In this document: positions 1 to 64,000 of the stretch, piece by piece
How positions within the stretch are numbered: the stretch's first letter is position 1
Layout of the letters: each line of letters opens with the position of its first letter
From: Longitalea luteola
Lineage (GTDB): Bacteria > Bacteroidota > Bacteroidia > Chitinophagales > Chitinophagaceae
DNA length: 64,000 bases
NCBI RefSeq assembly: GCF_017356035.1
Contig: NZ_JAFIQX010000003.1
Coordinates: forward strand, 186,001 to 250,000
Direction of reading: 5' to 3'
Translations under genes and position numbers: made by a program
The notes under the pieces: model-generated
Told to the model about the DNA's origin: nothing
Database searches by the model: none
The model's input: the letters and a program-made list of their open reading frames with translations, nothing else

Positions 1-156
1 AGCGAAAAATATTATCATACGCAGGAAGATGAAATAGAAACGCTCGATATGAAGAATATGGCGGCTATCATCAAAGCCATTGCGATTAGTTCAACGTCTA
101 TTGTTGCGGGGAAGGATACGCCTACCAGGGTGGCCCGTGAAAGTTTGAAGCGTTAG
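1..156 (+). CDS. C-terminal fragment of probable M28 family metallopeptidase
   Basis: An open frame runs in from the left edge (frame 1) and ends at the TAG at 154-156, giving the last 51 residues of a protein. The fragment begins with a YYHTQEDEIETLD segment followed by an amphipathic helix and ends TPTRVARESLKR. The H-T-x-E-D-x-I-x-x-L-D pattern resembles the C-terminal part of Bacteroidota M28 aminopeptidases, in which the histidine binds the second zinc. The remainder lies outside the window, so the family call rests on this segment alone. It could also be another alpha/beta exopeptidase. The gene is convergent with argH. Confidence 0.45.
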   Translation, partial: SEKYYHTQEDEIETLDMKNMAAIIKAIAISSTSIVAGKDTPTRVARESLKR

Positions 157-171
157 TGTAATAAGGAAGAG

Positions 172-271
172 GTGCCGGTTACCGGTTACCAGGTAACAAT
201 TGCAGGGCTGCTGATAAATAGTTATCAGGCTAAAATTTCAAGGCCCGGTAACTGGTAACCGGTAACTAATT
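172..271. repeat. Heptad array, GGTAACN/TTACCGG word (two blocks)
   Basis: Positions 172-206 read as five consecutive 7-bp words (GTGCCGG, TTACCGG, TTACCAG, GTAACAA, TTGCAGG) and 244-271 as four more (CCCGGTA, ACTGGTA, ACCGGTA, ACTAATT). The spacer between M28 and argH is mostly this repeat. The same word returns at 1583, 2092, 12342, 17520, 28657, 28740, 30015 and 54071. Confidence 0.8.
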
Positions 272-278
272 CATACTA

Positions 279-1577
279 TTAAAACTTCTTCAATACACCC
301 TCCATCACCTCCACAATTTCCTCATTGCACAAATTACCAATGCTGCCTTCGTGTACATGATGCAATTGTTTTTTATAGTCGAAGGAGAACTCGCCTTTTT
401 CGATCTGATTACCTACCTGTTTATAAGCCTCGCGGAAAGGAATGCCTTTGTTCACCAGTTCATTTACCGCTTCAACACTAAAGAGGTATTTGTATTTCTC
501 GTCATCGAGGATATTGCTTTTTACTGACAGGTTCTGCAGCATTAAGCGGGTCATTTGCAAACAGGCTTTTAATTCTTCGATAGCCGGGAACAATATTTCC
601 TTCGTCAGCTGCAGGTCGCGGTGATAACCCGATGGCAGGTTCGCCAGCAATAACGACAGTTCATTAGGCACTGCCACTATGCGGTTGCATTTGGCCCTGA
701 TCAGTTCAAATACATCCGGGTTTTTCTTGTGCGGCATGATACTGCTGCCGGTAGTTAACTCAGCGGGGAAGGAGATAAAGCCAAAATTCTGGTTGATATA
801 CAAGCAACAGTCCATGGCCAGGCGGCCGATTGTGCCAGCAATACCTGACAGGGCAGTAGCAATTACTTTTTCTGTTTTACCGCGGCTCATCTGGGCGTAA
901 ACCGAATTCCAGTTCAGTGTTTTAAAGCCTAATAATTCGGTCGTTCGTTTTCTGTTCAATGGAAAGGAGGAGCCATATCCGGCGCCACTGCCTAATGGAT
1001 TTTTGTTGGCTACCTGGTAAGCGGCTGCAAGGCCTTCCATATCATCGGTAAGGCTTTCTGCATAAGCGCCCAGCCATAAACCAACCGAGGAGGGCATGGC
1101 TATTTGCAGGTGCGTATAACCGGGTAATAAATGGTCTTTGAATTTTTCGCTTTGGGCGATCAGCAGGTCAAAGGTTTCTTTTACTTTTTCTTTTACAGCC
1201 AGCACTTCGGCACGCAGGTACAATTTTATATCAACTGCCACCTGGTCGTTGCGGCTACGGCCACTATGTATTTTCTTGCCGGCTTCGCCTATACGTTGGG
1301 TGAGCATGAATTCAACCTGCGAGTGTACATCTTCAATGCCTTCTTCAATGCTGAAGCGGCCCTGCTCGATATCTGCAGCAATGGCTTCCAGTCCTTTTAC
1401 AGCGGTTTCGGCTTCTTCTTTCGACATCAAACCTACTTCACCCAGCATGCGTACATGCGCTATGGAACCCTGTACATCGTATTTTGCCAGAAGAATATCA
1501 AATTCCTTATCGCGGCCAACGGTGAATTGCTCTACTAGTTGTGACGTGCTGGTTGATTCTTTGCTCCACAATTTCAT
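279..1577 (-). CDS. argH: Argininosuccinate lyase
   Basis: Last step of arginine synthesis: splits argininosuccinate into arginine and fumarate, in the cytoplasm. The 432 residues are near the family's usual length. The aspartase/fumarase superfamily signature GSSIMPHKKNP is at residues 277-287 (mobile catalytic loop with the active serine), and the substrate-binding HSGRSRNDQ motif at 104-112. ATG start at 1577. It is the most distal gene of the minus-strand arg operon and is separated from argE by a four-helix-bundle gene. Heptad repeats lie at both ends. Function is secure. Confidence 0.97.
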   Translation of the reverse strand: MKLWSKESTSTSQLVEQFTVGRDKEFDILLAKYDVQGSIAHVRMLGEVGLMSKEEAETAVKGLEAIAADIEQGRFSIEEGIEDVHSQVEFMLTQRIGEAGKKIHSGRSRNDQVAVDIKLYLRAEVLAVKEKVKETFDLLIAQSEKFKDHLLPGYTHLQIAMPSSVGLWLGAYAESLTDDMEGLAAAYQVANKNPLGSGAGYGSSFPLNRKRTTELLGFKTLNWNSVYAQMSRGKTEKVIATALSGIAGTIGRLAMDCCLYINQNFGFISFPAELTTGSSIMPHKKNPDVFELIRAKCNRIVAVPNELSLLLANLPSGYHRDLQLTKEILFPAIEELKACLQMTRLMLQNLSVKSNILDDEKYKYLFSVEAVNELVNKGIPFREAYKQVGNQIEKGEFSFDYKKQLHHVHEGSIGNLCNEEIVEVMEGVLKKF

Positions 1578-1582
1578 GGTTA

Positions 1583-1631
1583 ATCGGTTTCCGGTTACCG
1601 GTTTCCAGTTGCCAGGCCGGCTACCAGAAAA
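1583..1631. repeat. Heptad array between IVP-like gene and argH
   Basis: Seven-base words related to GGTTTCC/GGTTACC (for example TTCCGGT, TACCGGT, TTCCAGT) fill the gap just upstream of the argH start. The array downstream of the same four-helix-bundle gene's partner side (2092-2119) carries the same word in the other orientation. Confidence 0.75.
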
Positions 1632-1653
1632 CAGTACCTGTTAATTTGTTTTA

Positions 1654-2031
1654 TTAAATGAATTCATTGAGATTTGATTCTACCCACTGAATATACTTAT
1701 TAATTCTTTTACTTAACAAGTCGTAATCGCTTCTCAATTTTTTATATAACTCGGCGTTCCTGAGAGAATTGGTTTCAAAAAGAAAATCCAGATGTACTAT
1801 TGTTTCGTCACATTCAGACTGAGAAAATATTAAATATTTAATAAAGTCGGCTTTATATCTTCTTCTGCCATATCCTTCCACGATCATCGATGCAATTGAT
1901 TTTGATGAACGTCTAATTTGACTTCCTTCTTCAAATAACTCGTGTCTGGGTAAGGTCATCGTCATTTTATGAATCTCAATAGCAAGGCGTTTTGATTCAA
2001 CATAAATTTCTAAATCCCTGTAACTTGACAT
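1654..2031 (-). CDS. Four-helix-bundle protein (23S rRNA intervening-sequence protein family)
   Basis: 125 residues matching the small all-helical family first found in intervening sequences of 23S rRNA genes (TIGR02436/PF05635 type). Visible hallmarks are the N-terminal YRDLEIYVESKRLA helix, the QIRRSSKSIASMIVEGYGR segment (family pattern Q-x-R-R-A-x-x-S-I-x-x-N-I-A-E-G), and the D-F-I-K-Y-L helix. The biochemical role of free-standing copies is unknown. They are structurally related to the Avd accessory protein of diversity-generating retroelements, but no reverse transcriptase is present here. The gene interrupts the arg operon between argE and argH, has a hairpin just upstream of its ATG and is bracketed by heptad arrays. 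A paralogue sits at 6461. Confidence 0.88.
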   Translation of the reverse strand: MSSYRDLEIYVESKRLAIEIHKMTMTLPRHELFEEGSQIRRSSKSIASMIVEGYGRRRYKADFIKYLIFSQSECDETIVHLDFLFETNSLRNAELYKKLRSDYDLLSKRINKYIQWVESNLNEFI

Positions 2032-2034
2032 AGT

Positions 2035-2060
2035 AGAGTGGTTTATATGATAAACACTCT
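2035..2060 (-). promoter_or_regulatory. Inverted repeat immediately upstream of the four-helix-bundle gene
   Basis: AGAGTG(g)TTTAT, spacer, ATAAACACTCT pairs over 11 bp with one bulged base, 3 nt upstream of the ATG at 2031. It could be an operator or a 5'-UTR hairpin. The paralogue at 6461 also has hairpins directly upstream (6826-6841 and 6843-6862). Confidence 0.4.
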
Positions 2061-2091
2061 AATCAAGAACTTTAACCTGTGATTGTATTCC

Positions 2092-2119
2092 CGGTAACTG
2101 GTAACCGGTAACTGGTAAC
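2092..2119. repeat. Heptad array (C/T)GGTAAC x4
   Basis: Four in-phase heptads alternate CGGTAAC, TGGTAAC, CGGTAAC, TGGTAAC. The array ends 5 nt before the argE stop codon (complement of 2125-2127). Confidence 0.85.
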
Positions 2120-2124
2120 CGTGA

Positions 2125-3198
2125 CTACAGTATCTTCTCTAACAACTTAACGTACAACTCTATCCCTTCAAGAACTTCATTTATAACGATGTATTCATCC
2201 GCCGTATGACTGCGGGCGGAGTCGCCGGGGCCCATTTTCAATGCCTGGAAGGGCATCAGGGCTTTATCGGATGTAGTAGGGGAACCATAATAGGTCCTGC
2301 CTAGTGCAAGGCCCGATTGGATCAACGGATGATCGAGTGCAATAGAAGTGGAACGTAAACGCGTACTGCGGGGCACTACTTCACACTGCACATGCTGGTG
2401 AATGGTTTCCAGGATCTCTTCAAAGGTATACAACTCATTTACCCGCGTGTCTACCACAAACTTTGTTTGCGCCGGTACCACATTGTGCGCTTTGTTGTCG
2501 GTTTCAATGACAGTTACACTCATTTTTACGGGTCCCAGCAAGTCAGATACTTTAGGAAATTCGTACGATTGAAACCAGGATATATCTTTTATTGCTTTAT
2601 AAATGCTGTTCTCGCCTTCATTGCGGGCGGCATGGCCGGCTTTGCCGTGTGCCACACAGTCGAGCACCATCAGTCCTCTTTCGGCAACGGCCATTTGCAT
2701 TTGGGTTGGTTCGCCAACGATAGCGCAGTCAATTTTGCCAAGGTGGGGTAATACCAGTTCTATTCCATCCCTGCCGCTGATCTCTTCTTCTGCGGAGGCA
2801 GCTAATACCACGTTGTATTTAAGAGCTGGCTGCTGATTAAAATACAGGAAGGTGGCAATCAGTGCAACCAGCGGACCGCCGGCATCATTGCTGCCCAGAC
2901 CGAATAATTTGCCATCTTTTTCAACCGGTGTGAACGGATCGAGGGTATAGTTCTTATTTGGTTTTACGGTATCGTGGTGGGAGTTCAGTAAAATGGTGGG
3001 CTTGCTGTCGTCAAAAAATGCATTGCGGGCATATATGTTGTGCTTAACACTCTTTACAGACACGCCGTGTTTCTCGAGGAATCTTTTGAGAATATCAGCT
3101 GTTTTGTCTTCTTCTTTACTGAAAGAAGGGGTGCTGATCAACTGCTTCAGTAATTCAATGGCGCTTTGCTGAAGGGTATGTAATGTAAGATTATTCAT
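2125..3198 (-). CDS. argE: M20 family N-acyl-ornithine/citrulline deacylase
   Basis: Zinc-dependent M20 peptidase-family hydrolase that removes the acyl group in arginine synthesis. Because argF' is present, its substrate is probably N-acetyl- or N-succinyl-citrulline. Metal-site motifs are visible: HHDTVKP (about residue 74), SNDAGG (about 105), the catalytic AEEEISG segment (about 136) and the late ARSHTADEY histidine. I place the start at the ATG at 3198, overlapping the argB stop by 8 nt; a TTG two codons upstream (3204) is less likely. It lies between argB and a four-helix-bundle gene. Specificity is inferred from the operon. Confidence 0.88.
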   Translation of the reverse strand: MNNLTLHTLQQSAIELLKQLISTPSFSKEEDKTADILKRFLEKHGVSVKSVKHNIYARNAFFDDSKPTILLNSHHDTVKPNKNYTLDPFTPVEKDGKLFGLGSNDAGGPLVALIATFLYFNQQPALKYNVVLAASAEEEISGRDGIELVLPHLGKIDCAIVGEPTQMQMAVAERGLMVLDCVAHGKAGHAARNEGENSIYKAIKDISWFQSYEFPKVSDLLGPVKMSVTVIETDNKAHNVVPAQTKFVVDTRVNELYTFEEILETIHQHVQCEVVPRSTRLRSTSIALDHPLIQSGLALGRTYYGSPTTSDKALMPFQALKMGPGDSARSHTADEYIVINEVLEGIELYVKLLEKIL

Positions 3199-4036
3199 GT
3201 ACAATGCTTGTTCCGGCCTTGCCGGTGATGAGATCGGTTAACTGTTCGGCTTTGCCTATGATCACTTTCTTTACCCCCCGGTTCAATGCGGCAAAAGCGT
3301 TATCCAGTTTGGGGATCATACCGGCGAATATTTTTTGTTCTGCTTTTAATTGCTGGTAATAGGCCGGGTTTATAGATGATATTACGGTGCTGTCGTCATT
3401 TGCATCGAGCAGAACACCGCTTTTTTCAAATGAATAGATCAGTTGCACATCATAGAGGGCGCTCAATGCATTGGCTACTTCCTGGGCAATGGTGTCGGCA
3501 TTGGTGTTCAGCAGTTGTCCTTTCTGGTCGTGGGTAATAGGCGCCATTACTACGGCGATCTGCTGATCGATAATGTTTTTCAGCAGGCTGGTGTTGATGG
3601 CATCTACATCGCCGGCAAAACCATAGTCGATACCCCCGGCCCCTGAAGCGGAGCTGACAACCTTGCGCTTATGCGCCAGAATTATATTGCCATCAGCACC
3701 ACAGAGCCCTATGGCATTACAATTATTTGCCTGAAGCTGAGCTACAATATTTTTATTTATATAGCCGGCATACACCATCGTCACGATCTTCAGGGTTTCT
3801 GCATCTGTAATGCGGCGGCCATCGATCATCTGTTGCGGAATGTTCATTTGTTCAGCCAGTTTGGTAGCCAGTTTGCCACCGCCATGGATGAGGATCTTAT
3901 GCACCCCCGACGCCCCCGGTTCCTGAAGGGGGGAGTCTAGCCTTGCAAATTGTTCAAGAAAATTGGATAACTTCTTCTCATCGTCAATAATATTCCCTCC
4001 AATTTTAATAACATATAATTGTTTTTTTCCGCTCAT
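3191..4036 (-). CDS. argB: Acetylglutamate (N-acylglutamate) kinase
   Basis: Phosphorylates the gamma-carboxylate of N-acylglutamate with ATP, second step of the arginine pathway. The 281-residue amino-acid-kinase fold shows KIGGN near the N terminus (11-15), HGGGK at about 51-55, the N-acylglutamate-binding DGRRITDAETL segment and a late NTNADTIAQEVA motif. Residues 34-45 (DSPLQEPGASGV) have no counterpart in ordinary ArgB proteins, where the helix runs straight into the KxLIHGGG strand. They are encoded by a GC-rich palindromic element, described separately. The reading frame is intact. Confidence 0.95.
   Translation of the reverse strand: MSGKKQLYVIKIGGNIIDDEKKLSNFLEQFARLDSPLQEPGASGVHKILIHGGGKLATKLAEQMNIPQQMIDGRRITDAETLKIVTMVYAGYINKNIVAQLQANNCNAIGLCGADGNIILAHKRKVVSSASGAGGIDYGFAGDVDAINTSLLKNIIDQQIAVVMAPITHDQKGQLLNTNADTIAQEVANALSALYDVQLIYSFEKSGVLLDANDDSTVISSINPAYYQQLKAEQKIFAGMIPKLDNAFAALNRGVKKVIIGKAEQLTDLITGKAGTSIVHE
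3902..3938. repeat. GC-rich palindromic element inserted in frame in argB
   Basis: On the minus strand the segment reads CTCCCCCCTTCAGGAACC, then GGGGGCGTCGGGGG. Pyrimidine-rich and purine-rich halves pair around a TTC..GAA centre. It encodes residues 34-45 of ArgB, extra relative to family norms. Very similar segments are in argG (9321-9349) and argC (7241-7277), and intergenic copies at 4101, 9418 and 17365. Confidence 0.7.
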
Positions 4037-4100
4037 GGTGCTTAATAACGATTGTGTGAGTTGTAAATGAAATCACCGGTTTCTGTCCCTCCGGATGCTC

Positions 4101-4131
4101 GTTCCCCCTTTAAAGGAGTGAGGGGTATGGG
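4101..4131. repeat. GC-rich palindromic element after the argF' stop codon
   Basis: CCCCCTTTAAAGGAGTG followed by AGGGGTATGGG ends exactly where the argF' stop codon (complement of 4132-4134) begins. It is the same C-run/TTTA/G-run design as 9418-9447 and 17365-17395. It may act as a weak processing or termination hairpin between argF' and argB. Confidence 0.6.
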
Positions 4132-5100
4132 TTAAAGGCTTGCCAGGATTTCACTGAGTACGGCCTGAGCTGCCCACACACGGTTACTTGCTTCCTGAAT
4201 AACAATGCTGTTGGGGCCGTCGAGAATTTCATCGCTCAGCTCCACATTGCGCCTTACCGGCAAACAATGCATCACTTTGGCGTTGTTGGTAACGGCCAGC
4301 TTTTCGTTGGTGAGCATCCATTCGGGATCGTTGGTATAGATCTTTCCGTAATCCCTGAAGGTGCTCCAGTTCTTTACATATACAAAATCGGCATCTTTCA
4401 ATGCTGCATTCTGATCGTGGGTAATGGTAGCTCCTTTGGTGAATTGTTCATCCAGCTCATAATCTTCAGGATGCGTGATCACGAAATCGGCCTGTCCCCA
4501 GGCATTCACCCATTGCGAAAAACTATTGGCCACACATTGTGGTAATGGTTTCACATGCGGCGCCCAGGTCAATACGATCTTAGGTTTTTTACCCGCCGGC
4601 AGGGGCGAAGCTTTCAGGCATTCATTGATAGTAATGATATCTGTCAGGCTCTGCAAAGGATGCAGGGTGGCGCTTTCGAGGCTTACTACCGGAATGCCGG
4701 CGTATTTAATGAATTGTTTTATATACAGCTCACTGTAGTCGTCGTCCCGGTTCTTTAAGGAAGGGAACGTACGGATGGCGAGGATATCAAAATAGTTACC
4801 CATGATGGGCGCAGCGTCTTTTACGTGTTCGACAGTGCTGCCGCTCATGATGGCCTCATCTTCAAATTCCAGGGCCCAGCCTTCCTGTCCAACGTTGAAG
4901 ACGATGGGTTCCATGCCCAGGTTTTGTGCTGCGATCTGGGTGCTCAGGCGGGTTCGCATACTGGGGTTTAAGAATAGCAACCCAATGCGTTTACCGGCTC
5001 CCAGATTTTTATCTTTAAAGGGAGCGGCTTTGTATGCGAGCGCTTTTTTTACCAGTGCATCTATTTGCGGCACATCGTGCACACTTGTAAAATTTTTCAT
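4132..5100 (-). CDS. argF': N-acylornithine carbamoyltransferase (acetyl- or succinyl-ornithine type)
   Basis: Transfers the carbamoyl group to an acylated ornithine, the variant arginine route known from Xanthomonas (acetyl) and Bacteroides (succinyl). The carbamoyl-phosphate loop is FLNPSMRTR (43-51) rather than the STRTR of ordinary ornithine carbamoyltransferase. HPLQSLTD is at about 150 and the HCLPVRRNVE motif at about 277. At 322 residues it fits the subfamily. The loop that distinguishes acetyl from succinyl use reads SGSTVEH at 86-92; I cannot assign specificity with confidence, though phylum membership favours succinyl. It sits between argD and argB. Confidence 0.9.
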   Translation of the reverse strand: MKNFTSVHDVPQIDALVKKALAYKAAPFKDKNLGAGKRIGLLFLNPSMRTRLSTQIAAQNLGMEPIVFNVGQEGWALEFEDEAIMSGSTVEHVKDAAPIMGNYFDILAIRTFPSLKNRDDDYSELYIKQFIKYAGIPVVSLESATLHPLQSLTDIITINECLKASPLPAGKKPKIVLTWAPHVKPLPQCVANSFSQWVNAWGQADFVITHPEDYELDEQFTKGATITHDQNAALKDADFVYVKNWSTFRDYGKIYTNDPEWMLTNEKLAVTNNAKVMHCLPVRRNVELSDEILDGPNSIVIQEASNRVWAAQAVLSEILASL

Positions 5101-5194
5101 GCCTGTAGCAGGAAGGAATTTTAATTATGAAATATGTTAAAGTAAGCTTAAGGCTGGCTCACGACATTCGGTCAGTTTTCAACCTTCTCAATCT

Positions 5195-5292
5195 TCAGCC
5201 TTCAGCGTTTTACATTTAGCGTTCAGCGTTCAGCGTTTTGCGTTTAGCGTTTTGCGTTCAGCGTTTTGCGTTTAGCGTTTAGCGTTCAGCGT
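5195..5292. repeat. Heptad array (14 units) TYAGCGT/TTTGCGT
   Basis: Fourteen consecutive in-phase heptads: TCAGCCT, TCAGCGT, TTTACAT, TTAGCGT, TCAGCGT (x2), TTTGCGT, TTAGCGT, TTTGCGT, TCAGCGT, TTTGCGT, TTAGCGT (x2), TCAGCGT. The argD stop codon (complement of TTA at 5272-5274) is inside the twelfth unit, so the last residues of ArgD (TLNAKR) are encoded by the repeat. The same word recurs at 21008-21056 and 47655-47696. Confidence 0.92.
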
Positions 5293-6432
5293 TTCCGCTC
5301 CTAGCTGAATTTCTGCTTTGATAGCTTCCAGTAACTGGTCAGCATCCTGTTTGCGTAAAGCCAGTGAAGGTAATAACCTGATCACATTTGGTTTGGCTTC
5401 GCCGGTAAAGATCTTGTGTTTCCACAGCAGGTTCTTACGCAGGTCCTTGAATGCTTCGGGCACATCAAAGCCGATCATCAGTCCGCGGCCCCGTACGTTT
5501 TGCAATTGCTTTATTTTCTTCAGTTCATCCATCAGGTATTGCCCGATGGTAGCGGCATTCTGGATCAAATTCTCTTTTTCTATTACTTCCAGTACGGCCA
5601 GTGCAGCTGCGCAGGCGAGGTGATTGCCGCCAAACGTAGTGCCCAGCAAACCATGTTTCGCTTGCAGATGCGGGGCAATGATGATACCGGCAACCGGGAA
5701 ACCATTGCCCATGCCTTTGGCCATGGTATAAATGTCGGCATCTACACCGGCATAATCCTGCGAAAAGAATTTGCCGCTTCTGCCATAACCACACTGAACA
5801 CTATCGGCAATGAACACCGCGCCATGTTCGGTACATAACCGCCGGATGGTTTGTAAAAACAATTCACTGGCTACATTGATGCCGCCCACGCCCTGTATGC
5901 CTTCGATGATCACCGATGAAATTTCTGATCCCCGTTCTGCGAAGCAGGCTTCGAGCGCTGCTACATCATTGAAGGGAAGAAATATAATATTCGGCGTTTG
6001 GTTCACCGGGGCAACGATGCCTGGGTTGTCGGTGGCAGCAACAGCCAGCGAGGTGCGTCCGTGGAAAGCTTTTTTAAAGGCAACTATTTTTTTGCGGCCA
6101 TTGTGGAACGAGGCCAGCTTTAATGCATTTTCATTGGCTTCAGCGCCAGAACTGATCAGGAATAACTGGTAATCGGGTTTGCCGGATAATTTACCAAGCT
6201 TTTCCGCCAGTTCTTCCTGCAGGGGCATTTTAACGGAGTTGGAATAGAAGCCTACTTTATTTAACTGGTTGGTAAGTCGTTCAACATAATGCGGATGGGT
6301 ATGGCCAATAGAGATCACCGCATGACCGCCATACAGGTCAAGGTATTGTTCCCCCTTATCATCCCATACGTAAGAGCCTTTGGCTTTTTCGATGGCAATG
6401 TCATTAATAGGATAAACATCAAATAGCTTCAT
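5272..6432 (-). CDS. argD: Acetylornithine (N-acylornithine) aminotransferase
   Basis: Class III PLP aminotransferase that converts N-acylglutamate semialdehyde to N-acylornithine using glutamate. The 386 residues show SSGAEANENALK (PLP phosphate site), the FHGRT motif, IADSVQCGYGR and the catalytic lysine in AKGMGNGFP near residue 238. ATG at 6432. The C-terminal TLNAKR tail is read from the heptad array 5195-5292, so the natural end of the protein has been replaced or extended by repeat DNA. It lies between a four-helix-bundle gene (upstream) and argF'. Confidence 0.95.
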   Translation of the reverse strand: MKLFDVYPINDIAIEKAKGSYVWDDKGEQYLDLYGGHAVISIGHTHPHYVERLTNQLNKVGFYSNSVKMPLQEELAEKLGKLSGKPDYQLFLISSGAEANENALKLASFHNGRKKIVAFKKAFHGRTSLAVAATDNPGIVAPVNQTPNIIFLPFNDVAALEACFAERGSEISSVIIEGIQGVGGINVASELFLQTIRRLCTEHGAVFIADSVQCGYGRSGKFFSQDYAGVDADIYTMAKGMGNGFPVAGIIIAPHLQAKHGLLGTTFGGNHLACAAALAVLEVIEKENLIQNAATIGQYLMDELKKIKQLQNVRGRGLMIGFDVPEAFKDLRKNLLWKHKIFTGEAKPNVIRLLPSLALRKQDADQLLEAIKAEIQLGAETLNAKR

Positions 6433-6433
6433 T

Positions 6434-6468
6434 TTAGTAATAAGTTATAAGTAATAAGTTCTAAGTTG
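6434..6468. repeat. Heptad array TAAGTTA/TAAGTAA
   Basis: Units TAAGTTA, TAAGTAA, TAAGTTC, TAAGTTG occupy 6441-6468. They start 8 nt upstream of the argD ATG and contain the stop codon of the four-helix-bundle gene (complement of 6461-6463). The same word flanks the other side of that gene at 6866-6900. Confidence 0.8.
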
Positions 6469-6823
6469 CGGGCTGCCTCACTTTTTGTATCAATGCAATA
6501 AGCATAGCCTTAATCTCATTTACTTTTAAATACAATTCCTGGTAAGCAACCTCAAGCACATATCCCAGATCTTTAGCCAACAATAACAAGTATTCTGACT
6601 CGTTTGCTGATCCTAAAGCAATATTTAAAAAGTGCGCAAATTCTGAATTCTTATTTTTCCCACTCCCTTCTGCAATATTGGCCGCTATCGACATCGATGC
6701 CCGCCTCAATTGGCTTGTAAGACCATAAATTTCTTCTTTGGGGAACGCTTTTGATATTGTATACACTTTTAATGTATAGTCGTGCGCTTTTTCCCACACT
6801 TTCAGAGATTTATAATTTTGCAT
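6461..6823 (-). CDS. Four-helix-bundle protein (23S rRNA intervening-sequence protein family), second copy
   Basis: 120 residues of the same family as the gene at 1654, with YKSLKVWEKAHDYTLKVY at the N terminus and QLRRASMSIAANIAEGSG, an almost ideal match to the family signature. The two copies differ strongly in sequence, so this is not a recent duplication. The gene interrupts the arg operon between argC and argD. Arrays of one word, TAAGTTA/AACTTAN, lie on both sides and supply its stop codon. Two short inverted repeats (6826-6841, 6843-6862) precede the ATG. Function is unknown; insertion as a mobile cassette is an inference. Confidence 0.88.
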   Translation of the reverse strand: MQNYKSLKVWEKAHDYTLKVYTISKAFPKEEIYGLTSQLRRASMSIAANIAEGSGKNKNSEFAHFLNIALGSANESEYLLLLAKDLGYVLEVAYQELYLKVNEIKAMLIALIQKVRQPAT

Positions 6824-6865
6824 ACCACAAGCTTTTTTGTGTAAGCATTAAGTTGAATGCTTTTT

Positions 6866-6900
6866 AACTTACAACTTAATACTTATAACTTAAAACTTGC
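6866..6900. repeat. Heptad array AACTTAN x5
   Basis: AACTTAC, AACTTAA, TACTTAT, AACTTAA, AACTTGC run in perfect 7-bp phase and end exactly at the argC stop codon (complement of 6901-6903). Confidence 0.88.
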
Positions 6901-7950
6901 TTAAAAGTAATTCGCCTTCAATCTCAACCCGGTGCATTCATCAATTCCAAAGATCAAATTCATATTCTGAACTGCCTGGCCGGAGGCGCCTTTGGTAAGG
7001 TTGTCAATGGCACTGTGCACGACCAGCTTACTGCCTACTTTTTCCAGTTGAATGATACATTTGTTCGTATTCACTACCTGCTTCAAAAAGATCTCGCCCT
7101 GGCTCATTACAGTGAAAGGCTGATCCTGGTAAAAGTCGGCATACAATTCCCGCAGCTGCTCGATCTTCCAGTCGCAATCAACCAGTGAGCTGATAAAAAT
7201 GCCCCTGGTAAAATCGCCCCGCCATGGAATAAAGCTCAGGGCCTCCCCCAGGCCTCCTTCGGTGGAGGGGGAGGAACCATCCTGACCTGCTTCGGCTGAA
7301 GAAGAATTAAATGTCGGCTGCAATTGCTGTATGGATTCGGTGATCTCTTTTAAATGCTGGTGCGTTAAAGTTTTATATGCCTGGATGTTATTGGCCCGCC
7401 ATGAAAAATGGGAAGTGGCCGATAATCCCTGGCCGGCGCCGGTTGATCCGGTGATGCCGGTAGTATATACAGATTCCAGCAGTCCGGCCCTGGCCAGTGG
7501 CAGCAGGCCCAGCTGAATGCCGGTGGCAAAACAGCCGGGGTTGGCAATGTTGTGGGCTGCTTTGATCTTTTCTTTATTCAACTCAGGCAGGCCATATACA
7601 AACTGGCGATTGCCGATGGATGATTTAGCGCTCAGTCTGAAGTCTTGCGACAGATCGATGATCTTTATTTTATCATTGACGGAGTACTCCGTCAGGAACT
7701 TGCGCGCATCGCCATGACCTACGCACAGGAACAAAACATCGATGCTTCCGTCCTGTAAAGGTGAAAGGTCTTCGGAGAATTGCAGGTTGGTTTCGCCAAT
7801 CAGATCGGCATGCACCTGGTGAACAGGATTGCCTGCATTGCTTTTACTGTTCACAAAAGTGATCTCTACCTGCGGGTGATTGATCAGTAACCTGAGCAAT
7901 TCGCCGCCGGTATAACCGGCGCCGCCTATTATGCCTGCTTTTATCTTCAT
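6901..7950 (-). CDS. argC: N-acetyl-gamma-glutamyl-phosphate reductase
   Basis: Reduces N-acylglutamyl phosphate to the semialdehyde with NADPH. The N-terminal GIIGGAGYTGGEL nucleotide-binding motif and the catalytic cysteine in NPGCFATG (about residue 138) are clear. I prefer the ATG at 7950 (MKIKAGIIGG); in-frame ATGs at 7956 and 7965 remain possible. About 20 extra residues (SSSAEAGQDGSSPSTEGG and following) between TFN and ALSFIPW correspond to a GC-rich repeat segment at 7241-7277 and adjacent bases. They lie in a likely surface loop, and the frame stays open. Confidence 0.95.
   Translation of the reverse strand: MKIKAGIIGGAGYTGGELLRLLINHPQVEITFVNSKSNAGNPVHQVHADLIGETNLQFSEDLSPLQDGSIDVLFLCVGHGDARKFLTEYSVNDKIKIIDLSQDFRLSAKSSIGNRQFVYGLPELNKEKIKAAHNIANPGCFATGIQLGLLPLARAGLLESVYTTGITGSTGAGQGLSATSHFSWRANNIQAYKTLTHQHLKEITESIQQLQPTFNSSSAEAGQDGSSPSTEGGLGEALSFIPWRGDFTRGIFISSLVDCDWKIEQLRELYADFYQDQPFTVMSQGEIFLKQVVNTNKCIIQLEKVGSKLVVHSAIDNLTKGASGQAVQNMNLIFGIDECTGLRLKANYF
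7241..7277. repeat. GC-rich palindromic element inserted in frame in argC
   Basis: Minus-strand TCCTCCCCCTCCACCGAAGG continues into AGGCCTGGGGGAGG. This is a C-rich arm, a short centre and a G-rich arm, as in argB and argG, and it encodes the GSSPSTEGGLGEA stretch of ArgC. Confidence 0.6.
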
Positions 7951-7970
7951 ACTCATAACTTTCATTTAAA

Positions 7971-8033
7971 CGGTCAACGGTCAATGGTCAATGGTCAATG
8001 GTGAATAACGCCTAACTTCCAAACCCCTAACTA
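7971..8033. repeat. Heptad array YGGTCAA then TAACNNC
   Basis: CGGTCAA x2, TGGTCAA x2, TGGTGAA, TAACGCC, TAACTTC, CAAACCC, CTAACTA form nine in-phase units. They begin 5 nt upstream of the first possible argC ATG (7965), where a ribosome-binding site would be expected. Confidence 0.85.
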
Positions 8034-8068
8034 AGTTCTTCGATCCTCATTTCCTGATATTTCCGGGC

Positions 8069-8122
8069 TATATCAACTCTGTCAAGTGTATCAACTTTTC
8101 AACCTACCTGTTAACCCGTTAA
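8069..8122. repeat. Loose TCAAC/GTTAAC repeat next to the argG stop
   Basis: TATCAACTC, TGTCAAGTG, TATCAACTT, TTCAACC, then GTTAACCC and GTTAACTA recur at 8-9 bp spacing. The last unit supplies the argG stop codon (complement of CTA, 8123-8125). Confidence 0.55.
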
Positions 8123-9379
8123 CTACTTTCCCTCATTTTCCTCCTTAACAGAGTTCCAGATCGAGGTCTGGTTGCCAAATATCTTGCTGAACCCGCGTAC
8201 GTCCTCGCCGCTCCAACCGGTATTCATTTCACCGTATTTGCCAAACTTGCTGCTCATAAGGTCATAGCCCGATTCAATACCGATGATCTGGAAGCGATAG
8301 GGTTGCAGGTGCACAAACACATCGCCGGTAACATGCTGCTGGGAGCTTTCGAGGTAAGCTTCAATATCGCGCATAACGGGGTCCATGATCTGGCCTTCAT
8401 GTAACCAGTTGCCATAGAACTGGGCCAGTTGATCTTTCCAGTTCAATTGCCATTTGGTAAGCACGTGCTTTTCCAGGGCATGGTGTGCTTTCAGGATCAC
8501 CATGGGGGCAGCTGCTTCAAAACCAACGCGGCCTTTGATACCAATGATCGTATCGCCTACGTGAATATCACGGCCAACGCCATACGGTCCTGCAATGGTT
8601 TGCAGGTATTGAATGGCTTCGCTGGGGTGAGCAAATGATTTATCGTTGATGGCTTTCAGTTCGCCTTTTTCAAACCGCAGCTTCACTTCTTCACTGCCTG
8701 TTTTGGTAACCTGTGTTGGCCAAGCTTCTTCGGGCAGCATGCCTTTTGACGACAGTGTTTCTTTACCACCAACGCTGGTGCCCCACAATCCCTTATTGAT
8801 AGAGTACACGGCTTTGGCAAAGTTCATGTTAACGCCCTTGCCTTTCAGGTAGTCAATTTCTGCTTCGCGGCTCAATTTAAGGTCGCGGATGGGCGTAATG
8901 ATCTCAACACCGGGGATCAGAATATGGAAGACCATGTCGAAACGAACCTGGTCGTTACCGGCGCCGGTACTGCCATGCGCTACGGCATCGGCGTTTAATT
9001 TTTTTACGTGCTCTGCAATGTGCAGGGCCTGGCTCAACCGTTCGGCGCTCACACTTAACGGATATGTATTATTCTTCAACACATTTCCGTAAATGAGGTA
9101 TTTTATGATGCGATCGTAGTATCCTTGAATGGCATTGACTGTTGTATGTGTTTTTACACCCAGTTTGTAAGCGTGCTGTTCGATCTGCTTCAGTTCTTCA
9201 TCGCTAAAACCACCGGTATTTACAATAATGCTGTGCACTTCGTAGCCCTGGTCTTCGCCCAGGTATTTTACACAGAATGAAGTGTCTAATCCACCGCTAA
9301 AACCGAGAACAACTTTCTTTACACCCCCCGTTCCGGAAGGGGAGGGAGCGTACTGAAATTTTGAAGAGCCTGAATTCAT
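8123..9379 (-). CDS. argG: Argininosuccinate synthase
   Basis: Joins citrulline and aspartate with ATP to argininosuccinate. The 418-residue protein carries the P-loop FSGGLDTS at about 28-35, HGSTGAGNDQVRF and the tetramer-forming C-terminal region. Typical ArgG proteins begin KKVVLAFSGGLDTS. Here a 19-residue leader (MNSGSSKFQYAPSPSGTGG) precedes it, encoded partly by the GC-rich palindromic element 9321-9349. The next in-frame ATG is too far in, so the extension is probably translated. It lies second in the arg operon, after the GNAT gene. Confidence 0.96.
   Translation of the reverse strand: MNSGSSKFQYAPSPSGTGGVKKVVLGFSGGLDTSFCVKYLGEDQGYEVHSIIVNTGGFSDEELKQIEQHAYKLGVKTHTTVNAIQGYYDRIIKYLIYGNVLKNNTYPLSVSAERLSQALHIAEHVKKLNADAVAHGSTGAGNDQVRFDMVFHILIPGVEIITPIRDLKLSREAEIDYLKGKGVNMNFAKAVYSINKGLWGTSVGGKETLSSKGMLPEEAWPTQVTKTGSEEVKLRFEKGELKAINDKSFAHPSEAIQYLQTIAGPYGVGRDIHVGDTIIGIKGRVGFEAAAPMVILKAHHALEKHVLTKWQLNWKDQLAQFYGNWLHEGQIMDPVMRDIEAYLESSQQHVTGDVFVHLQPYRFQIIGIESGYDLMSSKFGKYGEMNTGWSGEDVRGFSKIFGNQTSIWNSVKEENEGK
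9321..9349. repeat. GC-rich palindromic element at the 5' end of argG
   Basis: Minus-strand GCTCCCTCCCCTTCCGGAAC followed by GGGGGGTGT encodes APSPSGTGGV. It matches the argB insertion in order and spacing: C-run, TTC-GGAAC centre, G-run, GT. Confidence 0.7.
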
Positions 9380-9417
9380 TATTATAAAAATTACTGGTTA
9401 TACAATTATTTCTGATT

Positions 9418-9447
9418 CCCTTTCCCGCTTTTAGGGGGTTGGGGTTA
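9418..9447. repeat. GC-rich palindromic element overlapping the GNAT stop
   Basis: CCCTTTCCCGCTTTTAG then GGGGTTGGGGTTAG. The final TTA is the complement of the GNAT gene's stop codon (9445-9447). It is the closest intergenic relative of the elements at 4101 and 17365. Confidence 0.6.
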
Positions 9448-10188
9448 GAGATTAAAAAAGTAGTGAAAAAAAGATTTGATCTTGCCGGCTCCTCCGCTTT
9501 GTGAGTACTTGGCTCCGCCCTGGGAGTCTTTATTATCCTCTTTGAAGAAAGGTTTCAGCAATTTCCATTGTTTTATGCGTAACATGCGTTCGAACACACT
9601 CTTCTTCTCTTCAAAAAACTCTTTGGTCTCTTCCGGCTCATAATGATCTTTGGGGTCATACAGCATGGCAGTGCACAAACAGTTCTTCCGTTCCTTGCTC
9701 ATGAGGATATCATAGTTCACGCAGCTTTTGCAGCCAGCCCAGAAGGCTTCATCCTGCGTAAGCTCAGAATAGGTAACGGGCTCATAACCGAGGTCGCTAT
9801 TGATCTTCATTACGGCCAGACCGGTAGTAAGTCCGAAGATCTTCGCTTCGGGATATGTTTGCCGGCTCAGTTCGAATATTTTTTTCTTAATGGCTTTTGC
9901 CAGTCCGCCCTTACGAAACGCAGGCGATACGATCAATCCTGAGTTGGCAACGTATTCGCCATGGCTCCAGGTTTCGATATAACAAAAGCCGGCCCAAATG
10001 CCATCCTGGTTAAAAGCGATCACCGCTTTCCCTTCCCTCATTTTCTGTTGTATATATTCGGGCGAACGTTTGGCTATACCAGTTCCACGCGCTTTGGCGC
10101 TGGATGCCATTTCATCGCATATGATCTGAGCAAAGCTGAGGTGTGATTCGTTGGCTACAAGTACCTGAAATTGTTGTTGGGTATCCAT
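9445..10188 (-). CDS. GNAT acyltransferase, probable glutamate N-acyltransferase of the arg operon
   Basis: 247 residues with a GNAT core: a conserved N-terminal region to residue 40, the acyl-CoA-binding SPAFRKGGLAKAIKK helix (about 88-102) and a long C-terminal extension. A four-cysteine set (AGCKSCVNYD and KNCLCTAM) could bind metal. It is the first gene of an arg operon that lacks argA and argJ, so it probably makes N-acetyl- or N-succinylglutamate. That role is inferred from position. The tail is rich in G, S and K (KDSQGGAKYSQSGGAGK) and may be repeat-derived. The stop overlaps a GC-rich palindrome. Confidence 0.8.
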   Translation of the reverse strand: MDTQQQFQVLVANESHLSFAQIICDEMASSAKARGTGIAKRSPEYIQQKMREGKAVIAFNQDGIWAGFCYIETWSHGEYVANSGLIVSPAFRKGGLAKAIKKKIFELSRQTYPEAKIFGLTTGLAVMKINSDLGYEPVTYSELTQDEAFWAGCKSCVNYDILMSKERKNCLCTAMLYDPKDHYEPEETKEFFEEKKSVFERMLRIKQWKLLKPFFKEDNKDSQGGAKYSQSGGAGKIKSFFHYFFNL

Positions 10189-10690
10189 TTTTGTAACAAG
10201 GCTAAATGTGAAAAATGCAACGGCTTAAAACATTGTGCCGGGGATGATAATGGCTCTCTTACAGAAAAGCCATTCCGGTCACCAAATAGAATGCTGTATG
10301 GTACAGTAAGTATCAACGTCGCACCCTGACGGGAGTAGGTTGGAAGTAAAAAACTGTACAGAGGCGTACAGGAAAAACCCCACGCACTATAGTAATCGCG
10401 GTTTGCGCGATCACATCAGCGAGTATTATGGTGAGATTTTTTTGCATTTTTATCGGGTATGCTTTTAAATCAATAGATTTTGTCACCGCAAAGAAAAACA
10501 ACTTTTTTAATTCAATGTGGATTTTGGGTGTAAAATTTTGCCTAAATCCATAAATACCTTAAATCCTCATTGGTCAACCGGTGCCATCATTCCATGCTGG
10601 CAGCCGAATGCGTAAGCTAAATTTGTTTGCAACCACAGCCTTCGGCTATCAGCTATCAAACAAACAATGTAACCTTCAAATAGTTCATTA
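10189..10690. other. Leader region of the arg operon; no confident gene
   Basis: About 500 bp separate the GNAT start from the GGGP synthase end. On the minus strand an ORF at 10313-10501 (62 codons, or 44 from an inner ATG) ends PTPVRVRR just before its stop and has six Arg codons in its last 24 codons. That would suit an arginine-sensing leader peptide, but it is unproven. Small hairpins are present: CTGTAC..GTACAG within the ORF, AATGGCT..AGCCATT (about 10250-10275) and ATCGCG..CGCGAT near 10396. I see no T-tract terminator and no clear TAnnTTTG box. Confidence 0.3.
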
Positions 10691-11449
10691 TTAAACAATG
10701 CGGGTAGGCACTGAATGGATAGCGGCACTCATCTCTGCTATCAGTGAAGCATCTTTCTCGATGGCATTGCCAATGACGATCACGTCGGCGCCGGCCTTGC
10801 AGTTGCGGTAGGCTTTCTCAGGGTCAGTGATGCCGCCGCCAATGACCAGCGGCACTTCTATGGTTTGCGCCACCCGCTCGATCATGCTCTCGCTAATGGG
10901 GCGTTTGGCGCCGCTGCCGGCATCCATGTAAATGAGTTTCATGCCCAGCATTTCACCTGCCATAGCGGTGCACATCGCAATTTCATTTTTATCGGCCGGA
11001 ATGGGCGCTGCATTGCTGATGTACGATACAGTAGTAGGAGCGCCGCCATCGATGACCATATAACCCGTAGAAATGATCTCGAGCCGGCTTTGTTTTACAA
11101 ATGGCGCTGAAATAACATGCTGGCCGATGAGCAGTTCTGCATTGCGGCCTGAAATAAGAGAGAGATAAAGCAATGCATCGGCATAAGACGTGATCTGGGA
11201 AGGACTTCCCGGAAAGAGGATCACCGGGATATTGCAATTCTTCTTTATTTGCTGTACCACTTCATCCAGCCTGTTGGTAACAACCAAACTTCCGCCCACA
11301 AACAGGTAATCAACCCGCGCTTTGGTGGCCAATGCAGTTAATTCATCGATCGATTCTACCGTAACCTTGTCTGGGTCAATCAGTACTGCAAATGATTTTT
11401 GTCCTTTCTCCTTATGTTGCAGTAGTGATTGATATATGCGATTCGTCAT
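10691..11449 (-). CDS. Geranylgeranylglyceryl phosphate synthase family protein
   Basis: 252-residue TIM-barrel prenyltransferase of the PcrB/GGGPS family, which joins a polyprenyl diphosphate to sn-glycerol-1-phosphate. Visible motifs are FAVLIDPDK, YLFVGGS, PVILFPGSPSQI, the YMDAGSGAKRPI segment and the phosphate-binding VIGGGI...GADVIVIGNAIE end. In archaea this makes ether lipids. The Bacteroidota enzymes form a recognised bacterial group whose product is less well understood. ATG at 11449; preceded by a DUF2490 gene 91 bp away on the same strand. The chain length of the prenyl donor cannot be read from sequence. Confidence 0.88.
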   Translation of the reverse strand: MTNRIYQSLLQHKEKGQKSFAVLIDPDKVTVESIDELTALATKARVDYLFVGGSLVVTNRLDEVVQQIKKNCNIPVILFPGSPSQITSYADALLYLSLISGRNAELLIGQHVISAPFVKQSRLEIISTGYMVIDGGAPTTVSYISNAAPIPADKNEIAMCTAMAGEMLGMKLIYMDAGSGAKRPISESMIERVAQTIEVPLVIGGGITDPEKAYRNCKAGADVIVIGNAIEKDASLIAEMSAAIHSVPTRIV

Positions 11450-11540
11450 GCTGGGCTATTGGTGACTACAAAAATGCAAAAAGTTTTCGAAAGGGGCTAT
11501 AAGGTGCCAAAACTTTTACCATTTATTGTTTTTCAGGGCA

Positions 11541-12296
11541 TTATATTCTACTAAAAGCAGTTACCTGTAGAATACTTTCCTTCGACCACCGCCTGGCTGG
11601 CTCTTTCACAGCGCGTAACATATACGATAATTCCAGGTCAATTTTCCGGTTAAACCGGTAACCGGTCGCCACATAACTGCGATTTTGATCAAATACCTGC
11701 CCATTCAGGTATTGTTGACCGCTTACATTGAAGAAGAGCTCATTTTGCAGGATCAGGTACATCCCTCTTTCAAAACTGGTTGTTACCCGCACCAACGGGA
11801 TCTGCTGCCTGATCTGATACCGTAAGCGGTTAGCGAAGACGGTACCGGTCCTCTGTATTGAATTATTCTCCTGTACCAGCTTTGGCAGGAACCGGTTTTC
11901 GAGCCGCAGCCGGTGCCGCATGATGGTAGTATGCTTACGGGTGCCTGAACCCAGGTTTACAGCATGTGAAAACCAAACCTGCTCAAGGGCCTGGTGCTCA
12001 GCTGCAAAGCCAGTGGTTCCATTGATGGTTCGCCGCGCCTCCGTAAGGCAATAGCCCGCCCCTACGCTCCATTGGTTATTTAATTGAACAAAGGCGCCGG
12101 TTCGCAATAAAAAGGTTTGCAGGTGCTGCCTTTTGGGGTCGCTTCTTACACTGGCCTCCAACTGATAAATAACCCGTTTGGAAATCGCTATCTGGTTGTT
12201 GGTGGTGGCCCAGCCTGAGAGTGCTGCCTGTGAATGCGCATAATAGCCGGCAACCATTCCAACTATCACCAACATCAATTGTTTATAAAAGGACAT
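11541..12296 (-). CDS. DUF2490 family protein, probable outer-membrane barrel
   Basis: 251 residues with an N-terminal signal peptide (hydrophobic LMLVIVGMVAGYYAHSQA) and alternating beta strands with aromatic ends, as in small outer-membrane barrels. The RHRLRLENRF strand, the QNELFFN segment and the FDQNRSYVATGYRF motif followed by a Y-M-L-R strand are typical of DUF2490 proteins of Bacteroidota. Function is unknown. It is read towards the GGGP synthase gene. Confidence 0.75.
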   Translation of the reverse strand: MSFYKQLMLVIVGMVAGYYAHSQAALSGWATTNNQIAISKRVIYQLEASVRSDPKRQHLQTFLLRTGAFVQLNNQWSVGAGYCLTEARRTINGTTGFAAEHQALEQVWFSHAVNLGSGTRKHTTIMRHRLRLENRFLPKLVQENNSIQRTGTVFANRLRYQIRQQIPLVRVTTSFERGMYLILQNELFFNVSGQQYLNGQVFDQNRSYVATGYRFNRKIDLELSYMLRAVKEPARRWSKESILQVTAFSRI

Positions 12297-12341
12297 TCAG
12301 GCAAAGAAAATGAACAATTGCCTAATGATCGTTTGTAAGAA

Positions 12342-12449
12342 CAGTTACCAGGTGCCGGTTACCAGTTACAAGGCATCAGTTATGGAGTGCCTGCATGTAT
12401 TCAGTCATTGCGAAATTCAGGGCCCGGCACCCGGGAACCGGTAACTGGC
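12342..12449. repeat. Two heptad blocks, NAGTTAC and AACCGGT words
   Basis: 12342-12383 holds CAGTTAC, CAGGTGC, CGGTTAC, CAGTTAC, AAGGCAT, CAGTTAT. 12422-12449 holds GCCCGGC, ACCCGGG, AACCGGT, AACTGGC. Both lie in the divergent region between DUF2490 and nrdJ. Confidence 0.75.
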
Positions 12450-12468
12450 GACACCTGTTATAGATAAC

Positions 12469-12497
12469 ACTTTTTTCAATACCAACCCTGAAAAAGT
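12469..12497 (+). promoter_or_regulatory. Inverted repeat upstream of the class II ribonucleotide reductase
   Basis: ACTTTTTTCA, ten-base loop, TGAAAAAGT pairs over nine bases with one bulge, about 190 bp upstream of the ATG. The rest of 12300-12688 shows no B12-riboswitch box, no NrdR-type ACAC..GTGT pair and no clear -7 box. A regulatory role is only a possibility. Confidence 0.25.
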
Positions 12498-12688
12498 AAT
12501 TAACATTTGACCGTATTCTGTGCAAAAATCAAGTAAGTCACACCCAGCTTGAGGTATAGTATTTTCAACATCCTTTTTCCACAGGTGTGCATATTTAAGG
12601 ATCGGAAATATGGGCATGAGAAGATATTTTCGTTCTTCACCCTGTCCACCCTAACCCTGATTTAATCATGTTAAAAACTTAGTAACCT

Positions 12689-15600
12689 ATGCCCAGTAAA
12701 AAGCAATCGAAAGGCTTACAGTTCAATCGCCGTTTCACCCGAGAAGGTGTGTCTGTGTATGATCAGTTCGAATATGACTATCGAACTTCGGTGATCCGCA
12801 ATCCCAGTGGTGAAGTGGTGTTTGAAATGAACAATGTAGAGGTACCAAAGCACTGGAGTCAGATTGCTACAGATATTCTGGCTCAAAAGTATTTCCGTAA
12901 GGCAGGCGTTCCACAGCAGGATGGGTCACTGGGTCGTGAAACATCGGTAAAACAGGTTGCCCATCGCCTGGCTAATTGCTGGCGGGTATGGGGTGAAAAA
13001 TATGGCTACTTTGCTTCTGAACAGGATGCCACCATTTTTTACGAAGAGCTGGTGCATTGTATCCTGAACCAGTCATGCACACCAAATAGCCCACAATGGT
13101 TCAATACCGGCTTATTTGAAAGCTATGGTATTAAAGGAAAACCACAGGGGCACTATTACGTTGACCCTGTTGACGGCGAACTGAAAAAATCAACTTCGGC
13201 ATATGAGCGTCCGCAGCCGCACGCCTGTTTTATCTTAAGCGTTGAAGACGATCTGGTGAATGATGGCGGCATTATGGACCTGTGGATGCGCGAAGCCCGC
13301 ATCTTCAAATACGGCAGCGGTGTAGGTACTAATTTTTCAACCATCCGGGGTGAAGGCGAGAAATTAAGCGGTGGCGGCACTTCGAGTGGTTTAATGAGCT
13401 TTTTAAAGATCGGCGACCGCGCGGCAGGCGCTATCAAAAGCGGTGGAACTACCCGCCGGGCTGCCAAGATGGTTTGCCTCGATCTTGACCACCCCGAGAT
13501 CATGGAGTTCATCAACTGGAAAGTAGAAGAAGAAAAGAAAGTAGCGGCATTGATCGCTGCAGGGTATCCCAGTGATTATGAGGGAGAGGCTTACAGAACC
13601 GTAAGCGGACAAAATTCCAACAACTCGATCCGTATACCCAATGAATTTTTCAGCAGGCTTGAAAATGATGAAGATTGGGAATTAAAAGCCAGGACTGATG
13701 GCAAGGTGATGAAGCGTATTCCGGCCAGGGAAGTATGGAACCAGGTTGCCTATGCCGCCTGGCGTTGTGCTGACCCCGGAACGCAATACGATACTACCAT
13801 CAATGAATGGCATACCAGTCCAAAAGGAGGCCGCATCAACGCTTCCAACCCATGCAGTGAGTATATGTTCCTCGACAATACGGCCTGTAACCTGGCTTCT
13901 GCCAACCTGCGCCGTTTTTACAACGAGGTTACCAACTCATTCGATGTAGAAGGTTTTGAATATGTATGCCGCCTGTGGACGGTGGTGCTGGAAATATCTG
14001 TGCTCATGGCGCAGTTCCCGTCGAAAGAAGTAGCCCAGCTGAGCTATGATTACCGTACGCTCGGTTTAGGCTATGCTAACCTGGGTTCTATGCTCATGGT
14101 AATGGGCATTCCCTACGACAGTGAAGAAGCCCGTGGCATTGCCGGCGCCATTACCGCTATCATGACCGGTATTGCGTATAAAACGTCAGCCGAAATGGCG
14201 TCTATTTTAGGACCTTTCCGCCGTTTTGAAGAAAACCGGGAAGACATGTTGCGCGTAATGCGTAACCACCGCCTGGCTGCCTATGATGCAGATGAGTATG
14301 AGCAACTGCACATCAAGCCCCAGGGTATTAAAGCAAGATATTGCCCCGAAAACCTGCTGAAAGCGGCTACCAAAGCATGGGATGAAGCCGTTCAGTTAGG
14401 AGAGAAATATGGCTATCGCAATGCCCAGGTTACAGTAATTGCCCCCACCGGTACGATCGGGCTGGTAATGGATTGCGATACAACTGGAGTGGAACCCGAT
14501 TTCGCCCTGGTAAAATTCAAAAAGCTGAGCGGCGGCGGTTATTTCAAGATCATTAACCAGTCTGTACCCACAGCTTTAAAGAATTTAGGATACCAGCCCC
14601 GTGAAATTGAGTCGATCGTGAAATATGCAGTAGGCGCCGGCACTTTTGTAGGTGCACCGCATATCAATCACCAGACCTTAAGCGAGAAAGGATTTATTGC
14701 CGAAGAGATCAGGAAATTAGATGCAGCCGTAGCTTCCGCGTTTGAGATCGGATTCGTATTCAATGTTTACACGCTTGGAGAAGAATGCCTGCAACGACTG
14801 GGATTCAAACCCGAGCAATACTTCAATTTTGAATGGAGCCTGCTGGAAGCTTTAGGCTTTACAGAAGAGCAGGTAGAAGCCGCCAATGATTATATCTGCG
14901 GTACCATGACCATTGAAGGAGCTCCTTTCTTGAAGGCCGAACACTTGCCCGTTTTTGACTGTGCCAACAAATGCGGTAAAAAGGGACAACGTTACATTCA
15001 TGCCCATGGCCATATTCGTATGATGGCTGCCGCACAACCGTTCCTGAGTGGTGCTATATCAAAAACCATTAACCTGCCTAATGAAGCAACAGTAGAAGAA
15101 ATTGCCGATGCTTACATGATGAGCTGGAAACTGGGCTTAAAGGCCTGCGCGTTGTACCGGGATGGTTCAAAGCTCAGCCAGCCGCTCAGCAATAAAAGCG
15201 ATAAGAAGAAAAAAGCCGAAGACGAAACAAGTGAAACAACTGCCTCCGCTGAGCCACAGGAATCGAATATTGTGGACCTTGGTAAATTGACCATTACCGA
15301 GCTGCTGGGCGAAGTGCAAAAACGCGTACAGGCATCTCCCGATACCAGACTTAAACGGGAGCTGGCGCGGATCGTAGAGCGCAGGACCCTGCCGGCAAAA
15401 CGCCGTGGCTTTACACAAAAAGCCAAGATCAACGGACAGGCCATTTTCCTGCGTACCGGTGAATACGGCGATGGTACTGTAGGCGAAATATTCATCGATA
15501 TGGCCAAGGAAGGCGCCACCATGCGCAGTATGCTTAACTGCTTTGCCATAGCCATTTCCATTGGCTTGCAGTATGGGGTGCCACTCGAAGAGTTTGTAGA

Positions 15601-16057
15601 AAAATTTGTGTTCACGCGTTTTGATCCTGCCGGAATGGTTGATCACCCGAACATCAAGAGCACCACCTCGATCGTTGACTTTATTTTCCGTGCCCTGGCG
15701 TACGAATACCTGGGTAGAACCGACCTGGTACATGTACTTGATCGACCTGAAGTAATGAATACAGGCAACGATGACTGGGATGAAATTCCGACATCACTGG
15801 AGTACGAAAAAAAAACACCACCACTAAGTGATGTACGCATCGTGCCTGGTAAACCGGTTAAAACACCAGATCCAGAACCTATAAAACCTGTGAAAGCCAC
15901 TGTTAAAAAAGCAGAAGCAGGCATCGACGCCATCAATGCAGCCGCTAAAAGCATGCAAAGCGATGCGCCGGCCTGTAATACCTGCGGACATATTACCATC
16001 CGTAGCGGAACCTGTTATAAATGCCTCAATTGCGGTAATAGCATGGGTTGCAGCTAA
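12689..16057 (+). CDS. nrdJ: Adenosylcobalamin-dependent (class II) ribonucleotide reductase
   Basis: Reduces ribonucleotides to deoxyribonucleotides using a B12-generated thiyl radical, independent of oxygen. The 1122 residues include SPQWFN near 140, the active-site NPCSEY..ACNLAS region (about 386-400), the finger-loop region and PTGTIGLVMDCDTTG (about 586). The TSCPD-type C-terminal domain (from about 910) is followed by a Pro/Lys linker and a CNTCGH..CYKCLNCGNSMGCS tail. That tail provides a zinc site and probably the shuttle cysteines. ATG at 12689; terminator at 16175. No other RNR class is in the window. Confidence 0.96.
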   Translation: MPSKKQSKGLQFNRRFTREGVSVYDQFEYDYRTSVIRNPSGEVVFEMNNVEVPKHWSQIATDILAQKYFRKAGVPQQDGSLGRETSVKQVAHRLANCWRVWGEKYGYFASEQDATIFYEELVHCILNQSCTPNSPQWFNTGLFESYGIKGKPQGHYYVDPVDGELKKSTSAYERPQPHACFILSVEDDLVNDGGIMDLWMREARIFKYGSGVGTNFSTIRGEGEKLSGGGTSSGLMSFLKIGDRAAGAIKSGGTTRRAAKMVCLDLDHPEIMEFINWKVEEEKKVAALIAAGYPSDYEGEAYRTVSGQNSNNSIRIPNEFFSRLENDEDWELKARTDGKVMKRIPAREVWNQVAYAAWRCADPGTQYDTTINEWHTSPKGGRINASNPCSEYMFLDNTACNLASANLRRFYNEVTNSFDVEGFEYVCRLWTVVLEISVLMAQFPSKEVAQLSYDYRTLGLGYANLGSMLMVMGIPYDSEEARGIAGAITAIMTGIAYKTSAEMASILGPFRRFEENREDMLRVMRNHRLAAYDADEYEQLHIKPQGIKARYCPENLLKAATKAWDEAVQLGEKYGYRNAQVTVIAPTGTIGLVMDCDTTGVEPDFALVKFKKLSGGGYFKIINQSVPTALKNLGYQPREIESIVKYAVGAGTFVGAPHINHQTLSEKGFIAEEIRKLDAAVASAFEIGFVFNVYTLGEECLQRLGFKPEQYFNFEWSLLEALGFTEEQVEAANDYICGTMTIEGAPFLKAEHLPVFDCANKCGKKGQRYIHAHGHIRMMAAAQPFLSGAISKTINLPNEATVEEIADAYMMSWKLGLKACALYRDGSKLSQPLSNKSDKKKKAEDETSETTASAEPQESNIVDLGKLTITELLGEVQKRVQASPDTRLKRELARIVERRTLPAKRRGFTQKAKINGQAIFLRTGEYGDGTVGEIFIDMAKEGATMRSMLNCFAIAISIGLQYGVPLEEFVEKFVFTRFDPAGMVDHPNIKSTTSIVDFIFRALAYEYLGRTDLVHVLDRPEVMNTGNDDWDEIPTSLEYEKKTPPLSDVRIVPGKPVKTPDPEPIKPVKATVKKAEAGIDAINAAAKSMQSDAPACNTCGHITIRSGTCYKCLNCGNSMGCS

Positions 16058-16174
16058 GAGATCCCGATAGTAGGTACCCGTTCCAATATCCTTGCCGGCA
16101 AACTATAGGCTATTCTACAGCCGAATGCCAGGCAAATGAAAGTGAATTTTGGACGGTTATTTTTATAAAACTTC

Positions 16175-16206
16175 AATCCGCTCATGTTTATGGGCGGATT
16201 TTTCTT
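16175..16206 (+). terminator. Rho-independent terminator after nrdJ
   Basis: AATCCGC, 11-base loop, GGCGGATT and a T-rich tail (TTTTTCTTTT), 120 bp past the nrdJ stop. Confidence 0.75.
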
Positions 16207-16368
16207 TTCAATAAGGCTTGTAAGCGCGGGAAGCCTGAATACTTTCCATCGATTGAAAAGGCTGATCCTCGTTAACCGGCAATCCATATTTTGACATTTC
16301 TTTGTATATTTAGAAATATCAATACGATCGGCCGGTTCGTTTATTCTGGTAGAAACCTACACTGACAA

Positions 16369-16497
16369 ATGAAATTAAGAACGCTCTTACTTGTGATGAT
16401 CTGCATCGCCTTTCTGGCCTCCTGTAACCGGTATATTACCCCTTATGAAGCCGCCCATGGCAAAACCCGGTATAAATGCGGCAAAATGGTTCGTTAA
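16369..16497 (+). CDS. Small lipoprotein, 42 residues
   Basis: Short ORF with ATG at 16369 and TAA at 16495-16497. The product starts MKLRTLLLVMICIAFLASC, a textbook lipoprotein signal with lipobox LASC. A short polar tail follows (NRYITPYEAAHGKTRYKCGKMVR) with a P-Y-E-A-A-x-G-K core and a single cysteine. Similar tiny lipoproteins are common in Bacteroidota; their role is unknown. A 17-bp palindrome (16637-16653) and a strong terminator (16796-16828) follow. Confidence 0.6.
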   Translation: MKLRTLLLVMICIAFLASCNRYITPYEAAHGKTRYKCGKMVR

Positions 16498-16636
16498 AGC
16501 AACTGCACATACATCTTCCTGCCCCGTCACCCCAAAACTTCAGGGAGCGCAAAAAAATCCTTTTTTATGGCAAGTGGTTGGCTTACAGTTTATTGATAAA
16601 AAGTTGCTCCTTTCAATAGCACCACAAAGTGGTATT

Positions 16637-16653
16637 GTTACAGGGCCTGTAAC
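16637..16653. repeat. Short perfect palindrome GTTACAGG-G-CCTGTAAC
   Basis: Perfect 8-bp inverted repeat around one base in the otherwise empty stretch 16498-16795. No ORF is supported there. Confidence 0.4.
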
Positions 16654-16795
16654 TAAGTAGGTTTGCACAAATAAAAGATTGCCTGCCCAAAAGATATTTC
16701 AGATTGAATTACTAAACCTCAAGTATAGCTATTAAGAACAATTTTGCCCTTAACAACTTTCCCATAGTACGGGATTGTTTCATGTGCACTGCTGG

Positions 16796-16828
16796 ACAGG
16801 GTTCATTAATTTGAACCCTGTTTTTTTT
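16796..16828 (+). terminator. Rho-independent terminator
   Basis: ACAGGGTTCA, six-base loop, TGAACCCTGT (10-bp perfect stem) and a run of eight T. It probably ends the small lipoprotein transcript. Confidence 0.88.
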
Positions 16829-16883
16829 ATCATGCTCTTAACCCGGAATCCTTACTTTTACGGCCTTAATGGGGGAAAACTGA

Positions 16884-17363
16884 ATGACTGTTCAATTTGG
16901 TTATGATAAAAAGCAGGTAATCCAGGCTTTACGCTATCACTTTTTAATGCGCCCTGAAATCAAGGTCCTATTGGTGCTGATCAACGTATTTGCCATTACC
17001 TCCGCCGTATTGTTTGCCTTGAAGAAGATCCAGGCTATCTCTTTTTTAATATTTTCATTTCTGTGGTTCCTGCTGATGCTGGTGATCTGGCGCATTCTGC
17101 CCAGCAGCATTTACCGGCGGTCGCACACGTTCCAGGACGAATTCATCATGCATTTCGATGATGAAAATGTGGTGCTTGAAACGGCCAAAGGCGCTAAAGG
17201 CTGGCCGTGGAAGCAATTCAGCCATTTTGTGGAAAGCCCTTACTTTTTTCACTTATACTTCGACGCCCGTTCTTTTTTCCTGGTGCCGAAAGATTCTTTT
17301 AAATCTATCACTGACCTGCAGTTGGCGAGGGAACTCCTTAGAAAGAAGATTGGAAAGAAATAG
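16884..17363 (+). CDS. YcxB-like membrane protein
   Basis: 159 residues with two adjacent transmembrane helices (about 29-48 and 52-72) followed by a soluble domain carrying a W-K-Q-F-S-x-F-x-E-S-P-Y-F core and the FFLVPKDSF strand, as in YcxB-like proteins. Function unknown. The purine-rich GGGGGA at 16871-16876, 8 nt before the ATG, is one of the clearer ribosome-binding sites in the window. The stop is immediately followed by a GC-rich palindromic element. Confidence 0.75.
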   Translation: MTVQFGYDKKQVIQALRYHFLMRPEIKVLLVLINVFAITSAVLFALKKIQAISFLIFSFLWFLLMLVIWRILPSSIYRRSHTFQDEFIMHFDDENVVLETAKGAKGWPWKQFSHFVESPYFFHLYFDARSFFLVPKDSFKSITDLQLARELLRKKIGKK

Positions 17364-17364
17364 T

Positions 17365-17395
17365 ACCCCCCAACCCCCTAAAGGGGAGGGGAGGT
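17365..17395. repeat. GC-rich palindromic element after the YcxB-like gene
   Basis: ACCCCCCAACCCCCTAAAGG then GGAGGGGAGGT starts one base past the TAG stop. It is the reverse orientation of the elements at 4101 and 9418. Confidence 0.6.
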
Positions 17396-17405
17396 GCAAA
17401 ACAAT

Positions 17406-17575
17406 CAGTTACTAGTTCCAAGTTCCAGGTTTCAGGGAAATGCAATGGTTACTTGTTCCCAGAAGCCGAGCAGTAAAGTTTTAGCTACTAATAATCAATT
17501 GAGATTCCTGAAATAGGCCCCTGGTAACTGGTAACCGGAACCTGGTAACCCTGTAACCTGCAACTTGCAACGCTC
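17406..17575. repeat. Heptad arrays, RGTTCCN and GGTAACN words
   Basis: 17406-17433: CAGTTAC, TAGTTCC, AAGTTCC, AGGTTTC. 17520-17575: CCTGGTA, ACTGGTA, ACCGGAA, CCTGGTA, ACCCTGT, AACCTGC, AACTTGC, AACGCTC (eight in phase). They fill the gap between two convergent genes. Confidence 0.8.
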
Positions 17576-17605
17576 TCCTATAGGGCTACAACTATCAATT
17601 TAAGA

Positions 17606-18637
17606 TTACCCAGGTCTGTATTTACTTTCCTCAAAGATCTTCTTCGCATCGGTATTCAGCAGTTCGTTCAGAGAAAGTTCCGCATGCTTCGACATATACT
17701 TCTTCACGATCTGCCAGCCTACAAATATGCCGATGGCCCCCGGTGAACGGTCGCCCAGTTCAGGTGTATTGGGCGCTTCTTCCATATACGATTTTATATT
17801 AACCGGCTCAATATTATACAACAGGTTATTGGTAAGAAAGAAATTCCAGATCATGCCTTCATTTTCATAACAACCTTTCAGCTGTGCAGCAGTATACCCA
17901 GTTTTAAGTGTATCTTCCACAAAAGGCAGTATTTTATCCAGCACATATAAGCGCTTTCCACTTTCTACCATCAGCTCTACCAGGGGCTTGCTGCCACCTT
18001 TTTCAGGAGCAATATCATTGATGATATTCTTCATACAGTTCACCACAATGTAATCGGGTGTAAACCGGCGTGAGATATAATCAGGAAATACCGACTGGCC
18101 AAGGCTGCTGCGGTACAACGAGTAATTACTGCCCATATGCAACTGCAACCCAACGGCCAGCGCATCGCGGGTAATAACATCGCTGTATCCTTCCATAGGC
18201 CCGATATAAGTGATCAGCTGCGGCGGTGTTTTATAAGCCGGGAAATAATATTTTACAAACTGCAATCCTTTCTTTACATCTTTTTCGATAGCGCGGAAAT
18301 TGCGGAAGACCTTGTCGGCAGAATCTTTAACCGGCCGGTAATCGTTGATAAATTTTTTCAGCAGGTTCAGCTCCTGCGTGCTGGTATCGCTGATCCCGGG
18401 CAGCTCCATGATATTAAAGAGGTAATCGCCCAAAAAAAGTGGATACTTTTCCCCAAGCTGGTTAAGCGATCCCATCACCTGGTTAGTATCGATGGCAAAG
18501 AAATCCTGTTCAAACCGCAGTACAGAAAGCTCTACCTTGATCCTGGATACATCCGGTACGTTTTTGTCTTTACAGGAAAATAATCCGGCAACGAGCAAAA
18601 ATGCCATGGCTGTTCTTTTCATCTGAAAATATTTCAT
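17606..18637 (-). CDS. gldB: Gliding motility lipoprotein GldB
   Basis: Lipoprotein of the Bacteroidota gliding/type IX secretion set. The N terminus has MKRTAMAFLLVAGLFSCK with lipobox LFSC; the start could be the ATG at 18637 or the inner ATG at 18622, which gives the more typical signal peptide. Family features are the RFEQDFFAID segment, LGEKYPLFL, a YFPAYKTP..TYIGP region and the DYIVVNCMKNI stretch. GldB has a metallopeptidase-like fold but its exact role is not settled. No other gld genes are nearby. Confidence 0.85.
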   Translation of the reverse strand: MKYFQMKRTAMAFLLVAGLFSCKDKNVPDVSRIKVELSVLRFEQDFFAIDTNQVMGSLNQLGEKYPLFLGDYLFNIMELPGISDTSTQELNLLKKFINDYRPVKDSADKVFRNFRAIEKDVKKGLQFVKYYFPAYKTPPQLITYIGPMEGYSDVITRDALAVGLQLHMGSNYSLYRSSLGQSVFPDYISRRFTPDYIVVNCMKNIINDIAPEKGGSKPLVELMVESGKRLYVLDKILPFVEDTLKTGYTAAQLKGCYENEGMIWNFFLTNNLLYNIEPVNIKSYMEEAPNTPELGDRSPGAIGIFVGWQIVKKYMSKHAELSLNELLNTDAKKIFEESKYRPG

Positions 18638-19126
18638 TTAATGCTTAACGTTTAACGCCTAACGCCGAACCTGCCTGCCTTGCTTCGACGAAACGTCGCG
18701 AAAGCGTAACGGGCAGCGTAACGACGGCCGCGAAAACCAGGGGCTTAACGCCCTGGCTGTATGCTCTAGTATTTTGCACTCCGTGTTTCTGCCGGGTGCT
18801 TTATACCGCCACGATACAGCGCTATGGTGCCGGCGAAGTTTCGGCGAAGGTAAGGTTGAAATGCAGGAACAGTATTCTTTATTTGGCGCTCTTTTGCGAA
18901 GCTTCAGTCGCTTGCGCCATAGCTCCGTCCGGCGGCATATCTGCAGCCGGGTTGTCTACCGATTGCGCACGAAGCAAGGCGTTGGTGTTGTATCCGTTTC
19001 CGCTGCACATTTGCATATTTGCATGGGCAGGGTGCTGTTTTCACGGGCGTAAGCGTTAAGCCTTTTTCGTGTAAATTTGCGCTACAGCAAAAACGGCCGC
19101 CGTTTTATTAAACCTAAAAAACTGAA
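18638..19126. other. Gene-free 489-bp GC-rich spacer with repeats
   Basis: 18641-18672 holds heptads (TTAACGT/TAACGCC word) directly upstream of gldB. 18672-18760 is a GC-rich mosaic (CGACG..CGTCG hairpin, CCAGGG..CCCTGG hairpin) that shares CCTTGCTTCG and CCTGCC words with 20935-21000. 18770-19060 has two overlapping plus-strand ORFs that I do not believe in: no known motif and no recognisable initiation. The nadE promoter box is at 19072. Confidence 0.5.
19072..19079 (+). promoter_or_regulatory. -7 box TAAATTTG of nadE
   Basis: Exact match to the Bacteroidota TAnnTTTG element, 47 bp upstream of the nadE ATG. No clear -33 TTTG at the expected distance. Confidence 0.5.
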
Positions 19127-20842
19127 ATGAAAATTGCGATTGCGCAGCAAAATTATCATATAGGGAATTTTGAAGATAATACCCGCAAAATAATGGGGGC
19201 GATACAATATGCCAAGAGCCGGAAAGCCGACCTCGTTATCTTTTCCGAACTGAGCATTTGTGGTTATCCACCCCGCGATTTCCTCGAGTTTGATGACTTT
19301 ATCAATGAATGTTATAAAGCGATCGATATCATTAAAGAACAGGCCGATACTATAGGGGTGATCATAGGCAGTCCGCAACGCAATCCCGGGAAAGAAGGAA
19401 AAGACCTGTTCAATGCCGCCTGGCTGCTGTACGATAAAAAGATAGTAGGGGTGGCGCATAAAACGCTGTTGCCGAATTATGATGTGTTTGATGAATACCG
19501 GTACTTTGAACCGGGTTATGAGTGGAATGTACTCGAGTTTAAAGGCAAGAAAATAGCGTTAACGGTTTGTGAAGATATCTGGAACCTGGGTGATAATCCA
19601 TTGTACCGGCTATGCCCCATGGATAAGCTCATTACCCAGCAACCCGATCTCATGATCAACATCTCTGCTTCACCTTTCGACTACGATCATGATAAAGACC
19701 GCGAAGAGATCGTTCGGGCAAACGTTTTGAAATACGGCTTGCCCATGTTCTATTGCAATGCCATTGGCTCACAAACGGAGATCGTATTCGATGGCGGCAG
19801 CCTCGTAATGGATGCACACGGGCATGTCATAAAGGAGATGAAATACTTTGAAGAGGATTTTGCCATTGTGAACCTCGATGATATTGAAGTGCAGAAGGCA
19901 AAGCCAAAACCACTGAAGGCAGTTCCGGAATTTGATAAGGAAATGCGGGTAGGAAAAGTGCAGGACCCTGAAAAGGTCATTGAATACCTTACGTCTGATG
20001 AAAATATCGGCCAGATAAAAGAAGCCCTGATCCTTGGCATCAGGGACTATTTCAGGAAAATGGGCTTCACGAAGGCCATTCTGGGAAGTTCGGGCGGTAT
20101 CGACAGTGCTGTTACGCAGGCGCTGGCTACCCGTGCATTGGGCCGCGAAAATGTAAGGGCCGTTCTGATGCCATCTCATTTCTCTACTTCTCATTCGGTA
20201 GAAGATGCCGAACAGTTGAGCAAAAACCTGGGCAACCCTTACGACATTGTTCCGATAAAGAATATCTACGATAGCTTCCTGCAAACCCTGCAGCCTGTAT
20301 TCGGCGATATGCCGTTTGGGTTGGCAGAAGAAAACCTGCAAAGCCGCACCCGGGGTAATCTATTAATGAGCATCTCGAACAAGTTCGGTTACATATTGCT
20401 GAATACTTCTAACAAAAGTGAGCTGAGCACCGGCTATGGCACGCTCTACGGCGATATGGCGGGTGGCTTAAGCGTCCTCGGCGACGTTTACAAAATGCAG
20501 GTATATGCTTTGGCCAATTACCTCAACCGCAATGGCGAGATCATTCCTGAGAATATCATTACAAAACCGCCATCGGCTGAATTGCGTCCTGACCAGAAAG
20601 ACAGCGACAGCCTGCCCGACTATGCGGTGCTTGATAAAGTGTTATACCAATACATCGAAAGAAGAAAAGGCCCTAAGGAACTAATTGCCATGGGAATGGA
20701 GGAAGCCCTGGTGCGGCGGGTATTGAAGCTGGTGAACAGCAATGAATACAAACGCAATCAGTTCTGTCCTATCATCCGGGTGAGCTGTAAAGCGTTCGGC
20801 GTTGGCCGGCGGGTGCCTATTGTAGGCAAGTATCTGTCATAA
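19127..20842 (+). CDS. nadE: Glutamine-dependent NAD+ synthetase
   Basis: Final step of NAD synthesis: amidates deamido-NAD with ATP, taking ammonia from glutamine. The 571 residues hold an N-terminal nitrilase-type amidase with the Glu-Lys-Cys triad visible in FSELSICGYPP (about 40), HKTLLPNY and LTVCEDIW. The C-terminal synthetase domain carries the PP-loop SSGGIDSA (about 323-330) and the NKSELSTGYGTLYGD motif. ATG at 19127. The gene is monocistronic, with a strong terminator 38 bp after the stop. Confidence 0.96.
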   Translation: MKIAIAQQNYHIGNFEDNTRKIMGAIQYAKSRKADLVIFSELSICGYPPRDFLEFDDFINECYKAIDIIKEQADTIGVIIGSPQRNPGKEGKDLFNAAWLLYDKKIVGVAHKTLLPNYDVFDEYRYFEPGYEWNVLEFKGKKIALTVCEDIWNLGDNPLYRLCPMDKLITQQPDLMINISASPFDYDHDKDREEIVRANVLKYGLPMFYCNAIGSQTEIVFDGGSLVMDAHGHVIKEMKYFEEDFAIVNLDDIEVQKAKPKPLKAVPEFDKEMRVGKVQDPEKVIEYLTSDENIGQIKEALILGIRDYFRKMGFTKAILGSSGGIDSAVTQALATRALGRENVRAVLMPSHFSTSHSVEDAEQLSKNLGNPYDIVPIKNIYDSFLQTLQPVFGDMPFGLAEENLQSRTRGNLLMSISNKFGYILLNTSNKSELSTGYGTLYGDMAGGLSVLGDVYKMQVYALANYLNRNGEIIPENIITKPPSAELRPDQKDSDSLPDYAVLDKVLYQYIERRKGPKELIAMGMEEALVRRVLKLVNSNEYKRNQFCPIIRVSCKAFGVGRRVPIVGKYLS

Positions 20843-20879
20843 GGTGGCGAAACTATAATTGAATTGTTGCATAAAAAAA

Positions 20880-20909
20880 AGCCGGTTTTTCAGGACCGGC
20901 TCTTTTTTT
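20880..20909 (+). terminator. Rho-independent terminator after nadE
   Basis: AGCCGGT, eight-base loop, ACCGGCT and CTTTTTTT, with A-rich sequence on the 5' side, so it may work in both directions. Confidence 0.9.
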
Positions 20910-20934
20910 GATACTGTCGCTTTCGGCGGAAGCT

Positions 20935-21056
20935 GCGTTCTGCGCCTGCCTGCTGCGTCTTCGCTAAGCTACGGCGAAGCAAGGCCGGCAGGCACGTTTC
21001 GCCATTTCGCGTTCCGCGTTAAGCGTTTCGCGTTAAGCGTTTTGCGTTAGGCGTTT
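20935..21056. repeat. GC-rich mosaic repeat followed by heptad array NGCGTTN
   Basis: 20947-20998 starts and ends with TGCCTGCC/GGCAGGCA and contains CTTCGC..GCGAAG arms, a large imperfect hairpin sharing words with 18666-18690. 21008-21056 is seven in-phase heptads: CGCGTTC, CGCGTTA, AGCGTTT, CGCGTTA, AGCGTTT, TGCGTTA, GGCGTTT. The stop of the lipocalin-like gene (complement of 21047-21049) is inside them. Confidence 0.8.
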
Positions 21057-21490
21057 CTAACCCATTTTTTAATATATCGTTCAGGGCCATTGGCAGAGCG
21101 GTATTCAATATATACTTCGAGTGTATAATTATCGAGCGTTTTGATGATATAGGTTCGATCGTCGATCATGATCTGGTTATTATCCTGACTTGATAATTGC
21201 CAGTTAAAACTAAAGCCTGTGGCGGCGCCGCATCTCACCGGGCCTTCATCTTCTGTAAGTTCATTATTGGGGTTGAAAGACCAGATATCATCCTGCTCGC
21301 AACTGTACATCAGATTTTCATAATTGTCGATGATCCAGTTGAAGTCATCATCATATCCATAATACACCATCGTCCAGGTTCCCCTGGTTAATATTTCTGT
21401 TTTTGTTTGCATGGGAGATTTACTACAGCCGGTAAGAACAGCAGCGAAAAGTAATAACAGGGCAAAGGATCTTGTAAAGGTTCTTTTCAT
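21047..21490 (-). CDS. Lipocalin-like lipoprotein
   Basis: 147 residues with a lipoprotein signal (FALLLLFAAVLTGC, lipobox LTGC) and a beta-rich body starting LTRGTWTMVYYGYD, the W-containing first strand of lipocalin-like domains. Two further cysteines (SCEQDD and VRCGAA) are spaced as in its neighbour at 21672, so the two are probably paralogues. The last three residues (RNA) and stop come from the heptad array. Ligand unknown. Confidence 0.7.
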   Translation of the reverse strand: MKRTFTRSFALLLLFAAVLTGCSKSPMQTKTEILTRGTWTMVYYGYDDDFNWIIDNYENLMYSCEQDDIWSFNPNNELTEDEGPVRCGAATGFSFNWQLSSQDNNQIMIDDRTYIIKTLDNYTLEVYIEYRSANGPERYIKKWVRNA

Positions 21491-21615
21491 ATTTAAGATT
21501 TTGGGTAAACGGATCTACGTGCCGGTTATAACAGCAGTAATATTACATTATTGTGCATACAACATGTTTTTTATCCCGCTTTTTCGGTTAAAACCACTAC
21601 CGGATAAATTGACAC

Positions 21616-21650
21616 GCAAAAAGAACCCCGACGGTATCGTCGGGGCTTTT
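21616..21650 (-). terminator. Terminator downstream of the second lipocalin-like gene
   Basis: Perfect 8-bp stem CCCCGACG-gtat-CGTCGGGG, followed on the minus strand by TTCTTTTT. Confidence 0.8.
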
Positions 21651-21671
21651 CAATATATGCAGAAGGTTCGA

Positions 21672-22148
21672 TTAATGCTTCAGGTCGAGCACTACATTGT
21701 AAGTGCCAAAGCCAAAGGACAATTCTTTTGTTACCCGTAGTTTGGTTCCTGTAAGTTCAATTACTTTGGCATCGCCACTGAAGCCACCGAAGATAGGATC
21801 GGGGCTGTGCAATATAGCACCATTGTCTTTGAACCACCAGTTAAAGGCTGTGTTTTGCGGATCGGTTGACTCACATTTTTCAGCGCCTTCATCGAGGTTT
21901 CCGGTACTATCGCTCTTAAAGGTGATAATATTATCCTTTATGCATGATTGAATGTCGAAGCCCGGAGGAAATGCCTGGTCGGGTGTGCCGTTCTTGTCAG
22001 CATCTATGGCTGCAGTATCAAATTTCCAGGGTGCAGCGATCATTAACTGAACCTTTGCCTGTACGTCATTCTTGTCATCATCGTCGTCCTTATCGCAACC
22101 CCAGATCACAAATGCCAGTGAAAGCAGTGCTAAAACATAATTTTTCAT
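21672..22148 (-). CDS. Lipocalin-like lipoprotein, second copy
   Basis: 158 residues: signal peptide with lipobox VIWGC, then an Asp-rich linker (DKDDDDDKND) that keeps the anchored domain away from the membrane. The beta-rich domain starts MIAAPWKFD and has conserved ISC..ITFKSD and KCES cysteines like the gene at 21047. Probably surface-exposed or periplasmic; ligand unknown. Each copy has its own downstream signal, so they may be separate transcripts. Confidence 0.7.
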   Translation of the reverse strand: MKNYVLALLSLAFVIWGCDKDDDDDKNDVQAKVQLMIAAPWKFDTAAIDADKNGTPDQAFPPGFDIQSCIKDNIITFKSDSTGNLDEGAEKCESTDPQNTAFNWWFKDNGAILHSPDPIFGGFSGDAKVIELTGTKLRVTKELSFGFGTYNVVLDLKH

Positions 22149-22430
22149 CTTAACAGTTTTTTATTTTTAAAAGGCCTGAATAACAATGTTCGCCAACCAG
22201 GCTGTAAAATAGCACACTATTATGAGCAAAATTTATTCCCTTTCCGTTGCTTTCTCGTTAGGGAAATCGTAATATTACCATAACTGCTATATTGCCTGCT
22301 TATTGTGTATGTGGAAACATGTTTATTTTTATTGATTTTAGGGCCGTTTTTGCAAGTTGGCAAGCATCTTGCAAAGGTGATGGCGTATTTTTTATAACTG
22401 ATTATCAATCATTCATACTAAACCCCGTAT

Positions 22431-23432
22431 ATGCTATTAACAGCAGATGATATCCGGCAGCTCAATGACAGGATCCAGTATCAGAGCGCATTTATCGACC
22501 GGCTTCGCGACGAAACAGCCAGGGTTATTATTGGACAGCATCATATGTTAGACAGGCTGCTCATTGGCCTGTTAAGCAATGGGCACGTTTTGCTGGAAGG
22601 GGTGCCTGGTTTAGCTAAAACCCTCACTATTAAATCGCTGGCCCAGGCGGTTCACGCCAGGTTCAGCCGAATACAGTTTACGCCCGACCTGTTACCAGCC
22701 GATGTAATTGGTACCATGATCTATAATCAGCAGAAAAATGAATTTATAGTACGCCGCGGACCCATATTTGCCAATTTCATACTGGCCGATGAGATCAACC
22801 GCGCTCCGGCAAAAGTGCAAAGCGCCCTGCTGGAAGCGATGCAGGAACGGCAGGTTACCATTGGCGATACCACGCATAAACTGGATGAACCTTTTCTTGT
22901 ACTGGCAACACAGAACCCGCTGGAACAGGAAGGAACCTATCCATTGCCGGAAGCACAGCAGGACCGGTTTATTATGAAAGTGATTGTAGACTATCCTACC
23001 AAACAGGAAGAGCAGATCATCATTCGCCAGAACGTACAGGGACAAAAATCGCCTGAAGTAAGCCAGGTTGTGTCGATGCAGGAAATTACCCAGGCAAAGG
23101 ACCTCACGCGGCAGATCTATATGGATGAGAAAGTGGAGAATTATATTCTGGATATTGTTTTTGCCACCCGTTTCCCCGAGAAATACAAACTGGAAAAATT
23201 AAAGCCGCTGATCGCTTATGGCGGTTCGCCCCGCGCCAGCATTAACCTGGCCCTGGCCGCCAAAGCACATGCATTCCTGAACAAGCGGGGTTTTGTTATT
23301 CCGGAAGATGTTCGAAGCATCTCGAAAGACGTATTACGCCATCGCATCGGATTGACCTACGAAGCAGAAGCAGAGAATGTGAACGTTGAGAATATTATCG
23401 ACGACGTTTTACGTGTAATACAGGTACCTTAA
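22431..23432 (+). CDS. MoxR family AAA+ ATPase
   Basis: 333-residue AAA+ chaperone-like ATPase. Walker A is GVPGLAKT (about 56-63), Walker B LADEINRAP (about 118-126), and ALLEAMQERQVTI and the sensor region TQNPLEQEGTYPLPEAQQDRF follow in the usual order. MoxR ATPases act with von Willebrand A proteins to mature or assemble envelope complexes. It heads a four-gene cluster with DUF58, a BatD-like and a BatA-like protein. Divergent from the lipocalin-like gene, with 282 bp between. Confidence 0.92.
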   Translation: MLLTADDIRQLNDRIQYQSAFIDRLRDETARVIIGQHHMLDRLLIGLLSNGHVLLEGVPGLAKTLTIKSLAQAVHARFSRIQFTPDLLPADVIGTMIYNQQKNEFIVRRGPIFANFILADEINRAPAKVQSALLEAMQERQVTIGDTTHKLDEPFLVLATQNPLEQEGTYPLPEAQQDRFIMKVIVDYPTKQEEQIIIRQNVQGQKSPEVSQVVSMQEITQAKDLTRQIYMDEKVENYILDIVFATRFPEKYKLEKLKPLIAYGGSPRASINLALAAKAHAFLNKRGFVIPEDVRSISKDVLRHRIGLTYEAEAENVNVENIIDDVLRVIQVP

Positions 23433-23439
23433 ACCAACA

Positions 23440-23495
23440 GGCAATTAACAACCGGCAATTGACCATATGCTAATTGCCAATTGCATATTGATTAT
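23440..23495. repeat. Heptad array (8 units) GGCAATT/TGCNAAT
   Basis: GGCAATT, AACAACC, GGCAATT, GACCATA, TGCTAAT, TGCCAAT, TGCATAT, TGATTAT fill the whole gap between the MoxR stop and the DUF58 start codon. Related to the CAATTG word at 63267. Confidence 0.8.
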
Positions 23496-24366
23496 GCTTA
23501 CTACAGCTGAAATAATAAAAAAAGTACGCGAGCTGGAGATCAAGAGTAAAAAGATCACCCGCCACCTGTTTACCGGGGAGTACCACAGCGCTTTCAAAGG
23601 CCGCGGTATGCTCTTTAAAGAGGTGCGGGAATACCAGGCCGGCGATGATATCCGGTTTATCGACTGGAACGTATCTGCCCGGTTCAATCACCCCTTCAGC
23701 AAGGTATTTGAAGAAGAACGCGAGCTGTCGGTAATGCTGCTGGTAGATGTAAGCGCCAGTTCTTTGTTTGGTACTTCGCAGGCCCGGAAAAAAGACCTGA
23801 TCACTGAAGTGGCGGCGGTACTGGCATTTTCCGCCATCAGTAATAACGACAAAATAGGCGTGCTGTTCTTCAGTGATGTGATAGAGAAGTTCATTCCGCC
23901 CAAAAAAGGAAGGGATCATGGGCTCTATATTGTGCGGGAACTGTTAACGGCCGAACCCAAAAGTAAAGGAACGCGATTAGGCGCTGCTTTGCAGCGGCTC
24001 AATAATACAGTGCGGCAAACCAGCATCGTTTTCGTGTTGAGTGATTTCCTTGATAATGATTTCGAAGACGGATTGAAAGTAGCTGGTAAAAAGCATGATG
24101 TGATCGGTATAAAAGTATATGATAAAATGGATATGCAGTTACCCGATGCCGGTTTAATGGAAGTGGAAGATGCCGAAACGGGCGCACGCACCTGGATTGA
24201 CACAAGCGATTACCTCGTACGCCAACAACACGAAGCTGCTTTTTTTAATCATACAAACTATTGTAAAAATATTTTTACGCGGGCAGGCTGCGACCTGCTG
24301 CATATACGCACCGGCGAAGATTATGTAAAAGTGCTGCAGAAGTTCTTTATCGGGCGTAACCGGTAA
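23494..24366 (+). CDS. DUF58 domain protein (MoxR-associated)
   Basis: 290 residues from the ATG at 23494. The frame is open nine codons further to an ATG at 23467, but that stretch (MLIANCILI) is heptad repeat. Features: RHLFTGEYHSAFKGRG, the DUF58 core DDIRFIDWNVSARFN, and the von Willebrand-like MLLVDVSASS metal site. No transmembrane segment, so it is cytosolic and likely a MoxR client or partner. Its stop is 2 nt from the next gene. Confidence 0.9.
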   Translation: MLTTAEIIKKVRELEIKSKKITRHLFTGEYHSAFKGRGMLFKEVREYQAGDDIRFIDWNVSARFNHPFSKVFEEERELSVMLLVDVSASSLFGTSQARKKDLITEVAAVLAFSAISNNDKIGVLFFSDVIEKFIPPKKGRDHGLYIVRELLTAEPKSKGTRLGAALQRLNNTVRQTSIVFVLSDFLDNDFEDGLKVAGKKHDVIGIKVYDKMDMQLPDAGLMEVEDAETGARTWIDTSDYLVRQQHEAAFFNHTNYCKNIFTRAGCDLLHIRTGEDYVKVLQKFFIGRNR

Positions 24367-24368
24367 TT

Positions 24369-25265
24369 ATGAAAAACCCTATTCTTTATATAACCCTCAT
24401 TGGTAGTTTACTCACCAGCCCCCTATACATGTTTGGCCAGGTGATGGCCCGTGCATCGGTTAACCGCGATCAGATACTCATTGGCGAGCCCATTACGTTA
24501 ACCTTTGAAGTGCGGATACCTATGGGACAATCCCTTACCTGGTTCAACCTCGATACCATTCCCCATTTCGAGATCATTGAAGCCGGGAAGCTCGATACCA
24601 ACGATAATATCGATGGCAAACAATATCACCAGGAACTTACCATCACCAGTTTTGATTCTGGCACTATGGTAATTCCACCGCTGGTGCTTAAGGTAGAAGG
24701 AAAATCCTATGCTACCGATTCCATCCCCATTGAAGTAGCCTACACCAAAGACGACCTGTCGAAAGACTACCGTGATATCAAGGACATTGTGGAAGTGCCG
24801 AAACCGGCCTGGATGGCCTGGATACCCTGGATCATTGGCGTTGTTACCGTGATAGCCGCAGGTGTTATTGTTTATTTGCTTAAAAAACCAAAGCAGGCGC
24901 CGCCGCCCCCATCGCCGGCACCCAGGTTAAGCGCATATGAAGAAGCATTACAGGCACTGGAAGAATTGCGTAAGCAGGGACTGCAGAATGGCGAAGTAAA
25001 AACCTATTATAGTCGCCTGAACGATATCCTCCGCGTGTTCCTGTTCCGTAAAATGAAAGTGGCTACGCTGGAGAAAACAAATGAAGAACTGATTGCGCAA
25101 CTGCGCCAGATGCCCATGGACAAAGAAACTTTCAATCAGCTGGTAAAGGCTTTACAGATCGCAGATTTTGTAAAATTCGCCCGCTACCAGCCAGATGCAA
25201 GCGATAATGAAAAGAATTTTGCCGTAATACAATCGGCTATCAAAACACTAAACAATATTTCCTGA
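24369..25265 (+). CDS. BatD-like membrane-anchored protein
   Basis: 298 residues. N-terminal signal peptide, a beta-sandwich-like extracytoplasmic domain (ARASVNRDQILIGEPITLTFEV) as in BatD proteins, one transmembrane helix (about 147-170, MAWIPWIIGVVTVIAAGVIV), a Pro-rich junction (PPPPSPAP) and a cytoplasmic helical domain. It is shorter than full BatD proteins and fits the truncated form that accompanies MoxR/DUF58 in Bacteroidota. Sits 2 nt after DUF58 and 3 nt before the VWA gene. Confidence 0.7.
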   Translation: MKNPILYITLIGSLLTSPLYMFGQVMARASVNRDQILIGEPITLTFEVRIPMGQSLTWFNLDTIPHFEIIEAGKLDTNDNIDGKQYHQELTITSFDSGTMVIPPLVLKVEGKSYATDSIPIEVAYTKDDLSKDYRDIKDIVEVPKPAWMAWIPWIIGVVTVIAAGVIVYLLKKPKQAPPPPSPAPRLSAYEEALQALEELRKQGLQNGEVKTYYSRLNDILRVFLFRKMKVATLEKTNEELIAQLRQMPMDKETFNQLVKALQIADFVKFARYQPDASDNEKNFAVIQSAIKTLNNIS

Positions 25266-25268
25266 CCC

Positions 25269-26276
25269 TTGCTGTACAATTGGTTTGAAAATATAACATT
25301 TGCCTATCCTGAAGTATTCGGATTGTTTGTGCTGATCCCCGTTATGCTGTACTGGTACCTTAACAAGTACAACCGGCAGCAGGGTTCAGTAAAAGTGTCT
25401 TCACTGGCAGTGTATCGCAAAAGCAGTTCCTGGAAAACTACATTCCGGCATGCACCTTTTGTGCTCCGGCTGTTGGCCCTGAGCTGCGTTATAATGGCTA
25501 TGGCCCGGCCGCAAACACGTAATGATGAAGAACTGAAGGCCGGACAAGGCATCGATATCGTGCTTTGTATGGACGTGAGCGGTAGTATGCTCGCACAGGA
25601 TTTTCTGCCCGACCGCATGGAAGCTTCGAAACAAATGGCTGCCTCCTTTGTAGATATGCGCCCCACCGACCGCATTGGCGTGGTTATCTTCTCCGGAGAA
25701 AGTTTTACCCTTGTGCCCCTGACAACCGATAAGGCAGTATTGAAGACCCAGATCGCTAACATTCAGCGCGGGTTGCTCGAAGATGGCACTGCCATTGGCG
25801 ATGGCCTGGGCGTGGCTGTTGACCGGCTAAAGAATGTGAAAACAAAGTCGAAAGTGATCATCCTGTTGACCGATGGTGAAGACCAGGGCGGCCGCATAGA
25901 CCCACTGGCCGGTAAAGAACTGGCAAAAGCCTATGGCGTGCGCGTGTACACCATCGGCGTGGGATCCGAGGGATATGCGCCCGTACCAATTCCCGACGGC
26001 AGCGGCGGCACCACCACGCGGCAGCAGAAAGTGAATATTGATGAAAAGCTGCTGCGGATGATCGCCACAGAAACCGGAGGTTTGTATTTCAGGGCCCGTG
26101 ACAATGAGAGTCTGAAACGGATATATGCCGAGATCGACAAACTGGAAAAATCACGCATAGAAGTTACTTCCCTTAAGCGATATACCGAGCGGTTCTTTCC
26201 TTTTGCGTTTGCCGCCGCCGCCCTGTTATTGCTGGAGATATTTTTGCGCTATACACTCTTTAAGAAGTTCCCGTAA
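25269..26276 (+). CDS. BatA-like von Willebrand factor A protein
   Basis: 335 residues: two N-terminal transmembrane helices (about 14-31 and 59-76), a VWA domain with MIDAS motif DVSGSM (about 101-106), VVIFSGESFT and LLTDGEDQGG, and a C-terminal transmembrane helix before the KKFP end. The frame starts with TTG at 25269, 3 nt after the previous stop. The first ATG lies inside the first membrane helix, so TTG is the likely start. Classical clusters continue with BatB, BatC and BatE; here the palindrome at 26303 and rsgA follow instead. Confidence 0.9.
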   Translation: MLYNWFENITFAYPEVFGLFVLIPVMLYWYLNKYNRQQGSVKVSSLAVYRKSSSWKTTFRHAPFVLRLLALSCVIMAMARPQTRNDEELKAGQGIDIVLCMDVSGSMLAQDFLPDRMEASKQMAASFVDMRPTDRIGVVIFSGESFTLVPLTTDKAVLKTQIANIQRGLLEDGTAIGDGLGVAVDRLKNVKTKSKVIILLTDGEDQGGRIDPLAGKELAKAYGVRVYTIGVGSEGYAPVPIPDGSGGTTTRQQKVNIDEKLLRMIATETGGLYFRARDNESLKRIYAEIDKLEKSRIEVTSLKRYTERFFPFAFAAAALLLLEIFLRYTLFKKFP

Positions 26277-26302
26277 CGCGGTTCCAAATCCTGGCACAGG
26301 AA

Positions 26303-26343
26303 TGATAGGTGTGGCATACTTTCAAAGTATGCCACACCTATCA
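26303..26343. repeat. 41-bp perfect palindrome (copy 1)
   Basis: Twenty-base arms (TGATAGGTGTGGCATACTTT and its complement) around a single C. A close copy with compensatory changes is at 47613-47645. Both are followed within 15 bp by ATTAGCGT. It lies between the Bat cluster and rsgA and could terminate transcription or mark a mobile repeat. Confidence 0.9.
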
Positions 26344-26368
26344 TAGATTAGCGTACTTTTATACCTCA

Positions 26369-27298
26369 ATGAAAGCAATCGTTTACAGGTCAACCGGCAG
26401 TTGGTACAACATAAAGACGGAAACGGGCAGGGCGATGAGTGCCCGGATAAAAGGCGTATTCAAAATTGATGATATAACTTCTACCAACCCCATTGCTGTG
26501 GGTGATGAAGTGATGATTGACATTGAAAGTGAATCGGCCAATACTGCCATCATTACAGAAATCCTTCCCCGCCGCAATTATATCAACCGGCAATCGCCTT
26601 CGCATAAGAAGCAGCATCATATTGTGGCCGCTAACATCGATCAGTCGCTGTTGTTTGCTACGCTCAGGGAACCAAAGACCTCGCAGGGCTTTATCGATCG
26701 TTTCCTGGTAACCTGCGAAGCATACCATGTACCGGCCATTGTGGTGTTCAATAAAGCGGATCTGTATAAGAATAAAGAGCTGGAAAAATATTCCGCATTG
26801 AAGGAGATGTATGCGGCTATCGGCTACCGTACAGTGCTGATGTCGGTAAAAACGAATGAAGGAGTGGAGGAAGTACGGGATGCACTGGCCAATAAGATCA
26901 CCCTGTTGAGCGGGCACTCCGGTGTAGGAAAATCCTCTTTCATTAATTCCATATTTCCCGAGCTGGAATTAAAAACGCAGGACGTAAGCGGCTGGAGCGG
27001 CAAGGGTTTGCACACGACCACTTTTGCTGAAATGTTTGATCTGCCCGGCACGGGTGGCAGGGTGATAGATACGCCGGGTATGCGCGAATTCGGGCTGGTA
27101 GATATTACCAGGCAGGAGCTCTCGCATTATTATCCTGAAATGGCGCGCCTCATCACCAACTGCCAGTTCAACAATTGCTTCCACATAAATGAACCTGGCT
27201 GTGCCGTTAAAGAAGCCGTGATCAACGGAACCATCAACGAAGACCGCTACGTGAGCTACGTCAACATCCTTGAATCTATTGATGATAAAAACTATTAA
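26369..27298 (+). CDS. rsgA: Ribosome small subunit-dependent GTPase RsgA
   Basis: Late 30S assembly GTPase with circularly permuted motif order: an OB-fold at the N terminus, then the NKADLY G4 motif, the SGHSGVGKSS P-loop, DTPGMREFG, and the C-terminal zinc set CQFNNCFHINEPGC. From the ATG at 26369 the protein has 309 residues, normal for the family. The frame stays open 20 codons upstream only because the palindrome is readable; I exclude that part. Confidence 0.95.
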   Translation: MKAIVYRSTGSWYNIKTETGRAMSARIKGVFKIDDITSTNPIAVGDEVMIDIESESANTAIITEILPRRNYINRQSPSHKKQHHIVAANIDQSLLFATLREPKTSQGFIDRFLVTCEAYHVPAIVVFNKADLYKNKELEKYSALKEMYAAIGYRTVLMSVKTNEGVEEVRDALANKITLLSGHSGVGKSSFINSIFPELELKTQDVSGWSGKGLHTTTFAEMFDLPGTGGRVIDTPGMREFGLVDITRQELSHYYPEMARLITNCQFNNCFHINEPGCAVKEAVINGTINEDRYVSYVNILESIDDKNY

Positions 27299-27425
27299 AC
27301 AGGTTCAACAGGGAAGCAATGTCATATTCACTTCATCATTGAAAAGGTAAACACCGGATACTGGAAATTTAAAGAAGGGAGGATATTGGTGGGAATCGAT
27401 CGTTCAATCTTCGAACGCTATTGAA

Positions 27426-27761
27426 CTATTGCGCAATGAAACGCTTGGCTTTGTTCACAAGCAATTTGGTCTCCAGAAATTTGGCTACTTCAATTACCGC
27501 ATCATTGTCTTTGCGGGGAGCTTCCTTGAATTTGTAAGGATAAATTGAAATACCTGTGTAAATGTTGTAATACAACGTGAGCAAATGTCCTTTATACGTG
27601 AAGTTCCACGTGAGGGTATCAAAATCATCCTGCTTGTTGGTGAACCGGATCTTCAGATCGTCCAGGAGAATGTTAGCTACCTCATAAAAGCGTTTCAGCC
27701 CACAGTCATCATCAATGATGGCCTCGGTGCAGCCGAAATCGGTGCGTAGGGTCAGGCTCAT
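27426..27761 (-). CDS. Conserved hypothetical protein, 111 residues
   Basis: Not recognised. From the ATG at 27761 (MSLTLRTDFGCTEA) it is a small soluble alpha/beta protein with a clear beta meander (WNFTYKGHLLTLYYNIYTGISIYP) and a C-terminal helix. A TTG 19 codons upstream is possible but unlikely. It follows a small lipoprotein gene on the same strand by 60 bp, and a perfect GTTGAAC..GTTCAAC inverted repeat lies between them. Codon usage and composition match its neighbours. Confidence 0.6.
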   Translation of the reverse strand: MSLTLRTDFGCTEAIIDDDCGLKRFYEVANILLDDLKIRFTNKQDDFDTLTWNFTYKGHLLTLYYNIYTGISIYPYKFKEAPRKDNDAVIEVAKFLETKLLVNKAKRFIAQ

Positions 27762-27790
27762 AAAAGTACGGTTTGGGTGATATAAATACA

Positions 27791-27807
27791 GTTGAACCGC
27801 GTTCAAC
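27791..27807 (-). promoter_or_regulatory. Inverted repeat GTTGAAC-N3-GTTCAAC
   Basis: Perfect 7-bp arms, 29 bp upstream of the hypothetical gene's ATG. Operator-like, but no regulator is nearby. Confidence 0.3.
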
Positions 27808-27821
27808 CGGTTTAGCAAAAC

Positions 27822-27986
27822 CTAGGATCTGAACTTTTTAGCTTTGGGAACTTTTTCCCCACTGAGGATCTTTTCGGCACCCACATTTTTGCCGTTACTG
27901 GGGCAGCCGTATTTCGGACTGCATGCAACACCACCTAAAATAAACAACACAACGGCAAAAAACAGTAAAATTCTAATAGATTTCAT
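27822..27986 (-). CDS. Small lipoprotein, 54 residues
   Basis: ATG at 27986, TAG ending at 27822. The product begins MKSIRILLFFAVVLFILGG and then VAC, an ideal lipoprotein signal (lipobox GVAC). The mature part is SPKYGCPSNGKNVGAEKILS followed by a basic GEKVPKAKKFRS tail. The CSPKYGCPSNGKNVGAE core is a pattern I associate with small conserved Bacteroidota proteins. Two cysteines besides the lipid site are absent except one (YGC). Function unknown. Probably transcribed with the hypothetical gene that follows. Confidence 0.72.
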   Translation of the reverse strand: MKSIRILLFFAVVLFILGGVACSPKYGCPSNGKNVGAEKILSGEKVPKAKKFRS

Positions 27987-28060
27987 AGTCCTTTTTTTCA
28001 CGGGTAAAACACCGCTTAAATCTAGAAATATTATGCCATAAATGCAATAGGTAGAAGCAA

Positions 28061-28588
28061 TTATTCGGTTACCTGATCCCGGAACCAGTCGGCATATTTG
28101 ATGTAATTGTTGGCGATGCGGTCGATTTCGGTATGAATTTGCGATACAACAATGTCTTTCACCTTTTTAGCGGGTACGCCGGCAAAAATGGTCCCGGGTG
28201 GCACAACTGTTCCTTCGAGTACCACGGCGCCTGCCGCGATGATGGAATTGGTACCAATGTGGGCCCTGTCCATGATAATGGCGCCCATGCCTACCAGTAC
28301 ATTGTCTTCGATCGTACAGCCATGCACAATGGCGTTATGGCCAATGGAAACATTGTTGCCAACGATGGTCTCGGTGCGTTTATACGTGCAGTGAATAACG
28401 GCGCCGTCCTGGATATTCACTTTATTTCCCATGCGAATGCTGTTCACATCGCCCCGCACTACCGCACTGAACCAGATGCTGCAATCATCGCCCATCACCA
28501 CATCTCCGACGATGGTAGCATTAGGGGCAATAAAACAATTAGCTCCGAATTGAGGATATTTTCCTTCAACATGTAAGATCACTGGCAT
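28061..28588 (-). CDS. Gamma carbonic anhydrase family protein
   Basis: Left-handed beta-helix protein with hexapeptide repeats, related to gamma-class carbonic anhydrases (YrdA/PaaY type). The ATG at 28588 gives 175 residues starting MPVILHVEGKYPQFG. The upstream in-frame extension reads through repeat DNA and is excluded. Metal-ligand histidines are visible in VIHCTY, SIGHNAIVHG. Whether it hydrates CO2 or has another acyl-type role cannot be told from sequence. Confidence 0.88.
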   Translation of the reverse strand: MPVILHVEGKYPQFGANCFIAPNATIVGDVVMGDDCSIWFSAVVRGDVNSIRMGNKVNIQDGAVIHCTYKRTETIVGNNVSIGHNAIVHGCTIEDNVLVGMGAIIMDRAHIGTNSIIAAGAVVLEGTVVPPGTIFAGVPAKKVKDIVVSQIHTEIDRIANNYIKYADWFRDQVTE

Positions 28589-28656
28589 GGTGTATAGTTT
28601 ATGGTTATAGTTTGCGAGGCGTGTACGGGACAAATATCCTAATAAATCTGGTGAAT

Positions 28657-28774
28657 CAGTTTCCGGTTTCCGGTTTCCTGTTACCGGGCCTTGAAATTTG
28701 TAAACTCGCATTAATATCCGGCATACCCAGGCGTTGACAACTGGTACCCGGCAACTGGTACCTGGTAACCGGCT
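28657..28774. repeat. Heptad arrays CGGTTTC and RCTGGTA words
   Basis: 28657-28684: CAGTTTC, CGGTTTC x2, CTGTTAC. 28740-28774: ACTGGTA, CCCGGCA, ACTGGTA, CCTGGTA, ACCGGCT. The second ends at the first base of the -7 box of the following gene. Confidence 0.8.
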
Positions 28775-28781
28775 ATCTTTG
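28774..28781 (+). promoter_or_regulatory. -7 box TATCTTTG of the class III aminotransferase
   Basis: Exact TAnnTTTG match 8 bp upstream of the ATG at 28790, implying a very short or absent leader. The upstream sequence is heptad repeat. Confidence 0.5.
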
Positions 28782-28789
28782 CCCTGATT

Positions 28790-29995
28790 ATGAACAAACG
28801 CGAATTATTCCTGCAGCATGTGGCGCAAACTTCACCGGCGCCGCTGGGTCTCGAGATCGTAAAAGCAGCCGGCAGCACCCTCCGCGACGCGTCCGGTAAA
28901 AAATTCCTGGATCTGATAGCGGGCATCAGCGTATGCAATGTAGGGCATCGCCACCCGAAAGTGGTAAAGGCCATCAAAAAGCAGCTGAACGACTATATGC
29001 ACCTGCTGGTGTATGGCGAAATGATAGAAACGCCCCAGGTGCAATACGCCAAATGGCTCACCGATCATTTGCCTGCCTCGCTGAACTCGGTGTATTTTAC
29101 CAACTCGGGGGCCGAGGCCACCGAGGGCGCTATGAAACTGGCCAAACGCTATACGAACCGGACACAGATCATTGCTTTCAATAAAAGCTACCATGGCTCC
29201 ACGCAGGGCGCCCTCAGTATCATGGGTGATGAACATTGGCGGAACGCTTTCCGTCCGCTGCTGCCCGATGTACTGCACCTTGAATATGACGATCCTGCTT
29301 CACTGCACGAAATTACCACCCAAACAGCCTGCGTAATAGCCGAAACCGTTCAGGCCGAAAGAGGGGTGTTTACCCCTTCTGCCCAATGGATGGCTGCGCT
29401 TCGGCAAAAATGTACAGAGACCGGCGCCCTGCTGATCCTCGACGAAATTCAGGCTGGCTTTGGCCGTACGGGCACTATTTGGGGGTTCGAACAGTTCAAT
29501 GTGGTGCCGGATATAGTTTTGCTGGGTAAAGCCCTGGGCGGCGGCATGCCGCTGGGCGCTTTTGTGGCCGACAAGAATATCATGCAGGTATTTACTGAAA
29601 ACCCGGTACTGGGGCATATTACCACTTTTGGCGGCCATCCTGTTTGTTGTGCCGCCGGACTGGCCGCGTTTAAAGTATTGCTGAAAGAAGGGATCATAGA
29701 ACAGGTTGGCGATAAAGCAGCGCTGTTCAGGGAAATGCTGCAACACCCGCTTATCAGGGCGGTGCGGGTGAACGGGTTACTGATCGCTGTTGAATTTGAA
29801 CATTTTGATATCAATAAACAGGTGATCGATGGCTGTTTGCAAAAGGGCATTCTTACCGACTGGTTCCTTTTTGCACCGGAATGCATGCGTATAGCCCCGC
29901 CATTGACTATTTCAACTAAAGAAATAAAGAAGGCTATTAAAACCATTTTGCAGGTGCTGGATGGCATACAGGTGGCGGCCACCGGCAATCCATGA
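28790..29995 (+). CDS. Class III PLP aminotransferase (acetylornithine/aspartate aminotransferase family)
   Basis: 401 residues, fold type I: TNSGAEATEGAMKLAKR phosphate site, SYHGST, LILDEIQAGFGRTG and the PLP lysine in LGKALGGGMP (about residue 248). It is an omega-amino-acid aminotransferase homologue of argD but lies outside the arg operon, with its own promoter. Substrate is not predictable. Two non-canonical cysteines follow HPV (GHPVCCAAG). Downstream is a 55-bp minisatellite. Confidence 0.88.
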   Translation: MNKRELFLQHVAQTSPAPLGLEIVKAAGSTLRDASGKKFLDLIAGISVCNVGHRHPKVVKAIKKQLNDYMHLLVYGEMIETPQVQYAKWLTDHLPASLNSVYFTNSGAEATEGAMKLAKRYTNRTQIIAFNKSYHGSTQGALSIMGDEHWRNAFRPLLPDVLHLEYDDPASLHEITTQTACVIAETVQAERGVFTPSAQWMAALRQKCTETGALLILDEIQAGFGRTGTIWGFEQFNVVPDIVLLGKALGGGMPLGAFVADKNIMQVFTENPVLGHITTFGGHPVCCAAGLAAFKVLLKEGIIEQVGDKAALFREMLQHPLIRAVRVNGLLIAVEFEHFDINKQVIDGCLQKGILTDWFLFAPECMRIAPPLTISTKEIKKAIKTILQVLDGIQVAATGNP

Positions 29996-30014
29996 ATCGG
30001 TAATGATAATGTCC

Positions 30015-30300
30015 AGACAGTTACCGGTTACCGGATACCGGTTTCCAGGGCTTTTGCTTCACAGCCCTGAACAATTGCCGGTTTACCGGATACTGGTTTC
30101 CGGGGCTGTTGCTTCGCAGGCCTGAACAGTTACCGGTTACCGGTTACCGGTTACCGGTAACCGGTTTCCGGGCTTTTGCTTCGCAGCCCTGAACAATTGC
30201 CGGTTTACCGGATACCGGTTTCCGGGGCTTTTGCTTCGCAGCCCTGAACAATTGCCGGTTTACCGGATACTGGTTTCCAGGGCTTTTGCTTCGCAGGCAA
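30015..30300. repeat. 55-bp minisatellite combining heptads and a GC hairpin
   Basis: Units begin CCTGAACA at 30064, 30121, 30188 and 30243 (spacing about 55, 67, 55), with a partial first copy. Each has four CCGG-containing heptads (for example ATTGCCG, GTTTACC, GGATACT, GGTTTCC) and then the hairpin GGGC-TTTTGCTTCGCA-GCCC. The 67-bp copy holds two extra heptads (GTTACCG repeated). Minus-strand frames through it give only repetitive peptides. Confidence 0.92.
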
Positions 30301-30377
30301 CCGGCATCTAGCTGCAATCCACTGGTTTTTTGATTGTTAATGAGTTGGCAATAGAGGGGATATCGATGAGATACCAT

Positions 30378-30385
30378 TAAATTTG
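30378..30385 (+). promoter_or_regulatory. -7 box TAAATTTG of the DUF4399 gene
   Basis: Exact TAnnTTTG match, 59 bp upstream of the ATG at 30445. Confidence 0.5.
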
Positions 30386-30444
30386 CGCCATCTTTTGATG
30401 TTGTGCGACAGGTTCACCTTTATTAATCACCTCAAAAATAGGCT

Positions 30445-30957
30445 ATGCGTAAAATTGATCTTATTCCCTTTTTGCTCGTTGGTTTAGTAGCTTGTAACGA
30501 TGGCGGCGCCAAAGAAGAAGTTAATACCGACACTACTGCGGCAACCGCTACGGTAGATTCTATGCATCCTCATGCTGATACTTCCGGTGCAATTGCTCCT
30601 GTGCCCGATATTCCGCAAGGCGCTAAAGTGTTCTTTGTGAACCTGAAAAATGGTCAGAAAATCAAATCGCCTTTCAAGGTTGAAATGGGTGTATCTGGTA
30701 TTGCCCTGGATACGGCGGGTGTATTGAAACCAGCATCTGGCCACCATCATATTTTGATCGATGCCGGCGACTCACTGGCTATTGGTACCGTAGTGCCGAA
30801 AGATTCTACCCACCTGCATTTTGGCAATGCACAAAAAACAGCAGAACTGAACCTTACGCCGGGTGAGCACAAACTTACCTTACAGTATGCCGATGGTATC
30901 CATCGTTCTTATGGCAGTAAACTGGCTGCTACAGTAACCGTGAATGTGCAGAAATAA
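30445..30957 (+). CDS. DUF4399 domain lipoprotein
   Basis: 170 residues: lipoprotein signal with lipobox LVAC, a Thr/Asp/His-containing linker (TVDSMHPHADTSG), then a DUF4399 domain. The domain is recognised by FFVNLKNGQKIKSPFKVEMG, GHHHILIDAG and HLHFGNAQKTAEL..PGEHKLTLQYAD. The histidine-rich GHHH and HLHFG motifs suggest metal binding, but the family is uncharacterised. It has its own promoter box and terminator. Confidence 0.85.
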   Translation: MRKIDLIPFLLVGLVACNDGGAKEEVNTDTTAATATVDSMHPHADTSGAIAPVPDIPQGAKVFFVNLKNGQKIKSPFKVEMGVSGIALDTAGVLKPASGHHHILIDAGDSLAIGTVVPKDSTHLHFGNAQKTAELNLTPGEHKLTLQYADGIHRSYGSKLAATVTVNVQK

Positions 30958-30980
30958 TTGCTTTAGCAATAAATGAACCG

Positions 30981-31016
30981 GGGCAGATTCCGATAAAAAG
31001 GTTCTGCCCTTTTTAT
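30981..31016 (+). terminator. Terminator after the DUF4399 gene
   Basis: GGGCAGA, 15-base loop, TCTGCCC and TTTTT. Confidence 0.8.
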
Positions 31017-31203
31017 TTGTAGTAACAGGATAGTGCAGGTCAGTTGTGGAATTATTTAGCGCAATCGATTGAGTCAGATTAGAAAATTATTAAAGTGTCT
31101 ATTTTACACAAATACTTGATGTTATATGTCGTCATTTTAGATGACTTATTTGTTAAAATACTGCAGCTCGTCTAAAAAATTATTTATTTATAGTTCTGTA
31201 TAA

Positions 31204-31211
31204 TATTTTTG
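31204..31211 (+). promoter_or_regulatory. -7 box TATTTTTG of a candidate small RNA
   Basis: Exact TAnnTTTG match about 50 bp upstream of an orphan terminator, in AT-rich DNA without a plausible ORF. Confidence 0.4.
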
Positions 31212-31216
31212 AAGAA

Positions 31217-31286
31217 GTTAAACAAGGTCTATGCAATAGCTTTGAGGGCATGACCTGCGGGGCGATTTTCTAGTCGCCCCTTTTTA
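31217..31286 (+). ncRNA. Candidate small RNA, about 70 nt
   Basis: A consensus -7 box (31204-31211) and an intrinsic terminator with stem GGGGCGA-ttttctag-TCGCCCC and TTTTT (31259-31286) enclose about 70 nt with no ORF. The DUF4399 transcript already ends at 31016, and the next gene is on the other strand, so this terminator has no other evident client. The family is not one I recognise (not 6S, tmRNA or SRP). The exact 5' end is a guess from the promoter position. Confidence 0.35.
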
Positions 31287-31508
31287 TTTATATAAATCAA
31301 GTAAACCTAGTCTTTCATTGACCAAAATCAAATATGGTAAATTATTTTCAAGTTGTTTGGTACTTCGGCCTTGTTGGGTTGTTTTAATTAGTGGTAGTCG
31401 GTTATTGTTCCGGTAAAAAATGAAGTCCCCCCTGAATTTCATTTTCGGTTTCAGTAGCAGATTATTGTAGTTCTTTTTCTTTGTGAAGTATCGCAAATTA
31501 CACTTTAC

Positions 31509-31541
31509 CAGGAGCCAGTTCTCTGGTTCCTGTTTTTTTAT
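31509..31541 (+). terminator. Second orphan plus-strand terminator
   Basis: CAGGAGCCAG, four-base loop, CTGGTTCCTG (10 bp with one G-T pair) then TTTTTTTATTTTT. T-tract is on the plus strand only, yet no plus-strand gene precedes it. 31287-31508 shows nothing else convincing; a minus-strand 70-codon ORF there is unsupported. Confidence 0.65.
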
Positions 31542-31545
31542 TTTT

Positions 31546-31580
31546 CACCACTCACCGCTCACTATTCACCACTCACCATT
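31546..31580. repeat. Heptad array CACCACT x5
   Basis: CACCACT, CACCGCT, CACTATT, CACCACT, CACCATT in phase. The last unit provides the first bases of the DUF5686 stop codon (complement of 31579-31581). Confidence 0.88.
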
Positions 31581-34086
31581 AGAATTGTAATCTAAAGCTA
31601 CCAAATACGCCCCAGCGTTGAGAAGCTGCTTCGGGCAACGGTTGGGGTAATACCCGCCAAACAAAATCAAACCGCAATACCTTGAAGATATTGTCAACAC
31701 CGGTGCCAAGCTCCAGGTATGTTTTACCATCCAGTGATTCAAAAATGTAAGTCGAACCGGCAGGCATATTCAACCCCTTGTTCTCTTCACTCAGGCTGCC
31801 CCACAATCCTTTAACCGTATAGAACTGGCGGAACTTTAACCTGCGCGTAAGCGGGGTGAAACGGAAAATACCCGCTCCGATATTATGTTCGAAATTGAAA
31901 CCGGCATACTGGTCGTGCAGGTATTGCCAGCGGTTCATTAAGCTATATGCATACTTGTTATAATAATAGATCTCATTACCGGGCGCTACATCCAACATCA
32001 TAAAAGGTAAGGTGCCGAAGGTCTTACCGCCAAATACGTTATAATAAACCGTTCCGTACGGTGATATTTTTAAGTAGTCGGAAATACTGCCGCTTAATTT
32101 GCTGTATTCATAATGGCTGTCAAACACACCCTTCATACCTCTTGTGTATTTGATGGTAGTGATAGGATAGGGGCTCCCCATGCTATACCGGTAAAAGGTA
32201 CCTTCCAGGAATTTTTCCAGATAAGCAAAACGGAGTTGTACCGAAGCTTCAAACGTATTTAATGGTTTTGTACCGCCATTGCCATCCAGGAAGATCTCTT
32301 TTTCGGGCAGGTTCAATAATGGGTTGTACAACTTCCGAACGCCACTCAGTGTAACGGAGAAACCGGAATGCCATTCTTTGAACAGATCCAGCTGCATTAA
32401 TTCTGTTTTCAGGAATTTAATGGGCACACCGTTCTTTCTGACCGCCAGCGCAAAAATGTTATCCTGGCTAACCTCATCTAAATAGTTCTGGCCGTAGTCA
32501 ATGTCTTTTGAATACTTCGCAAAAATATAGGCGCGTGGATTTTTATTGAACAGCCACATGGCGTCCGCTTCATATTTGAATTGCTGGTCTTTGGTGCCAT
32601 ATGCCAGATAACCATGTAACCGCAGCTTTTTACTGAAGTACTTGTTGGTGCCCAGGTCCCAGCGAAAACGCCATCCTTCCAGCACGTTCGAGAATACCCA
32701 GTTGTACCAGGGACCGATCTCGAAATTGCCCACATCGAGGTAACCTGTTGCCAGGAAATTGACCGTTTTCACTGCACGTTGAAAAGCGGGTAATTTTAAG
32801 AGGGTATCGATGGTTTGGTACAGTTTCTTTTCCGTTACGGTCAATTCTTCATGGCGATTTTGAGCCCAGAATGAATCGGGCGCATTATTCGCCTGAGGCG
32901 GAAATATCGTTTCTTCGATCAGTTTGTTCTTCGCCAGTTCATTGGTTACCGACGTATCATTTACCACAACGTCTTTGTAGGTAGTGGTCTTTCTGCCAAT
33001 AGCCGCCAGCATTTTTTCGCCCGATAAAAGGGAAAGGTCTACCACAAATTTATCTCTGGTAAGGAACCAGGTGGTATCGTTCAGCAGACTGAATTCCTGG
33101 ATCAGGCTCAGCTTGTTCACATAGTTCACATTGGCTTCTTTGCCCAGGCGAAGGTTCATTTTCTGAATGGCAAAAGTGGTGTCATGCACCCAGCAATCGC
33201 CTTCAAAAGTGTTTTGTCCTTTATGTTTCGGTATAAAGAAGAAGTGAATGAGCCGGCGGCCGTTCACCATTTGCGTATCCAGCACTTTGTAATTGTAGAA
33301 GGCGTCGCCGTTATCGCTGATGGGACTAACAAACTGTTTATCGAATACGGGGATGAAGTTGGCGTAGAAGTTTACGTTCTGATCGATACCGCCCAGGAGT
33401 TTCGACACGCTTTCATTGTTCACCCCGAGGCTTTTGGTGCCTTTAAATACTTCCCGGCGCCGAAGCGGCGATTTCTGATAGTAATAGTTTGAAATGGCCT
33501 CTGTAATATAAACCGGTAAATAGGGCACACCCTCTTCGGTGGTGTCAATATTGTTCAGCACAAAATTGAACTTCTTGATGAAGGGCAGGTTCTCCCATTT
33601 TTCTTTTTTGATGTTCTTGATATCTACTTCCAGTTTATTGTACAACTCGTAGGAGAAATTACGGAAGCGGTAGCGGTCATTCTTGGCTTTGTGCTTTACA
33701 ATGCGTTTCCACATCAGCAGGCCGCGGTCGATCTTTTTCTTAACTACCACGGCGTCAAACTTGCCGCGTTCCATCAATATACTGATGTCTAAAACATTGT
33801 CTTTGGCACGTTGCAGCAGAAAGCTGTCGAATGGCAATTTAAAATCCCGATAACCTACGTAAGAGATGATCAGGGTGTCTGTAGGCCATTCGTTAAAACG
33901 AAAGATAAATGATCCTGCTGAGTCGCTGAGTTTGCCGGTTTTTTGAGATTTAAATTGCATAGAGGCGAAAGGGATACGTTCGTCGCTATGGGCATCTTTG
34001 ACAGTTCCTTTCAGTATCCTGGTTTGAGCTATTGCGTTTTGGGTCAACAATATCAACAGCAGGAGTTTAAGTGGTCTAATAGGCAT
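31579..34086 (-). CDS. DUF5686 family outer-membrane protein with carboxypeptidase-like regulatory domain
   Basis: 835 residues from the ATG at 34086 (MPIRPLKLLLLILL signal peptide ending AIAQ). A TTG 10 codons upstream coincides with the promoter box and is rejected. Residues about 25-100 form a CarboxypepD_reg-like domain (ILKGTVKDAHSDERIPFAS), followed by the DUF5686 body and a C-terminal part rich in alternating aromatic strands ending FGSFRLQF, typical of outer-membrane barrels. The function is unknown. Related proteins occur throughout Bacteroidota as single genes, as here. Confidence 0.85.
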   Translation of the reverse strand: MPIRPLKLLLLILLTQNAIAQTRILKGTVKDAHSDERIPFASMQFKSQKTGKLSDSAGSFIFRFNEWPTDTLIISYVGYRDFKLPFDSFLLQRAKDNVLDISILMERGKFDAVVVKKKIDRGLLMWKRIVKHKAKNDRYRFRNFSYELYNKLEVDIKNIKKEKWENLPFIKKFNFVLNNIDTTEEGVPYLPVYITEAISNYYYQKSPLRRREVFKGTKSLGVNNESVSKLLGGIDQNVNFYANFIPVFDKQFVSPISDNGDAFYNYKVLDTQMVNGRRLIHFFFIPKHKGQNTFEGDCWVHDTTFAIQKMNLRLGKEANVNYVNKLSLIQEFSLLNDTTWFLTRDKFVVDLSLLSGEKMLAAIGRKTTTYKDVVVNDTSVTNELAKNKLIEETIFPPQANNAPDSFWAQNRHEELTVTEKKLYQTIDTLLKLPAFQRAVKTVNFLATGYLDVGNFEIGPWYNWVFSNVLEGWRFRWDLGTNKYFSKKLRLHGYLAYGTKDQQFKYEADAMWLFNKNPRAYIFAKYSKDIDYGQNYLDEVSQDNIFALAVRKNGVPIKFLKTELMQLDLFKEWHSGFSVTLSGVRKLYNPLLNLPEKEIFLDGNGGTKPLNTFEASVQLRFAYLEKFLEGTFYRYSMGSPYPITTIKYTRGMKGVFDSHYEYSKLSGSISDYLKISPYGTVYYNVFGGKTFGTLPFMMLDVAPGNEIYYYNKYAYSLMNRWQYLHDQYAGFNFEHNIGAGIFRFTPLTRRLKFRQFYTVKGLWGSLSEENKGLNMPAGSTYIFESLDGKTYLELGTGVDNIFKVLRFDFVWRVLPQPLPEAASQRWGVFGSFRLQF

Positions 34087-34113
34087 TCTTATAAGGTCGG
34101 TTTGTTTCCGGCC

Positions 34114-34121
34114 CAAAAATA
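34114..34121 (-). promoter_or_regulatory. -7 box of the DUF5686 gene (TATTTTTG on the minus strand)
   Basis: Plus-strand CAAAAATA is an exact reversed TAnnTTTG, 28 bp upstream of the chosen ATG. Confidence 0.45.
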
Positions 34122-34629
34122 CAATAACAGAAAGAAAAGCATTTTGTTAAAACCGATAAAACGGTACCATTTCCCGGTAAAACCGCAGTAAATCCGCCGA
34201 ACATACTTTTCGTGATGGCGTAATTGGCGTGAAAATCCGCAATTATAATGTTGTAGCAGCGTTTGGCAGCGGTTTCAACCAATGTCTTTTATGGTATTCG
34301 GGTATTTCTGAAATTAGTCGTTGTGTTATTCAATAATTAAGCGGTGCCAGCGTTGCCGCTATATAGCCCGTGAATCCTGTTCAACAGATCATTGTAGCTG
34401 CCATCATTGATCAATGGTATGTTTGCAGAAAACCTTTTTGTGCTAACGCGACCAACTGTTAGTTTGGGGTTATATAGTACGGCCAGCAAATTTTTTTTAT
34501 TACGCTAAGTGCCGAACATAGGAAGCGTACAATGCAGACCCCTGCTTACACATACCTAAAAATGATATTCATTTTTGCCAGTCCCGCCAGTTCCCGGTTG
34601 CAGTCAATTTATATTTTGGCAGGAAAAAG
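34122..34629. other. Gene-free spacer of about 500 bp
   Basis: Divergent region between the DUF5686 gene and the membrane operon. Only a weak AGCGG..CCGCT hairpin (near 34340) and a few loose heptad-like words (34586-34610) are visible. No convincing ORF or RNA. Confidence 0.4.
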
Positions 34630-34680
34630 TTTGCAAATCTCAAAAATTGCTACTTACTTTGTTTTACAAAGTGCTTTATA
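34630..34680 (+). promoter_or_regulatory. Promoter with overlapping operator-like inverted repeat
   Basis: -33 TTTG at 34630-34633, 20-bp spacer, near-consensus -7 TTACTTTG at 34654-34661. The -7 box overlaps the left arm of ACTTTG-tttta-CAAAGT (34656-34672), followed by GCTTTATA into the ATG. A protein bound here would block the polymerase. A second site of the same form is at 35667. Confidence 0.6.
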
Positions 34681-35333
34681 TGGATAGCCAACATCCCCCG
34701 CTGGAAACCCTGCAGGACATTAAAAGAATGATGGAAAGGTCTTCACGCTTTATATCCCTGAGCGGGTGGAGCGGGATCTGTGCCGGCATCTGCGCGCTCT
34801 TGGGTGCATGGGCCGCACAGCAGCGTATCAGCGCTTATCTGCAGGTAAGACGTAATGGCAGGACTTACCACGGCGAAAACGATTACGTAAGCGAAAGCGC
34901 GGCAACGCTATACAGCGACCTGATCATAATTGCCGGCATTACATTCATTACAGCCTTTATTTCGGCATTCGTATTTACCTGGCTACGCAGCCGGCGCAAT
35001 GGCACACCTATGTGGGACCGCACCGTGCAGCGCCTCGCCTGGAATACAATATTGCCTATGGTCATTGGTGGACTTGTCATTCTTCGCGCCATAGAACTGC
35101 ATTATTTTGAACTGGTGGCGCCTGGTTGTTTGATCTTTTACGGTCTTGCGCTGGTGAATGCATCGAAGTACACCCTGGGCGAGATCCGTTACCTGGGCTA
35201 TGGACAACTTATACTGGGGATTATAAATTTATGGAGTGGTGTTAACGGATTGTATTTTTGGGCCGCCGGTTTTGGCATATTGCATATTCTGTATGGCGCC
35301 ATTATGTGGTGGAAGTATGAACGGCAGCGTTAG
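34680..35333 (+). CDS. Multi-pass membrane protein of a regulator-linked operon
   Basis: 217 residues from the ATG at 34680 (MDSQHPPLETLQDIKRMMERS); the open frame upstream is not coding. An N-terminal amphipathic helix is followed by about six transmembrane helices (SGICAGICALLGAW, IIIAGITFITAFISAFVF, ILPMVIGGLVIL and three more towards the C terminus). No enzymatic motif. Genes of this type are commonly found just before a PF13601-like winged-helix regulator, as here (16 bp), suggesting a sensor or partner role; this is inference. Confidence 0.75.
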   Translation: MDSQHPPLETLQDIKRMMERSSRFISLSGWSGICAGICALLGAWAAQQRISAYLQVRRNGRTYHGENDYVSESAATLYSDLIIIAGITFITAFISAFVFTWLRSRRNGTPMWDRTVQRLAWNTILPMVIGGLVILRAIELHYFELVAPGCLIFYGLALVNASKYTLGEIRYLGYGQLILGIINLWSGVNGLYFWAAGFGILHILYGAIMWWKYERQR

Positions 35334-35349
35334 ACAATAATTTATTTGC

Positions 35350-35649
35350 ATGAAGAACCCGATTGAAAATCTTAATAAAATTTTTGATAGCCGCATTCGA
35401 ATGGGAGTCATGAGCATTCTCATCGTGAATGAGGAGGTGAGTTTTAATGACCTGAAGAAAATGCTCGATGTAACCGATGGCAACCTGGCATCCCATATGG
35501 TGAACCTGGAAGAGAACGGATACATTAAAGTTCACAAAGGTTTTATTGGCCGGAAAACAAATACAACCTATTCTATTACCAGGGCTGGTGAAAAAGCATT
35601 CAAAGACCATATTGAAGCATTGGAAAATATGATCAAAGGCATGAAGTAA
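35350..35649 (+). CDS. Winged-helix transcriptional regulator (PF13601-like)
   Basis: 99 residues forming a single winged-helix domain: NLNKIFDSRIRMGVMSIL, the recognition region FNDLKKMLDVTDGNLASHM and the wing VHKGFIGRKTNTTYSIT, plus a C-terminal helix for dimerisation. No ligand domain. The small size and dimer form fit an ACTTTG-N5-CAAAG palindrome, which is found at the operon promoter (34656) and again right after this gene (35667). Autoregulation is therefore likely but unproven. Confidence 0.88.
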   Translation: MKNPIENLNKIFDSRIRMGVMSILIVNEEVSFNDLKKMLDVTDGNLASHMVNLEENGYIKVHKGFIGRKTNTTYSITRAGEKAFKDHIEALENMIKGMK

Positions 35650-35666
35650 ATTTTTTTTGCCCTTGC

Positions 35667-35691
35667 ACTTTGAAATACAAAGCGCTTTTTA
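35667..35691 (+). promoter_or_regulatory. Second operator-like site, ACTTTG-aaata-CAAAGC
   Basis: Same arms, same 5-bp spacing and same following GCTTT as the site at 34656. Lies 18 bp past the regulator stop and 53 bp before the radical SAM gene, so it may drive or block an internal promoter. Confidence 0.55.
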
Positions 35692-35743
35692 TAACTAATA
35701 GTTGATCTCTGGTATAGCCATGAATAACATTTAAAGTATAGCC

Positions 35744-37147
35744 ATGAAAATAAAAATGATCTTACCGGCGCTTACCGAGGCGAAAAGCCCTTACTGGCGC
35801 CCCATCAAATACTCATTGTTCCCGCCGCTCGGGCTGGCTACATTGGCGGCCTATTGTTCACCTGATGATGATATCGACCTGCAGGACGAGCATGTAGAAG
35901 AGTTGCAAATAAATGATACACCCGATCTGGTAATCATACAGGTGTATATCACCAATGCATTCCGGGCTTACAGGCTGGCCGACCATTACCGCCAGCGCGG
36001 GGTGTATGTGTGCCTGGGTGGTTTGCATGTTTCATCACTTCCTGAAGAAGCTAAACAGCATGCCGACAGTATTTTTATTGGTCCGGGTGAGGATACATTT
36101 CCAGAGTTCCTGAAAGACTTCAGCAATAAAACACCCCGTAAAGTATATGTAAACAGCAAACGCAATATCACAACAATTCCACCCATCCGCCGCGACCTCA
36201 TCAAACGCGATCAGTACCTGGTGCCCAACTCCATCGTAGTATCGAGAGGTTGTCCGCACCATTGTGATTTCTGTTATAAAGATGCTTTTTTCGAAGGTGG
36301 CAAATCGTTCTATACCCAACGGGTTGATGCAGCCCTGGCTGAAATTGACCGTTTGCCCGGCAGGCATCTTTATTTTTTAGATGATCATTTATTAGGCAAT
36401 CAAAAATTTTCAAGCGCCTTGTTTGAAGGTATGAAAGGGATGAACAGGGTGTTCCAGGGAGCATCTACGATCGATGCCATTTTAAGGGGCAACCTCATTG
36501 AACAAGCAGCAGAAGCCGGTTTGCGAAGTGTATTCATAGGTTTTGAAACCCTCAGCAATGCAAATCTTGCTCAAAGCAATAAAAAACAGAACCTCGGAAA
36601 AGATTATCGCGAAGCTATCAATCGCTGCCATTCACTGGGCATTATGATCAACGGCAGTTTTGTATTTGGTTTGGATGATGATGACAAAGCTGTATTTGAC
36701 AGAACGGTAGAATGGGCAGTAAAAAGTGCATTGACCACCTGCACTTTTCATATACTCACTCCTTATCCCGGCACCCGCTTGTATCAATCAATGGAGCAGC
36801 AGGGTCGCTTATTACATCGTAACTGGGACCTGTACGATACCCGCCAGGTGGTGTATAAAACAGTAGGCCTGAATGCAGAAGAACTTAAAGCTGGTTACGA
36901 CCACGCGTATAGATCATTCTATTCCTGGAAGAACATTTGCCGGGCCAGTCTGCAGCACGATACGCTGAAGCACCAACTGAAACATTTTGCCTACGCCGGT
37001 GGCTGGAAGAAGTTTGAACCCCTATGGAATTTTATTATAAAAACAAAAGGGCTCAATAACATGCTGCCATTACTGGAAGCTATTTTATCAAAAGTAAAGA
37101 ACAATAAAATCAACACATCTGTAAGCCCGTTTCCGGCTATTGCATAA
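35744..37147 (+). CDS. B12-binding domain radical SAM protein
   Basis: 467 residues. N-terminal cobalamin-binding-like Rossmann region (about 20-130: PPLGLATLAAYC, VYVCLGGLHVSSLPEEA, IFIGPGEDTFPEF), then a radical SAM core with the cluster motif CPHHCDFC at about 170-177. It resembles the BchE/P-methylase-like class of uncharacterised enzymes acting on lipids or natural products. The neighbours are membrane proteins and a diacylglycerol kinase, so a lipid-type substrate is possible. The gene is 12 bp from the next. Confidence 0.88.
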   Translation: MKIKMILPALTEAKSPYWRPIKYSLFPPLGLATLAAYCSPDDDIDLQDEHVEELQINDTPDLVIIQVYITNAFRAYRLADHYRQRGVYVCLGGLHVSSLPEEAKQHADSIFIGPGEDTFPEFLKDFSNKTPRKVYVNSKRNITTIPPIRRDLIKRDQYLVPNSIVVSRGCPHHCDFCYKDAFFEGGKSFYTQRVDAALAEIDRLPGRHLYFLDDHLLGNQKFSSALFEGMKGMNRVFQGASTIDAILRGNLIEQAAEAGLRSVFIGFETLSNANLAQSNKKQNLGKDYREAINRCHSLGIMINGSFVFGLDDDDKAVFDRTVEWAVKSALTTCTFHILTPYPGTRLYQSMEQQGRLLHRNWDLYDTRQVVYKTVGLNAEELKAGYDHAYRSFYSWKNICRASLQHDTLKHQLKHFAYAGGWKKFEPLWNFIIKTKGLNNMLPLLEAILSKVKNNKINTSVSPFPAIA

Positions 37148-37159
37148 AATAACGACACT

Positions 37160-38740
37160 ATGAATAAAGACCTTGTAAAGATCATACTGGTAACAACCGG
37201 TGCTGTTTTGTTCAACCTGGTTTTCTGGAAGGAGAAACTGGCTATTAATACTGTTTTGTTCGATGCCTTTTTATTGTCGGCATTGTTTTACCTGTACCCC
37301 AACGCCCGGCAACATGCTTCTGTAAACTGGTTATTGCTGGGCCACCTGGTTTGTTTGGCCATGGTAGTTGTGCACAATACCGACCTGAGTAAAATTGCTT
37401 TTTTTATTACCCTGTTGCTGGTAGCAGGTTTTGCTGAATATGCCCATCGTTCGGTATGGTTTGCCGGTGGTTCTGTATTGATGAACATTGTGATGGTGGC
37501 GGCCTCTTTTGCAGAGCCGATCCGCTTCAGCAAAAGGCCGGCCGTTAAAGGCAAAGGGATCAGCCGCATGATCCGTTTTGCTGTGTTCCCGCTTATTTTG
37601 CTGGTAGTATTTTTTTGTATCTACCGCGTGGCCAACAGTGTTTTTTCAGCAATAGCAGGCCAGATCGGCGTTCAATTGGAGCTGTTCTTCAGGTATTTTT
37701 TCGATTTCTTCTCCTGGCAGCGATTACTGTTCCTTTTATTGGGGCTGCTGTTCTCGGGTTCCATCTTACTCAAAAGTAAACTGGATTATTTCAGTGTACG
37801 CGAAGCGCGGTTAAATGATCGGTTGCAACGGTCACGCAAAACACTAACCCAGAAAAGAAGCAACGCTTTTTTCCAGTTCGTTGAATTGATCATGGGAAAA
37901 ATGGCCAGCGGTATGATGGCATTGAAGAATGAAAATACCACCGGTATCATCAGTCTGATCCTGTTGAATGTGTTGCTGTTGGTTGTTAATGCCATTGACC
38001 TGAATTTTTTATGGCTGCATTTCTCGTATAAGATTGGGCAGCCGGTATACAAAATGGTGCATGAAGGAACGGAACTGCTCATCGTATCAATTGTGCTGGC
38101 AATGGCTATTTTGTTATTCTTCTTCAAAGGCAATCTGAACTTTTACAAACGGAATAAATGGTTGAAGGTTGGCGCTTACGCCTGGATCATTCAGAACGCT
38201 ATGTTGGTGAGCTCTGTATTCCTGCGAGACTATTATTATATTCTCAAGCATGGGCTGGCGTATAAGCGAATAGGCGTATTATTCTTTTTATTAATGGTGC
38301 TGGTAGGGCTGTTTACCGTATTCGTGAAAATATGGAACAGGAAAACCAATTACTTTCTGTTCAGGGTGAATGCATGGGCGGGAATAGTGGTGCTGGTGCT
38401 GGCTACTACCATTCACTGGGACGAGTTCATCGCCGGTTATAACCTGAAAAGACAAAATACGGTTGAGCTGGATGTCGAATTTTTGTTATCCTTATCAGAT
38501 AAGGCCTTACCCCTGCTGGATACAAATATAACAGCCCTGCAACAGCGCGAACGCCAACTGAAGCCGGCATCGGATGCTGAAATGCCTGCCTGCGATACTT
38601 GTTTTATTGAGCAGTTGAAACAACGGGAAAAGCAATTCGTGATAAAACAGGAGCAGTACTCGTGGTTGTCTTGGAACTACGCCGATGCGTATACAAAAAA
38701 ATATTTTCAACGGAAGAAATTGGTTGCTGTAACTAAATAA
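37160..38740 (+). CDS. DUF4153/DUF4173 family multi-pass membrane protein
   Basis: 526 residues with about 11-12 predicted transmembrane helices and a C-terminal soluble tail containing a C-D-T-C pair (MPACDTCFIEQL). The KNRKTNYFLFRVNAWAG-like segment (IWNRKTNYFLFRVNAW) is typical of the DUF4153/DUF4173 group. Function unknown. In Bacteroidota such genes often travel with a small winged-helix regulator, consistent with this operon. Confidence 0.8.
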   Translation: MNKDLVKIILVTTGAVLFNLVFWKEKLAINTVLFDAFLLSALFYLYPNARQHASVNWLLLGHLVCLAMVVVHNTDLSKIAFFITLLLVAGFAEYAHRSVWFAGGSVLMNIVMVAASFAEPIRFSKRPAVKGKGISRMIRFAVFPLILLVVFFCIYRVANSVFSAIAGQIGVQLELFFRYFFDFFSWQRLLFLLLGLLFSGSILLKSKLDYFSVREARLNDRLQRSRKTLTQKRSNAFFQFVELIMGKMASGMMALKNENTTGIISLILLNVLLLVVNAIDLNFLWLHFSYKIGQPVYKMVHEGTELLIVSIVLAMAILLFFFKGNLNFYKRNKWLKVGAYAWIIQNAMLVSSVFLRDYYYILKHGLAYKRIGVLFFLLMVLVGLFTVFVKIWNRKTNYFLFRVNAWAGIVVLVLATTIHWDEFIAGYNLKRQNTVELDVEFLLSLSDKALPLLDTNITALQQRERQLKPASDAEMPACDTCFIEQLKQREKQFVIKQEQYSWLSWNYADAYTKKYFQRKKLVAVTK

Positions 38741-38750
38741 AGGAATAGGT

Positions 38751-39170
38751 ATGACCTCAGTGTCTATAGCGGTAAAGATCTGGGCAAAAACACTGATGAT
38801 GAGTGCAACTCTATTGAGTATTGGATTCACGTTTGCCGAAGAATTCTTTGCAGTATTTATTTGTATGATTGTTTTGATCGGTGGGTTTATTGTAACGCTG
38901 CCATTACTGATGTTGATCACGCCGCTGGTCAAAGCATCTGTCTGGTTACCTTATGAGGTGCCGGCTAAAATCGCCTGGCTCACTTTTTGGCTGGCATTAC
39001 TGATCTTGCTGTTATATGTATGGATCTCAATGCTATTGCATGGAGCGGCGTTTGAGGAAGATTCACTTCTGAACCTGATCCTTGCAGCTACCCTGGCAGG
39101 CTTGCTGTTTGCAGTGATAACTACCCGTAAATCCCTCAAAAAACTTTATTCAGAAACATTACCATCTTAA
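38751..39170 (+). CDS. Small membrane protein, unknown
   Basis: 139 residues, not recognised. Four predicted transmembrane helices (about 10-30, 33-57, 71-92, 106-122) and a basic C-terminal tail (TTRKSLKKLYSETLPS). It lies 10 bp after the DUF4173 gene and 20 bp before the diacylglycerol kinase, so it belongs to the same operon. Confidence 0.65.
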   Translation: MTSVSIAVKIWAKTLMMSATLLSIGFTFAEEFFAVFICMIVLIGGFIVTLPLLMLITPLVKASVWLPYEVPAKIAWLTFWLALLILLLYVWISMLLHGAAFEEDSLLNLILAATLAGLLFAVITTRKSLKKLYSETLPS

Positions 39171-39190
39171 CTATTTATAAAATAAAGTTT

Positions 39191-39562
39191 ATGAATTCAC
39201 AGGAGGACTTTTCAATCCGGTCAAGAATCAGGAGCTTCCGCTTTGCATTCGAGGGGCTGGGTGCTTTTTTACTCAAAGAGCATAATGCCTGGATCCATTT
39301 TATGGCTACCATCGTGGTATTTACCCTCGCAGCCCTGGCAGGGGTCACTAAAAATGAATTGCTGGCCCTGGTATTTGCCATCGGCTTTGTTTGGGTGGCC
39401 GAGATCTTCAATACCTGTATAGAGCGGGTAATGGATTTTGTGTCAGATCAGCGTCATCCCGAAATAAAATTTATCAAAGACCTGGCTGCCGGTGCTGTGT
39501 TAATAGCTGCCATTACTGCATTCATAGTAGGCATTGTTGTATTCATTCCTAAATTATTTTAA
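39191..39562 (+). CDS. dgkA: Diacylglycerol/undecaprenol kinase family protein
   Basis: 123 residues, the small integral-membrane kinase family: SFRFAFEGLGAFLLKEHNAWIH, three transmembrane helices, the catalytic E-I-F-N-T-C-I-E-R segment and the KFIKDLAAGAVL motif. It phosphorylates diacylglycerol or undecaprenol; in this lineage undecaprenol is as likely. The usual E-x-x-N-T-A-I-E has Cys for Ala. Two base pairs separate it from the next gene. Confidence 0.92.
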   Translation: MNSQEDFSIRSRIRSFRFAFEGLGAFLLKEHNAWIHFMATIVVFTLAALAGVTKNELLALVFAIGFVWVAEIFNTCIERVMDFVSDQRHPEIKFIKDLAAGAVLIAAITAFIVGIVVFIPKLF

Positions 39563-39564
39563 CA

Positions 39565-40275
39565 ATGAAAGTAGCGCCAACGAAATTGATCGATAAAACG
39601 GTTAATTGGAATCCCTGGTTATGGTTCAGGTCAACGGGTAGCGAGATAGACCGTATGCTGGTACTGTCAATGGCCTTCAGCATTGCACTCGTGACAGCCC
39701 GCATCCTGTACACCGACCGATTGACATTCATTTTCATGAACTGGAATCTTTTCCTGGCATGGCTGCCCTATATGATCTCGTCGTGGTTGCAGAAGCGGCC
39801 GCAATTGCAGGCCAGGCCGGTAAAGTTTGCCACTATTTCATTTGTATGGCTTTTGTTCATTCCCAATTCGTTTTACATACTTACCGACCTGTTTCACCTG
39901 GGTAAACATAAAAATGTGCCCAATTGGTTCGATCTGGCAATGATCATTTCATTCGCCTGGAATGGGTTGTTGCTGGGCATCTTATCGGTGCGGCAAATGG
40001 AAAAAATGATCCAGCCTTATTTACCCGGCAGACATGAATTATTATTCATTTATCCCATTATGTTCCTGAATGCATTGGGTGTTTATATGGGCCGTTATCC
40101 CCGGTTCAACAGCTGGAATATTATCACCAACCCCTTAGGCGTAGTGGCCTATTTAGGAAAGATGTTCTTACATCCGGTGCAGCATGTGTATGCGTGGGGC
40201 ATGGTGGCGTGTTTTTCGGTATTCATGACACTTGTGTACCTGACCTTAAAAAAATTACATAAAGCTATTCATTGA
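39565..40275 (+). CDS. DUF1361 membrane protein
   Basis: 236 residues with about seven transmembrane helices. The NWNLFLAWLPY, LFIPNSFYILTDLFHL and MGRYPRFNSWNII segments are characteristic of DUF1361. Function unknown. Last gene of the operon that begins at 34680, followed by a terminator at 40321. Confidence 0.85.
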   Translation: MKVAPTKLIDKTVNWNPWLWFRSTGSEIDRMLVLSMAFSIALVTARILYTDRLTFIFMNWNLFLAWLPYMISSWLQKRPQLQARPVKFATISFVWLLFIPNSFYILTDLFHLGKHKNVPNWFDLAMIISFAWNGLLLGILSVRQMEKMIQPYLPGRHELLFIYPIMFLNALGVYMGRYPRFNSWNIITNPLGVVAYLGKMFLHPVQHVYAWGMVACFSVFMTLVYLTLKKLHKAIH

Positions 40276-40320
40276 TCCAGGCGCTATACCCTTCCATTAT
40301 AGCGGTTGGTTTATCCACAA

Positions 40321-40352
40321 AAAGGCGCTTTGTTCTCATAGCGCCTTTATTT
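40321..40352 (+). terminator. Terminator of the membrane operon
   Basis: AAAGGCGCT, ten-base loop, AGCGCCTTT then ATTTAAAG; 9-bp stem, weak T-tract. Confidence 0.7.
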
Positions 40353-40430
40353 AAAGAAGTAAGAGGCAGGAGGTAAGAAGATCATGAATTGTTAACCTTC
40401 CCGCATGTTTATAGTTCCTCTGCAACAAAT

Positions 40431-40462
40431 TAAAAAGCCTCGCGATCGTAATCGCGAGGCTT
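40431..40462 (-). terminator. Terminator of the TolB/Omp85-like gene
   Basis: Twelve-base perfect stem AAGCCTCGCGAT-cgta-ATCGCGAGGCTT. On the minus strand it is followed by TTTTTAATTTG. Confidence 0.85.
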
Positions 40463-40501
40463 AAGTATTTTGTATGTGCTCACCCTTTTTAGGGGCTGAT
40501 G

Positions 40502-43500
40502 TTAAAAATCTACGCCCATGGCAAAATGCAAATAGGGTTTTCCTTTGAAGAAAACGTTCATTTCCCAACCGGCATCCAGGCGAAGGAAATAGCCCAGCAG
40601 GGTGCTGCGGGCACCAAATCCATAACCGCCAACAAAAGGTCCTATACCACCGGCTTTGATCAACACCTGGGCGGGCGGATTGCCATACACCACCTGTGGT
40701 CTTGCCAGTTTATCATAAGTGCCATTCCAGGCGCTGCCGAGGTCAATGAACTGAATGAGCTGGAAGTTGCGGAGGAAGGCATTATTGATCGGTTTATTGA
40801 ACAGGGTAGAGAACACCGGTAACCGGAATTCACTGTTTATGATCACTGCATTGTTGCCATTGGCTACGTTTTGGGGGAAACCACGCATGTTAACTGCCAG
40901 TGACTGGAAGGCATAAGTGGGATCCGTTGGTCTGGGGTTTTCGCTGTATTTGGGGAACATCCAGCCATCTACACCACCCAGGTAATACACGATCTTCTGG
41001 CTGCCCCACGAGAAGTCACCTGCTACGCGGCCGGCCCAAATGAAGTTGCGGTAAATGGGGTAGTAATAACGGCCATCAAAACCGAAATTATAAGTGAACC
41101 GTCCGGGTTTAAGATTGCCCTCAGAAGGTTTGCTGATCTGTCCATTGAGGTCCATATAGATCTTGTACCGCAAACCATTCCAGATATTGGTGGCTTTTTG
41201 AATGGCGTCGTCATGAACGTATTCGAGGCGGGTAACTGCAAAGGTCTGTTTGTTGAGTTCCTGCGTTTTTAATGTAACCGTATCGAATTGGGTACCGCGC
41301 ACCACCACTTTGTCGGTACGGATACCGGCAGATAACCGGATGCTGCGCACCCTGTCGAACGGATATTTCACCACCGCCTGGTACAGGTTGGTATATGACT
41401 TTCCTTCGTATGGTTCTACAGTTCCGTTAAGACCTGTTACATTACCCAGGTCGGTACGGCGATAGTAGATCAATGAATAATCCAGTCTCTTTTTGAGGTA
41501 ATCAACGCGGCCATACCATTCTCCGCCGCCATCGAACAATGACTGGTTCACCGGTACAAAAATGTTGGTTCCCGAACCTCCGCCACCGATGGAGGCGCCG
41601 GTTCCAATGCCACCGATCAGCGGCAGGCGCATGGCGCCGGTAAAGCGAATGTCTTCAAACAGATCGAATATGGAGGCTTTGAGCATGCCGTTGAAAGCAC
41701 CGCCACTTTGCAACACGATCGGTAAACCACCGGTGTAGGGCTGATAGCGGCTGATGAGCACATCATTGTTAAAGCCGCCGGTGAAATTGTCTACTGAGAA
41801 CTTCAGTTTGTAATCGAACCGTTTGGCTTTTTTCAGGATCGATTCATTTTCTTCTTCTTTTGTTTCGGGAACAGTAGGTACTACAGGCACGTTACCGGGT
41901 TGTTGTGGCTGCGCCTGCTGCGCAGTGTCTTTTTTCTCTTTTTCAAAACCTGTTTCAAAAATATCGCTGATCTTCTGGTTATCGGGTTGAGCGTTCGGTT
42001 TGTTGAATTGTATCGCTGCTCCGCTGGCCGCCTGTTCAGCTATGATCGTCTTTCGCCGGTATTCGGTAGGCCGGGGATTGAGATTACGTTTGCGCAGGGT
42101 AGCGTCATCGACTTTTAAGCGGTACAAGAATTTCAGATTTCCCTGTTGCCGAACTTCACTTACCTGGCCCTGGTAACCCGCAATTTTGGTTTCCAGCAGG
42201 GCGCTTTGGTAATTGGTGATCGGGAATACATAGGCCGAATCGTTGGTTACCGAAAACGTGAATACAGAATCCGGTTCGGTTTTACCCCATGCTTTCAGCG
42301 TAGAATCGATCTCCATGGGATCGGGGTTGCGCAAGACCTGGTCACCTACCAGTATCACGGTATCTACGCCTGCACGCACCGTATTGAAAAAGCCGGCAAA
42401 GCGGTTGGAGATCCCGGTTTCATCACTTACAAACGTGAAGTGGTAGGTATTATACTGCATGGGATAGCGCGCATTACCATACTTCATTCTTGTTAGCTGG
42501 GAGATCTGTCTGAATTCACTTTTATTATAAACGTCGGTGAGAAAGATATTAAAGCGTTGGGAAGCCACAGCCGTGTCGCCGCCTTTAGTGGTAGCATCGG
42601 GCCGGTTACTTGAGAAAAGAATACCCGTTTTGTTGGGGAAGGCTACAAAGCTCGCATCCAGGTCGGCATAGGCGTCATTGGTAACCTGCTCGTAGGTGTC
42701 TTTTTCTATATTATAAATGTAAATATCTGACTGGCCATTGCGAACCGCACTTAACAGCAGGGTATTGGAGTTCAGCATAAACTGCATGTCCTGGATCTGT
42801 TCAAAATGGGGTATTACCTGTTTTATTCGTTTGAACCGGGCCACCATGTCATAAACGAACAGATTCACTTTTCCTTCCGACCAGTAAATACAGGCCAGGC
42901 GGGTGCCTTTGCCGTCCCAGGCTAACAAAGGATAATTGGGGTTGATCTCGTTCTCATTGGCCCGCACACCGGTCTTTAACAGCACTTTTCTAACGGTCAT
43001 ATTATCCCACAGAACTACGCGGTACTGGCCTTTAATGAATTCAACAACTGCATAGGTTTGACTGCGCGGCGCCGGGTTTGGGGTAAAATGAAGGAAGTCT
43101 TTATTGTTGGTCACTTCTTCTACAATCGAAACCGTTCCTTTGGGAATATCGCGCCTGCCACGGAGGTCCTTTTCATACATTTCCGATCTTTCCATCATAA
43201 AATCCTTCAGCACTTCCTTAAACTTCTTTTTGCAGATGCGTTGCGAAGCGCTGTTGAGATTGCGGTACACGCGCGACAGGTATAGAAAGTAGGTGACGTT
43301 CTCTTTTTTATATTTTTCAGCCAGGTAATGCCAGAAGGCGTGACCGGCCAGCAGCGGCTTTTCATAGGCCAGCTGGTAGAAGTTCCGGTATTCGCCAGAT
43401 AGCAGGGCCAGCTTCAGTTCGTTGTCATACTCGGGGCTCCATTCTTCTGAAACGTAATCTACATACCCGTCAACCAGCCATTTGGGAAGGTCGAGCAAAG

Positions 43501-44014
43501 CCTGGTTGGTGGCAAACTCTCCCAGGTCGTCGCCAAAGAGGATATTATCAACCAGGATGCGGGCGATGCCCTGGCGTATTTGTTTGCGTAATTTGGAATG
43601 GTCACCATCGAAGTAGATCACCATTTTGTTATTTACCAGCTTGGTAGTGCCGCCGGTTGTTTGCCAGTCGAGGTTCAGCCCGATATTGGATTGCCGTAAT
43701 TCGTCAAAATGATTGTAAATAACAATATTGGCGCGGCGCTGCAGGCCATATTCCACAAACTGTTCAAGGCCGGGCAGTTCGCTTTCAGCAACCTGTGCTA
43801 CATAGTTGGCAATGGTTTGACCATTTTCGTAGAAATATGTATTGAAATTGGTAGTTTGGTAGTATTGCCATTTGAAATTACGGTACTGAACCCGGTTTTT
43901 TCCAAACTCCACAGTATTCACCTGGGCGAATAGTACGGATGGCAGCAACAAGGCAAGTAATAAGGGAAACGAATAAAATACTTTTGTCTTTGGCTGAATC
44001 TGATGAAATTGCAT
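40502..44014 (-). CDS. TolB-like beta-propeller protein with Omp85-type C-terminal barrel
   Basis: 1170 residues: signal peptide (LLLALLLPSVLFAQ), a peptidase-MA-like helical region (LPKWLVDGYVDYVSEEWSP, about 180-200, lacking a clear HExxH), and WD40/TolB-like propeller repeats (about 300-560; IQDMQFMLNSNTLLLSAVRNG, GILFSSNRPDAT). After a low-complexity linker rich in Q, P and E comes a C-terminal beta-barrel of the bacterial surface antigen type (from about 760) ending FAMGVDF. Proteins with this layout are widespread in Bacteroidota. A role in outer-membrane assembly or surface protein handling is plausible but not shown. Confidence 0.8.
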   Translation of the reverse strand: MQFHQIQPKTKVFYSFPLLLALLLPSVLFAQVNTVEFGKNRVQYRNFKWQYYQTTNFNTYFYENGQTIANYVAQVAESELPGLEQFVEYGLQRRANIVIYNHFDELRQSNIGLNLDWQTTGGTTKLVNNKMVIYFDGDHSKLRKQIRQGIARILVDNILFGDDLGEFATNQALLDLPKWLVDGYVDYVSEEWSPEYDNELKLALLSGEYRNFYQLAYEKPLLAGHAFWHYLAEKYKKENVTYFLYLSRVYRNLNSASQRICKKKFKEVLKDFMMERSEMYEKDLRGRRDIPKGTVSIVEEVTNNKDFLHFTPNPAPRSQTYAVVEFIKGQYRVVLWDNMTVRKVLLKTGVRANENEINPNYPLLAWDGKGTRLACIYWSEGKVNLFVYDMVARFKRIKQVIPHFEQIQDMQFMLNSNTLLLSAVRNGQSDIYIYNIEKDTYEQVTNDAYADLDASFVAFPNKTGILFSSNRPDATTKGGDTAVASQRFNIFLTDVYNKSEFRQISQLTRMKYGNARYPMQYNTYHFTFVSDETGISNRFAGFFNTVRAGVDTVILVGDQVLRNPDPMEIDSTLKAWGKTEPDSVFTFSVTNDSAYVFPITNYQSALLETKIAGYQGQVSEVRQQGNLKFLYRLKVDDATLRKRNLNPRPTEYRRKTIIAEQAASGAAIQFNKPNAQPDNQKISDIFETGFEKEKKDTAQQAQPQQPGNVPVVPTVPETKEEENESILKKAKRFDYKLKFSVDNFTGGFNNDVLISRYQPYTGGLPIVLQSGGAFNGMLKASIFDLFEDIRFTGAMRLPLIGGIGTGASIGGGGSGTNIFVPVNQSLFDGGGEWYGRVDYLKKRLDYSLIYYRRTDLGNVTGLNGTVEPYEGKSYTNLYQAVVKYPFDRVRSIRLSAGIRTDKVVVRGTQFDTVTLKTQELNKQTFAVTRLEYVHDDAIQKATNIWNGLRYKIYMDLNGQISKPSEGNLKPGRFTYNFGFDGRYYYPIYRNFIWAGRVAGDFSWGSQKIVYYLGGVDGWMFPKYSENPRPTDPTYAFQSLAVNMRGFPQNVANGNNAVIINSEFRLPVFSTLFNKPINNAFLRNFQLIQFIDLGSAWNGTYDKLARPQVVYGNPPAQVLIKAGGIGPFVGGYGFGARSTLLGYFLRLDAGWEMNVFFKGKPYLHFAMGVDF

Positions 44015-44087
44015 AGCCTGTCTTTAAATGTTTTAAAGTTAAAACAATCCATAATACCGCGAAAATCAATTATAATAAGGTACGAGT

Positions 44088-44729
44088 ATGCTTACAGTGA
44101 CATCTTTTACATTTAGTCCGGTTCAGGAGAATACGTATGTGGTGTATAACGAAACCGGGGAATGCTGCATTATCGACCCGGGGTGCTATTTCGGCAATGA
44201 ACGCAATGAATTAAAAGAATTTATACAAACTTCCGGCCTTACGCCTAAATATTTGTTAAATACCCACTGTCATTTAGACCACGTATTCGGAAACAAATTC
44301 ATCCACGAAACCTGGGGGCTAACCCTTCACCTGCATGAAAAAGAAAAGCCGCTGCTGGAATATGCGCCAACGTTTGCTGTATCGTGGGGGCTGCCCTTCG
44401 ATAATTACAAAGGTGACCTAATCTTTTTACGGGAAGGTGACACCGTAGCGTTGGGTACTGATGCATTACAGGTATTATTTACACCCGGTCATTCGCCCGG
44501 ACATATTGCATTTTATTGTAAGGCGCAGCAGTTTGTGCTTGGAGGCGATGTTTTGTTCCATCAAAGCATCGGCCGTACCGACCTGCCGGGCGGAGATTTT
44601 GAAACCCTCATTGCCAGCATCCGCAACCAGTTATTTGTTTTACCCGACGATACTGTAGTTTACCCCGGCCATGGCCCGCAAACAACGATCGGCTATGAAA
44701 AAAAACATAATCCCTTCCTCAAAAACTAA
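44088..44729 (+). CDS. MBL-fold metallo-hydrolase (glyoxalase II-like)
   Basis: 213 residues with the zinc motif THCHLDHVFG (about 63-72), the later GHSPGHIAFY histidine, GGDVLF and the final YPGHGPQTT. This is the short glyoxalase II-like group; substrate unknown (thioester or persulfide hydrolases are possible). Its stop is 7 bp before the 44737-44970 repeat array, across which it converges with the flippase gene. Confidence 0.9.
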   Translation: MLTVTSFTFSPVQENTYVVYNETGECCIIDPGCYFGNERNELKEFIQTSGLTPKYLLNTHCHLDHVFGNKFIHETWGLTLHLHEKEKPLLEYAPTFAVSWGLPFDNYKGDLIFLREGDTVALGTDALQVLFTPGHSPGHIAFYCKAQQFVLGGDVLFHQSIGRTDLPGGDFETLIASIRNQLFVLPDDTVVYPGHGPQTTIGYEKKHNPFLKN

Positions 44730-44736
44730 AAAAACG

Positions 44737-44970
44737 ATTTCTGATTTTGAGATTTCGCGATTTCGACATTTAATCAATCCCGAATCCTGATTTCTGATTT
44801 CTGATTTTGAGATTTCAGGATTTTATATATCCAGAAATCAGAAATCCCGAAATCTAAAATTATTGCTGATCACTAATTTCTGATTTCCGATTTCTGAATT
44901 CTGATTTCTGATTTTGAGATTTCAGGATTTAATAAATCCCTAAATCAGAAATCTCGAAATCTCGAAATCG
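44737..44970. repeat. 230-bp heptad array TTTCTGA/GAAATCN between convergent genes
   Basis: Runs of TTTCTGA, TTTTGAG, ATTTCAG, GATTTCG-type heptads alternate with their complements (AAATCAG, AAATCCC, GAAATCT), so the array is both tandem and inverted and can fold on itself. It fills everything between the two stop codons and ends at the flippase stop (complement of 44971-44973). Confidence 0.9.
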
Positions 44971-46482
44971 TTATATGATTTTGTAGATCATTTTTCCTAC
45001 ATACGGCAGCCGGCTGAACTCCTTTCGTTCTACCCGCAGGATGAACACGAGATAGCCGAGGGTGAACAGGGTAGCCAGGGTAAAATTCAACCAGGAAGCA
45101 GGCCACCAGCCGGTAATGGCATGATGAACAAAATATAAAATGGCAACTATGACCATGTAGGCGCATAGCTTTTTGGTAGCATAAGGAATGGGATACTTTT
45201 TTTGTCCCCAGAGATAGGAGATCGCCATCATACAGCCGTAACAAAAGAACGTAGCCCAGGCGCAGGCTATATAGCTATACCGGGGAATGAAGGCTGCGTT
45301 AATACCCAGGGTGATCAGGGCGCCAACGAGTGTGATCCAGGCGCCGGCAGATGTTTTTTGCGACAACTTGTACCAGATGCTCAGGTTGTAGTAAATGCCT
45401 AGGAAAATATTTGCAAACAGCAGGATGGGCACTACGGTAAGGCCCTCCCACATTGCTTCATTTTGGATAAAGTGTTTCCATACATCCAGGTAAAGCGCCA
45501 CCACGAGGAACATAAGTGTAACGGTGATCACAAAGAATTTCATTACCCGCGCATAGGTCCTGGGAGCATCGTCCTGGGTGGCCTGTTTAAAGAAAAAAGG
45601 TTCAGCGCCCATGCGAAAAGCCTGGATGAATAAAGAGATGAGGATGGCTAATTTGTAACAGGCGCTGTAGGTACCCACTTCAAAACGGGCGGCCTCCTGG
45701 GTTTGCACCGGCGCCCACCAGCCCAGCATGATACGGTCGAAGGTTTCGTTGATCATGCCCGCGAAATTGGCAATGGCTAATGGCATCGCGTATAACATTA
45801 CCTCCTTCCATACGGGAAAGTCAAACTTCAGGTCGAAGGCAAATAATTCTTTTCTTAATATGATCAGCTGGTAAAATGATTGTATGACATTGGCCAGTAA
45901 AACATATCCTACTCCGAAATCCTTATTGTATATCAGTAACAGGGGGCTATTGGCATTTTGTTCCAGCAGGCGCGGGCATAGCGATAAAAAGAAATAGATG
46001 ATGGCGATATTGATCAGGATACCCGTTACCCGCACCATGGCGAATTTTACGGGCCGGTTTTCCTGCCTGAGTTTGGCAAAGGGCAGGGCTGATAACGCAT
46101 CAAAGGCTATGATCAGTATGCTTAAAGTAATGTATTCGGGGTGGTCGGCTATAGACACCAGGTGGGCAAAAGAATCATTGAACAGGATAAGAACGACCGA
46201 TAGGAAAAGCGTACTGCTAAAGATGGAAATAGAGAGTGTATTGTAAATGTTTTTCGCGTACTCTTCTTTCTGTACATACCTGAAATAGGCAGTATCGAGC
46301 CCGAACAGGAAAATAGTATTTAAAAAGGGGATCGACGCGTATACCAGGCTCATTTCTCCATAGCCGGAGCCAGTGAGTTTATAAGTCAGGTACGGAGTAA
46401 GCAGGTAATTCAGAAAGCGGGCAAAAATACTACTGACCCCATACCACAATGTTTGCCCGGCTAATTTTTTTATACCACTCAA
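44971..46482 (-). CDS. Oligosaccharide flippase (MATE/Wzx superfamily)
   Basis: 503 residues with about 14 transmembrane helices. The N terminus MSGIKKLAGQTLWYGVSSI..NYLLTPYLT is typical of polysaccharide flippases that move lipid-linked sugars across the inner membrane. The start is a TTG at 46482: an in-frame stop is 2-3 codons upstream and the next Met is well inside the first helix. A -7 box is at 46507. No glycosyltransferases are adjacent, so the cargo is unknown. Confidence 0.88.
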   Translation of the reverse strand: MSGIKKLAGQTLWYGVSSIFARFLNYLLTPYLTYKLTGSGYGEMSLVYASIPFLNTIFLFGLDTAYFRYVQKEEYAKNIYNTLSISIFSSTLFLSVVLILFNDSFAHLVSIADHPEYITLSILIIAFDALSALPFAKLRQENRPVKFAMVRVTGILINIAIIYFFLSLCPRLLEQNANSPLLLIYNKDFGVGYVLLANVIQSFYQLIILRKELFAFDLKFDFPVWKEVMLYAMPLAIANFAGMINETFDRIMLGWWAPVQTQEAARFEVGTYSACYKLAILISLFIQAFRMGAEPFFFKQATQDDAPRTYARVMKFFVITVTLMFLVVALYLDVWKHFIQNEAMWEGLTVVPILLFANIFLGIYYNLSIWYKLSQKTSAGAWITLVGALITLGINAAFIPRYSYIACAWATFFCYGCMMAISYLWGQKKYPIPYATKKLCAYMVIVAILYFVHHAITGWWPASWLNFTLATLFTLGYLVFILRVERKEFSRLPYVGKMIYKII

Positions 46483-46506
46483 TGATGATTATTTAAAATT
46501 AATGGT

Positions 46507-46514
46507 CAAAATTA
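46507..46514 (-). promoter_or_regulatory. -7 box of the flippase gene (TAATTTTG on the minus strand)
   Basis: Plus-strand CAAAATTA, an exact reversed TAnnTTTG, 25 bp upstream of the TTG start. Confidence 0.4.
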
Positions 46515-46720
46515 AGGGTTCAGTCATAATATCCTTACAGCGGCAGGCTGTTTATGCCTGATATAGGACAGAAATAACAAAAGGAATCCCTGGCTGAATT
46601 CGGTAATATGTAGGATTGTTGATTATCAGTCATCCAAACCGCGGGATTAGAACCTCATTAAAACCCCGCCACTGCAGGGGTAACTGAATGTGTATAACGA
46701 TTTTATATGGCTACTCTTGC

Positions 46721-46728
46721 TATCTTTG
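46721..46728 (+). promoter_or_regulatory. -7 box TATCTTTG of the coiled-coil exported protein
   Basis: Exact TAnnTTTG match 40 bp upstream of the ATG at 46768. The longer frame starting at 46690 would begin upstream of this promoter, which supports the shorter gene. Confidence 0.5.
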
Positions 46729-46767
46729 CCACCGCATTGTATATTTAAGCTTCAAAATCCGATCACT

Positions 46768-47445
46768 ATGAAAGTGTCATTACCCTTAATGGTCCTTGTG
46801 ACCGTTATCTCCTTGAATTCTCCTGTTTTTTCGCAATCCGGCGAAACCAAAATTGAATATCAGAAAAGCGATAAAATAGCAGCCACCATCGAATTCCCTT
46901 ATTCTTCTGAAGTGGTAGAAGACGCTATCAAAGAATATATGGGAAAAAAGGGCGGTAAAAGCGACCGGGCCAAAAGCTTTGACGTTTATCGTAACGCCCG
47001 CCTCGACGATACCGATCCCGAGATCGTGGATGTATATTTTAAAGTAGACCGCAAGATCTTCAAAGAGCGCGAAACCAGTGTGGTGTACCTGCTCATCGGC
47101 CGTCCCGGCGAAAATGTAGGCGCCCGTACTTCCGACGACCGCTTTAAGGTGAGCGATTCAAAGGAACTGTTGAACAGGATGGCTCCTTATATCGACGCTT
47201 ATAACCTGGATGTGCAAATAAAACACCAGGAAGATGTGGTGAAGAAATCAGAAAAAAAATTACTGAACCTCAAAGACGATCAGTACGATCTTGAAAAGCG
47301 GTTAAAGAACCTGCAGGAGAAAATTGCCCAGAACAAGAATGACCAGTTATTGCAAACCGAAGACCTGAACCGCCAGAAAGAAGCCCTGAATGTTATCCTG
47401 AACAAGAAGGAAGTTAGCCAGGGTGCAAAATTGAGCAAGCAATAA
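46768..47445 (+). CDS. Exported protein with C-terminal coiled coil, unknown
   Basis: 225 residues from the ATG at 46768: signal peptide (MKVSLPLMVLVTVISLNSPV then FSQS), an alpha/beta domain (about 30-140, YQKSDKIAATIEFPYSSEVVEDAI), and a strongly charged heptad coiled coil from about 147 (HQEDVVKKSEKKLLNLKDDQ and on) to the C terminus. It is not a family I can name; periplasmic. The protein ends at the first base of a DNA heptad array. Confidence 0.7.
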   Translation: MKVSLPLMVLVTVISLNSPVFSQSGETKIEYQKSDKIAATIEFPYSSEVVEDAIKEYMGKKGGKSDRAKSFDVYRNARLDDTDPEIVDVYFKVDRKIFKERETSVVYLLIGRPGENVGARTSDDRFKVSDSKELLNRMAPYIDAYNLDVQIKHQEDVVKKSEKKLLNLKDDQYDLEKRLKNLQEKIAQNKNDQLLQTEDLNRQKEALNVILNKKEVSQGAKLSKQ

Positions 47446-47486
47446 AACGCTGAACGTTTAACACAAAACGCTTAACGCTTAATCCG
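47445..47486. repeat. Heptad array AAACGCT/TAACGCT
   Basis: AAACGCT, GAACGTT, TAACACA, AAACGCT, TAACGCT, TAATCCG in phase. The first unit begins with the last base of the upstream gene's TAA stop. Confidence 0.85.
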
Positions 47487-47567
47487 CCAAAGGCGTACAC
47501 GCGCGGAACGCCTGGAAAGCCAACAGGCTTCAGAAAATGTAATTGTAAATCTGTTTAATAGTTTTAG

Positions 47568-47610
47568 CGCGTCCCGTTCCGGCTTAGCCGGGAACGGGAC
47601 GCGTTTTTTT
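47568..47610 (+). terminator. Strong terminator of the coiled-coil protein gene
   Basis: CGCGTCCCGTTCCGG, five-base loop, CCGGGAACGGGACGCG (about 15 bp, one bulge) and TTTTTTT. Confidence 0.9.
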
Positions 47611-47612
47611 GT

Positions 47613-47645
47613 AGGTGTGGCACACTTCCAAAGTGTGCCACACCT
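47613..47645. repeat. Palindrome, copy 2 of the 41-bp element
   Basis: AGGTGTGGCACACTT, three bases, AAGTGTGCCACACCT. Compared with 26303-26343 the T-A stem pair (CATAC..GTATG) is replaced by C-G (CACAC..GTGTG), keeping the pairing. Confidence 0.88.
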
Positions 47646-47654
47646 TGCACTGTA

Positions 47655-47696
47655 TTAGCGTTCTGCGTTTGGCGTTCAGCGTTCCGCATTTAATGC
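47655..47696. repeat. Heptad array TNNGCGT
   Basis: TTAGCGT, TCTGCGT, TTGGCGT, TCAGCGT, TCCGCAT, TTAATGC. The last unit contains the stop codon of the diheme peroxidase gene (complement of 47690-47692). Confidence 0.85.
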
Positions 47697-48733
47697 GGTT
47701 GCGAAAACCTTTTATCGTTGATGAACGTCGAATCGGAAAGTGTTTTAAGGAATTCGAGCAGGTAAAATTTTTCTGCATTGGTGAGCGGGATCCTGTTCCT
47801 TAACAGCGGATCGAGCGTTGGACTGTTCTGGATGCCGCTGCTGTAATGGTCGAGCACGCTGGTGATAGAAGCGAAGCGGCCATCATGCTCATAGGGAAAA
47901 GTAAGCGCCACATTGCGCAGGCTGGGTACTTTGAACTTCAGCGAATCGGCCGGGTTGTTGGTAATAAGCATCCGGCCATAATCATTGAGGAAGGGGTCAA
48001 CCGGCAGCCCGACGTTGCGAAAACTATTGTCGGTAAATAAAGGTTCAGGATGGCAGCTTGCACATTTCGATTGAAAAAGCGTATAACCGGTTTGCTCTGT
48101 GAGTGAGAAATTAGCCGATCCCTGTTTTACTTTATCATATTTTGAACTGGCCGATACCATGGAGCCTACAAACTGCGTAATCGCAAACAGCATCCGCTGG
48201 CTGTTGATAGTAGCATCGCCAAAAGCAGCAGCGAATAACCGGGGATAATGATCGTCCTGCTGCAATTTTTTAATGACATTCTCGATTTCCTCAGCCATTT
48301 CATTGGGAGCAGTGATGGGCGCCAGCGGCTGCACCTCGATATTGGAAATGCCGCCATCCCAATGCATATCTTTCAGCCAGGCCATGTTGAATAAACCCGG
48401 AGCATTGCGCTTGGTAAACTGGTTATTGAAGCCATGGCTCAACGGATGATCGAAGGTGGCGAAAGCGGCGAATTGCTGATGGCAGGAGGCGCAGGGAAAG
48501 TTCCCGTCTTTTGACAGGCGGCCATCATAAAATAGTTTCCTGCCCAGTTGAAACCCTTCCTGCGTCAGGGGATTGCCGGTAAAGGAGTATTGCGGGGCCG
48601 GGAATCCTGCTGGTATTTCCAGGGATAGCGGGTGTGGACCACTGTTACCATCACCTGATTTTTTACAGGCATTTACCAGCAGGCATCCCGATAAAAGCAA
48701 TAAACAAATTCTTATTGTCCATCTAACAGCCAC
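47690..48733 (-). CDS. Diheme cytochrome c peroxidase/MauG family lipoprotein (MbnH-like)
   Basis: 347 residues. Lipoprotein signal with lipobox VNAC, then two CASCH heme-c motifs (about 81 and 223), the LGRKLFYDGRLSKDG start of the family and KFKVPSLRNVALTFPYEHDG. Starts with GTG at 48733, 25 bp after the upstream gene; no ATG fits. Its partner is a MbnP-like protein, so this is likely an MbnH-type enzyme. Those modify a tryptophan of MbnP, according to work on the methanobactin-linked pair. The stop is supplied by a heptad array. Confidence 0.82.
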   Translation of the reverse strand: MAVRWTIRICLLLLSGCLLVNACKKSGDGNSGPHPLSLEIPAGFPAPQYSFTGNPLTQEGFQLGRKLFYDGRLSKDGNFPCASCHQQFAAFATFDHPLSHGFNNQFTKRNAPGLFNMAWLKDMHWDGGISNIEVQPLAPITAPNEMAEEIENVIKKLQQDDHYPRLFAAAFGDATINSQRMLFAITQFVGSMVSASSKYDKVKQGSANFSLTEQTGYTLFQSKCASCHPEPLFTDNSFRNVGLPVDPFLNDYGRMLITNNPADSLKFKVPSLRNVALTFPYEHDGRFASITSVLDHYSSGIQNSPTLDPLLRNRIPLTNAEKFYLLEFLKTLSDSTFINDKRFSQPH

Positions 48734-48757
48734 GGTTCATTCTTCATTAAAGATCGA

Positions 48758-49567
48758 TTACTGTCCATTATAAACAGAATCCACGGTAAACATTTTTGAA
48801 TAATTTTCAGCCACCTGCCTGGCCAGTTCGCCGGGCCCATTAACTACCGGTGTCTGGGAAATTTTTATATCCCACGGGTTGTAAAACCAGTCGTTGGCAT
48901 CACAGGTAATGAACATCTGGCTTTCTCCACCAGGTTTCAGATCGAGGTTTTGACCATAGGGAAATAATAATGGGATCTCCCGAATGACACTTTCCGCTGC
49001 AGTGAAACCGCCGATATGATACTCAAATTTACCACCTTGCGGCGATCTTGGCGAAGTTCCTTCCAGTTTCGCCATAATATATCCGGTGGTCGTGTTCCAG
49101 AACATGCCCCTGGCGGGATCCAGGGCGTCGATCTGTGCGCCGGCATTTACATTATCGGCGCTATCTACACCTATGGTAAATTTAATGCGGTTGTATACAT
49201 AGGGCTGAATAGCTATTTTGATTTCTGTAGAAGCTGAATCTGAAAAATCAACCAGGTAATACTTGTCATTTGCCAGTTCAAAGGTCTTACCTGAGTCGGT
49301 ATTGATCATTTGGAAATTGTGAATGTAAAATTTGAAAGCGGTAGGCGTGAATGGCTCTTTAAAGTTGTTGGTATATGTTTGACCCAGTACCAGTGGAACT
49401 GAATCATAAAGGACCACGGGTTTAAATTTCAGAATAAGGTTGTGTTCCTTTTGCGGTTCTGCGTCGAAGTGTAATTCCTTTTGGCAGGATATCACTGCTG
49501 TCACTAACAGCAAGGCAATACATAATTTGCAAAAATTAACACGGTGCAGTTGTTGAGTCAGTTTCAT
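48758..49567 (-). CDS. MbnP-like copper-associated lipoprotein
   Basis: 269 residues: signal with lipobox VISC, then an MbnP-type beta sandwich (LILKFKPVVLYDSVPLVLGQ, FTPTAFKFYIHNFQM, KFTIGVDSADN, LDPARGMFWNTTTGYIMAKLEG, GGFTAAESVIREI). In many relatives GMxW is followed by W two residues on (WTW); here it reads WNT, so only one Trp remains at this spot. Pairs with the diheme protein 25 bp downstream. Role: probably metal (copper) binding after Trp modification; inferred from the family. Confidence 0.8.
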   Translation of the reverse strand: MKLTQQLHRVNFCKLCIALLLVTAVISCQKELHFDAEPQKEHNLILKFKPVVLYDSVPLVLGQTYTNNFKEPFTPTAFKFYIHNFQMINTDSGKTFELANDKYYLVDFSDSASTEIKIAIQPYVYNRIKFTIGVDSADNVNAGAQIDALDPARGMFWNTTTGYIMAKLEGTSPRSPQGGKFEYHIGGFTAAESVIREIPLLFPYGQNLDLKPGGESQMFITCDANDWFYNPWDIKISQTPVVNGPGELARQVAENYSKMFTVDSVYNGQ

Positions 49568-49584
49568 AGCATTCGGTGTTACGC

Positions 49585-49992
49585 TTACAAATCGCCGGGT
49601 CGGATCTTTCGGCGGTTTTCTTTGTGTTGTGATTGTTTCTGTTTTGTTTCAAGCCGCTTTTCCTTAGCTGCTTTCGAAGGTTTGGTGGCGATGCGTTTCT
49701 TTTCTTTTTTTAAAGCTTGCTCTATTAACGTATTTATTTTTTTTACCACTTCTTCCTTGTTCTGCAACTGGCTGCGGTGAATCTGGCTTCTTACTTGCAA
49801 AAACCCTTCCGAATTCACTTTTGCTGCCAATTTCTTTTGAACAGTTGCTTTTTGCTCAGCATTTAAAATCAGTGAATTAGATATATGAAAATATCCTTCC
49901 ACCATGGTCTCTACCTTATTTACGTTTTGCCCCCCTTTACCACCGCTGCGGGCAGTTTTAAATTGAATTTCTTTTGAAACATCTATCTTCAT
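49585..49992 (-). CDS. arfB: Alternative ribosome-rescue factor (peptidyl-tRNA hydrolase) ArfB
   Basis: 135 residues with the catalytic GGQ in ARSGGKGGQNVNKVET (about 15-30) and a long basic C-terminal tail (KKEKKRIATKPSKAAKEKR, KQKQSQHKENRRK) that inserts in the mRNA channel of stalled ribosomes. No stop-codon recognition domain, which separates it from release factors. Divergent from dtd, with only 32 bp between the ATGs, so at least one promoter must lie within the opposite gene. Confidence 0.93.
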   Translation of the reverse strand: MKIDVSKEIQFKTARSGGKGGQNVNKVETMVEGYFHISNSLILNAEQKATVQKKLAAKVNSEGFLQVRSQIHRSQLQNKEEVVKKINTLIEQALKKEKKRIATKPSKAAKEKRLETKQKQSQHKENRRKIRPGDL

Positions 49993-50024
49993 TTTATAAA
50001 GGTAAAAACTAATTTAAAGGAACT

Positions 50025-50477
50025 ATGCGAGCGGTTATACAACGGGTAACGCAGGCGAATGTTGTGATCAATGACAAGATACGTTCTGCTATTTCAAAGG
50101 GTTTACTTGTTTTGGTAGGAATTGAAGACAGTGATAATTCTGAAGACATCCAATGGCTGAGCGGCAAGATCGTAAACCTGCGCATCTTCAACGATGCAAC
50201 GGGTGTTATGAATGAATCGGTAAAAGAACAGGGAGGCGATATCCTGGTAGTAAGCCAGTTTACGCTGCATGCATCTACGAAAAAAGGGAACCGGCCATCC
50301 TACATCAGGGCATCAAAACCACCTATTGCCATTCCCTTGTATGAACAGTTTGTTCAGCAGCTGCAGGCCGATCTGGGCAAGCCCGTATTCACCGGTGAGT
50401 TCGGAGCCGATATGAAGGTTTCGCTGTTAAATGATGGACCAGTAACGATAGTCATCGATACAAAAAATAAAGAATAA
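50025..50477 (+). CDS. dtd: D-aminoacyl-tRNA deacylase
   Basis: Removes D-amino acids (and glycine from tRNA-Ala) from mischarged tRNA. 150 residues, standard length, beginning MRAVIQRVTQANV, with the SQFTLHA motif (about 77-83) and the cross-subunit Gly-cisPro motif in NDGPVTIVIDT (about 137-147). Divergent from arfB, another translation quality gene. Confidence 0.96.
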   Translation: MRAVIQRVTQANVVINDKIRSAISKGLLVLVGIEDSDNSEDIQWLSGKIVNLRIFNDATGVMNESVKEQGGDILVVSQFTLHASTKKGNRPSYIRASKPPIAIPLYEQFVQQLQADLGKPVFTGEFGADMKVSLLNDGPVTIVIDTKNKE

Positions 50478-50480
50478 AAA

Positions 50481-50604
50481 ATGCTAATGTGATAATGAGC
50501 CAATGTGCTAATTTGCTAATGAAAAATCCATTGCGAGTAGAAATTGAGGATCCATTGACCATTGACCATTGACCATTCACCATTGACCATTCACCATTCA
50601 CAAT
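50481..50604. repeat. Heptad arrays GCTAATN and CCATTSA
   Basis: 50481-50522 has degenerate NNGCTAA words. 50552-50600 has seven perfect units: CCATTGA x3, CCATTCA, CCATTGA, CCATTCA x2. The last ends 4 nt before the ATG of the MazG-like gene, leaving no room for a separate ribosome-binding site. Confidence 0.9.
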
Positions 50605-50934
50605 ATGGAAATTAAAGAAGCACAACAACAGGTTGATCACTGGATAAAGACCGTAGGCGTTCGTTATTTCAGCGAACTAACCAATATGGCTATACTTACC
50701 GAGGAGGTGGGGGAGCTGGCGCGTATCATGGCCCGCAAGTATGGCGACCAGTCGTTCAAGGAGAGTGATAAACAAAAAGACCTGGCCGATGAAATGGCCG
50801 ATGTTTTATGGGTACTTATCTGCCTGGCCAACCAAACCGGCGTTGACCTCACCGAAGCGCTGCGGAAGAATTTTGAAAAGAAGAACATTCGCGATGCCGA
50901 TAGGCATAAAGATAATCCCAAGTTGAAAAGTTGA
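50605..50934 (+). CDS. MazG-like nucleotide pyrophosphohydrolase
   Basis: 109 residues of the all-alpha NTP pyrophosphohydrolase superfamily: the metal-binding EEVGELARIM (about 31-40) and DEMADVLWVLICLANQTGVDL (about 71-91) helices give the E-x-x-E/E-x-x-D set. Probably hydrolyses non-canonical NTPs. The last residues (KLKS) and stop are encoded by a GTTGAAAA-type repeat. Confidence 0.9.
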   Translation: MEIKEAQQQVDHWIKTVGVRYFSELTNMAILTEEVGELARIMARKYGDQSFKESDKQKDLADEMADVLWVLICLANQTGVDLTEALRKNFEKKNIRDADRHKDNPKLKS

Positions 50935-51056
50935 TAAAGTTGACAGAGTTGATGGGCTAAAAGAAGTTGACACCCGTGCGGGTTTTTTCCTGCATGTAAG
51001 AAAATGCTGGAGTAAAAAGTCCTTGTCAACTTGTTAACTCTATTAACTTATCAACT
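50922..51056. repeat. GTTGANN and TCAACTN repeats at 8-9 bp spacing
   Basis: 50922-50952: GTTGAAAA, GTTGATAAA, GTTGACAGA, GTTGATG. 51025-51056: GTCAACTT, GTTAACTC, TATTAACT, TATCAACT. The two blocks are complementary in word. The first holds the MazG-like stop codon, the second abuts the glyQS promoter. Confidence 0.75.
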
Positions 51057-51058
51057 AT

Positions 51059-51066
51059 TATATTTG
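51059..51066 (+). promoter_or_regulatory. -7 box TATATTTG of glyQS
   Basis: Exact TAnnTTTG match 7 bp upstream of the ATG at 51074; the leader would be very short. Confidence 0.5.
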
Positions 51067-51073
51067 CATCCTT

Positions 51074-52513
51074 ATGGCAACAGATAACAATAGGTTCCAG
51101 GCAATTATTTCGCATTGCAAAGAATACGGTTTTATTTTTCAGTCCAGTGAGATCTATGACGGGCTCAGCGCGGTGTACGACTACGGCCAGTGGGGTAGTG
51201 AGCTCAAAAAGAACATACGCGATTACTGGTGGAAGAGCATGACCCAGATGCATGAGAACATTGTGGGTATCGATGCTGCTATATTTATGCATCCTACCAC
51301 CTGGAAGGCCAGCGGTCACGTGGATAATTTCAGCGACCCCATGATCGACAATAAAGACAGTAAGAAACGTTACCGCGTCGATCACCTGCTCGAAGCAAAA
51401 GCCGATGAGCTGGAAAAAGAAGGCAAGAAAGCCGAAGCCGACGCCCTGTTGGCTGAAATGGATAAGTTGTTGGCTGCCAACGATTATGATGGCTTGAAAA
51501 AGCTTATTGAAGACGCTAATATAAAATGTGCTATCAGTGGAACGAAAAACTGGACAGAAGTACGTCAGTTCAACCTGATGTTCAGCACCCAGTTGGGAAG
51601 TGTATCGGAAGAAGCCAGTGAAATTTACCTGCGGCCCGAAACAGCCCAGGGTATTTTTGTGAACTTCCTGAACGTACAAAAGACCGGTCGTATGAAGATC
51701 CCATTTGGGATTGCCCAAACCGGAAAGGCTTTCCGCAACGAGATCGTTGCCCGGCAGTTCATCTTCCGGATGCGAGAATTTGAGCAGATGGAAATGCAAT
51801 TCTTTATTCGTCCCGGCTCCCAGAAAGAATGGTATGAGTACTGGAAGGAGGAACGCATGAAATGGCACCTGAGCCTGGGAATTCCTAAGGAAAAGTTCCG
51901 TTTTCACGACCACGTAAAGCTGGCCCATTATGCTGATGCCGCCTGCGATATTGAATATGAATTTCCCATAGGTTTTAAGGAACTGGAAGGTATCCATTCA
52001 CGGACAGACTTCGATCTCAAAAACCATCAGCTTTATAGCAAAAAGAAGATGCAGTACTTCGATCCGGAGATTAATCAAAACTATATTCCGTATGTGCTGG
52101 AAACCTCTGTTGGTCTGGATAGGACGTTTATGATGGTTATAAGCGAAGCGTATACAGAAGAAGACCTGAGCACTGCCGACAAACAGGATAGCCGTGTGGT
52201 ATTAAAGCTGCAACCAAAACTGGCTCCTATAAAGCTGGCTGTTTTGCCTTTATTGAAAAAAGACGGCTTACCCGAAATCGCCCGGGAGATCATGAATAAC
52301 TGTAAGTCGCATTTCCGTTGTTTTTACGAGGAGAAGGATGCCATCGGAAGACGCTATCGTCGTATGGACGCAATTGGAACGCCCTTCTGTGTAACTATCG
52401 ATCATCAAACCAAAGAAGATGGAACTGTAACCATCCGGCACCGCGATTCTATGCAACAGGATCGTATTCCTGCCAGCCAGGTGCGCGAGCTGGTAGCAAA
52501 ATACTTAATTTAG
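51074..52513 (+). CDS. glyQS: Glycyl-tRNA synthetase, homodimeric class II type
   Basis: Charges tRNA-Gly. 479 residues of the single-chain alpha2 type: SSEIYDGLSAVYDYGQWG, class II motif 2 (FRNEIVARQFIFRMREFEQMEMQ), the GIHSRTDFDL segment and the C-terminal anticodon-binding domain (LAPIKLAVLPLLKKDG). A charged helical insert at about 110-155 (LEAKADELEKEGKKAEADA) is normal for this branch. It is in frame and complete. Confidence 0.97.
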   Translation: MATDNNRFQAIISHCKEYGFIFQSSEIYDGLSAVYDYGQWGSELKKNIRDYWWKSMTQMHENIVGIDAAIFMHPTTWKASGHVDNFSDPMIDNKDSKKRYRVDHLLEAKADELEKEGKKAEADALLAEMDKLLAANDYDGLKKLIEDANIKCAISGTKNWTEVRQFNLMFSTQLGSVSEEASEIYLRPETAQGIFVNFLNVQKTGRMKIPFGIAQTGKAFRNEIVARQFIFRMREFEQMEMQFFIRPGSQKEWYEYWKEERMKWHLSLGIPKEKFRFHDHVKLAHYADAACDIEYEFPIGFKELEGIHSRTDFDLKNHQLYSKKKMQYFDPEINQNYIPYVLETSVGLDRTFMMVISEAYTEEDLSTADKQDSRVVLKLQPKLAPIKLAVLPLLKKDGLPEIAREIMNNCKSHFRCFYEEKDAIGRRYRRMDAIGTPFCVTIDHQTKEDGTVTIRHRDSMQQDRIPASQVRELVAKYLI

Positions 52514-52584
52514 TGCGGCATAGATATTTAATTAAAAGATATATTTCATGGGAAATCTACTCTTTTAATTTATGTCTAACCATG

Positions 52585-52592
52585 TATATTTG
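52585..52592 (+). promoter_or_regulatory. -7 box TATATTTG of the small coiled-coil gene
   Basis: Exact TAnnTTTG match 45 bp upstream of the ATG at 52637. GGAGG at 52625-52629 may be its ribosome-binding site. Confidence 0.5.
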
Positions 52593-52636
52593 TTGCAACC
52601 TTAATATAACCATGTGAATAAAATGGAGGCTAGCCT

Positions 52637-52930
52637 ATGCTATTAATTAAACTCTTAATTGATGTTCCCATCCTGGCCGGCATTATCCTGATTGCATTTG
52701 CATCAGGTTTCCTGCTCCGCAGCACACAGCTGAAAAAGCAAAAGAAAAAAGTGCTCGAGCTGGAGAAGGAAATGATGTCGAGCCATGCCGAAATTCTTGA
52801 TTTACAGAAAGAAAGATTGGAGTTGGAAGAAAAACTGAAAGGCTCATCTAAGATTCCCGTAATTCCTATCAGCACTAAAGAGGAAAAGAAATCAGACAAG
52901 CTGCAGGATAAATCAGCCGGAAAAAAGTAA
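52637..52930 (+). CDS. Small membrane-anchored coiled-coil protein, unknown
   Basis: 97 residues: one N-terminal transmembrane helix (about 8-27, VPILAGIILIAFASGFLL), a Lys/Glu coiled coil (about 31-69), then a basic unstructured tail. The layout recalls LapA-like or septum-associated small proteins, but I cannot name a family. It has its own promoter box and SD-like site. Confidence 0.65.
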   Translation: MLLIKLLIDVPILAGIILIAFASGFLLRSTQLKKQKKKVLELEKEMMSSHAEILDLQKERLELEEKLKGSSKIPVIPISTKEEKKSDKLQDKSAGKK

Positions 52931-53140
52931 GTTGTTCTTTCCATTTCATTCCTGATCGTAAGCCCCTATTATCTCCTTTGTCCTGCACTATTTTTACGAG
53001 TATTCCCTTAGTAGATCTGTATTAAATTATCAACCAGGACCAGCGGTTATACCCGTTGGAAGGCCTTTATTTGCTTGATCTTCGTCAAAAAATCGTTCTG
53101 AGGCATTTTTTTTCCTCGGCGCCAGCCCGCGTGTTGCCCT

Positions 53141-53908
53141 TTATCCGTATAATTCCAGGTGTATGGCTTTACGGTCATAACCCAGTGCCTGTATGCGCTG
53201 TTTCGCCTCATCGATCATATTCTTCCAGCCACATAAATAAAAATAGGCGGGTTTTACAGTTGCCGGTTCCGAACCTGCGGCCTGGCCGCAGTTATTCCGG
53301 CATATTTCTTCATAAATAGCATGTACATAGCCGGTGCGGATCAAATGGTTATGGTTTTCGGCAACCTCCCGCGAAAAAGTAGGGATGTATTGAAAACTGG
53401 TCACTTTTTCGGAGAGTTCCTGCATTTCTTTAGCATATAAGCTGTCTGCCAGTTTTCTGCAGCCAAAGATCAGGTAGATGTTCTGGTGACTGATATTATG
53501 GTTTAAAATATGGTGGGCCATAGACCTGAAGGGCGCAATGCCGGTGCCGGTGCAAATAAAGAACAGGTCGCGATCGATAGTTTCGGGCAGGGTGAATTTG
53601 CCCTGCGGTCCGCGAAAAGTAAGCGTGTCTCCTTCTTTTACTTCATTGAAAAGCCAGGTGGTGCCGGCCCCGCCCTCCAGCAAAACGATCACCAGTTCAA
53701 ATACATTGGAGCCATCGGGCCACGATGCGATGGAATAGCTGCGCCAGCGCTTATTAGGCTTTTCATGAATAGGCAGATCAAGCGTTACAAACTGGCCCGG
53801 CTCAAAATCAAATGTGGTTACATCGGGTACTTCAATCCAATACCGCCTGGTATTACTGGTTTCATTAATAATGCGGATCACTTTGCCGGTTTGCCAGATA
53901 AGAGACAT
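53141..53908 (-). CDS. Ferredoxin--NADP reductase-like FAD/NAD oxidoreductase
   Basis: 255 residues from the ATG at 53908 (MSLIWQTGKV); the frame upstream is repeat DNA. FAD-binding RSYSIAS (about 56-62), NAD-binding CTGTGIAPFRSM (about 118-129) and the FYLCGWKNMIDEA C-terminal motif are in family order. No ferredoxin domain. Residues near 205-220 (NNCGQAAGSEPATV) look inserted before YFYLCG and are encoded by two adjoining palindromes (53265-53291). Electron partner unknown. Confidence 0.88.
   Translation of the reverse strand: MSLIWQTGKVIRIINETSNTRRYWIEVPDVTTFDFEPGQFVTLDLPIHEKPNKRWRSYSIASWPDGSNVFELVIVLLEGGAGTTWLFNEVKEGDTLTFRGPQGKFTLPETIDRDLFFICTGTGIAPFRSMAHHILNHNISHQNIYLIFGCRKLADSLYAKEMQELSEKVTSFQYIPTFSREVAENHNHLIRTGYVHAIYEEICRNNCGQAAGSEPATVKPAYFYLCGWKNMIDEAKQRIQALGYDRKAIHLELYG
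53265..53291. repeat. Double palindrome inside the reductase gene
   Basis: GGTTC-c-GAACC runs directly into CTGCGGCC-t-GGCCGCAG. It is 27 bp (nine codons), in frame, at an apparent insertion in the protein. Confidence 0.6.
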
Positions 53909-53951
53909 ATAGCATGCAATTTTTAGATACCTGCTTAAGTTACAGGATTTA

Positions 53952-54170
53952 GTTGAAAAGTTGACTGGTTGACGAGTTAACAAGTTAGGCAGCAGGTAGT
54001 GCGGGCTGCAAAATACAAGCTTTAAAATGCGTACAGCCACACCTAAAAGATTGAAGCCCGGGATTCTGGCAACCATAACCGGTACCCGGCAACCGGCTCG
54101 CTGAAAATCAGTAATTAGCAGATGCAGATTAACTCGTTAGCCTGTCAACTGGTTAACTCGTCAACTTTTA
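53952..54170. repeat. Octad arrays GTTGANNN/AACTNGTN and a heptad block
   Basis: 53952-53991: GTTGAAAA, GTTGACTG, GTTGACGA, GTTAACAA, GTTAGGCA, five units in 8-bp phase. 54071-54098: AACCATA, ACCGGTA, CCCGGCA, ACCGGCT (7-bp). 54131-54170: AACTCGTT, AGCCTGTC, AACTGGTT, AACTCGTC, AACTTTTA (8-bp), complementary in word to the first block. Confidence 0.82.
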
Positions 54171-54172
54171 CT

Positions 54173-54180
54173 TATCTTTG
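54173..54180 (+). promoter_or_regulatory. -7 box TATCTTTG of mfd
   Basis: Exact TAnnTTTG match 11 bp upstream of the mfd ATG and 2 bp after an octad array. Confidence 0.5.
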
Positions 54181-54191
54181 CGGCCGCTGAT

Positions 54192-57100
54192 ATGAATTTG
54201 CAGGTGTTGCTCGAAGCTTATAAAAATACCCCCCGCCTTTTTCAACTGGCGGACAGGCTGACTTTTGCCCAACCGCAACAAGTTTTCTGTAAGAACCTGC
54301 ATGGCAGTTCCCCGGCCTTTGTCATCAGCACCATTTTCCAGCACGACGCCTGCAGCCAGCTAAATCATGTTATCGTATGTGAAGATTCGGAATCGGCGGC
54401 TTACATGCACAATTCGCTGGAAAACCTTACCAATGCCCTGAACTTCTTTTTCTTTCCCTCCTCGTTCAAGAACAGGAAGAATTTCCGGTTGCTCAATTCT
54501 TCGCACGTAATGTTGCGTACGGAAGCGCTTACCCGGTTCTCTTCTCCCATGGCCAATAGCAACCGCGTGGGTGCCCTGGTCACTTATCCCGAGGCGCTAT
54601 TTGAAAAAGTGGTGCTGCCCAAAACACTGGCCGGAAATATCATTTATTTAAAGTCGGGCGACGCTATCGATGTGGAAGCCCTGTTGCGGCAACTGGTGGA
54701 TTATGGGTTCTCTTCAACCGATTTTGTTTACGAACCCGGACAGTTTGCCTTACGCGGCGGGATCCTTGACATTTACTCATTTGGCAACGAAAAACCTTAT
54801 CGGGTTGAACTGTTTGGCAATGATGTAGATTCCATCCGCATTTTTGATCCCGAAACCCAGTTGAGCGAACGGAAATTGTTACAGGTCAGCATTATTCCCA
54901 ATGTAGAAACACAGTTCGATGAGGATGAAAAGATCTCTCTTTTCGAATTCCTGCCTGAGAATACCGTTTACTGGTTCCAGGACTGGGCGCTTACGAAGGA
55001 AAAGCTGTTGACCCAGGAAGAAGACCTGCACCTGTTCCTTGACATGCAGGTTAACAATGTGGTGCCCAAAGAGGCTGCAGAAGAAGATGATAAAACGATC
55101 AAAACGACCATAAAGGCTGATGAGTTCATCAGCGGTAGTATACTGAAAAAGCAGTTGGCCGGCCGGCATGTAATAGAATTCGGCCATTCGGCAGGGTTCA
55201 TGGCGGATGGTGAGCCAACCAACCATACTCCATTCACTATTGATCATAACACCAAAGATCAGCCTGCTTTCAATCGTCAGTTCGATCTGCTGATCAGGGA
55301 CCTGAAGTCGTGGGAAGCCAAAAAATTCAGCCTTTACCTGTTTGCCGAGAACCCTCGTCAGCTCGAACGGTTGAACAGTATTTTTGAAGACCTGAAGGCA
55401 GGCATACAGTTTACGCCGGTACCCACATCCATACACGAAGGATTTATTGATGAAGACCTGAAAGTGATCTGTTATACCGATCACCAGATCTTCCAGCGTT
55501 ATCATAAATACAAGGTGAAACAGGCCTATAACAAGAACAAGGCCATCACCCTGCGTACCCTCCGCGAATTACAGCCCGGCGATTATGTTACCCACATCGA
55601 CCATGGAGTGGGTGTATACAGCGGCTTGCAAAAGCTGGAATCGAACGGGAAGCTGCAGGAGGCAGTGCGCATCATTTACAAAGACAGCGACATTCTGTAC
55701 GTTAACATCAACTCGCTGCATAAAATATCCAAGTACACCGGTAAGGAAGGAAGCATCCCCAAAGTGAATAAACTGGGCAGCGATGCCTGGAACAAGCTGA
55801 AGGAAAAGACCAAAACAAAGGTTAAGGAAATTGCTTTTGACCTCATTACCCTGTATGCGCAGCGCAAGGCCCAGCAAGGTTTTCAGCATGCGCCGGATAA
55901 CTACATGCAAACGGAGCTGGAGGCATCCTTTATTTACGAGGATACACCCGACCAAAGCAAGGCAACCAGCGATGTTAAGAAAGATATGGAATCCCCGTCG
56001 CCTATGGACCGCCTGGTTTGCGGTGATGTAGGTTTTGGAAAAACCGAGATCGCCATACGCGCAGCATTCAAAAGCTGTTGTGATGGCAAACAGGCAGCCG
56101 TGCTGGTGCCAACCACCATCCTGGCCTTTCAGCATTATAAAACTTTCAGCGAGCGCCTGAAGGATTTCCCGGTTACAGTAGATTATATAAACCGTTTTAA
56201 ATCTTCCAAAGAAAAAAAGGAGACCTTAAAGAAGCTGGAAGAAGGCAAGATCGATATCATCATTGGTACCCATGCCCTGTTAGGCAAGGAAGTTAAATAT
56301 AAAGACCTGGGCATACTGATCATTGACGAAGAGCAGAAATTCGGTGTGGCGCATAAGGAAAAGATCAAGACCCTGCGTACCAATGTTGATTGTTTAACCT
56401 TAACGGCAACGCCTATACCCCGTACCCTGCAGTTCAGCCTGATGGGCGCCCGTGACCTGAGTATTATCAATACGCCGCCGCCTAACCGCCAGCCCATTCA
56501 AACCGAAGTGCAGGTATTTAACCAGGACTTCATCAGGGATGCCATTTACTATGAGACCGAACGTGGCGGACAGGTATTCTTCATTCATAACCGTATACAG
56601 GGCCTGGCTGAAATGGCTGCTCTGATCCAGGGCTTATGTCCCGACCTGAGCATTGGATTTGCCCATGGTCAGCTGGAAGGACATATTCTGGAAGAACGTA
56701 TCCTGGACTTTATTGATAAAAAATACGACGTACTTATTTGTACGAACATTGTTGAAAGCGGGGTGGATATTCCCAACGTAAATACCATCATCATCAACAA
56801 TGCGCATCATTTTGGTCTAAGCGATCTGCATCAGTTACGGGGCAGGGTAGGACGCAGCAATAAGAAAGCATTCTGTTACCTGCTGGCGCCACCAATGAGC
56901 ACCCTGCCACCTGATTCAAGAAAGCGGTTACAAACGCTGGAGCAGCATAGTGAACTGGGCAGTGGCTTCCAGATCGCCATGCGCGACCTCGATATCAGGG
57001 GCGCCGGTAACCTGCTGGGCGGAGAGCAAAGTGGGTTTATGGCGGAGATCGGTTTCGAGATGTATCAAAAAGTACTGGAAGAGGCCATCAAGGAATTAAA

Positions 57101-57635
57101 ACGGACCCAGTTCCGCAACCTGTTCAAAGAAGAGATCTCGAAGCAGGAGGATTATGTACAGGATTGTACCATCGATACCGACCTGGAGATCTTGATCCCC
57201 GACAGCTATGTTGAAAGTATCACCGAACGGTTAACGTTATATACCCGCTTAGATAACTGTGATAATGAAGAAGAGTTGCAGGCCTTTGCTTTGGAGCTGC
57301 AGGACCGCTTTGGACCCATTCCGCAACAGGTAGAAGACCTGTTCGATACGGTGCGTTGCCGCCGGCTGGCCGTGGAGCTGGGTTTTGAAAAAATGCTGCT
57401 GAAAGATGAAACGCTGAAATGTTACTTTATCAATAAGGCCGACTCGCCCTATTTTGAATCGCCCATATTCCATAACATTCTCACCTTTATTCAAACGCAA
57501 ACCAATAAAGCCCGCTTGAAGCAGAACGGCAAATTGTTTATGCTGGTAATAGAAGATATGACCAGTATGCAAAAGATGGTTAAGTTCCTCGGGCAGATGA
57601 AGAATTTTGTATCTAAACAGGAGGCTACGACTTAG
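54192..57635 (+). CDS. mfd: Transcription-repair coupling factor
   Basis: Frees RNA polymerase stalled at DNA lesions and recruits UvrA. 1147 residues, usual length. UvrB-homologous N-terminal region (FALRGGILDIYSFG, about 178), CarD-like RNA-polymerase-interaction domain (LQPGDYVTHIDHGVGVY, about 460), RecG-like translocase with Walker A GDVGFGKTE (about 612-620) and Walker B DEEQKFG (about 711), motif VI region ESGVDIPN..HQLRGRVGRS, and the TRCF C-terminal domain. ATG at 54192. Confidence 0.97.
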   Translation: MNLQVLLEAYKNTPRLFQLADRLTFAQPQQVFCKNLHGSSPAFVISTIFQHDACSQLNHVIVCEDSESAAYMHNSLENLTNALNFFFFPSSFKNRKNFRLLNSSHVMLRTEALTRFSSPMANSNRVGALVTYPEALFEKVVLPKTLAGNIIYLKSGDAIDVEALLRQLVDYGFSSTDFVYEPGQFALRGGILDIYSFGNEKPYRVELFGNDVDSIRIFDPETQLSERKLLQVSIIPNVETQFDEDEKISLFEFLPENTVYWFQDWALTKEKLLTQEEDLHLFLDMQVNNVVPKEAAEEDDKTIKTTIKADEFISGSILKKQLAGRHVIEFGHSAGFMADGEPTNHTPFTIDHNTKDQPAFNRQFDLLIRDLKSWEAKKFSLYLFAENPRQLERLNSIFEDLKAGIQFTPVPTSIHEGFIDEDLKVICYTDHQIFQRYHKYKVKQAYNKNKAITLRTLRELQPGDYVTHIDHGVGVYSGLQKLESNGKLQEAVRIIYKDSDILYVNINSLHKISKYTGKEGSIPKVNKLGSDAWNKLKEKTKTKVKEIAFDLITLYAQRKAQQGFQHAPDNYMQTELEASFIYEDTPDQSKATSDVKKDMESPSPMDRLVCGDVGFGKTEIAIRAAFKSCCDGKQAAVLVPTTILAFQHYKTFSERLKDFPVTVDYINRFKSSKEKKETLKKLEEGKIDIIIGTHALLGKEVKYKDLGILIIDEEQKFGVAHKEKIKTLRTNVDCLTLTATPIPRTLQFSLMGARDLSIINTPPPNRQPIQTEVQVFNQDFIRDAIYYETERGGQVFFIHNRIQGLAEMAALIQGLCPDLSIGFAHGQLEGHILEERILDFIDKKYDVLICTNIVESGVDIPNVNTIIINNAHHFGLSDLHQLRGRVGRSNKKAFCYLLAPPMSTLPPDSRKRLQTLEQHSELGSGFQIAMRDLDIRGAGNLLGGEQSGFMAEIGFEMYQKVLEEAIKELKRTQFRNLFKEEISKQEDYVQDCTIDTDLEILIPDSYVESITERLTLYTRLDNCDNEEELQAFALELQDRFGPIPQQVEDLFDTVRCRRLAVELGFEKMLLKDETLKCYFINKADSPYFESPIFHNILTFIQTQTNKARLKQNGKLFMLVIEDMTSMQKMVKFLGQMKNFVSKQEATT

Positions 57636-57703
57636 GAGTAACAGGCGGGAAAACCCTGTTTTCCGCCCGCTACATTAAAACCGCATTAGACTTCCATTAA
57701 AAC

Positions 57704-58132
57704 CTAGAGCTGCTTCTCCATTACATAGTGGGGGATGGTAACCTCTTCAAATTCCTGTCCGCAGACCCGGTAACCGAGTTTTTCATAAAAACCAACGGCT
57801 GTTTTACGGGCATGCATGGTTATCTTTTGAAAGCCGCGGTCGCGGGCAATGTTCTCGGCAAACTGCATCAGGGCCCGGCCTATACCCTTACCCTGCAGGT
57901 TATTCAATACCGCCATCTGGCGCAAACGAACTGATACGGGGTCCTGCTTAATGAGCATACAGCAGCCCAGCATCTTTTCTTCTTCAAAAGCGCCGATTAA
58001 GATCTCCTCTTTTTCCTTTTCCAGCTCTTCGGGAGTGAACTTCAAGCCAAGTGGCCTGCGTAAAATGTCATTACGCAGCTGAACCATTTGCTGGTACTCC
58101 CGGGAACCATGATCTATTATTTTTAAAGCCAT
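57704..58132 (-). CDS. GNAT family N-acetyltransferase
   Basis: 142 residues from the ATG at 58132 (MALKIIDHGSREYQ); a TTG nine codons upstream is less likely. RLRQMAVLNNLQGKGIGRALM contains the Q/R-x-x-G-x-G/A acetyl-CoA loop, followed by ITMHARKTAVGFYEKLGY typical of ElaA/YjcF-like acetyltransferases. Acceptor unknown. Convergent with mfd. Confidence 0.88.
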   Translation of the reverse strand: MALKIIDHGSREYQQMVQLRNDILRRPLGLKFTPEELEKEKEEILIGAFEEEKMLGCCMLIKQDPVSVRLRQMAVLNNLQGKGIGRALMQFAENIARDRGFQKITMHARKTAVGFYEKLGYRVCGQEFEEVTIPHYVMEKQL

Positions 58133-58253
58133 GCCGACTAATTGGGTAGTGCGCTGCAATATAAGGATTTACCATTTATTTGTCCCCATCAGGCCATTGA
58201 AAAATAAACGGGCTTTCAAAGCATAAAACTTGGTCTCCCACCGTTTAAGGGGT

Positions 58254-58269
58254 CCCGATGGCTATCGGG
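58254..58269. repeat. Hairpin CCCGAT-ggct-ATCGGG
   Basis: Short perfect inverted repeat in the 58160-58360 spacer. The CCCGATNGC word also appears singly near 16063, so it may be a small dispersed repeat. Confidence 0.45.
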
Positions 58270-58363
58270 GATGGCTGGGATAGTACTACAAAACTGGTAA
58301 ATCACAAAATATAAAGAAGATTAATTAAAAACCAGCCTTTTATTGTCATTATTCCAAAATCTA

Positions 58364-58371
58364 TATTTTTG
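58364..58371 (+). promoter_or_regulatory. -7 box TATTTTTG of acpP
   Basis: Exact TAnnTTTG match 24 bp upstream of the acpP ATG, with ATTG 19 bp further upstream as a partial -33 element. Confidence 0.55.
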
Positions 58372-58395
58372 CAGCCGTAACTAAACTTTACAAAA

Positions 58396-58632
58396 ATGTC
58401 AGACATCGCAACAAGAGTTAAAAAGATCATTGTTGATAAGCTTGGTGTAGAAGAAGCAGAGGTTACCAATGAGGCTTCTTTCACCAATGATTTGGGTGCC
58501 GATTCGCTCGACACCGTGGAATTAATTATGGAATTTGAAAAGGAGTTCAATATTTCCATCCCTGATGAACAGGCCGAAACTATCACTACTGTTGGCCAGG
58601 CTGTTGCTTACTTAGAAGAGCATGCTAAGTAA
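58396..58632 (+). CDS. acpP: Acyl carrier protein
   Basis: 78-residue carrier of fatty-acid synthesis. The phosphopantetheine serine is in [15 protein letters not shown] (Ser 37), with acidic helix II and the [15 protein letters not shown] segment. ATG at 58396. Followed by fabF and rnc on the same strand, the classical order in many bacteria. A hairpin separates it from fabF and may let acpP be expressed more strongly. Confidence 0.98.
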
Positions 58633-58663
58633 ATTGATTACTGTAGATCAGGTGCAATAAATT

Positions 58664-58707
58664 AAATCCGCTTTCGGTAGCTGGGCGCATGCTGCGAAGG
58701 CGGATTT
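58664..58707 (+). terminator. Hairpin between acpP and fabF (possible partial terminator)
   Basis: AAATCCGC and GCGGATTT (8 bp) flank a 28-base loop followed by CTTACTT. Weak T-tract, so attenuation or RNA processing rather than full termination. Confidence 0.45.
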
Positions 58708-58736
58708 CTTACTTAAAACTCCCTCTGGCAAGAGCT

Positions 58737-59990
58737 ATGCAATTGAAAAGAGTTGTTGTAACCGGTATCGGTGCCCTTACACCTATCGGTAATAGTTTAC
58801 AGGAATATTGGAACGGACTCATCAACGGAGTATCCGGTGCCGATTTTATTACCCACTTTGATGCCTCCAAATTCAAAACGCGCTTTGCCTGCGAGTTAAA
58901 GAATTTCGACCCGTTGAATTTCCTCGATCGTAAGGAAGCCCGCAAAATTGACCGTTTTACCCAAACGGCCATTATCTCCAGCGATCAGGCAGTCATCGAT
59001 GCCGGCATTAATAAAGATAATGTAAACGTTGACCGGGTTGGCGTTGTATTCGCCAGCGGTATCGGCGGTTTAATTACCTTCCAGGAAGAAGTGGTGAACT
59101 TCGCCAAAGGCGATGGAACCCCCCGCTACAATCCTTTCTTCATTCCTAAAATGATCCTGGATATTGCAGCTGGTCACATTTCTATGCGGCATGGTTTTCG
59201 CGGCCCCAATTTTGCCGTGGTAAGTGCCTGCGCCTCTTCTACCAATGCCATCATGGATGCGTTTAACCTCATCAGGCTTGGCAAAGCCGATATCATTCTT
59301 ACCGGCGGTGCTGAAAGTGTTATCAGCGAAGCAGGTGTGGGTGGCTTCAATGCCATGAAAGCCCTGAGCGAACGCAACGATGATCCTAAAACAGCAAGCC
59401 GTCCCTATGATAAAGAGCGCGATGGGTTTGTTATGGGTGAAGGCTCCGGTGTACTGGTAGTAGAAGAACTGGAACACGCGTTAAAACGTGGCGCCAAGAT
59501 CTATTGCGAGATCGCCGGTTGTGGAGCTACAGCCGATGCGCACCATATCACAGCCCCGCATCCCGAAGGATTGGGCGCGAAGAACGTTATGTTGGCCGCT
59601 TTTGAAGACGCCGGCATGAAACCCGAGGATATTGATTATATTAATACCCACGGAACCTCTACACCGTTAGGTGATATTGCCGAAGTAAAAGCAATAACCG
59701 ATGTTTTTGGCGAACATGCCTATAATGTTAACATCAGTTCAACCAAGTCTATGACGGGTCACTGTTTAGGTGCTGCCGGAGTAGTTGAAGCCATAGCCTG
59801 TATCATGAGCGTGGTACATGATATTGTTCCGCCTACTATCAATCATTTTACCGACGACCCTGACCTCGATCCGCGGTTAAATTTCACCTTTGACAAAGCC
59901 CAGCAGCGCCCGGTACGTGCTGCATTAAGTAATACATTCGGGTTTGGAGGGCATAACGCCTGTGTGATCGTGAAAAAATATAAAGCGTAA
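58737..59990 (+). CDS. fabF: Beta-ketoacyl-ACP synthase II
   Basis: Condenses malonyl-ACP with growing acyl-ACP. 417 residues from the ATG at 58737 (MQLKRVVVTGIGALTP); upstream codons read through the acpP-fabF hairpin and are excluded. Catalytic Cys in VVSACASSTNA (about 163), and the two histidines in NTHGTSTPLGD and KSMTGHCLGAAG complete the Cys-His-His triad. GFGGHNA near the C terminus. Confidence 0.97.
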   Translation: MQLKRVVVTGIGALTPIGNSLQEYWNGLINGVSGADFITHFDASKFKTRFACELKNFDPLNFLDRKEARKIDRFTQTAIISSDQAVIDAGINKDNVNVDRVGVVFASGIGGLITFQEEVVNFAKGDGTPRYNPFFIPKMILDIAAGHISMRHGFRGPNFAVVSACASSTNAIMDAFNLIRLGKADIILTGGAESVISEAGVGGFNAMKALSERNDDPKTASRPYDKERDGFVMGEGSGVLVVEELEHALKRGAKIYCEIAGCGATADAHHITAPHPEGLGAKNVMLAAFEDAGMKPEDIDYINTHGTSTPLGDIAEVKAITDVFGEHAYNVNISSTKSMTGHCLGAAGVVEAIACIMSVVHDIVPPTINHFTDDPDLDPRLNFTFDKAQQRPVRAALSNTFGFGGHNACVIVKKYKA

Positions 59991-60093
59991 CTTTATACGC
60001 TGTGAGTTGATGAACTATTGAATCTGACGGCTGCGGACTCCTGGCCCTATTTATGATTTTTTGGCTTAATGAAAAATTTGTAGATTGACAATT

Positions 60094-60828
60094 GTGGGAA
60101 TCCTGGACCGCTTTTTAGGCAAAGAAGAGAATCTTTCTTTTAAAAAGAATCTGCGCAATGTACTGGGTTTTACCCCAGGCAAGCTCGCATTATATAAGGC
60201 TGCCCTTACACATAGGTCGGTAAGGGATAATGCCGACGAAAATAATGAACGGCTCGAGTACCTCGGAGATGCAATACTCAGTGGGATCGTAGCCGATTTT
60301 CTTTTTAAGAAATACCCCTACAAAGAAGAAGGCTTCCTCACCGAAATGCGCTCCAAAATGGTGAATCGTAACAAGCTCAACGAGATCGCCATCAAAATGG
60401 GCTTAAAAAAGATCACTTTCTACAATAAGTTCGACAATTCGCTAAAGATGAGCCAGATCTTTGGCAATACCCTGGAAGCTGTGGTTGGCGCCATTTACCT
60501 CGACCGGGGCTTTACAAAGACCAAACAATGGGTGTTTGAATGCATCATCATTCCCCATTTGTATATGGAAGACCTGGAGAACCTCGAGATCAACCACAAA
60601 AATAAATTATACGGCTGGGCCAATAAGAACGGCAAGAACCTCGAATTTGAAACCCTCGATGAACGCATTGAAGGTGGCCGCCGCCTCTTTACCATCGGCG
60701 CCGTTGTCGATGGCGAATTACTGGCCGAAGGCAAAGCCTATAATAAGAAAGACGCCAGCCAGATAGCCGCCGCCATCGCTATAGATAAACTCGGTTTGAA
60801 TAAAACCGAAGCAGCGGAGGAGGAATAG
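60094..60828 (+). CDS. rnc: Ribonuclease III
   Basis: Double-strand-specific endonuclease for rRNA and mRNA processing. About 244 residues: the catalytic signature NERLEYLGDAIL (about 50-61), the second acidic motif NTLEAVVGAIYLD, and a C-terminal double-stranded-RNA-binding domain (KNKLYGWANKNGKN..ASQIAAAIAI). No ATG fits; GTG at 60094 (MGILDRFLGKEE) is my choice, with TTG at 60085 the alternative. The stop is followed at once by a 14-unit heptad array. Confidence 0.95.
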   Translation: MGILDRFLGKEENLSFKKNLRNVLGFTPGKLALYKAALTHRSVRDNADENNERLEYLGDAILSGIVADFLFKKYPYKEEGFLTEMRSKMVNRNKLNEIAIKMGLKKITFYNKFDNSLKMSQIFGNTLEAVVGAIYLDRGFTKTKQWVFECIIIPHLYMEDLENLEINHKNKLYGWANKNGKNLEFETLDERIEGGRRLFTIGAVVDGELLAEGKAYNKKDASQIAAAIAIDKLGLNKTEAAEEE

Positions 60829-60926
60829 AGGCAAAAGGCAAAAGGCTGAAGGCAAAAGGCTGAAGGCTGAAGGCTGAAGGCTGAAGGCTGAAGGCTGAAG
60901 GCTGAAGGCTGAAGGCTGAAGGCTGA
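60829..60926. repeat. Heptad array (14 units) AGGCTGA/AGGCAAA
   Basis: Starts on the base after the rnc stop: AGGCAAA x2, AGGCTGA, AGGCAAA, then AGGCTGA x10, with no phase slip. It is the most uniform array in the window and so likely the youngest. Confidence 0.96.
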
Positions 60927-61411
60927 AGATCTTGGCGGCGCAAGGTCGATTATAAATTTCAGTCGAAAGAAACTATTTCACTATCTGCTATTGAACTTAC
61001 CGTTAACTTCTATACCTCAATTTTCACGGTCACTGGTTACGCGGCAACTTAGTCAACTTATACTGGCCAACTTATATTACTCTCACTGTCCCTCCATTCA
61101 CTGTCCTTTATTAACAGGATCTACCGGTCAACCAGGCCAGCCGGTAAGCCCCTCAATGCAGCGACCCTTAAAGAGTTCCCCTTATTGTAAAATATTTCCA
61201 TATATGGGAAGATTTCCGGCAGTTGGTGATTGGTTCCTGCGCAGGAAATAATGTTTTTTTGAGAATTTATGAAACTTGCATATAAGGCTGAAGTTCACTT
61301 GTTTGTACAGGAAAAAACGTCATCAAAACAGTTAACGATACCCTTCGTTTTTACCATACCAGGTAAATCAGGTACGTGTATTGAAAATATACTGTCGTAA
61401 CTGTTCACCCG
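60927..61411. other. Gene-free spacer of about 480 bp
   Basis: Contains loose CAACTTA/GTTAAC words (61000-61080) and a short CACTGTCC repeat (61084-61110). An 86-codon plus-strand ORF (60991-61251) shows no family motif and has Ser/Pro-rich random-looking composition; I do not call it. Confidence 0.4.
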
Positions 61412-62371
61412 ATGAAATCAATTTACACGATCCTAGTATCCTTTCTGATGACAACCAGCCTGATGGCTGAATCGATCACCGCCAAAACAGGCGATTGGGA
61501 TAAGCCAACGTCCTGGAACCAGGGCCGTATCCCAGCCAATGGCGACAGCATTATAATCCCGGAAAATAAAACGGTAATCCTCGACGGCAATGCCGATCTG
61601 GAAAACGTAGTACTGATCATCAAAGGCGTATTGCAACTGGAAAACGGCAAACTGAGATTTGACCTGCCGAGCCGCATCATCATTTATACCGGCGGAAAAA
61701 TAACCGGTATCAACAATAACGATCAGGTAAAAATTGGTGATGAATTTAAGTTCAGAGGTTCACAGCTCGTTCAAACAGGCTATAGCTACGCTGATCAGTC
61801 AACAGGCGATGGCTTTTTATCTGCAGCGGTGCTGCCCGTTATCTTTCAATCTTTTTATGTTACCCGCCAGGGATCAACTATCCAGCTTAGCTGGAGCACA
61901 AGTGAAGAACTGAACAACCAGTATTATGCAGTGGAAAAAAGCGCCGATGCGCGCAGCTGGAAACAGGTTGCTGTAGTGGCCGGTGCAGGTACATCAAACC
62001 TGGTGAACAAATACGGTTACACCGATAAAAATATTACTGATGCAGTGGTATATTACCGCATTCGCCAGGTAGACATAAGCGGTGCTGTCTTTTATTCTGC
62101 CATCCGCTCCCTGCGTAATAGCGGAACCAGCCAGGTAGCTGACATCTATGCTTCATCCAACAAAACAGTTACCATCGACTTTAACAGCGATATAAAAGAT
62201 AACGTTTCCATACAGTTGATAAACATGAGCGGGCAGGTGATCGTGCGTAAGGAATTTCACCAGGCTTCTTACCGGCTTGTCGTAAACGCGATGAGTGCCG
62301 GCTCCGGTGTGTACGTTGTACGGGTTAGTGATAACAAGGGCTGGAGCGAGGTTAAGAAAATAGCATTGTAG
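61412..62371 (+). CDS. Secreted protein with type IX secretion sorting domain
   Basis: 319 residues: signal peptide (IYTILVSFLMTTSLMAES), a G8-like beta-rich N-terminal part (AKTGDWDKPTSWNQGRIPANGDS..IIPENKTVIL), and a fibronectin-like segment (QLSWSTSEELNNQYYAVEKS). The C-terminal sorting domain is of type A form (ASSNKTVTIDFNSD..SIQLINMSGQVI..GVYVVRVSDNKG..KKIAL). It should be exported by the type IX system and processed at the surface. Ligand unknown. Ends at a strong terminator. Confidence 0.82.
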   Translation: MKSIYTILVSFLMTTSLMAESITAKTGDWDKPTSWNQGRIPANGDSIIIPENKTVILDGNADLENVVLIIKGVLQLENGKLRFDLPSRIIIYTGGKITGINNNDQVKIGDEFKFRGSQLVQTGYSYADQSTGDGFLSAAVLPVIFQSFYVTRQGSTIQLSWSTSEELNNQYYAVEKSADARSWKQVAVVAGAGTSNLVNKYGYTDKNITDAVVYYRIRQVDISGAVFYSAIRSLRNSGTSQVADIYASSNKTVTIDFNSDIKDNVSIQLINMSGQVIVRKEFHQASYRLVVNAMSAGSGVYVVRVSDNKGWSEVKKIAL

Positions 62372-62406
62372 GTTTAAATGGTCCTCATATTAGGTAAACA
62401 GTAATG

Positions 62407-62437
62407 GTTCCGCTGTGTCTACAGCGGAACTTTTTTT
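62407..62437 (+). terminator. Terminator after the T9SS protein gene
   Basis: GTTCCGCTGT-gtct-ACAGCGGAAC (10-bp perfect stem) and TTTTTTT. Confidence 0.92.
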
Positions 62438-62581
62438 GTATCTATTGCGTATATTTTTCTAACGTAACCAGCACAGTTACAGCTGATTTGGTCTATTATC
62501 TGCCCAGGGTATGGATTATTACCTATACATGTATTATATTCACCGCGTTAAGTCACTATCTTTAAAGGGAATTGCTTTGTC

Positions 62582-63196
62582 ATGTCCGCATTTGACCCGG
62601 AACGTCATATTACCAATGTAGACTACAAGATTGTAGCCGCTTTGGAAAAAATTTCTGAAGTATTCAGGGTTTTGTTATGGACAGAAGCCAAGGAACATAA
62701 GCTGAGTCCGATACAGATGCAGCTGTTGATCTTTATCAAATACCATAACTCCGATAAACAGCGCCGCATCGCTTCCATGGCGCGGGAGTTCAATCTTACC
62801 AAAGCCACTATCAGTGACTCCATTAAAGTGCTGGAACTAAAAGGATTGATAAAACGGTCAGACGATGTGCTGGATTCCCGCAGTTTTAATTTTTCGCTTA
62901 CTGAGCAGGGTATGAAGCTCACCGGCATGATAGAGAATTTCACCTTGCCCCTCGATGGCGCCATCGCTACCTTATCGCCGCTGCAAAAAGAGCAGTTTCT
63001 GATGGCGATACTTGAACTTATCTACCGCCTCAATCAGAATGGCATCATTTCTACCCAGCGCATGTGTTATAATTGTTTCTATTATAATGGCGACCGCCAA
63101 CAGGTGCACTATTGCAACCTGATGCAAAAGGCGCTGGTCATTGATGAATTGCGCATTGAATGCCCCGAGCATAAGACAACAAGCAATAGACAATAG
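62582..63196 (+). CDS. MarR-type winged-helix regulator with C-terminal cysteine cluster
   Basis: 204 residues. Winged-helix core about 38-115 (LSPIQMQLLIFIKYH, MAREFNLTKATISDSIKVLELKGLI, RSFNFSLTEQG). The C-terminal region carries four cysteines in order CYNC (about 161-164), HYC (about 178) and IEC-P-E-H (about 195), enough for an Fe-S cluster or zinc. That would make it a redox- or metal-responsive regulator; this is inferred. The -7-like box TATCTTTA is at 62557. The final NRQ and stop are supplied by a CAATAGA heptad array. Target genes are unknown. Confidence 0.82.
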   Translation: MSAFDPERHITNVDYKIVAALEKISEVFRVLLWTEAKEHKLSPIQMQLLIFIKYHNSDKQRRIASMAREFNLTKATISDSIKVLELKGLIKRSDDVLDSRSFNFSLTEQGMKLTGMIENFTLPLDGAIATLSPLQKEQFLMAILELIYRLNQNGIISTQRMCYNCFYYNGDRQQVHYCNLMQKALVIDELRIECPEHKTTSNRQ

Positions 63197-63294
63197 ACAA
63201 AAGGCAATGCGCTCGTATGGCGGGGTGTTTGATTGCTAACAAGCTGATTGCAGATAGGGTGCTTTGTCAATTGCCAATTGTCAATTGCCTATTG
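63184..63294. repeat. Heptad arrays CAATAGA and YCAATTG
   Basis: 63184-63211: CAATAGA x2, CAAAAGG, CAATGCG; contains the MarR-type stop codon (63194-63196). 63267-63294: TCAATTG, CCAATTG, TCAATTG, CCTATTG; contains the stop of the convergent epimerase gene (complement of 63289-63291). Confidence 0.88.
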
Positions 63295-63693
63295 ATCCTT
63301 CATTTCCATACAGAGTTCAATCAACACGCCATTTGTTCCTTTTGGATGTAAAAAACAAACCAGTTTGTTGTCGGCACCGCGTTTGGGTTTATCATTGAGC
63401 AGCACAAAACCCGCATCCACCAGCCGCTTCATTTCTGCTTCAATATCGGCCACCTCAAAAGCAATGTGATGGATCCCTTCGCCCTTTTTATCAATATACC
63501 GGGCAATCACCCCTTCGGCACTGCTGCTTTCGAGCAGTTCAATTTTTGAATCACCGGTTTTAAAAAAAGCAGTAGTTACCTGTTCACTTTCCACCTGTTC
63601 CGTTTTGTAACAAGGCGTATTCAGCAGTTTTTCAAACAGGGGTATCGATTGCGATAACTCGCGAACGGCAATGCCTATGTGTTCAATTTTCAT
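63289..63693 (-). CDS. mce: Methylmalonyl-CoA epimerase
   Basis: Interconverts (R)- and (S)-methylmalonyl-CoA in propionate metabolism. 134-residue VOC-fold protein beginning MKIEHIGIAVREL with metal-ligand His 5, later GEGIHHIAFEV and the ELLE/IELC glutamates. The length is normal. The last codons (KDQ) and TAG come from the CAATTG heptad array. Methylmalonyl-CoA mutase is not in the window. Confidence 0.92.
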   Translation of the reverse strand: MKIEHIGIAVRELSQSIPLFEKLLNTPCYKTEQVESEQVTTAFFKTGDSKIELLESSSAEGVIARYIDKKGEGIHHIAFEVADIEAEMKRLVDAGFVLLNDKPKRGADNKLVCFLHPKGTNGVLIELCMEMKDQ

Positions 63694-63699
63694 TTAATT

Positions 63700-63865
63700 G
63701 ATAAGTTGATAGGTTGGAAAGTTAATAAGTAATCTCAAGTTGGCAGTTTGCAAATTGTTACAGGTTACAAGTAACAGGTTTCAAGGCTTTTAAATTTGTG
63801 AACCCTGTCTGCTATACAGCCTTCCGGCGCTGAGGCCCTGTAACCTGAAACACGGAACCTGTAAC
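63700..63865. repeat. Octad GATAAGTT and heptad NNTAACN arrays
   Basis: 63700-63731: GATAAGTT, GATAGGTT, GGAAAGTT, AATAAGTA (8-bp). 63758-63785: TTACAGG, TTACAAG, TAACAGG, TTTCAAG (7-bp). 63838-63865: CTGTAAC, CTGAAAC, ACGGAAC, CTGTAAC (7-bp). Confidence 0.8.
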
Positions 63866-63907
63866 CACTGTTTTTATTAACCGGCAACCAAAGAGAACCA
63901 TTATGAT

Positions 63908-63915
63908 TAATTTTG
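63908..63915 (+). promoter_or_regulatory. -7 box TAATTTTG of the cysteine desulfurase gene
   Basis: Exact TAnnTTTG match 12 bp upstream of the ATG at 63928. Confidence 0.5.
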
Positions 63916-63927
63916 TGTTCACATATC

Positions 63928-64000
63928 ATGCTGAAACTGCCAATCTATCTCGATCATAATGCTACCACGCCCTGCGACCCGCGGGTAATGGAAGTGATGT
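63928..64000 (+). CDS. Cysteine desulfurase (N-terminal fragment, runs off the window)
   Basis: Frame from ATG at 63928 to the window end encodes MLKLPIYLDHNATTPCDPRV and continues MEVM. The YLDHNATTP(x)DPRV pattern is the N terminus of NifS/IscS PLP enzymes that strip sulfur from cysteine for Fe-S cluster or tRNA thiolation. Only 24 residues are visible, so IscS versus other subtypes cannot be resolved. Confidence 0.85.
   Translation, partial: MLKLPIYLDHNATTPCDPRVMEVM

Follow-up and report, generated by a model that had tools for sequence, protein, structure and literature searches.

The window, meaning the whole stretch of 64,000 nucleotides of Longitalea luteola DNA that was analyzed, holds 2 pairs of mutually inverse arrays of short tandem units, each pair enclosing a gene that matches PF05635, the 23S rRNA intervening-sequence protein (IVP). 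Further arrays of 7-nt (heptad) or 8-nt (octad) words stand elsewhere in it, some as hairpins without an ORF and some alone. The elements are as follows.

1585..1615, minus strand: heptad arm CGGTTTC, 3' of IVP gene 1654-2031 (score 16; inverse match to 2093-2121, score 21); L029, L030, and L032 have arrays at the same place
1654..2031, minus strand: IVP gene, PF05635 23S_rRNA_IVP, 125 aa (Pfam E = 1.7e-24)
2093..2121, minus strand: heptad arm GGTAACT, upstream of IVP gene 1654-2031, by array score and inverse pairing
5188..5285, minus strand: lone heptad array TTAGCGT, sited where argD has its stop codon (score 51; no good inverse partner, best inverse score 9); L029 has no array at that site
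6436..6467, minus strand: heptad arm AGTTATA, on the 3' side of IVP gene 6461-6823 (inverse score 24 to 6866-6897)
6461..6823, minus strand: IVP gene, PF05635, 120 aa, flanked by argC and argD (Pfam E = 1.2e-39); the element is absent from this junction in 6 of 10 relatives compared
6866..6898, minus strand: heptad arm AACTTAA, upstream of IVP gene 6461-6823, by array and inverse scores
7969..8005, minus strand: lone heptad array YGGTCAA, argG/argC
17407..17571, unstranded: ORF-less hairpin with heptad arms 17407-17436 and 17521-17571 (inverse score 16-17; fold z -3.4)
18638..18670, unstranded: lone heptad array TTAACGC (score 16; best inverse score 12)
21005..21055, unstranded: lone heptad array TTTCGCG (score 22; best inverse score 8)
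30020..30171, unstranded: ORF-less heptad hairpin GTTACCG (inverse score 17; fold z -10), belonging to a 55/122-bp tandem block that reaches about 30296
31523..31578, unstranded: lone heptad array CTCACTA, immediately beside the 31579-34116 stop (score 17; best inverse score 9)
44738..44969, unstranded: ORF-less hairpin with mixed octad and heptad arms, convergent genes on either side (inverse score up to 25; fold z -6.9 for 44789-44969)
47446..47690, unstranded: inverted heptad pair AACGCTT (47446-47482) and GCGTTCT (47658-47690), convergent genes (inverse score 17-18)
50482..50520, plus strand: octad array TGCTAATG, just 3' of the dtd stop codon (score 17; no inverse partner found, best inverse score 9)
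50552..50604, plus strand: lone heptad array CCATTGA (score 38); 4 of 5 relatives have no array at this junction
60829..60928, plus strand: lone heptad array of 14 units (11 AGGCTGA and 3 AGGCAAA), directly 3' of the rnc stop (score 81; best inverse score 7)
63184..63294, unstranded: ORF-less heptad hairpin CAATAGA (63184-63207) and TTGTCAA (63264-63294) (inverse score 16-17; fold z -3.6)
63738..63779, unstranded: weak heptad array AACTGGT, near the window end with no room for a partner search (score 13)

These elements do not lie within a 16S or 23S rRNA gene, and because they are sited between protein genes and the Rfam families in the window all fall below threshold, we call them IVS-like and not rRNA IVSs. 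The sequence-only reading had counted about thirty stretches of 7-mers, a fair figure because the window has 22 period-7 and 3 period-8 arrays at a score of at least 12, plus 12 weaker arrays that score 9-11. The stretches it placed at 5195-5292, 50552-50600, 60829-60926, and 63267-63294 essentially match its description; the YGGTCAA array it drew at 7971-8033 is present but runs only to about 8005, and 44737-44970, given as a single 7-mer array, instead has inverted halves in which units of 7 and 8 nt are mixed. The hairpin pairing and the IVP genes had gone unnoticed in that reading.

The periodicity itself is firmly established. Against 100 dinucleotide shuffles, the window's 9.3 kb of non-ORF DNA scores z = 12.8 at lag 7, 7.1 at lag 8, and 9.7 at lag 14, with lag 6 weak (z = 2.1) and lags 5, 9, and 10 not above chance, and the same autocorrelation finds no lag-7 signal in the window's coding DNA. 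In a genome sample of 1.264 Mb (the window plus 400 kb from each of 3 contigs, 174 kb of it non-ORF), z is about 50 at lag 7 and, as a separate excess, about 18 at lag 8, while lag 6 (z = 6) and lag 3 (z = 7) are effects of small size. Segments scoring at least 12 in the sample number 219 at lag 7 (0.3 expected) and 100 at lag 8 (0 expected); elsewhere in the range of lags 5 to 10 that had been proposed for the check there are 0 at lag 5 (2.7), 2 at lag 6 (0.7), 1 at lag 9 (0.3), and 1 at lag 10 (0.7), and outside it slight excesses at lag 4 (9 against 0.7), lag 11 (7 against 0.3), and lag 13 (4 against 0). The predicted lag-7 excess and the existence of words running at 8 bp are thus confirmed, and the shuffles rule out chance similarity in A+T-rich spacers as the source of the arrays.

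The period stays fixed while the words vary, as had been claimed: the 219 heptad arrays contain 100 canonical words, the commonest in 13 arrays, and the 100 octad arrays contain 33, of which 2 account for 37 arrays. The further claim that each locus has a different word is right as to the many words, but words recur, many match the word of an IVP element of the same genome (see below), and the clustering check finds one-step neighbors in excess, with 215.5 links versus 125 ± 14 for random intergenic 7-mers. Palindromic 6-mers are not enriched within words (0.11 vs 0.10). All-frame stop codons are not convincing as the cause of period 7, judging by strand counts of stops in words: near stop codons, 27 and 27 of 66 heptad words carry a stop on the 2 strands, and away from them 56/110 have a sense stop versus 38/110 antisense; for octad words near stop codons sense stops are commoner (46 vs 22 of 54), which may reflect arrays that take in the stop of the gene itself.

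Arrays occur in inverse pairs far beyond expectation. With an inverse partner defined as an inverse-complement match scoring at least 12 within 700 bp, 53% of 7-arrays have one versus 14% when permuted (n = 210), and 65% of 8-arrays versus 27% (n = 95). About half of the period-7 arrays are unpaired, including the window's longest (60829 and 5188), and the median lengths, 40 and 37 nt unpaired versus 33 and 37 nt paired, give no clear length class. The median fold z of 57 ORF-less pairs is -5.0, with 54 below -2, but that is not independent evidence because these pairs were picked for complementarity. No target-site duplication of the MITE type is evident by eye at the junctions compared.

The pairs that enclose a gene lead to the IVPs. 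A profile search finds 9 PF05635 matches in this genome, and all 9 were joined with 70 of the 345 found in 38 other genomes, for the most part those with the highest scores, and with 17 of 32 plasmid records to give 96 IVP loci from 5 phyla, many of which share a site and are therefore not independent. An array of 7 or 8 nt with a score of at least 10 is present on one or both sides at 90 of the 96 and on both sides at 58, and 54 have the full pattern, meaning both flanks arrayed, one period, and an inverse score of at least 15; the corresponding counts in 480 shuffled flank pairs are 6, 0, and 0. Stem-forming complementary termini (inverse score at least 15) are found at 79/96 IVP loci, 8/480 shuffled pairs, and 3/290 control ORFs of 90-200 aa from this genome, and the arms of both window genes score 19-24. 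The periods left and right of the gene are 7/7 in 46 cases, 8/8 in 11, and 8/7 in 1. At 6 loci no 7/8 array reaches score 10, 4 have on one side a best period of 5, 6, 9, or 10, and 2 of the 17 plasmid loci (L255 and L266) have inverse scores below 15 and 2 arrays that look like direct copies. Among the control ORFs, 11 are flanked by arrays on both sides, and the full pattern is seen in 1; this one, L014:10117-10461, with octad arms on both sides, has no Pfam match and no significant match to the IVP profile, and is perhaps a host gene between 2 hairpins. The S23p/IVP family is described as having no known function, and a Xanthomonas homologue is called a homopentamer, in the text available of PMC4990558; the homologue structures 2gsc and 2rld have 5 chains each. 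A match of IVP to bAvd of diversity-generating retroelements (DGR) lies below threshold (E = 1e-4, 23.2 bits, cut-off 40).

Elements with close IVPs have similar words. IVP similarity correlates with word similarity (Mantel r = 0.119, reached in 0 of 999 permutations), and 38 close IVP pairs with unrelated flanking genes have a word similarity of 0.38 versus 0.17 permuted (0/2000). Both comparisons use whichever arm of an element is the stronger, and in some pairs a left arm is therefore set against a right one. Periods resemble each other among close IVP relatives as words do. The word effect is restricted to close IVPs, since at protein similarities of 0.4-0.5 it is 0.195 versus 0.169 (87/2000). 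Within one element, arm-to-arm similarity is 0.61 (n = 70) versus 0.19 for random arms; in 78 pairs with homologous flanks it is 0.62 within an element versus 0.39 between, and in the 16 of these with IVP similarity below 0.4, 0.67 versus 0.14. Outside IVP elements, 114 of 310 arrays match a word of the genome's own IVPs, where 24.2 ± 8.9 are expected (maximum 51 in 300 draws), and 196, AGGCTGA included, match none.

Forty-nine genomes were counted, excluding arrays within 300 bp of an IVP and leaving out loci L197, L205, L207, and L211, which are mainly N. The 11 IVP-less genomes have 5 arrays in 60.7 kb of non-ORF DNA and the 38 IVP-positive genomes have 160 in 160.6 kb, with a p of 2e-4 that is too optimistic because the genomes are related; at GC below 0.5, with 5 IVP-less genomes left, p is 0.013. 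The IVP-less genomes with few arrays come from about 5 parts of the tree, and one IVP-less locus, L055, has a lag-7 z of 3.4 over 20 kb and 1.3 over 61 kb. Among IVP-positive genomes IVP number and array density have no dose response (rho 0.01), and 7 of the 38 lack arrays altogether in the 32-41 kb that was sampled. Related species compared at one junction may have the element, lack it, or carry it with another word, between neighbors that are 90-99% identical, and after the rnc stop 2 close species have arrays built throughout from different words (AGGCTGA in the window, GCAATGG in L312).

We think it fairly probable that a good part of the arrays are the arms of IVS-like hairpin elements sited between genes, with or without an IVP gene. 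The sequence-only reading had proposed an active process that copies words by slippage or a templated enzyme, and the arrays do imply a process that steps by 7-8 nt and tolerates different words. Slippage alone, in which polymerase-template contact favors 7-nt (and 8-nt) steps and expands any word in tolerant DNA, has already been published as an explanation of heptanucleotide repeats (Mrazek 2007, according to the portion of PMC4679880 available). It explains a fixed period with free words, and it agrees with the sparser arrays of divergent gaps and with the unit number differing between close species at argG/argC (about 5 here, about 3 in L029). Slippage alone is nevertheless insufficient to account for the arrays, because it does not predict their inverse pairing, the IVP between the arms, the near absence of arrays from IVP-less relatives, the word resemblance among close IVPs, or the replacement of the word at rnc, and we consider it improbable as the whole account. 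We also regard as unlikely that another process makes the heptad hairpins and that IVP genes merely settle inside them because the protein needs such an RNA. The lack of a dose response and the arrays that match no own IVP word are in its favor, but it leaves the excess of own words over those of other genomes (114 vs 24), the single period per element, and the few arrays of IVP-less genomes in several parts of the tree unaccounted for.

Selected regulatory or terminator hairpins near gene ends, acting in the processing of mRNA or the control of translation, a role suggested for TAACTGA repeats, fit the positions of the arrays. In tandem gaps the start of the array is no more than 5 nt from a stop codon in 24% of 123 7-arrays and 39% of 57 8-arrays, compared with about 5% by random placement, and 10% of 7-arrays lie within 5 nt of a start codon versus 4% by chance; a role near start codons has been proposed for Beggiatoaceae heptamers in the available part of PMC4679880. 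Presence and word vary among species with nearly identical neighbors, unlike conserved regulation, which makes this very improbable. REPIN/RAYT systems are dispersed hairpins tied to a trans-acting gene, and hairpins with short loops resemble REP/BIME elements; here the gene is an IVP and not a Y1 transposase, and the hairpin sequence is not fixed. That a REP-type Y1 transposase or a reverse transcriptase of the retron, DGR, or group II type moves the hairpins, for which the short loops and the bAvd match could be cited, is barely credible, as neither presence tracks the arrays: RVT_1 is missing from 20/38 IVP-positive genomes, including the array-dense G044 and G046, and found in 8/11 IVP-less ones, and Y1_Tnp is found in 10/11 IVP-less genomes and missing from G021, the densest of the 49. 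This also weakens the templated enzyme idea as far as these 2 families go, and the DGR pairing of a reverse transcriptase with an Avd-like gene is lacking in those 20 IVP-positive genomes.

Both heptamer repeats and 23S rRNA IVSs have been described before, and the literature searched shows no general link between them. According to the accessible text of PMC4990558, a 23S rRNA IVS likewise has a PF05635 gene within complementary termini, and one species has, ahead of the S23p start, heptameric repeats whose number depends on the strain. The 2 IVP genes of the window share that protein; here, in contrast, the elements lie between protein genes and outside 16S/23S rRNA genes, many hairpins are gene-less, the arms are 7-/8-periodic, and words differ per element. 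An Azospirillum IVP (L264) is within a 23S rRNA gene and has heptad arms. The STRR or long simple sequence repeats of Nostoc, Xanthomonas, and Beggiatoaceae also have period 7 and are mostly intergenic, and their tandem heptamers above chance are found here. Some Xanthomonas heptamers form inverted pairs (PMC4692102) and TAACTGA also occurs in 5 Bacteroidetes (PMC4679880), but these papers, in the parts available, have one or a few words per genome, a dominance absent here, where there are also the second period of 8 and the IVP link. The P6b stem of the Nostoc tRNA-Leu intron is likewise made of 7-nt repeats, with 2 alternative words and inferred repeated replacement; it lies within a group I intron, and the available text of PMC4476775 mentions no IVP gene.

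On this reading a complete element has a left arm in which one word of 7 or 8 nt is repeated about 4.6 times, then a short RBS stretch and the IVP gene, and lastly a right arm inversely complementary to the left one. Elements without an ORF keep 2 arms around a loop of mostly 20-150 nt, and lone arrays may be single or outgrown arms. By analogy with the pentameric homologues, an IVP ring might bind the arms with one unit per subunit, by which the protein would set the 7-8 nt pitch and the tolerated word, and the arms could be recopied from one another via the hairpin. As to spread, we infer that host replication or repair places copies 3' of stop codons, because neither RVT_1 nor Y1 transposases track the arrays. 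The widest form of the proposal is tentative and could well prove wrong: that IVPs form pentameric rings which read words and by which 7/8-nt arrays are created, maintained, and spread as arms of hairpins via host replication. They would be a class of mobile element with no recombinase or reverse transcriptase, and the one shared origin of the heptameric repeats of Bacteroidota and Cyanobacteria, and possibly of those of Xanthomonas and Beggiatoaceae.

Why bacterial genomes have heptameric repeats is not settled, and IVP-linked hairpin arms may explain this long-unexplained repeat type. The link makes both the repeats and S23p/IVP open to experiment: if it is true, the presence of IVP would predict a genome's heptamers, an IVP would bind the word of its own arms, and arrays would freeze once the IVP is removed. 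Such elements are found in the arginine operon here and in CRISPR operons on cyanobacterial plasmids, and they would then be an added kind of selfish element sited between operon genes.

In the genome analysed (7.3 Mb, from which the window is G000:C33:186001-250000), the sequence-only reading had claimed arrays of 7- and 8-bp words between genes. These are real: from the window through 464 kb to 1.264 Mb, the lag-7 and lag-8 matches of non-ORF DNA lie strongly above dinucleotide shuffles. Scores of at least 12 in the 1.264 Mb are reached by 219 lag-7 and 100 lag-8 arrays, with 0, 2, 1 and 1 at lags 5, 6, 9 and 10, a slight excess at lags 4, 11 and 13 (9, 7 and 4), and a small autocorrelation at lag 6 (z 6). 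An array is present in 196 of 681 non-ORF gaps of at least 60 bp, the genes in these counts being ORFs chosen by length with no use of annotation. Divergent gaps are sparser in arrays than tandem and convergent ones. Within tandem gaps, array starts at stop codons are commoner than under random placement. The arrays are two populations, divided by period. At period 7 the words are diverse, with 100 canonical ones among 219 arrays and 43% GC; at period 8 they are fewer (33 among 100 arrays), A+T-rich at 29% GC, and more concentrated after stops.

Many arrays pair with an inverse complement. The 305 arrays with enough room to the locus ends were searched for their best inverse match within 700 bp, which scored at least 12 for 53% at period 7 vs 14% expected, and for 65% vs 27% at period 8, the expectation coming from matches to the flanks of other arrays. 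Partner distances for the 115 entries scoring at least 16, which may count both arms of one pair, were 20-150 bp in 87 and 300-600 bp in 11. Of the 24 window arrays tested, 16 find a partner scoring at least 15. At period 7 the median length is 33 nt for paired arms and 40 nt for unpaired arrays; at period 8 it is 37 nt for both. Features of the window are as follows.

1654-2031 (-), IVP gene (PF05635) enclosed by inverted arms
6461-6823 (-), IVP gene (PF05635) enclosed by inverted arms, at the argC/argD junction
21084-21175, tRNA-Arg(TCG), overlapped by a 147-aa ORF called on the opposite strand, which is doubtful because of that overlap
30017-30296, 55-bp tandem unit (also a 122-bp period) containing heptads of GTTACCG as well as a distinct GC-rich hairpin
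60829-60928, longest array of the window, downstream of rnc, the RNase III gene

The Longitalea luteola genome has nine PF05635 matches. A first look found arrays beside eight of them, at six on both sides; the scripted test gave eight and seven, with the full pattern (arrays on both sides, one period, inverse score at least 15) at six. These nine were joined by 70 of 345 matches from 38 other genomes, mostly the best-scoring, and by 17 of 32 plasmid records with IVP (29 of the 32 cyanobacterial, 14 of the 17). The resulting 96 loci have arrays on at least one side in 90, on both in 58, the full pattern in 54 and an inverse score of at least 15 in 79; the corresponding counts for 480 shuffled flank pairs are 6, 0, 0 and 8, and 290 control ORFs of the own genome gave 11 on both sides, 1 full pattern and 3 inverse scores. 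The assignment of a good share of the arrays to IVP-linked hairpin elements is well supported. Six of the 96 loci lack a 7/8 array at score 10, and in four the best period on one side is 5, 6, 9 or 10. Long arrays flank the IVP of Pseudanabaena (L255) and Nostoc HK-01 (L266) with inverse scores of only 13 and 10, and their copies look direct. An Azospirillum IVP with heptad arms lies within a 23S rRNA gene. The neighbour is co-oriented with the IVP upstream at 81 and downstream at 73 of 94 loci. Cyanobacterial CRISPR operons also hold IVP genes, in the cas6/cas4 gap on two plasmids and a cas10/Cmr3-family gap on one (L255:1501-1860, L258:1495-1863, L262:1492-1848).

IVP is present in 38 of 49 genomes. 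Outside IVP flanks, these have 160 arrays (128 period 7, 32 period 8) in 160.6 kb of non-ORF DNA, and IVP-less genomes, scattered over roughly five parts of a tree of four proteins, have 5 in 60.7 kb (p = 2e-4 with relatedness ignored, 0.013 under GC limits). Among IVP-positive genomes there is no dose response to IVP number, and seven of the 38 have zero arrays in the sampled DNA. Neither Y1_Tnp nor RVT_1 tracks the array distribution across the 49. Chitinophaga solisilvae (L051, L286) has the densest arrays of all 49, 15 of period 7 in 3.9 kb of non-ORF DNA, and only two IVP matches; its relative at L083, without IVP, has two arrays in 9.8 kb. That IVP-less Chitinophaga (G041; L083, L204, L210, L212) has a lag-14 excess (z 3.9) and no lag-7 excess.

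Octad elements are confined to a limited set of clades on the IVP tree, and similar words are frequent among related IVPs. The Mantel r of word vs protein is small, 0.119, reached in 0 of 999 permutations; mean word similarity is 0.55 at protein similarity above 0.7, 0.39 at 0.55-0.7, and near background lower, the resemblance being limited to close IVP relatives. In 38 close pairs whose flanking genes are unrelated, word similarity is 0.38 vs 0.17 permuted (0/2000); pairs at protein similarity 0.5-0.6 give 0.26 vs 0.17 (0/2000), and those at 0.4-0.5 give 0.195 vs 0.169 (87/2000). The two arms of one element are alike (0.61, n=70, vs random 0.19). In 78 pairs with homologous flanks on both sides, some spanning phyla and possibly not the same site, arm similarity is 0.62 within and 0.39 between elements, the latter dropping from 0.61 at IVP similarity of at least 0.7 (n=15) to 0.14 below 0.4 (n=16). 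Outside the five IVP elements covered by the sampling, the own genome has 310 arrays in the sampled DNA, and 114 of them fit one of eight words of its own IVPs to within about one mismatch; other genomes' IVP words give 24.2 +/- 8.9, maximum 51, in 300 draws.

By ArgD identity, Longitalea arenae (96%) and three Niastella species (91-92%) are the nearest named relatives, which puts the genome in Chitinophagaceae. Of eleven species compared, six lack any element at argC/argD, four carry an IVP element there (window, L030, L038, L041; no single word in common) and the last, L033, has an octad hairpin without ORF. At argE/argH, four have IVP elements with similar arms, two have ORF-less heptad hairpins and five have nothing, the arm before argH being retained in four species. 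The L032 argE/argH gap, with IVP element, is some 200 bp shorter than that of the window (353 vs 547), perhaps an internal deletion en route to an ORF-less hairpin. The rnc stop codon is followed in the window by 14 units of AGGCTGA/AGGCAAA and by GCAATGG units in L. arenae, where RNase III is 99% identical; TTGGCGGCGCAAGGTC comes next in both. Of the remaining four species, two carry different heptads at this place and two carry none. The window array after rnc has at least 45 further matches in the genome, and none of the own IVP words matches it. RNase III reportedly excises rRNA IVSs. Both behind dtd and behind the gene that ends at 44729, an array is missing from four of five relatives. 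These junctions therefore indicate gain, loss and word change over short distances, at an uneven pace.

PMC4679880 has TAACTGA repeats and relays Mrazek 2007 on heptanucleotides with a polymerase-contact explanation; PMC4692102 has GGGAATC repeats in Xanthomonas, some inverted; PMC4990558 treats IVSs, heptameric repeats preceding S23p in one species, and the homopentamer; PMC4476775 has P6b stems made of heptads; and PMC12699852 finds enrichment of certain repeats of six to nine bp in prokaryotic phyla. The text of PMC4060949 has neither heptamer nor heptanucleotide. Among the open-licence papers listed, none made a general link between IVP and heptad arrays.

Our judgement is that IVP likely sets the period and word of the arrays and, as a reasoned guess, that it drives their spread.
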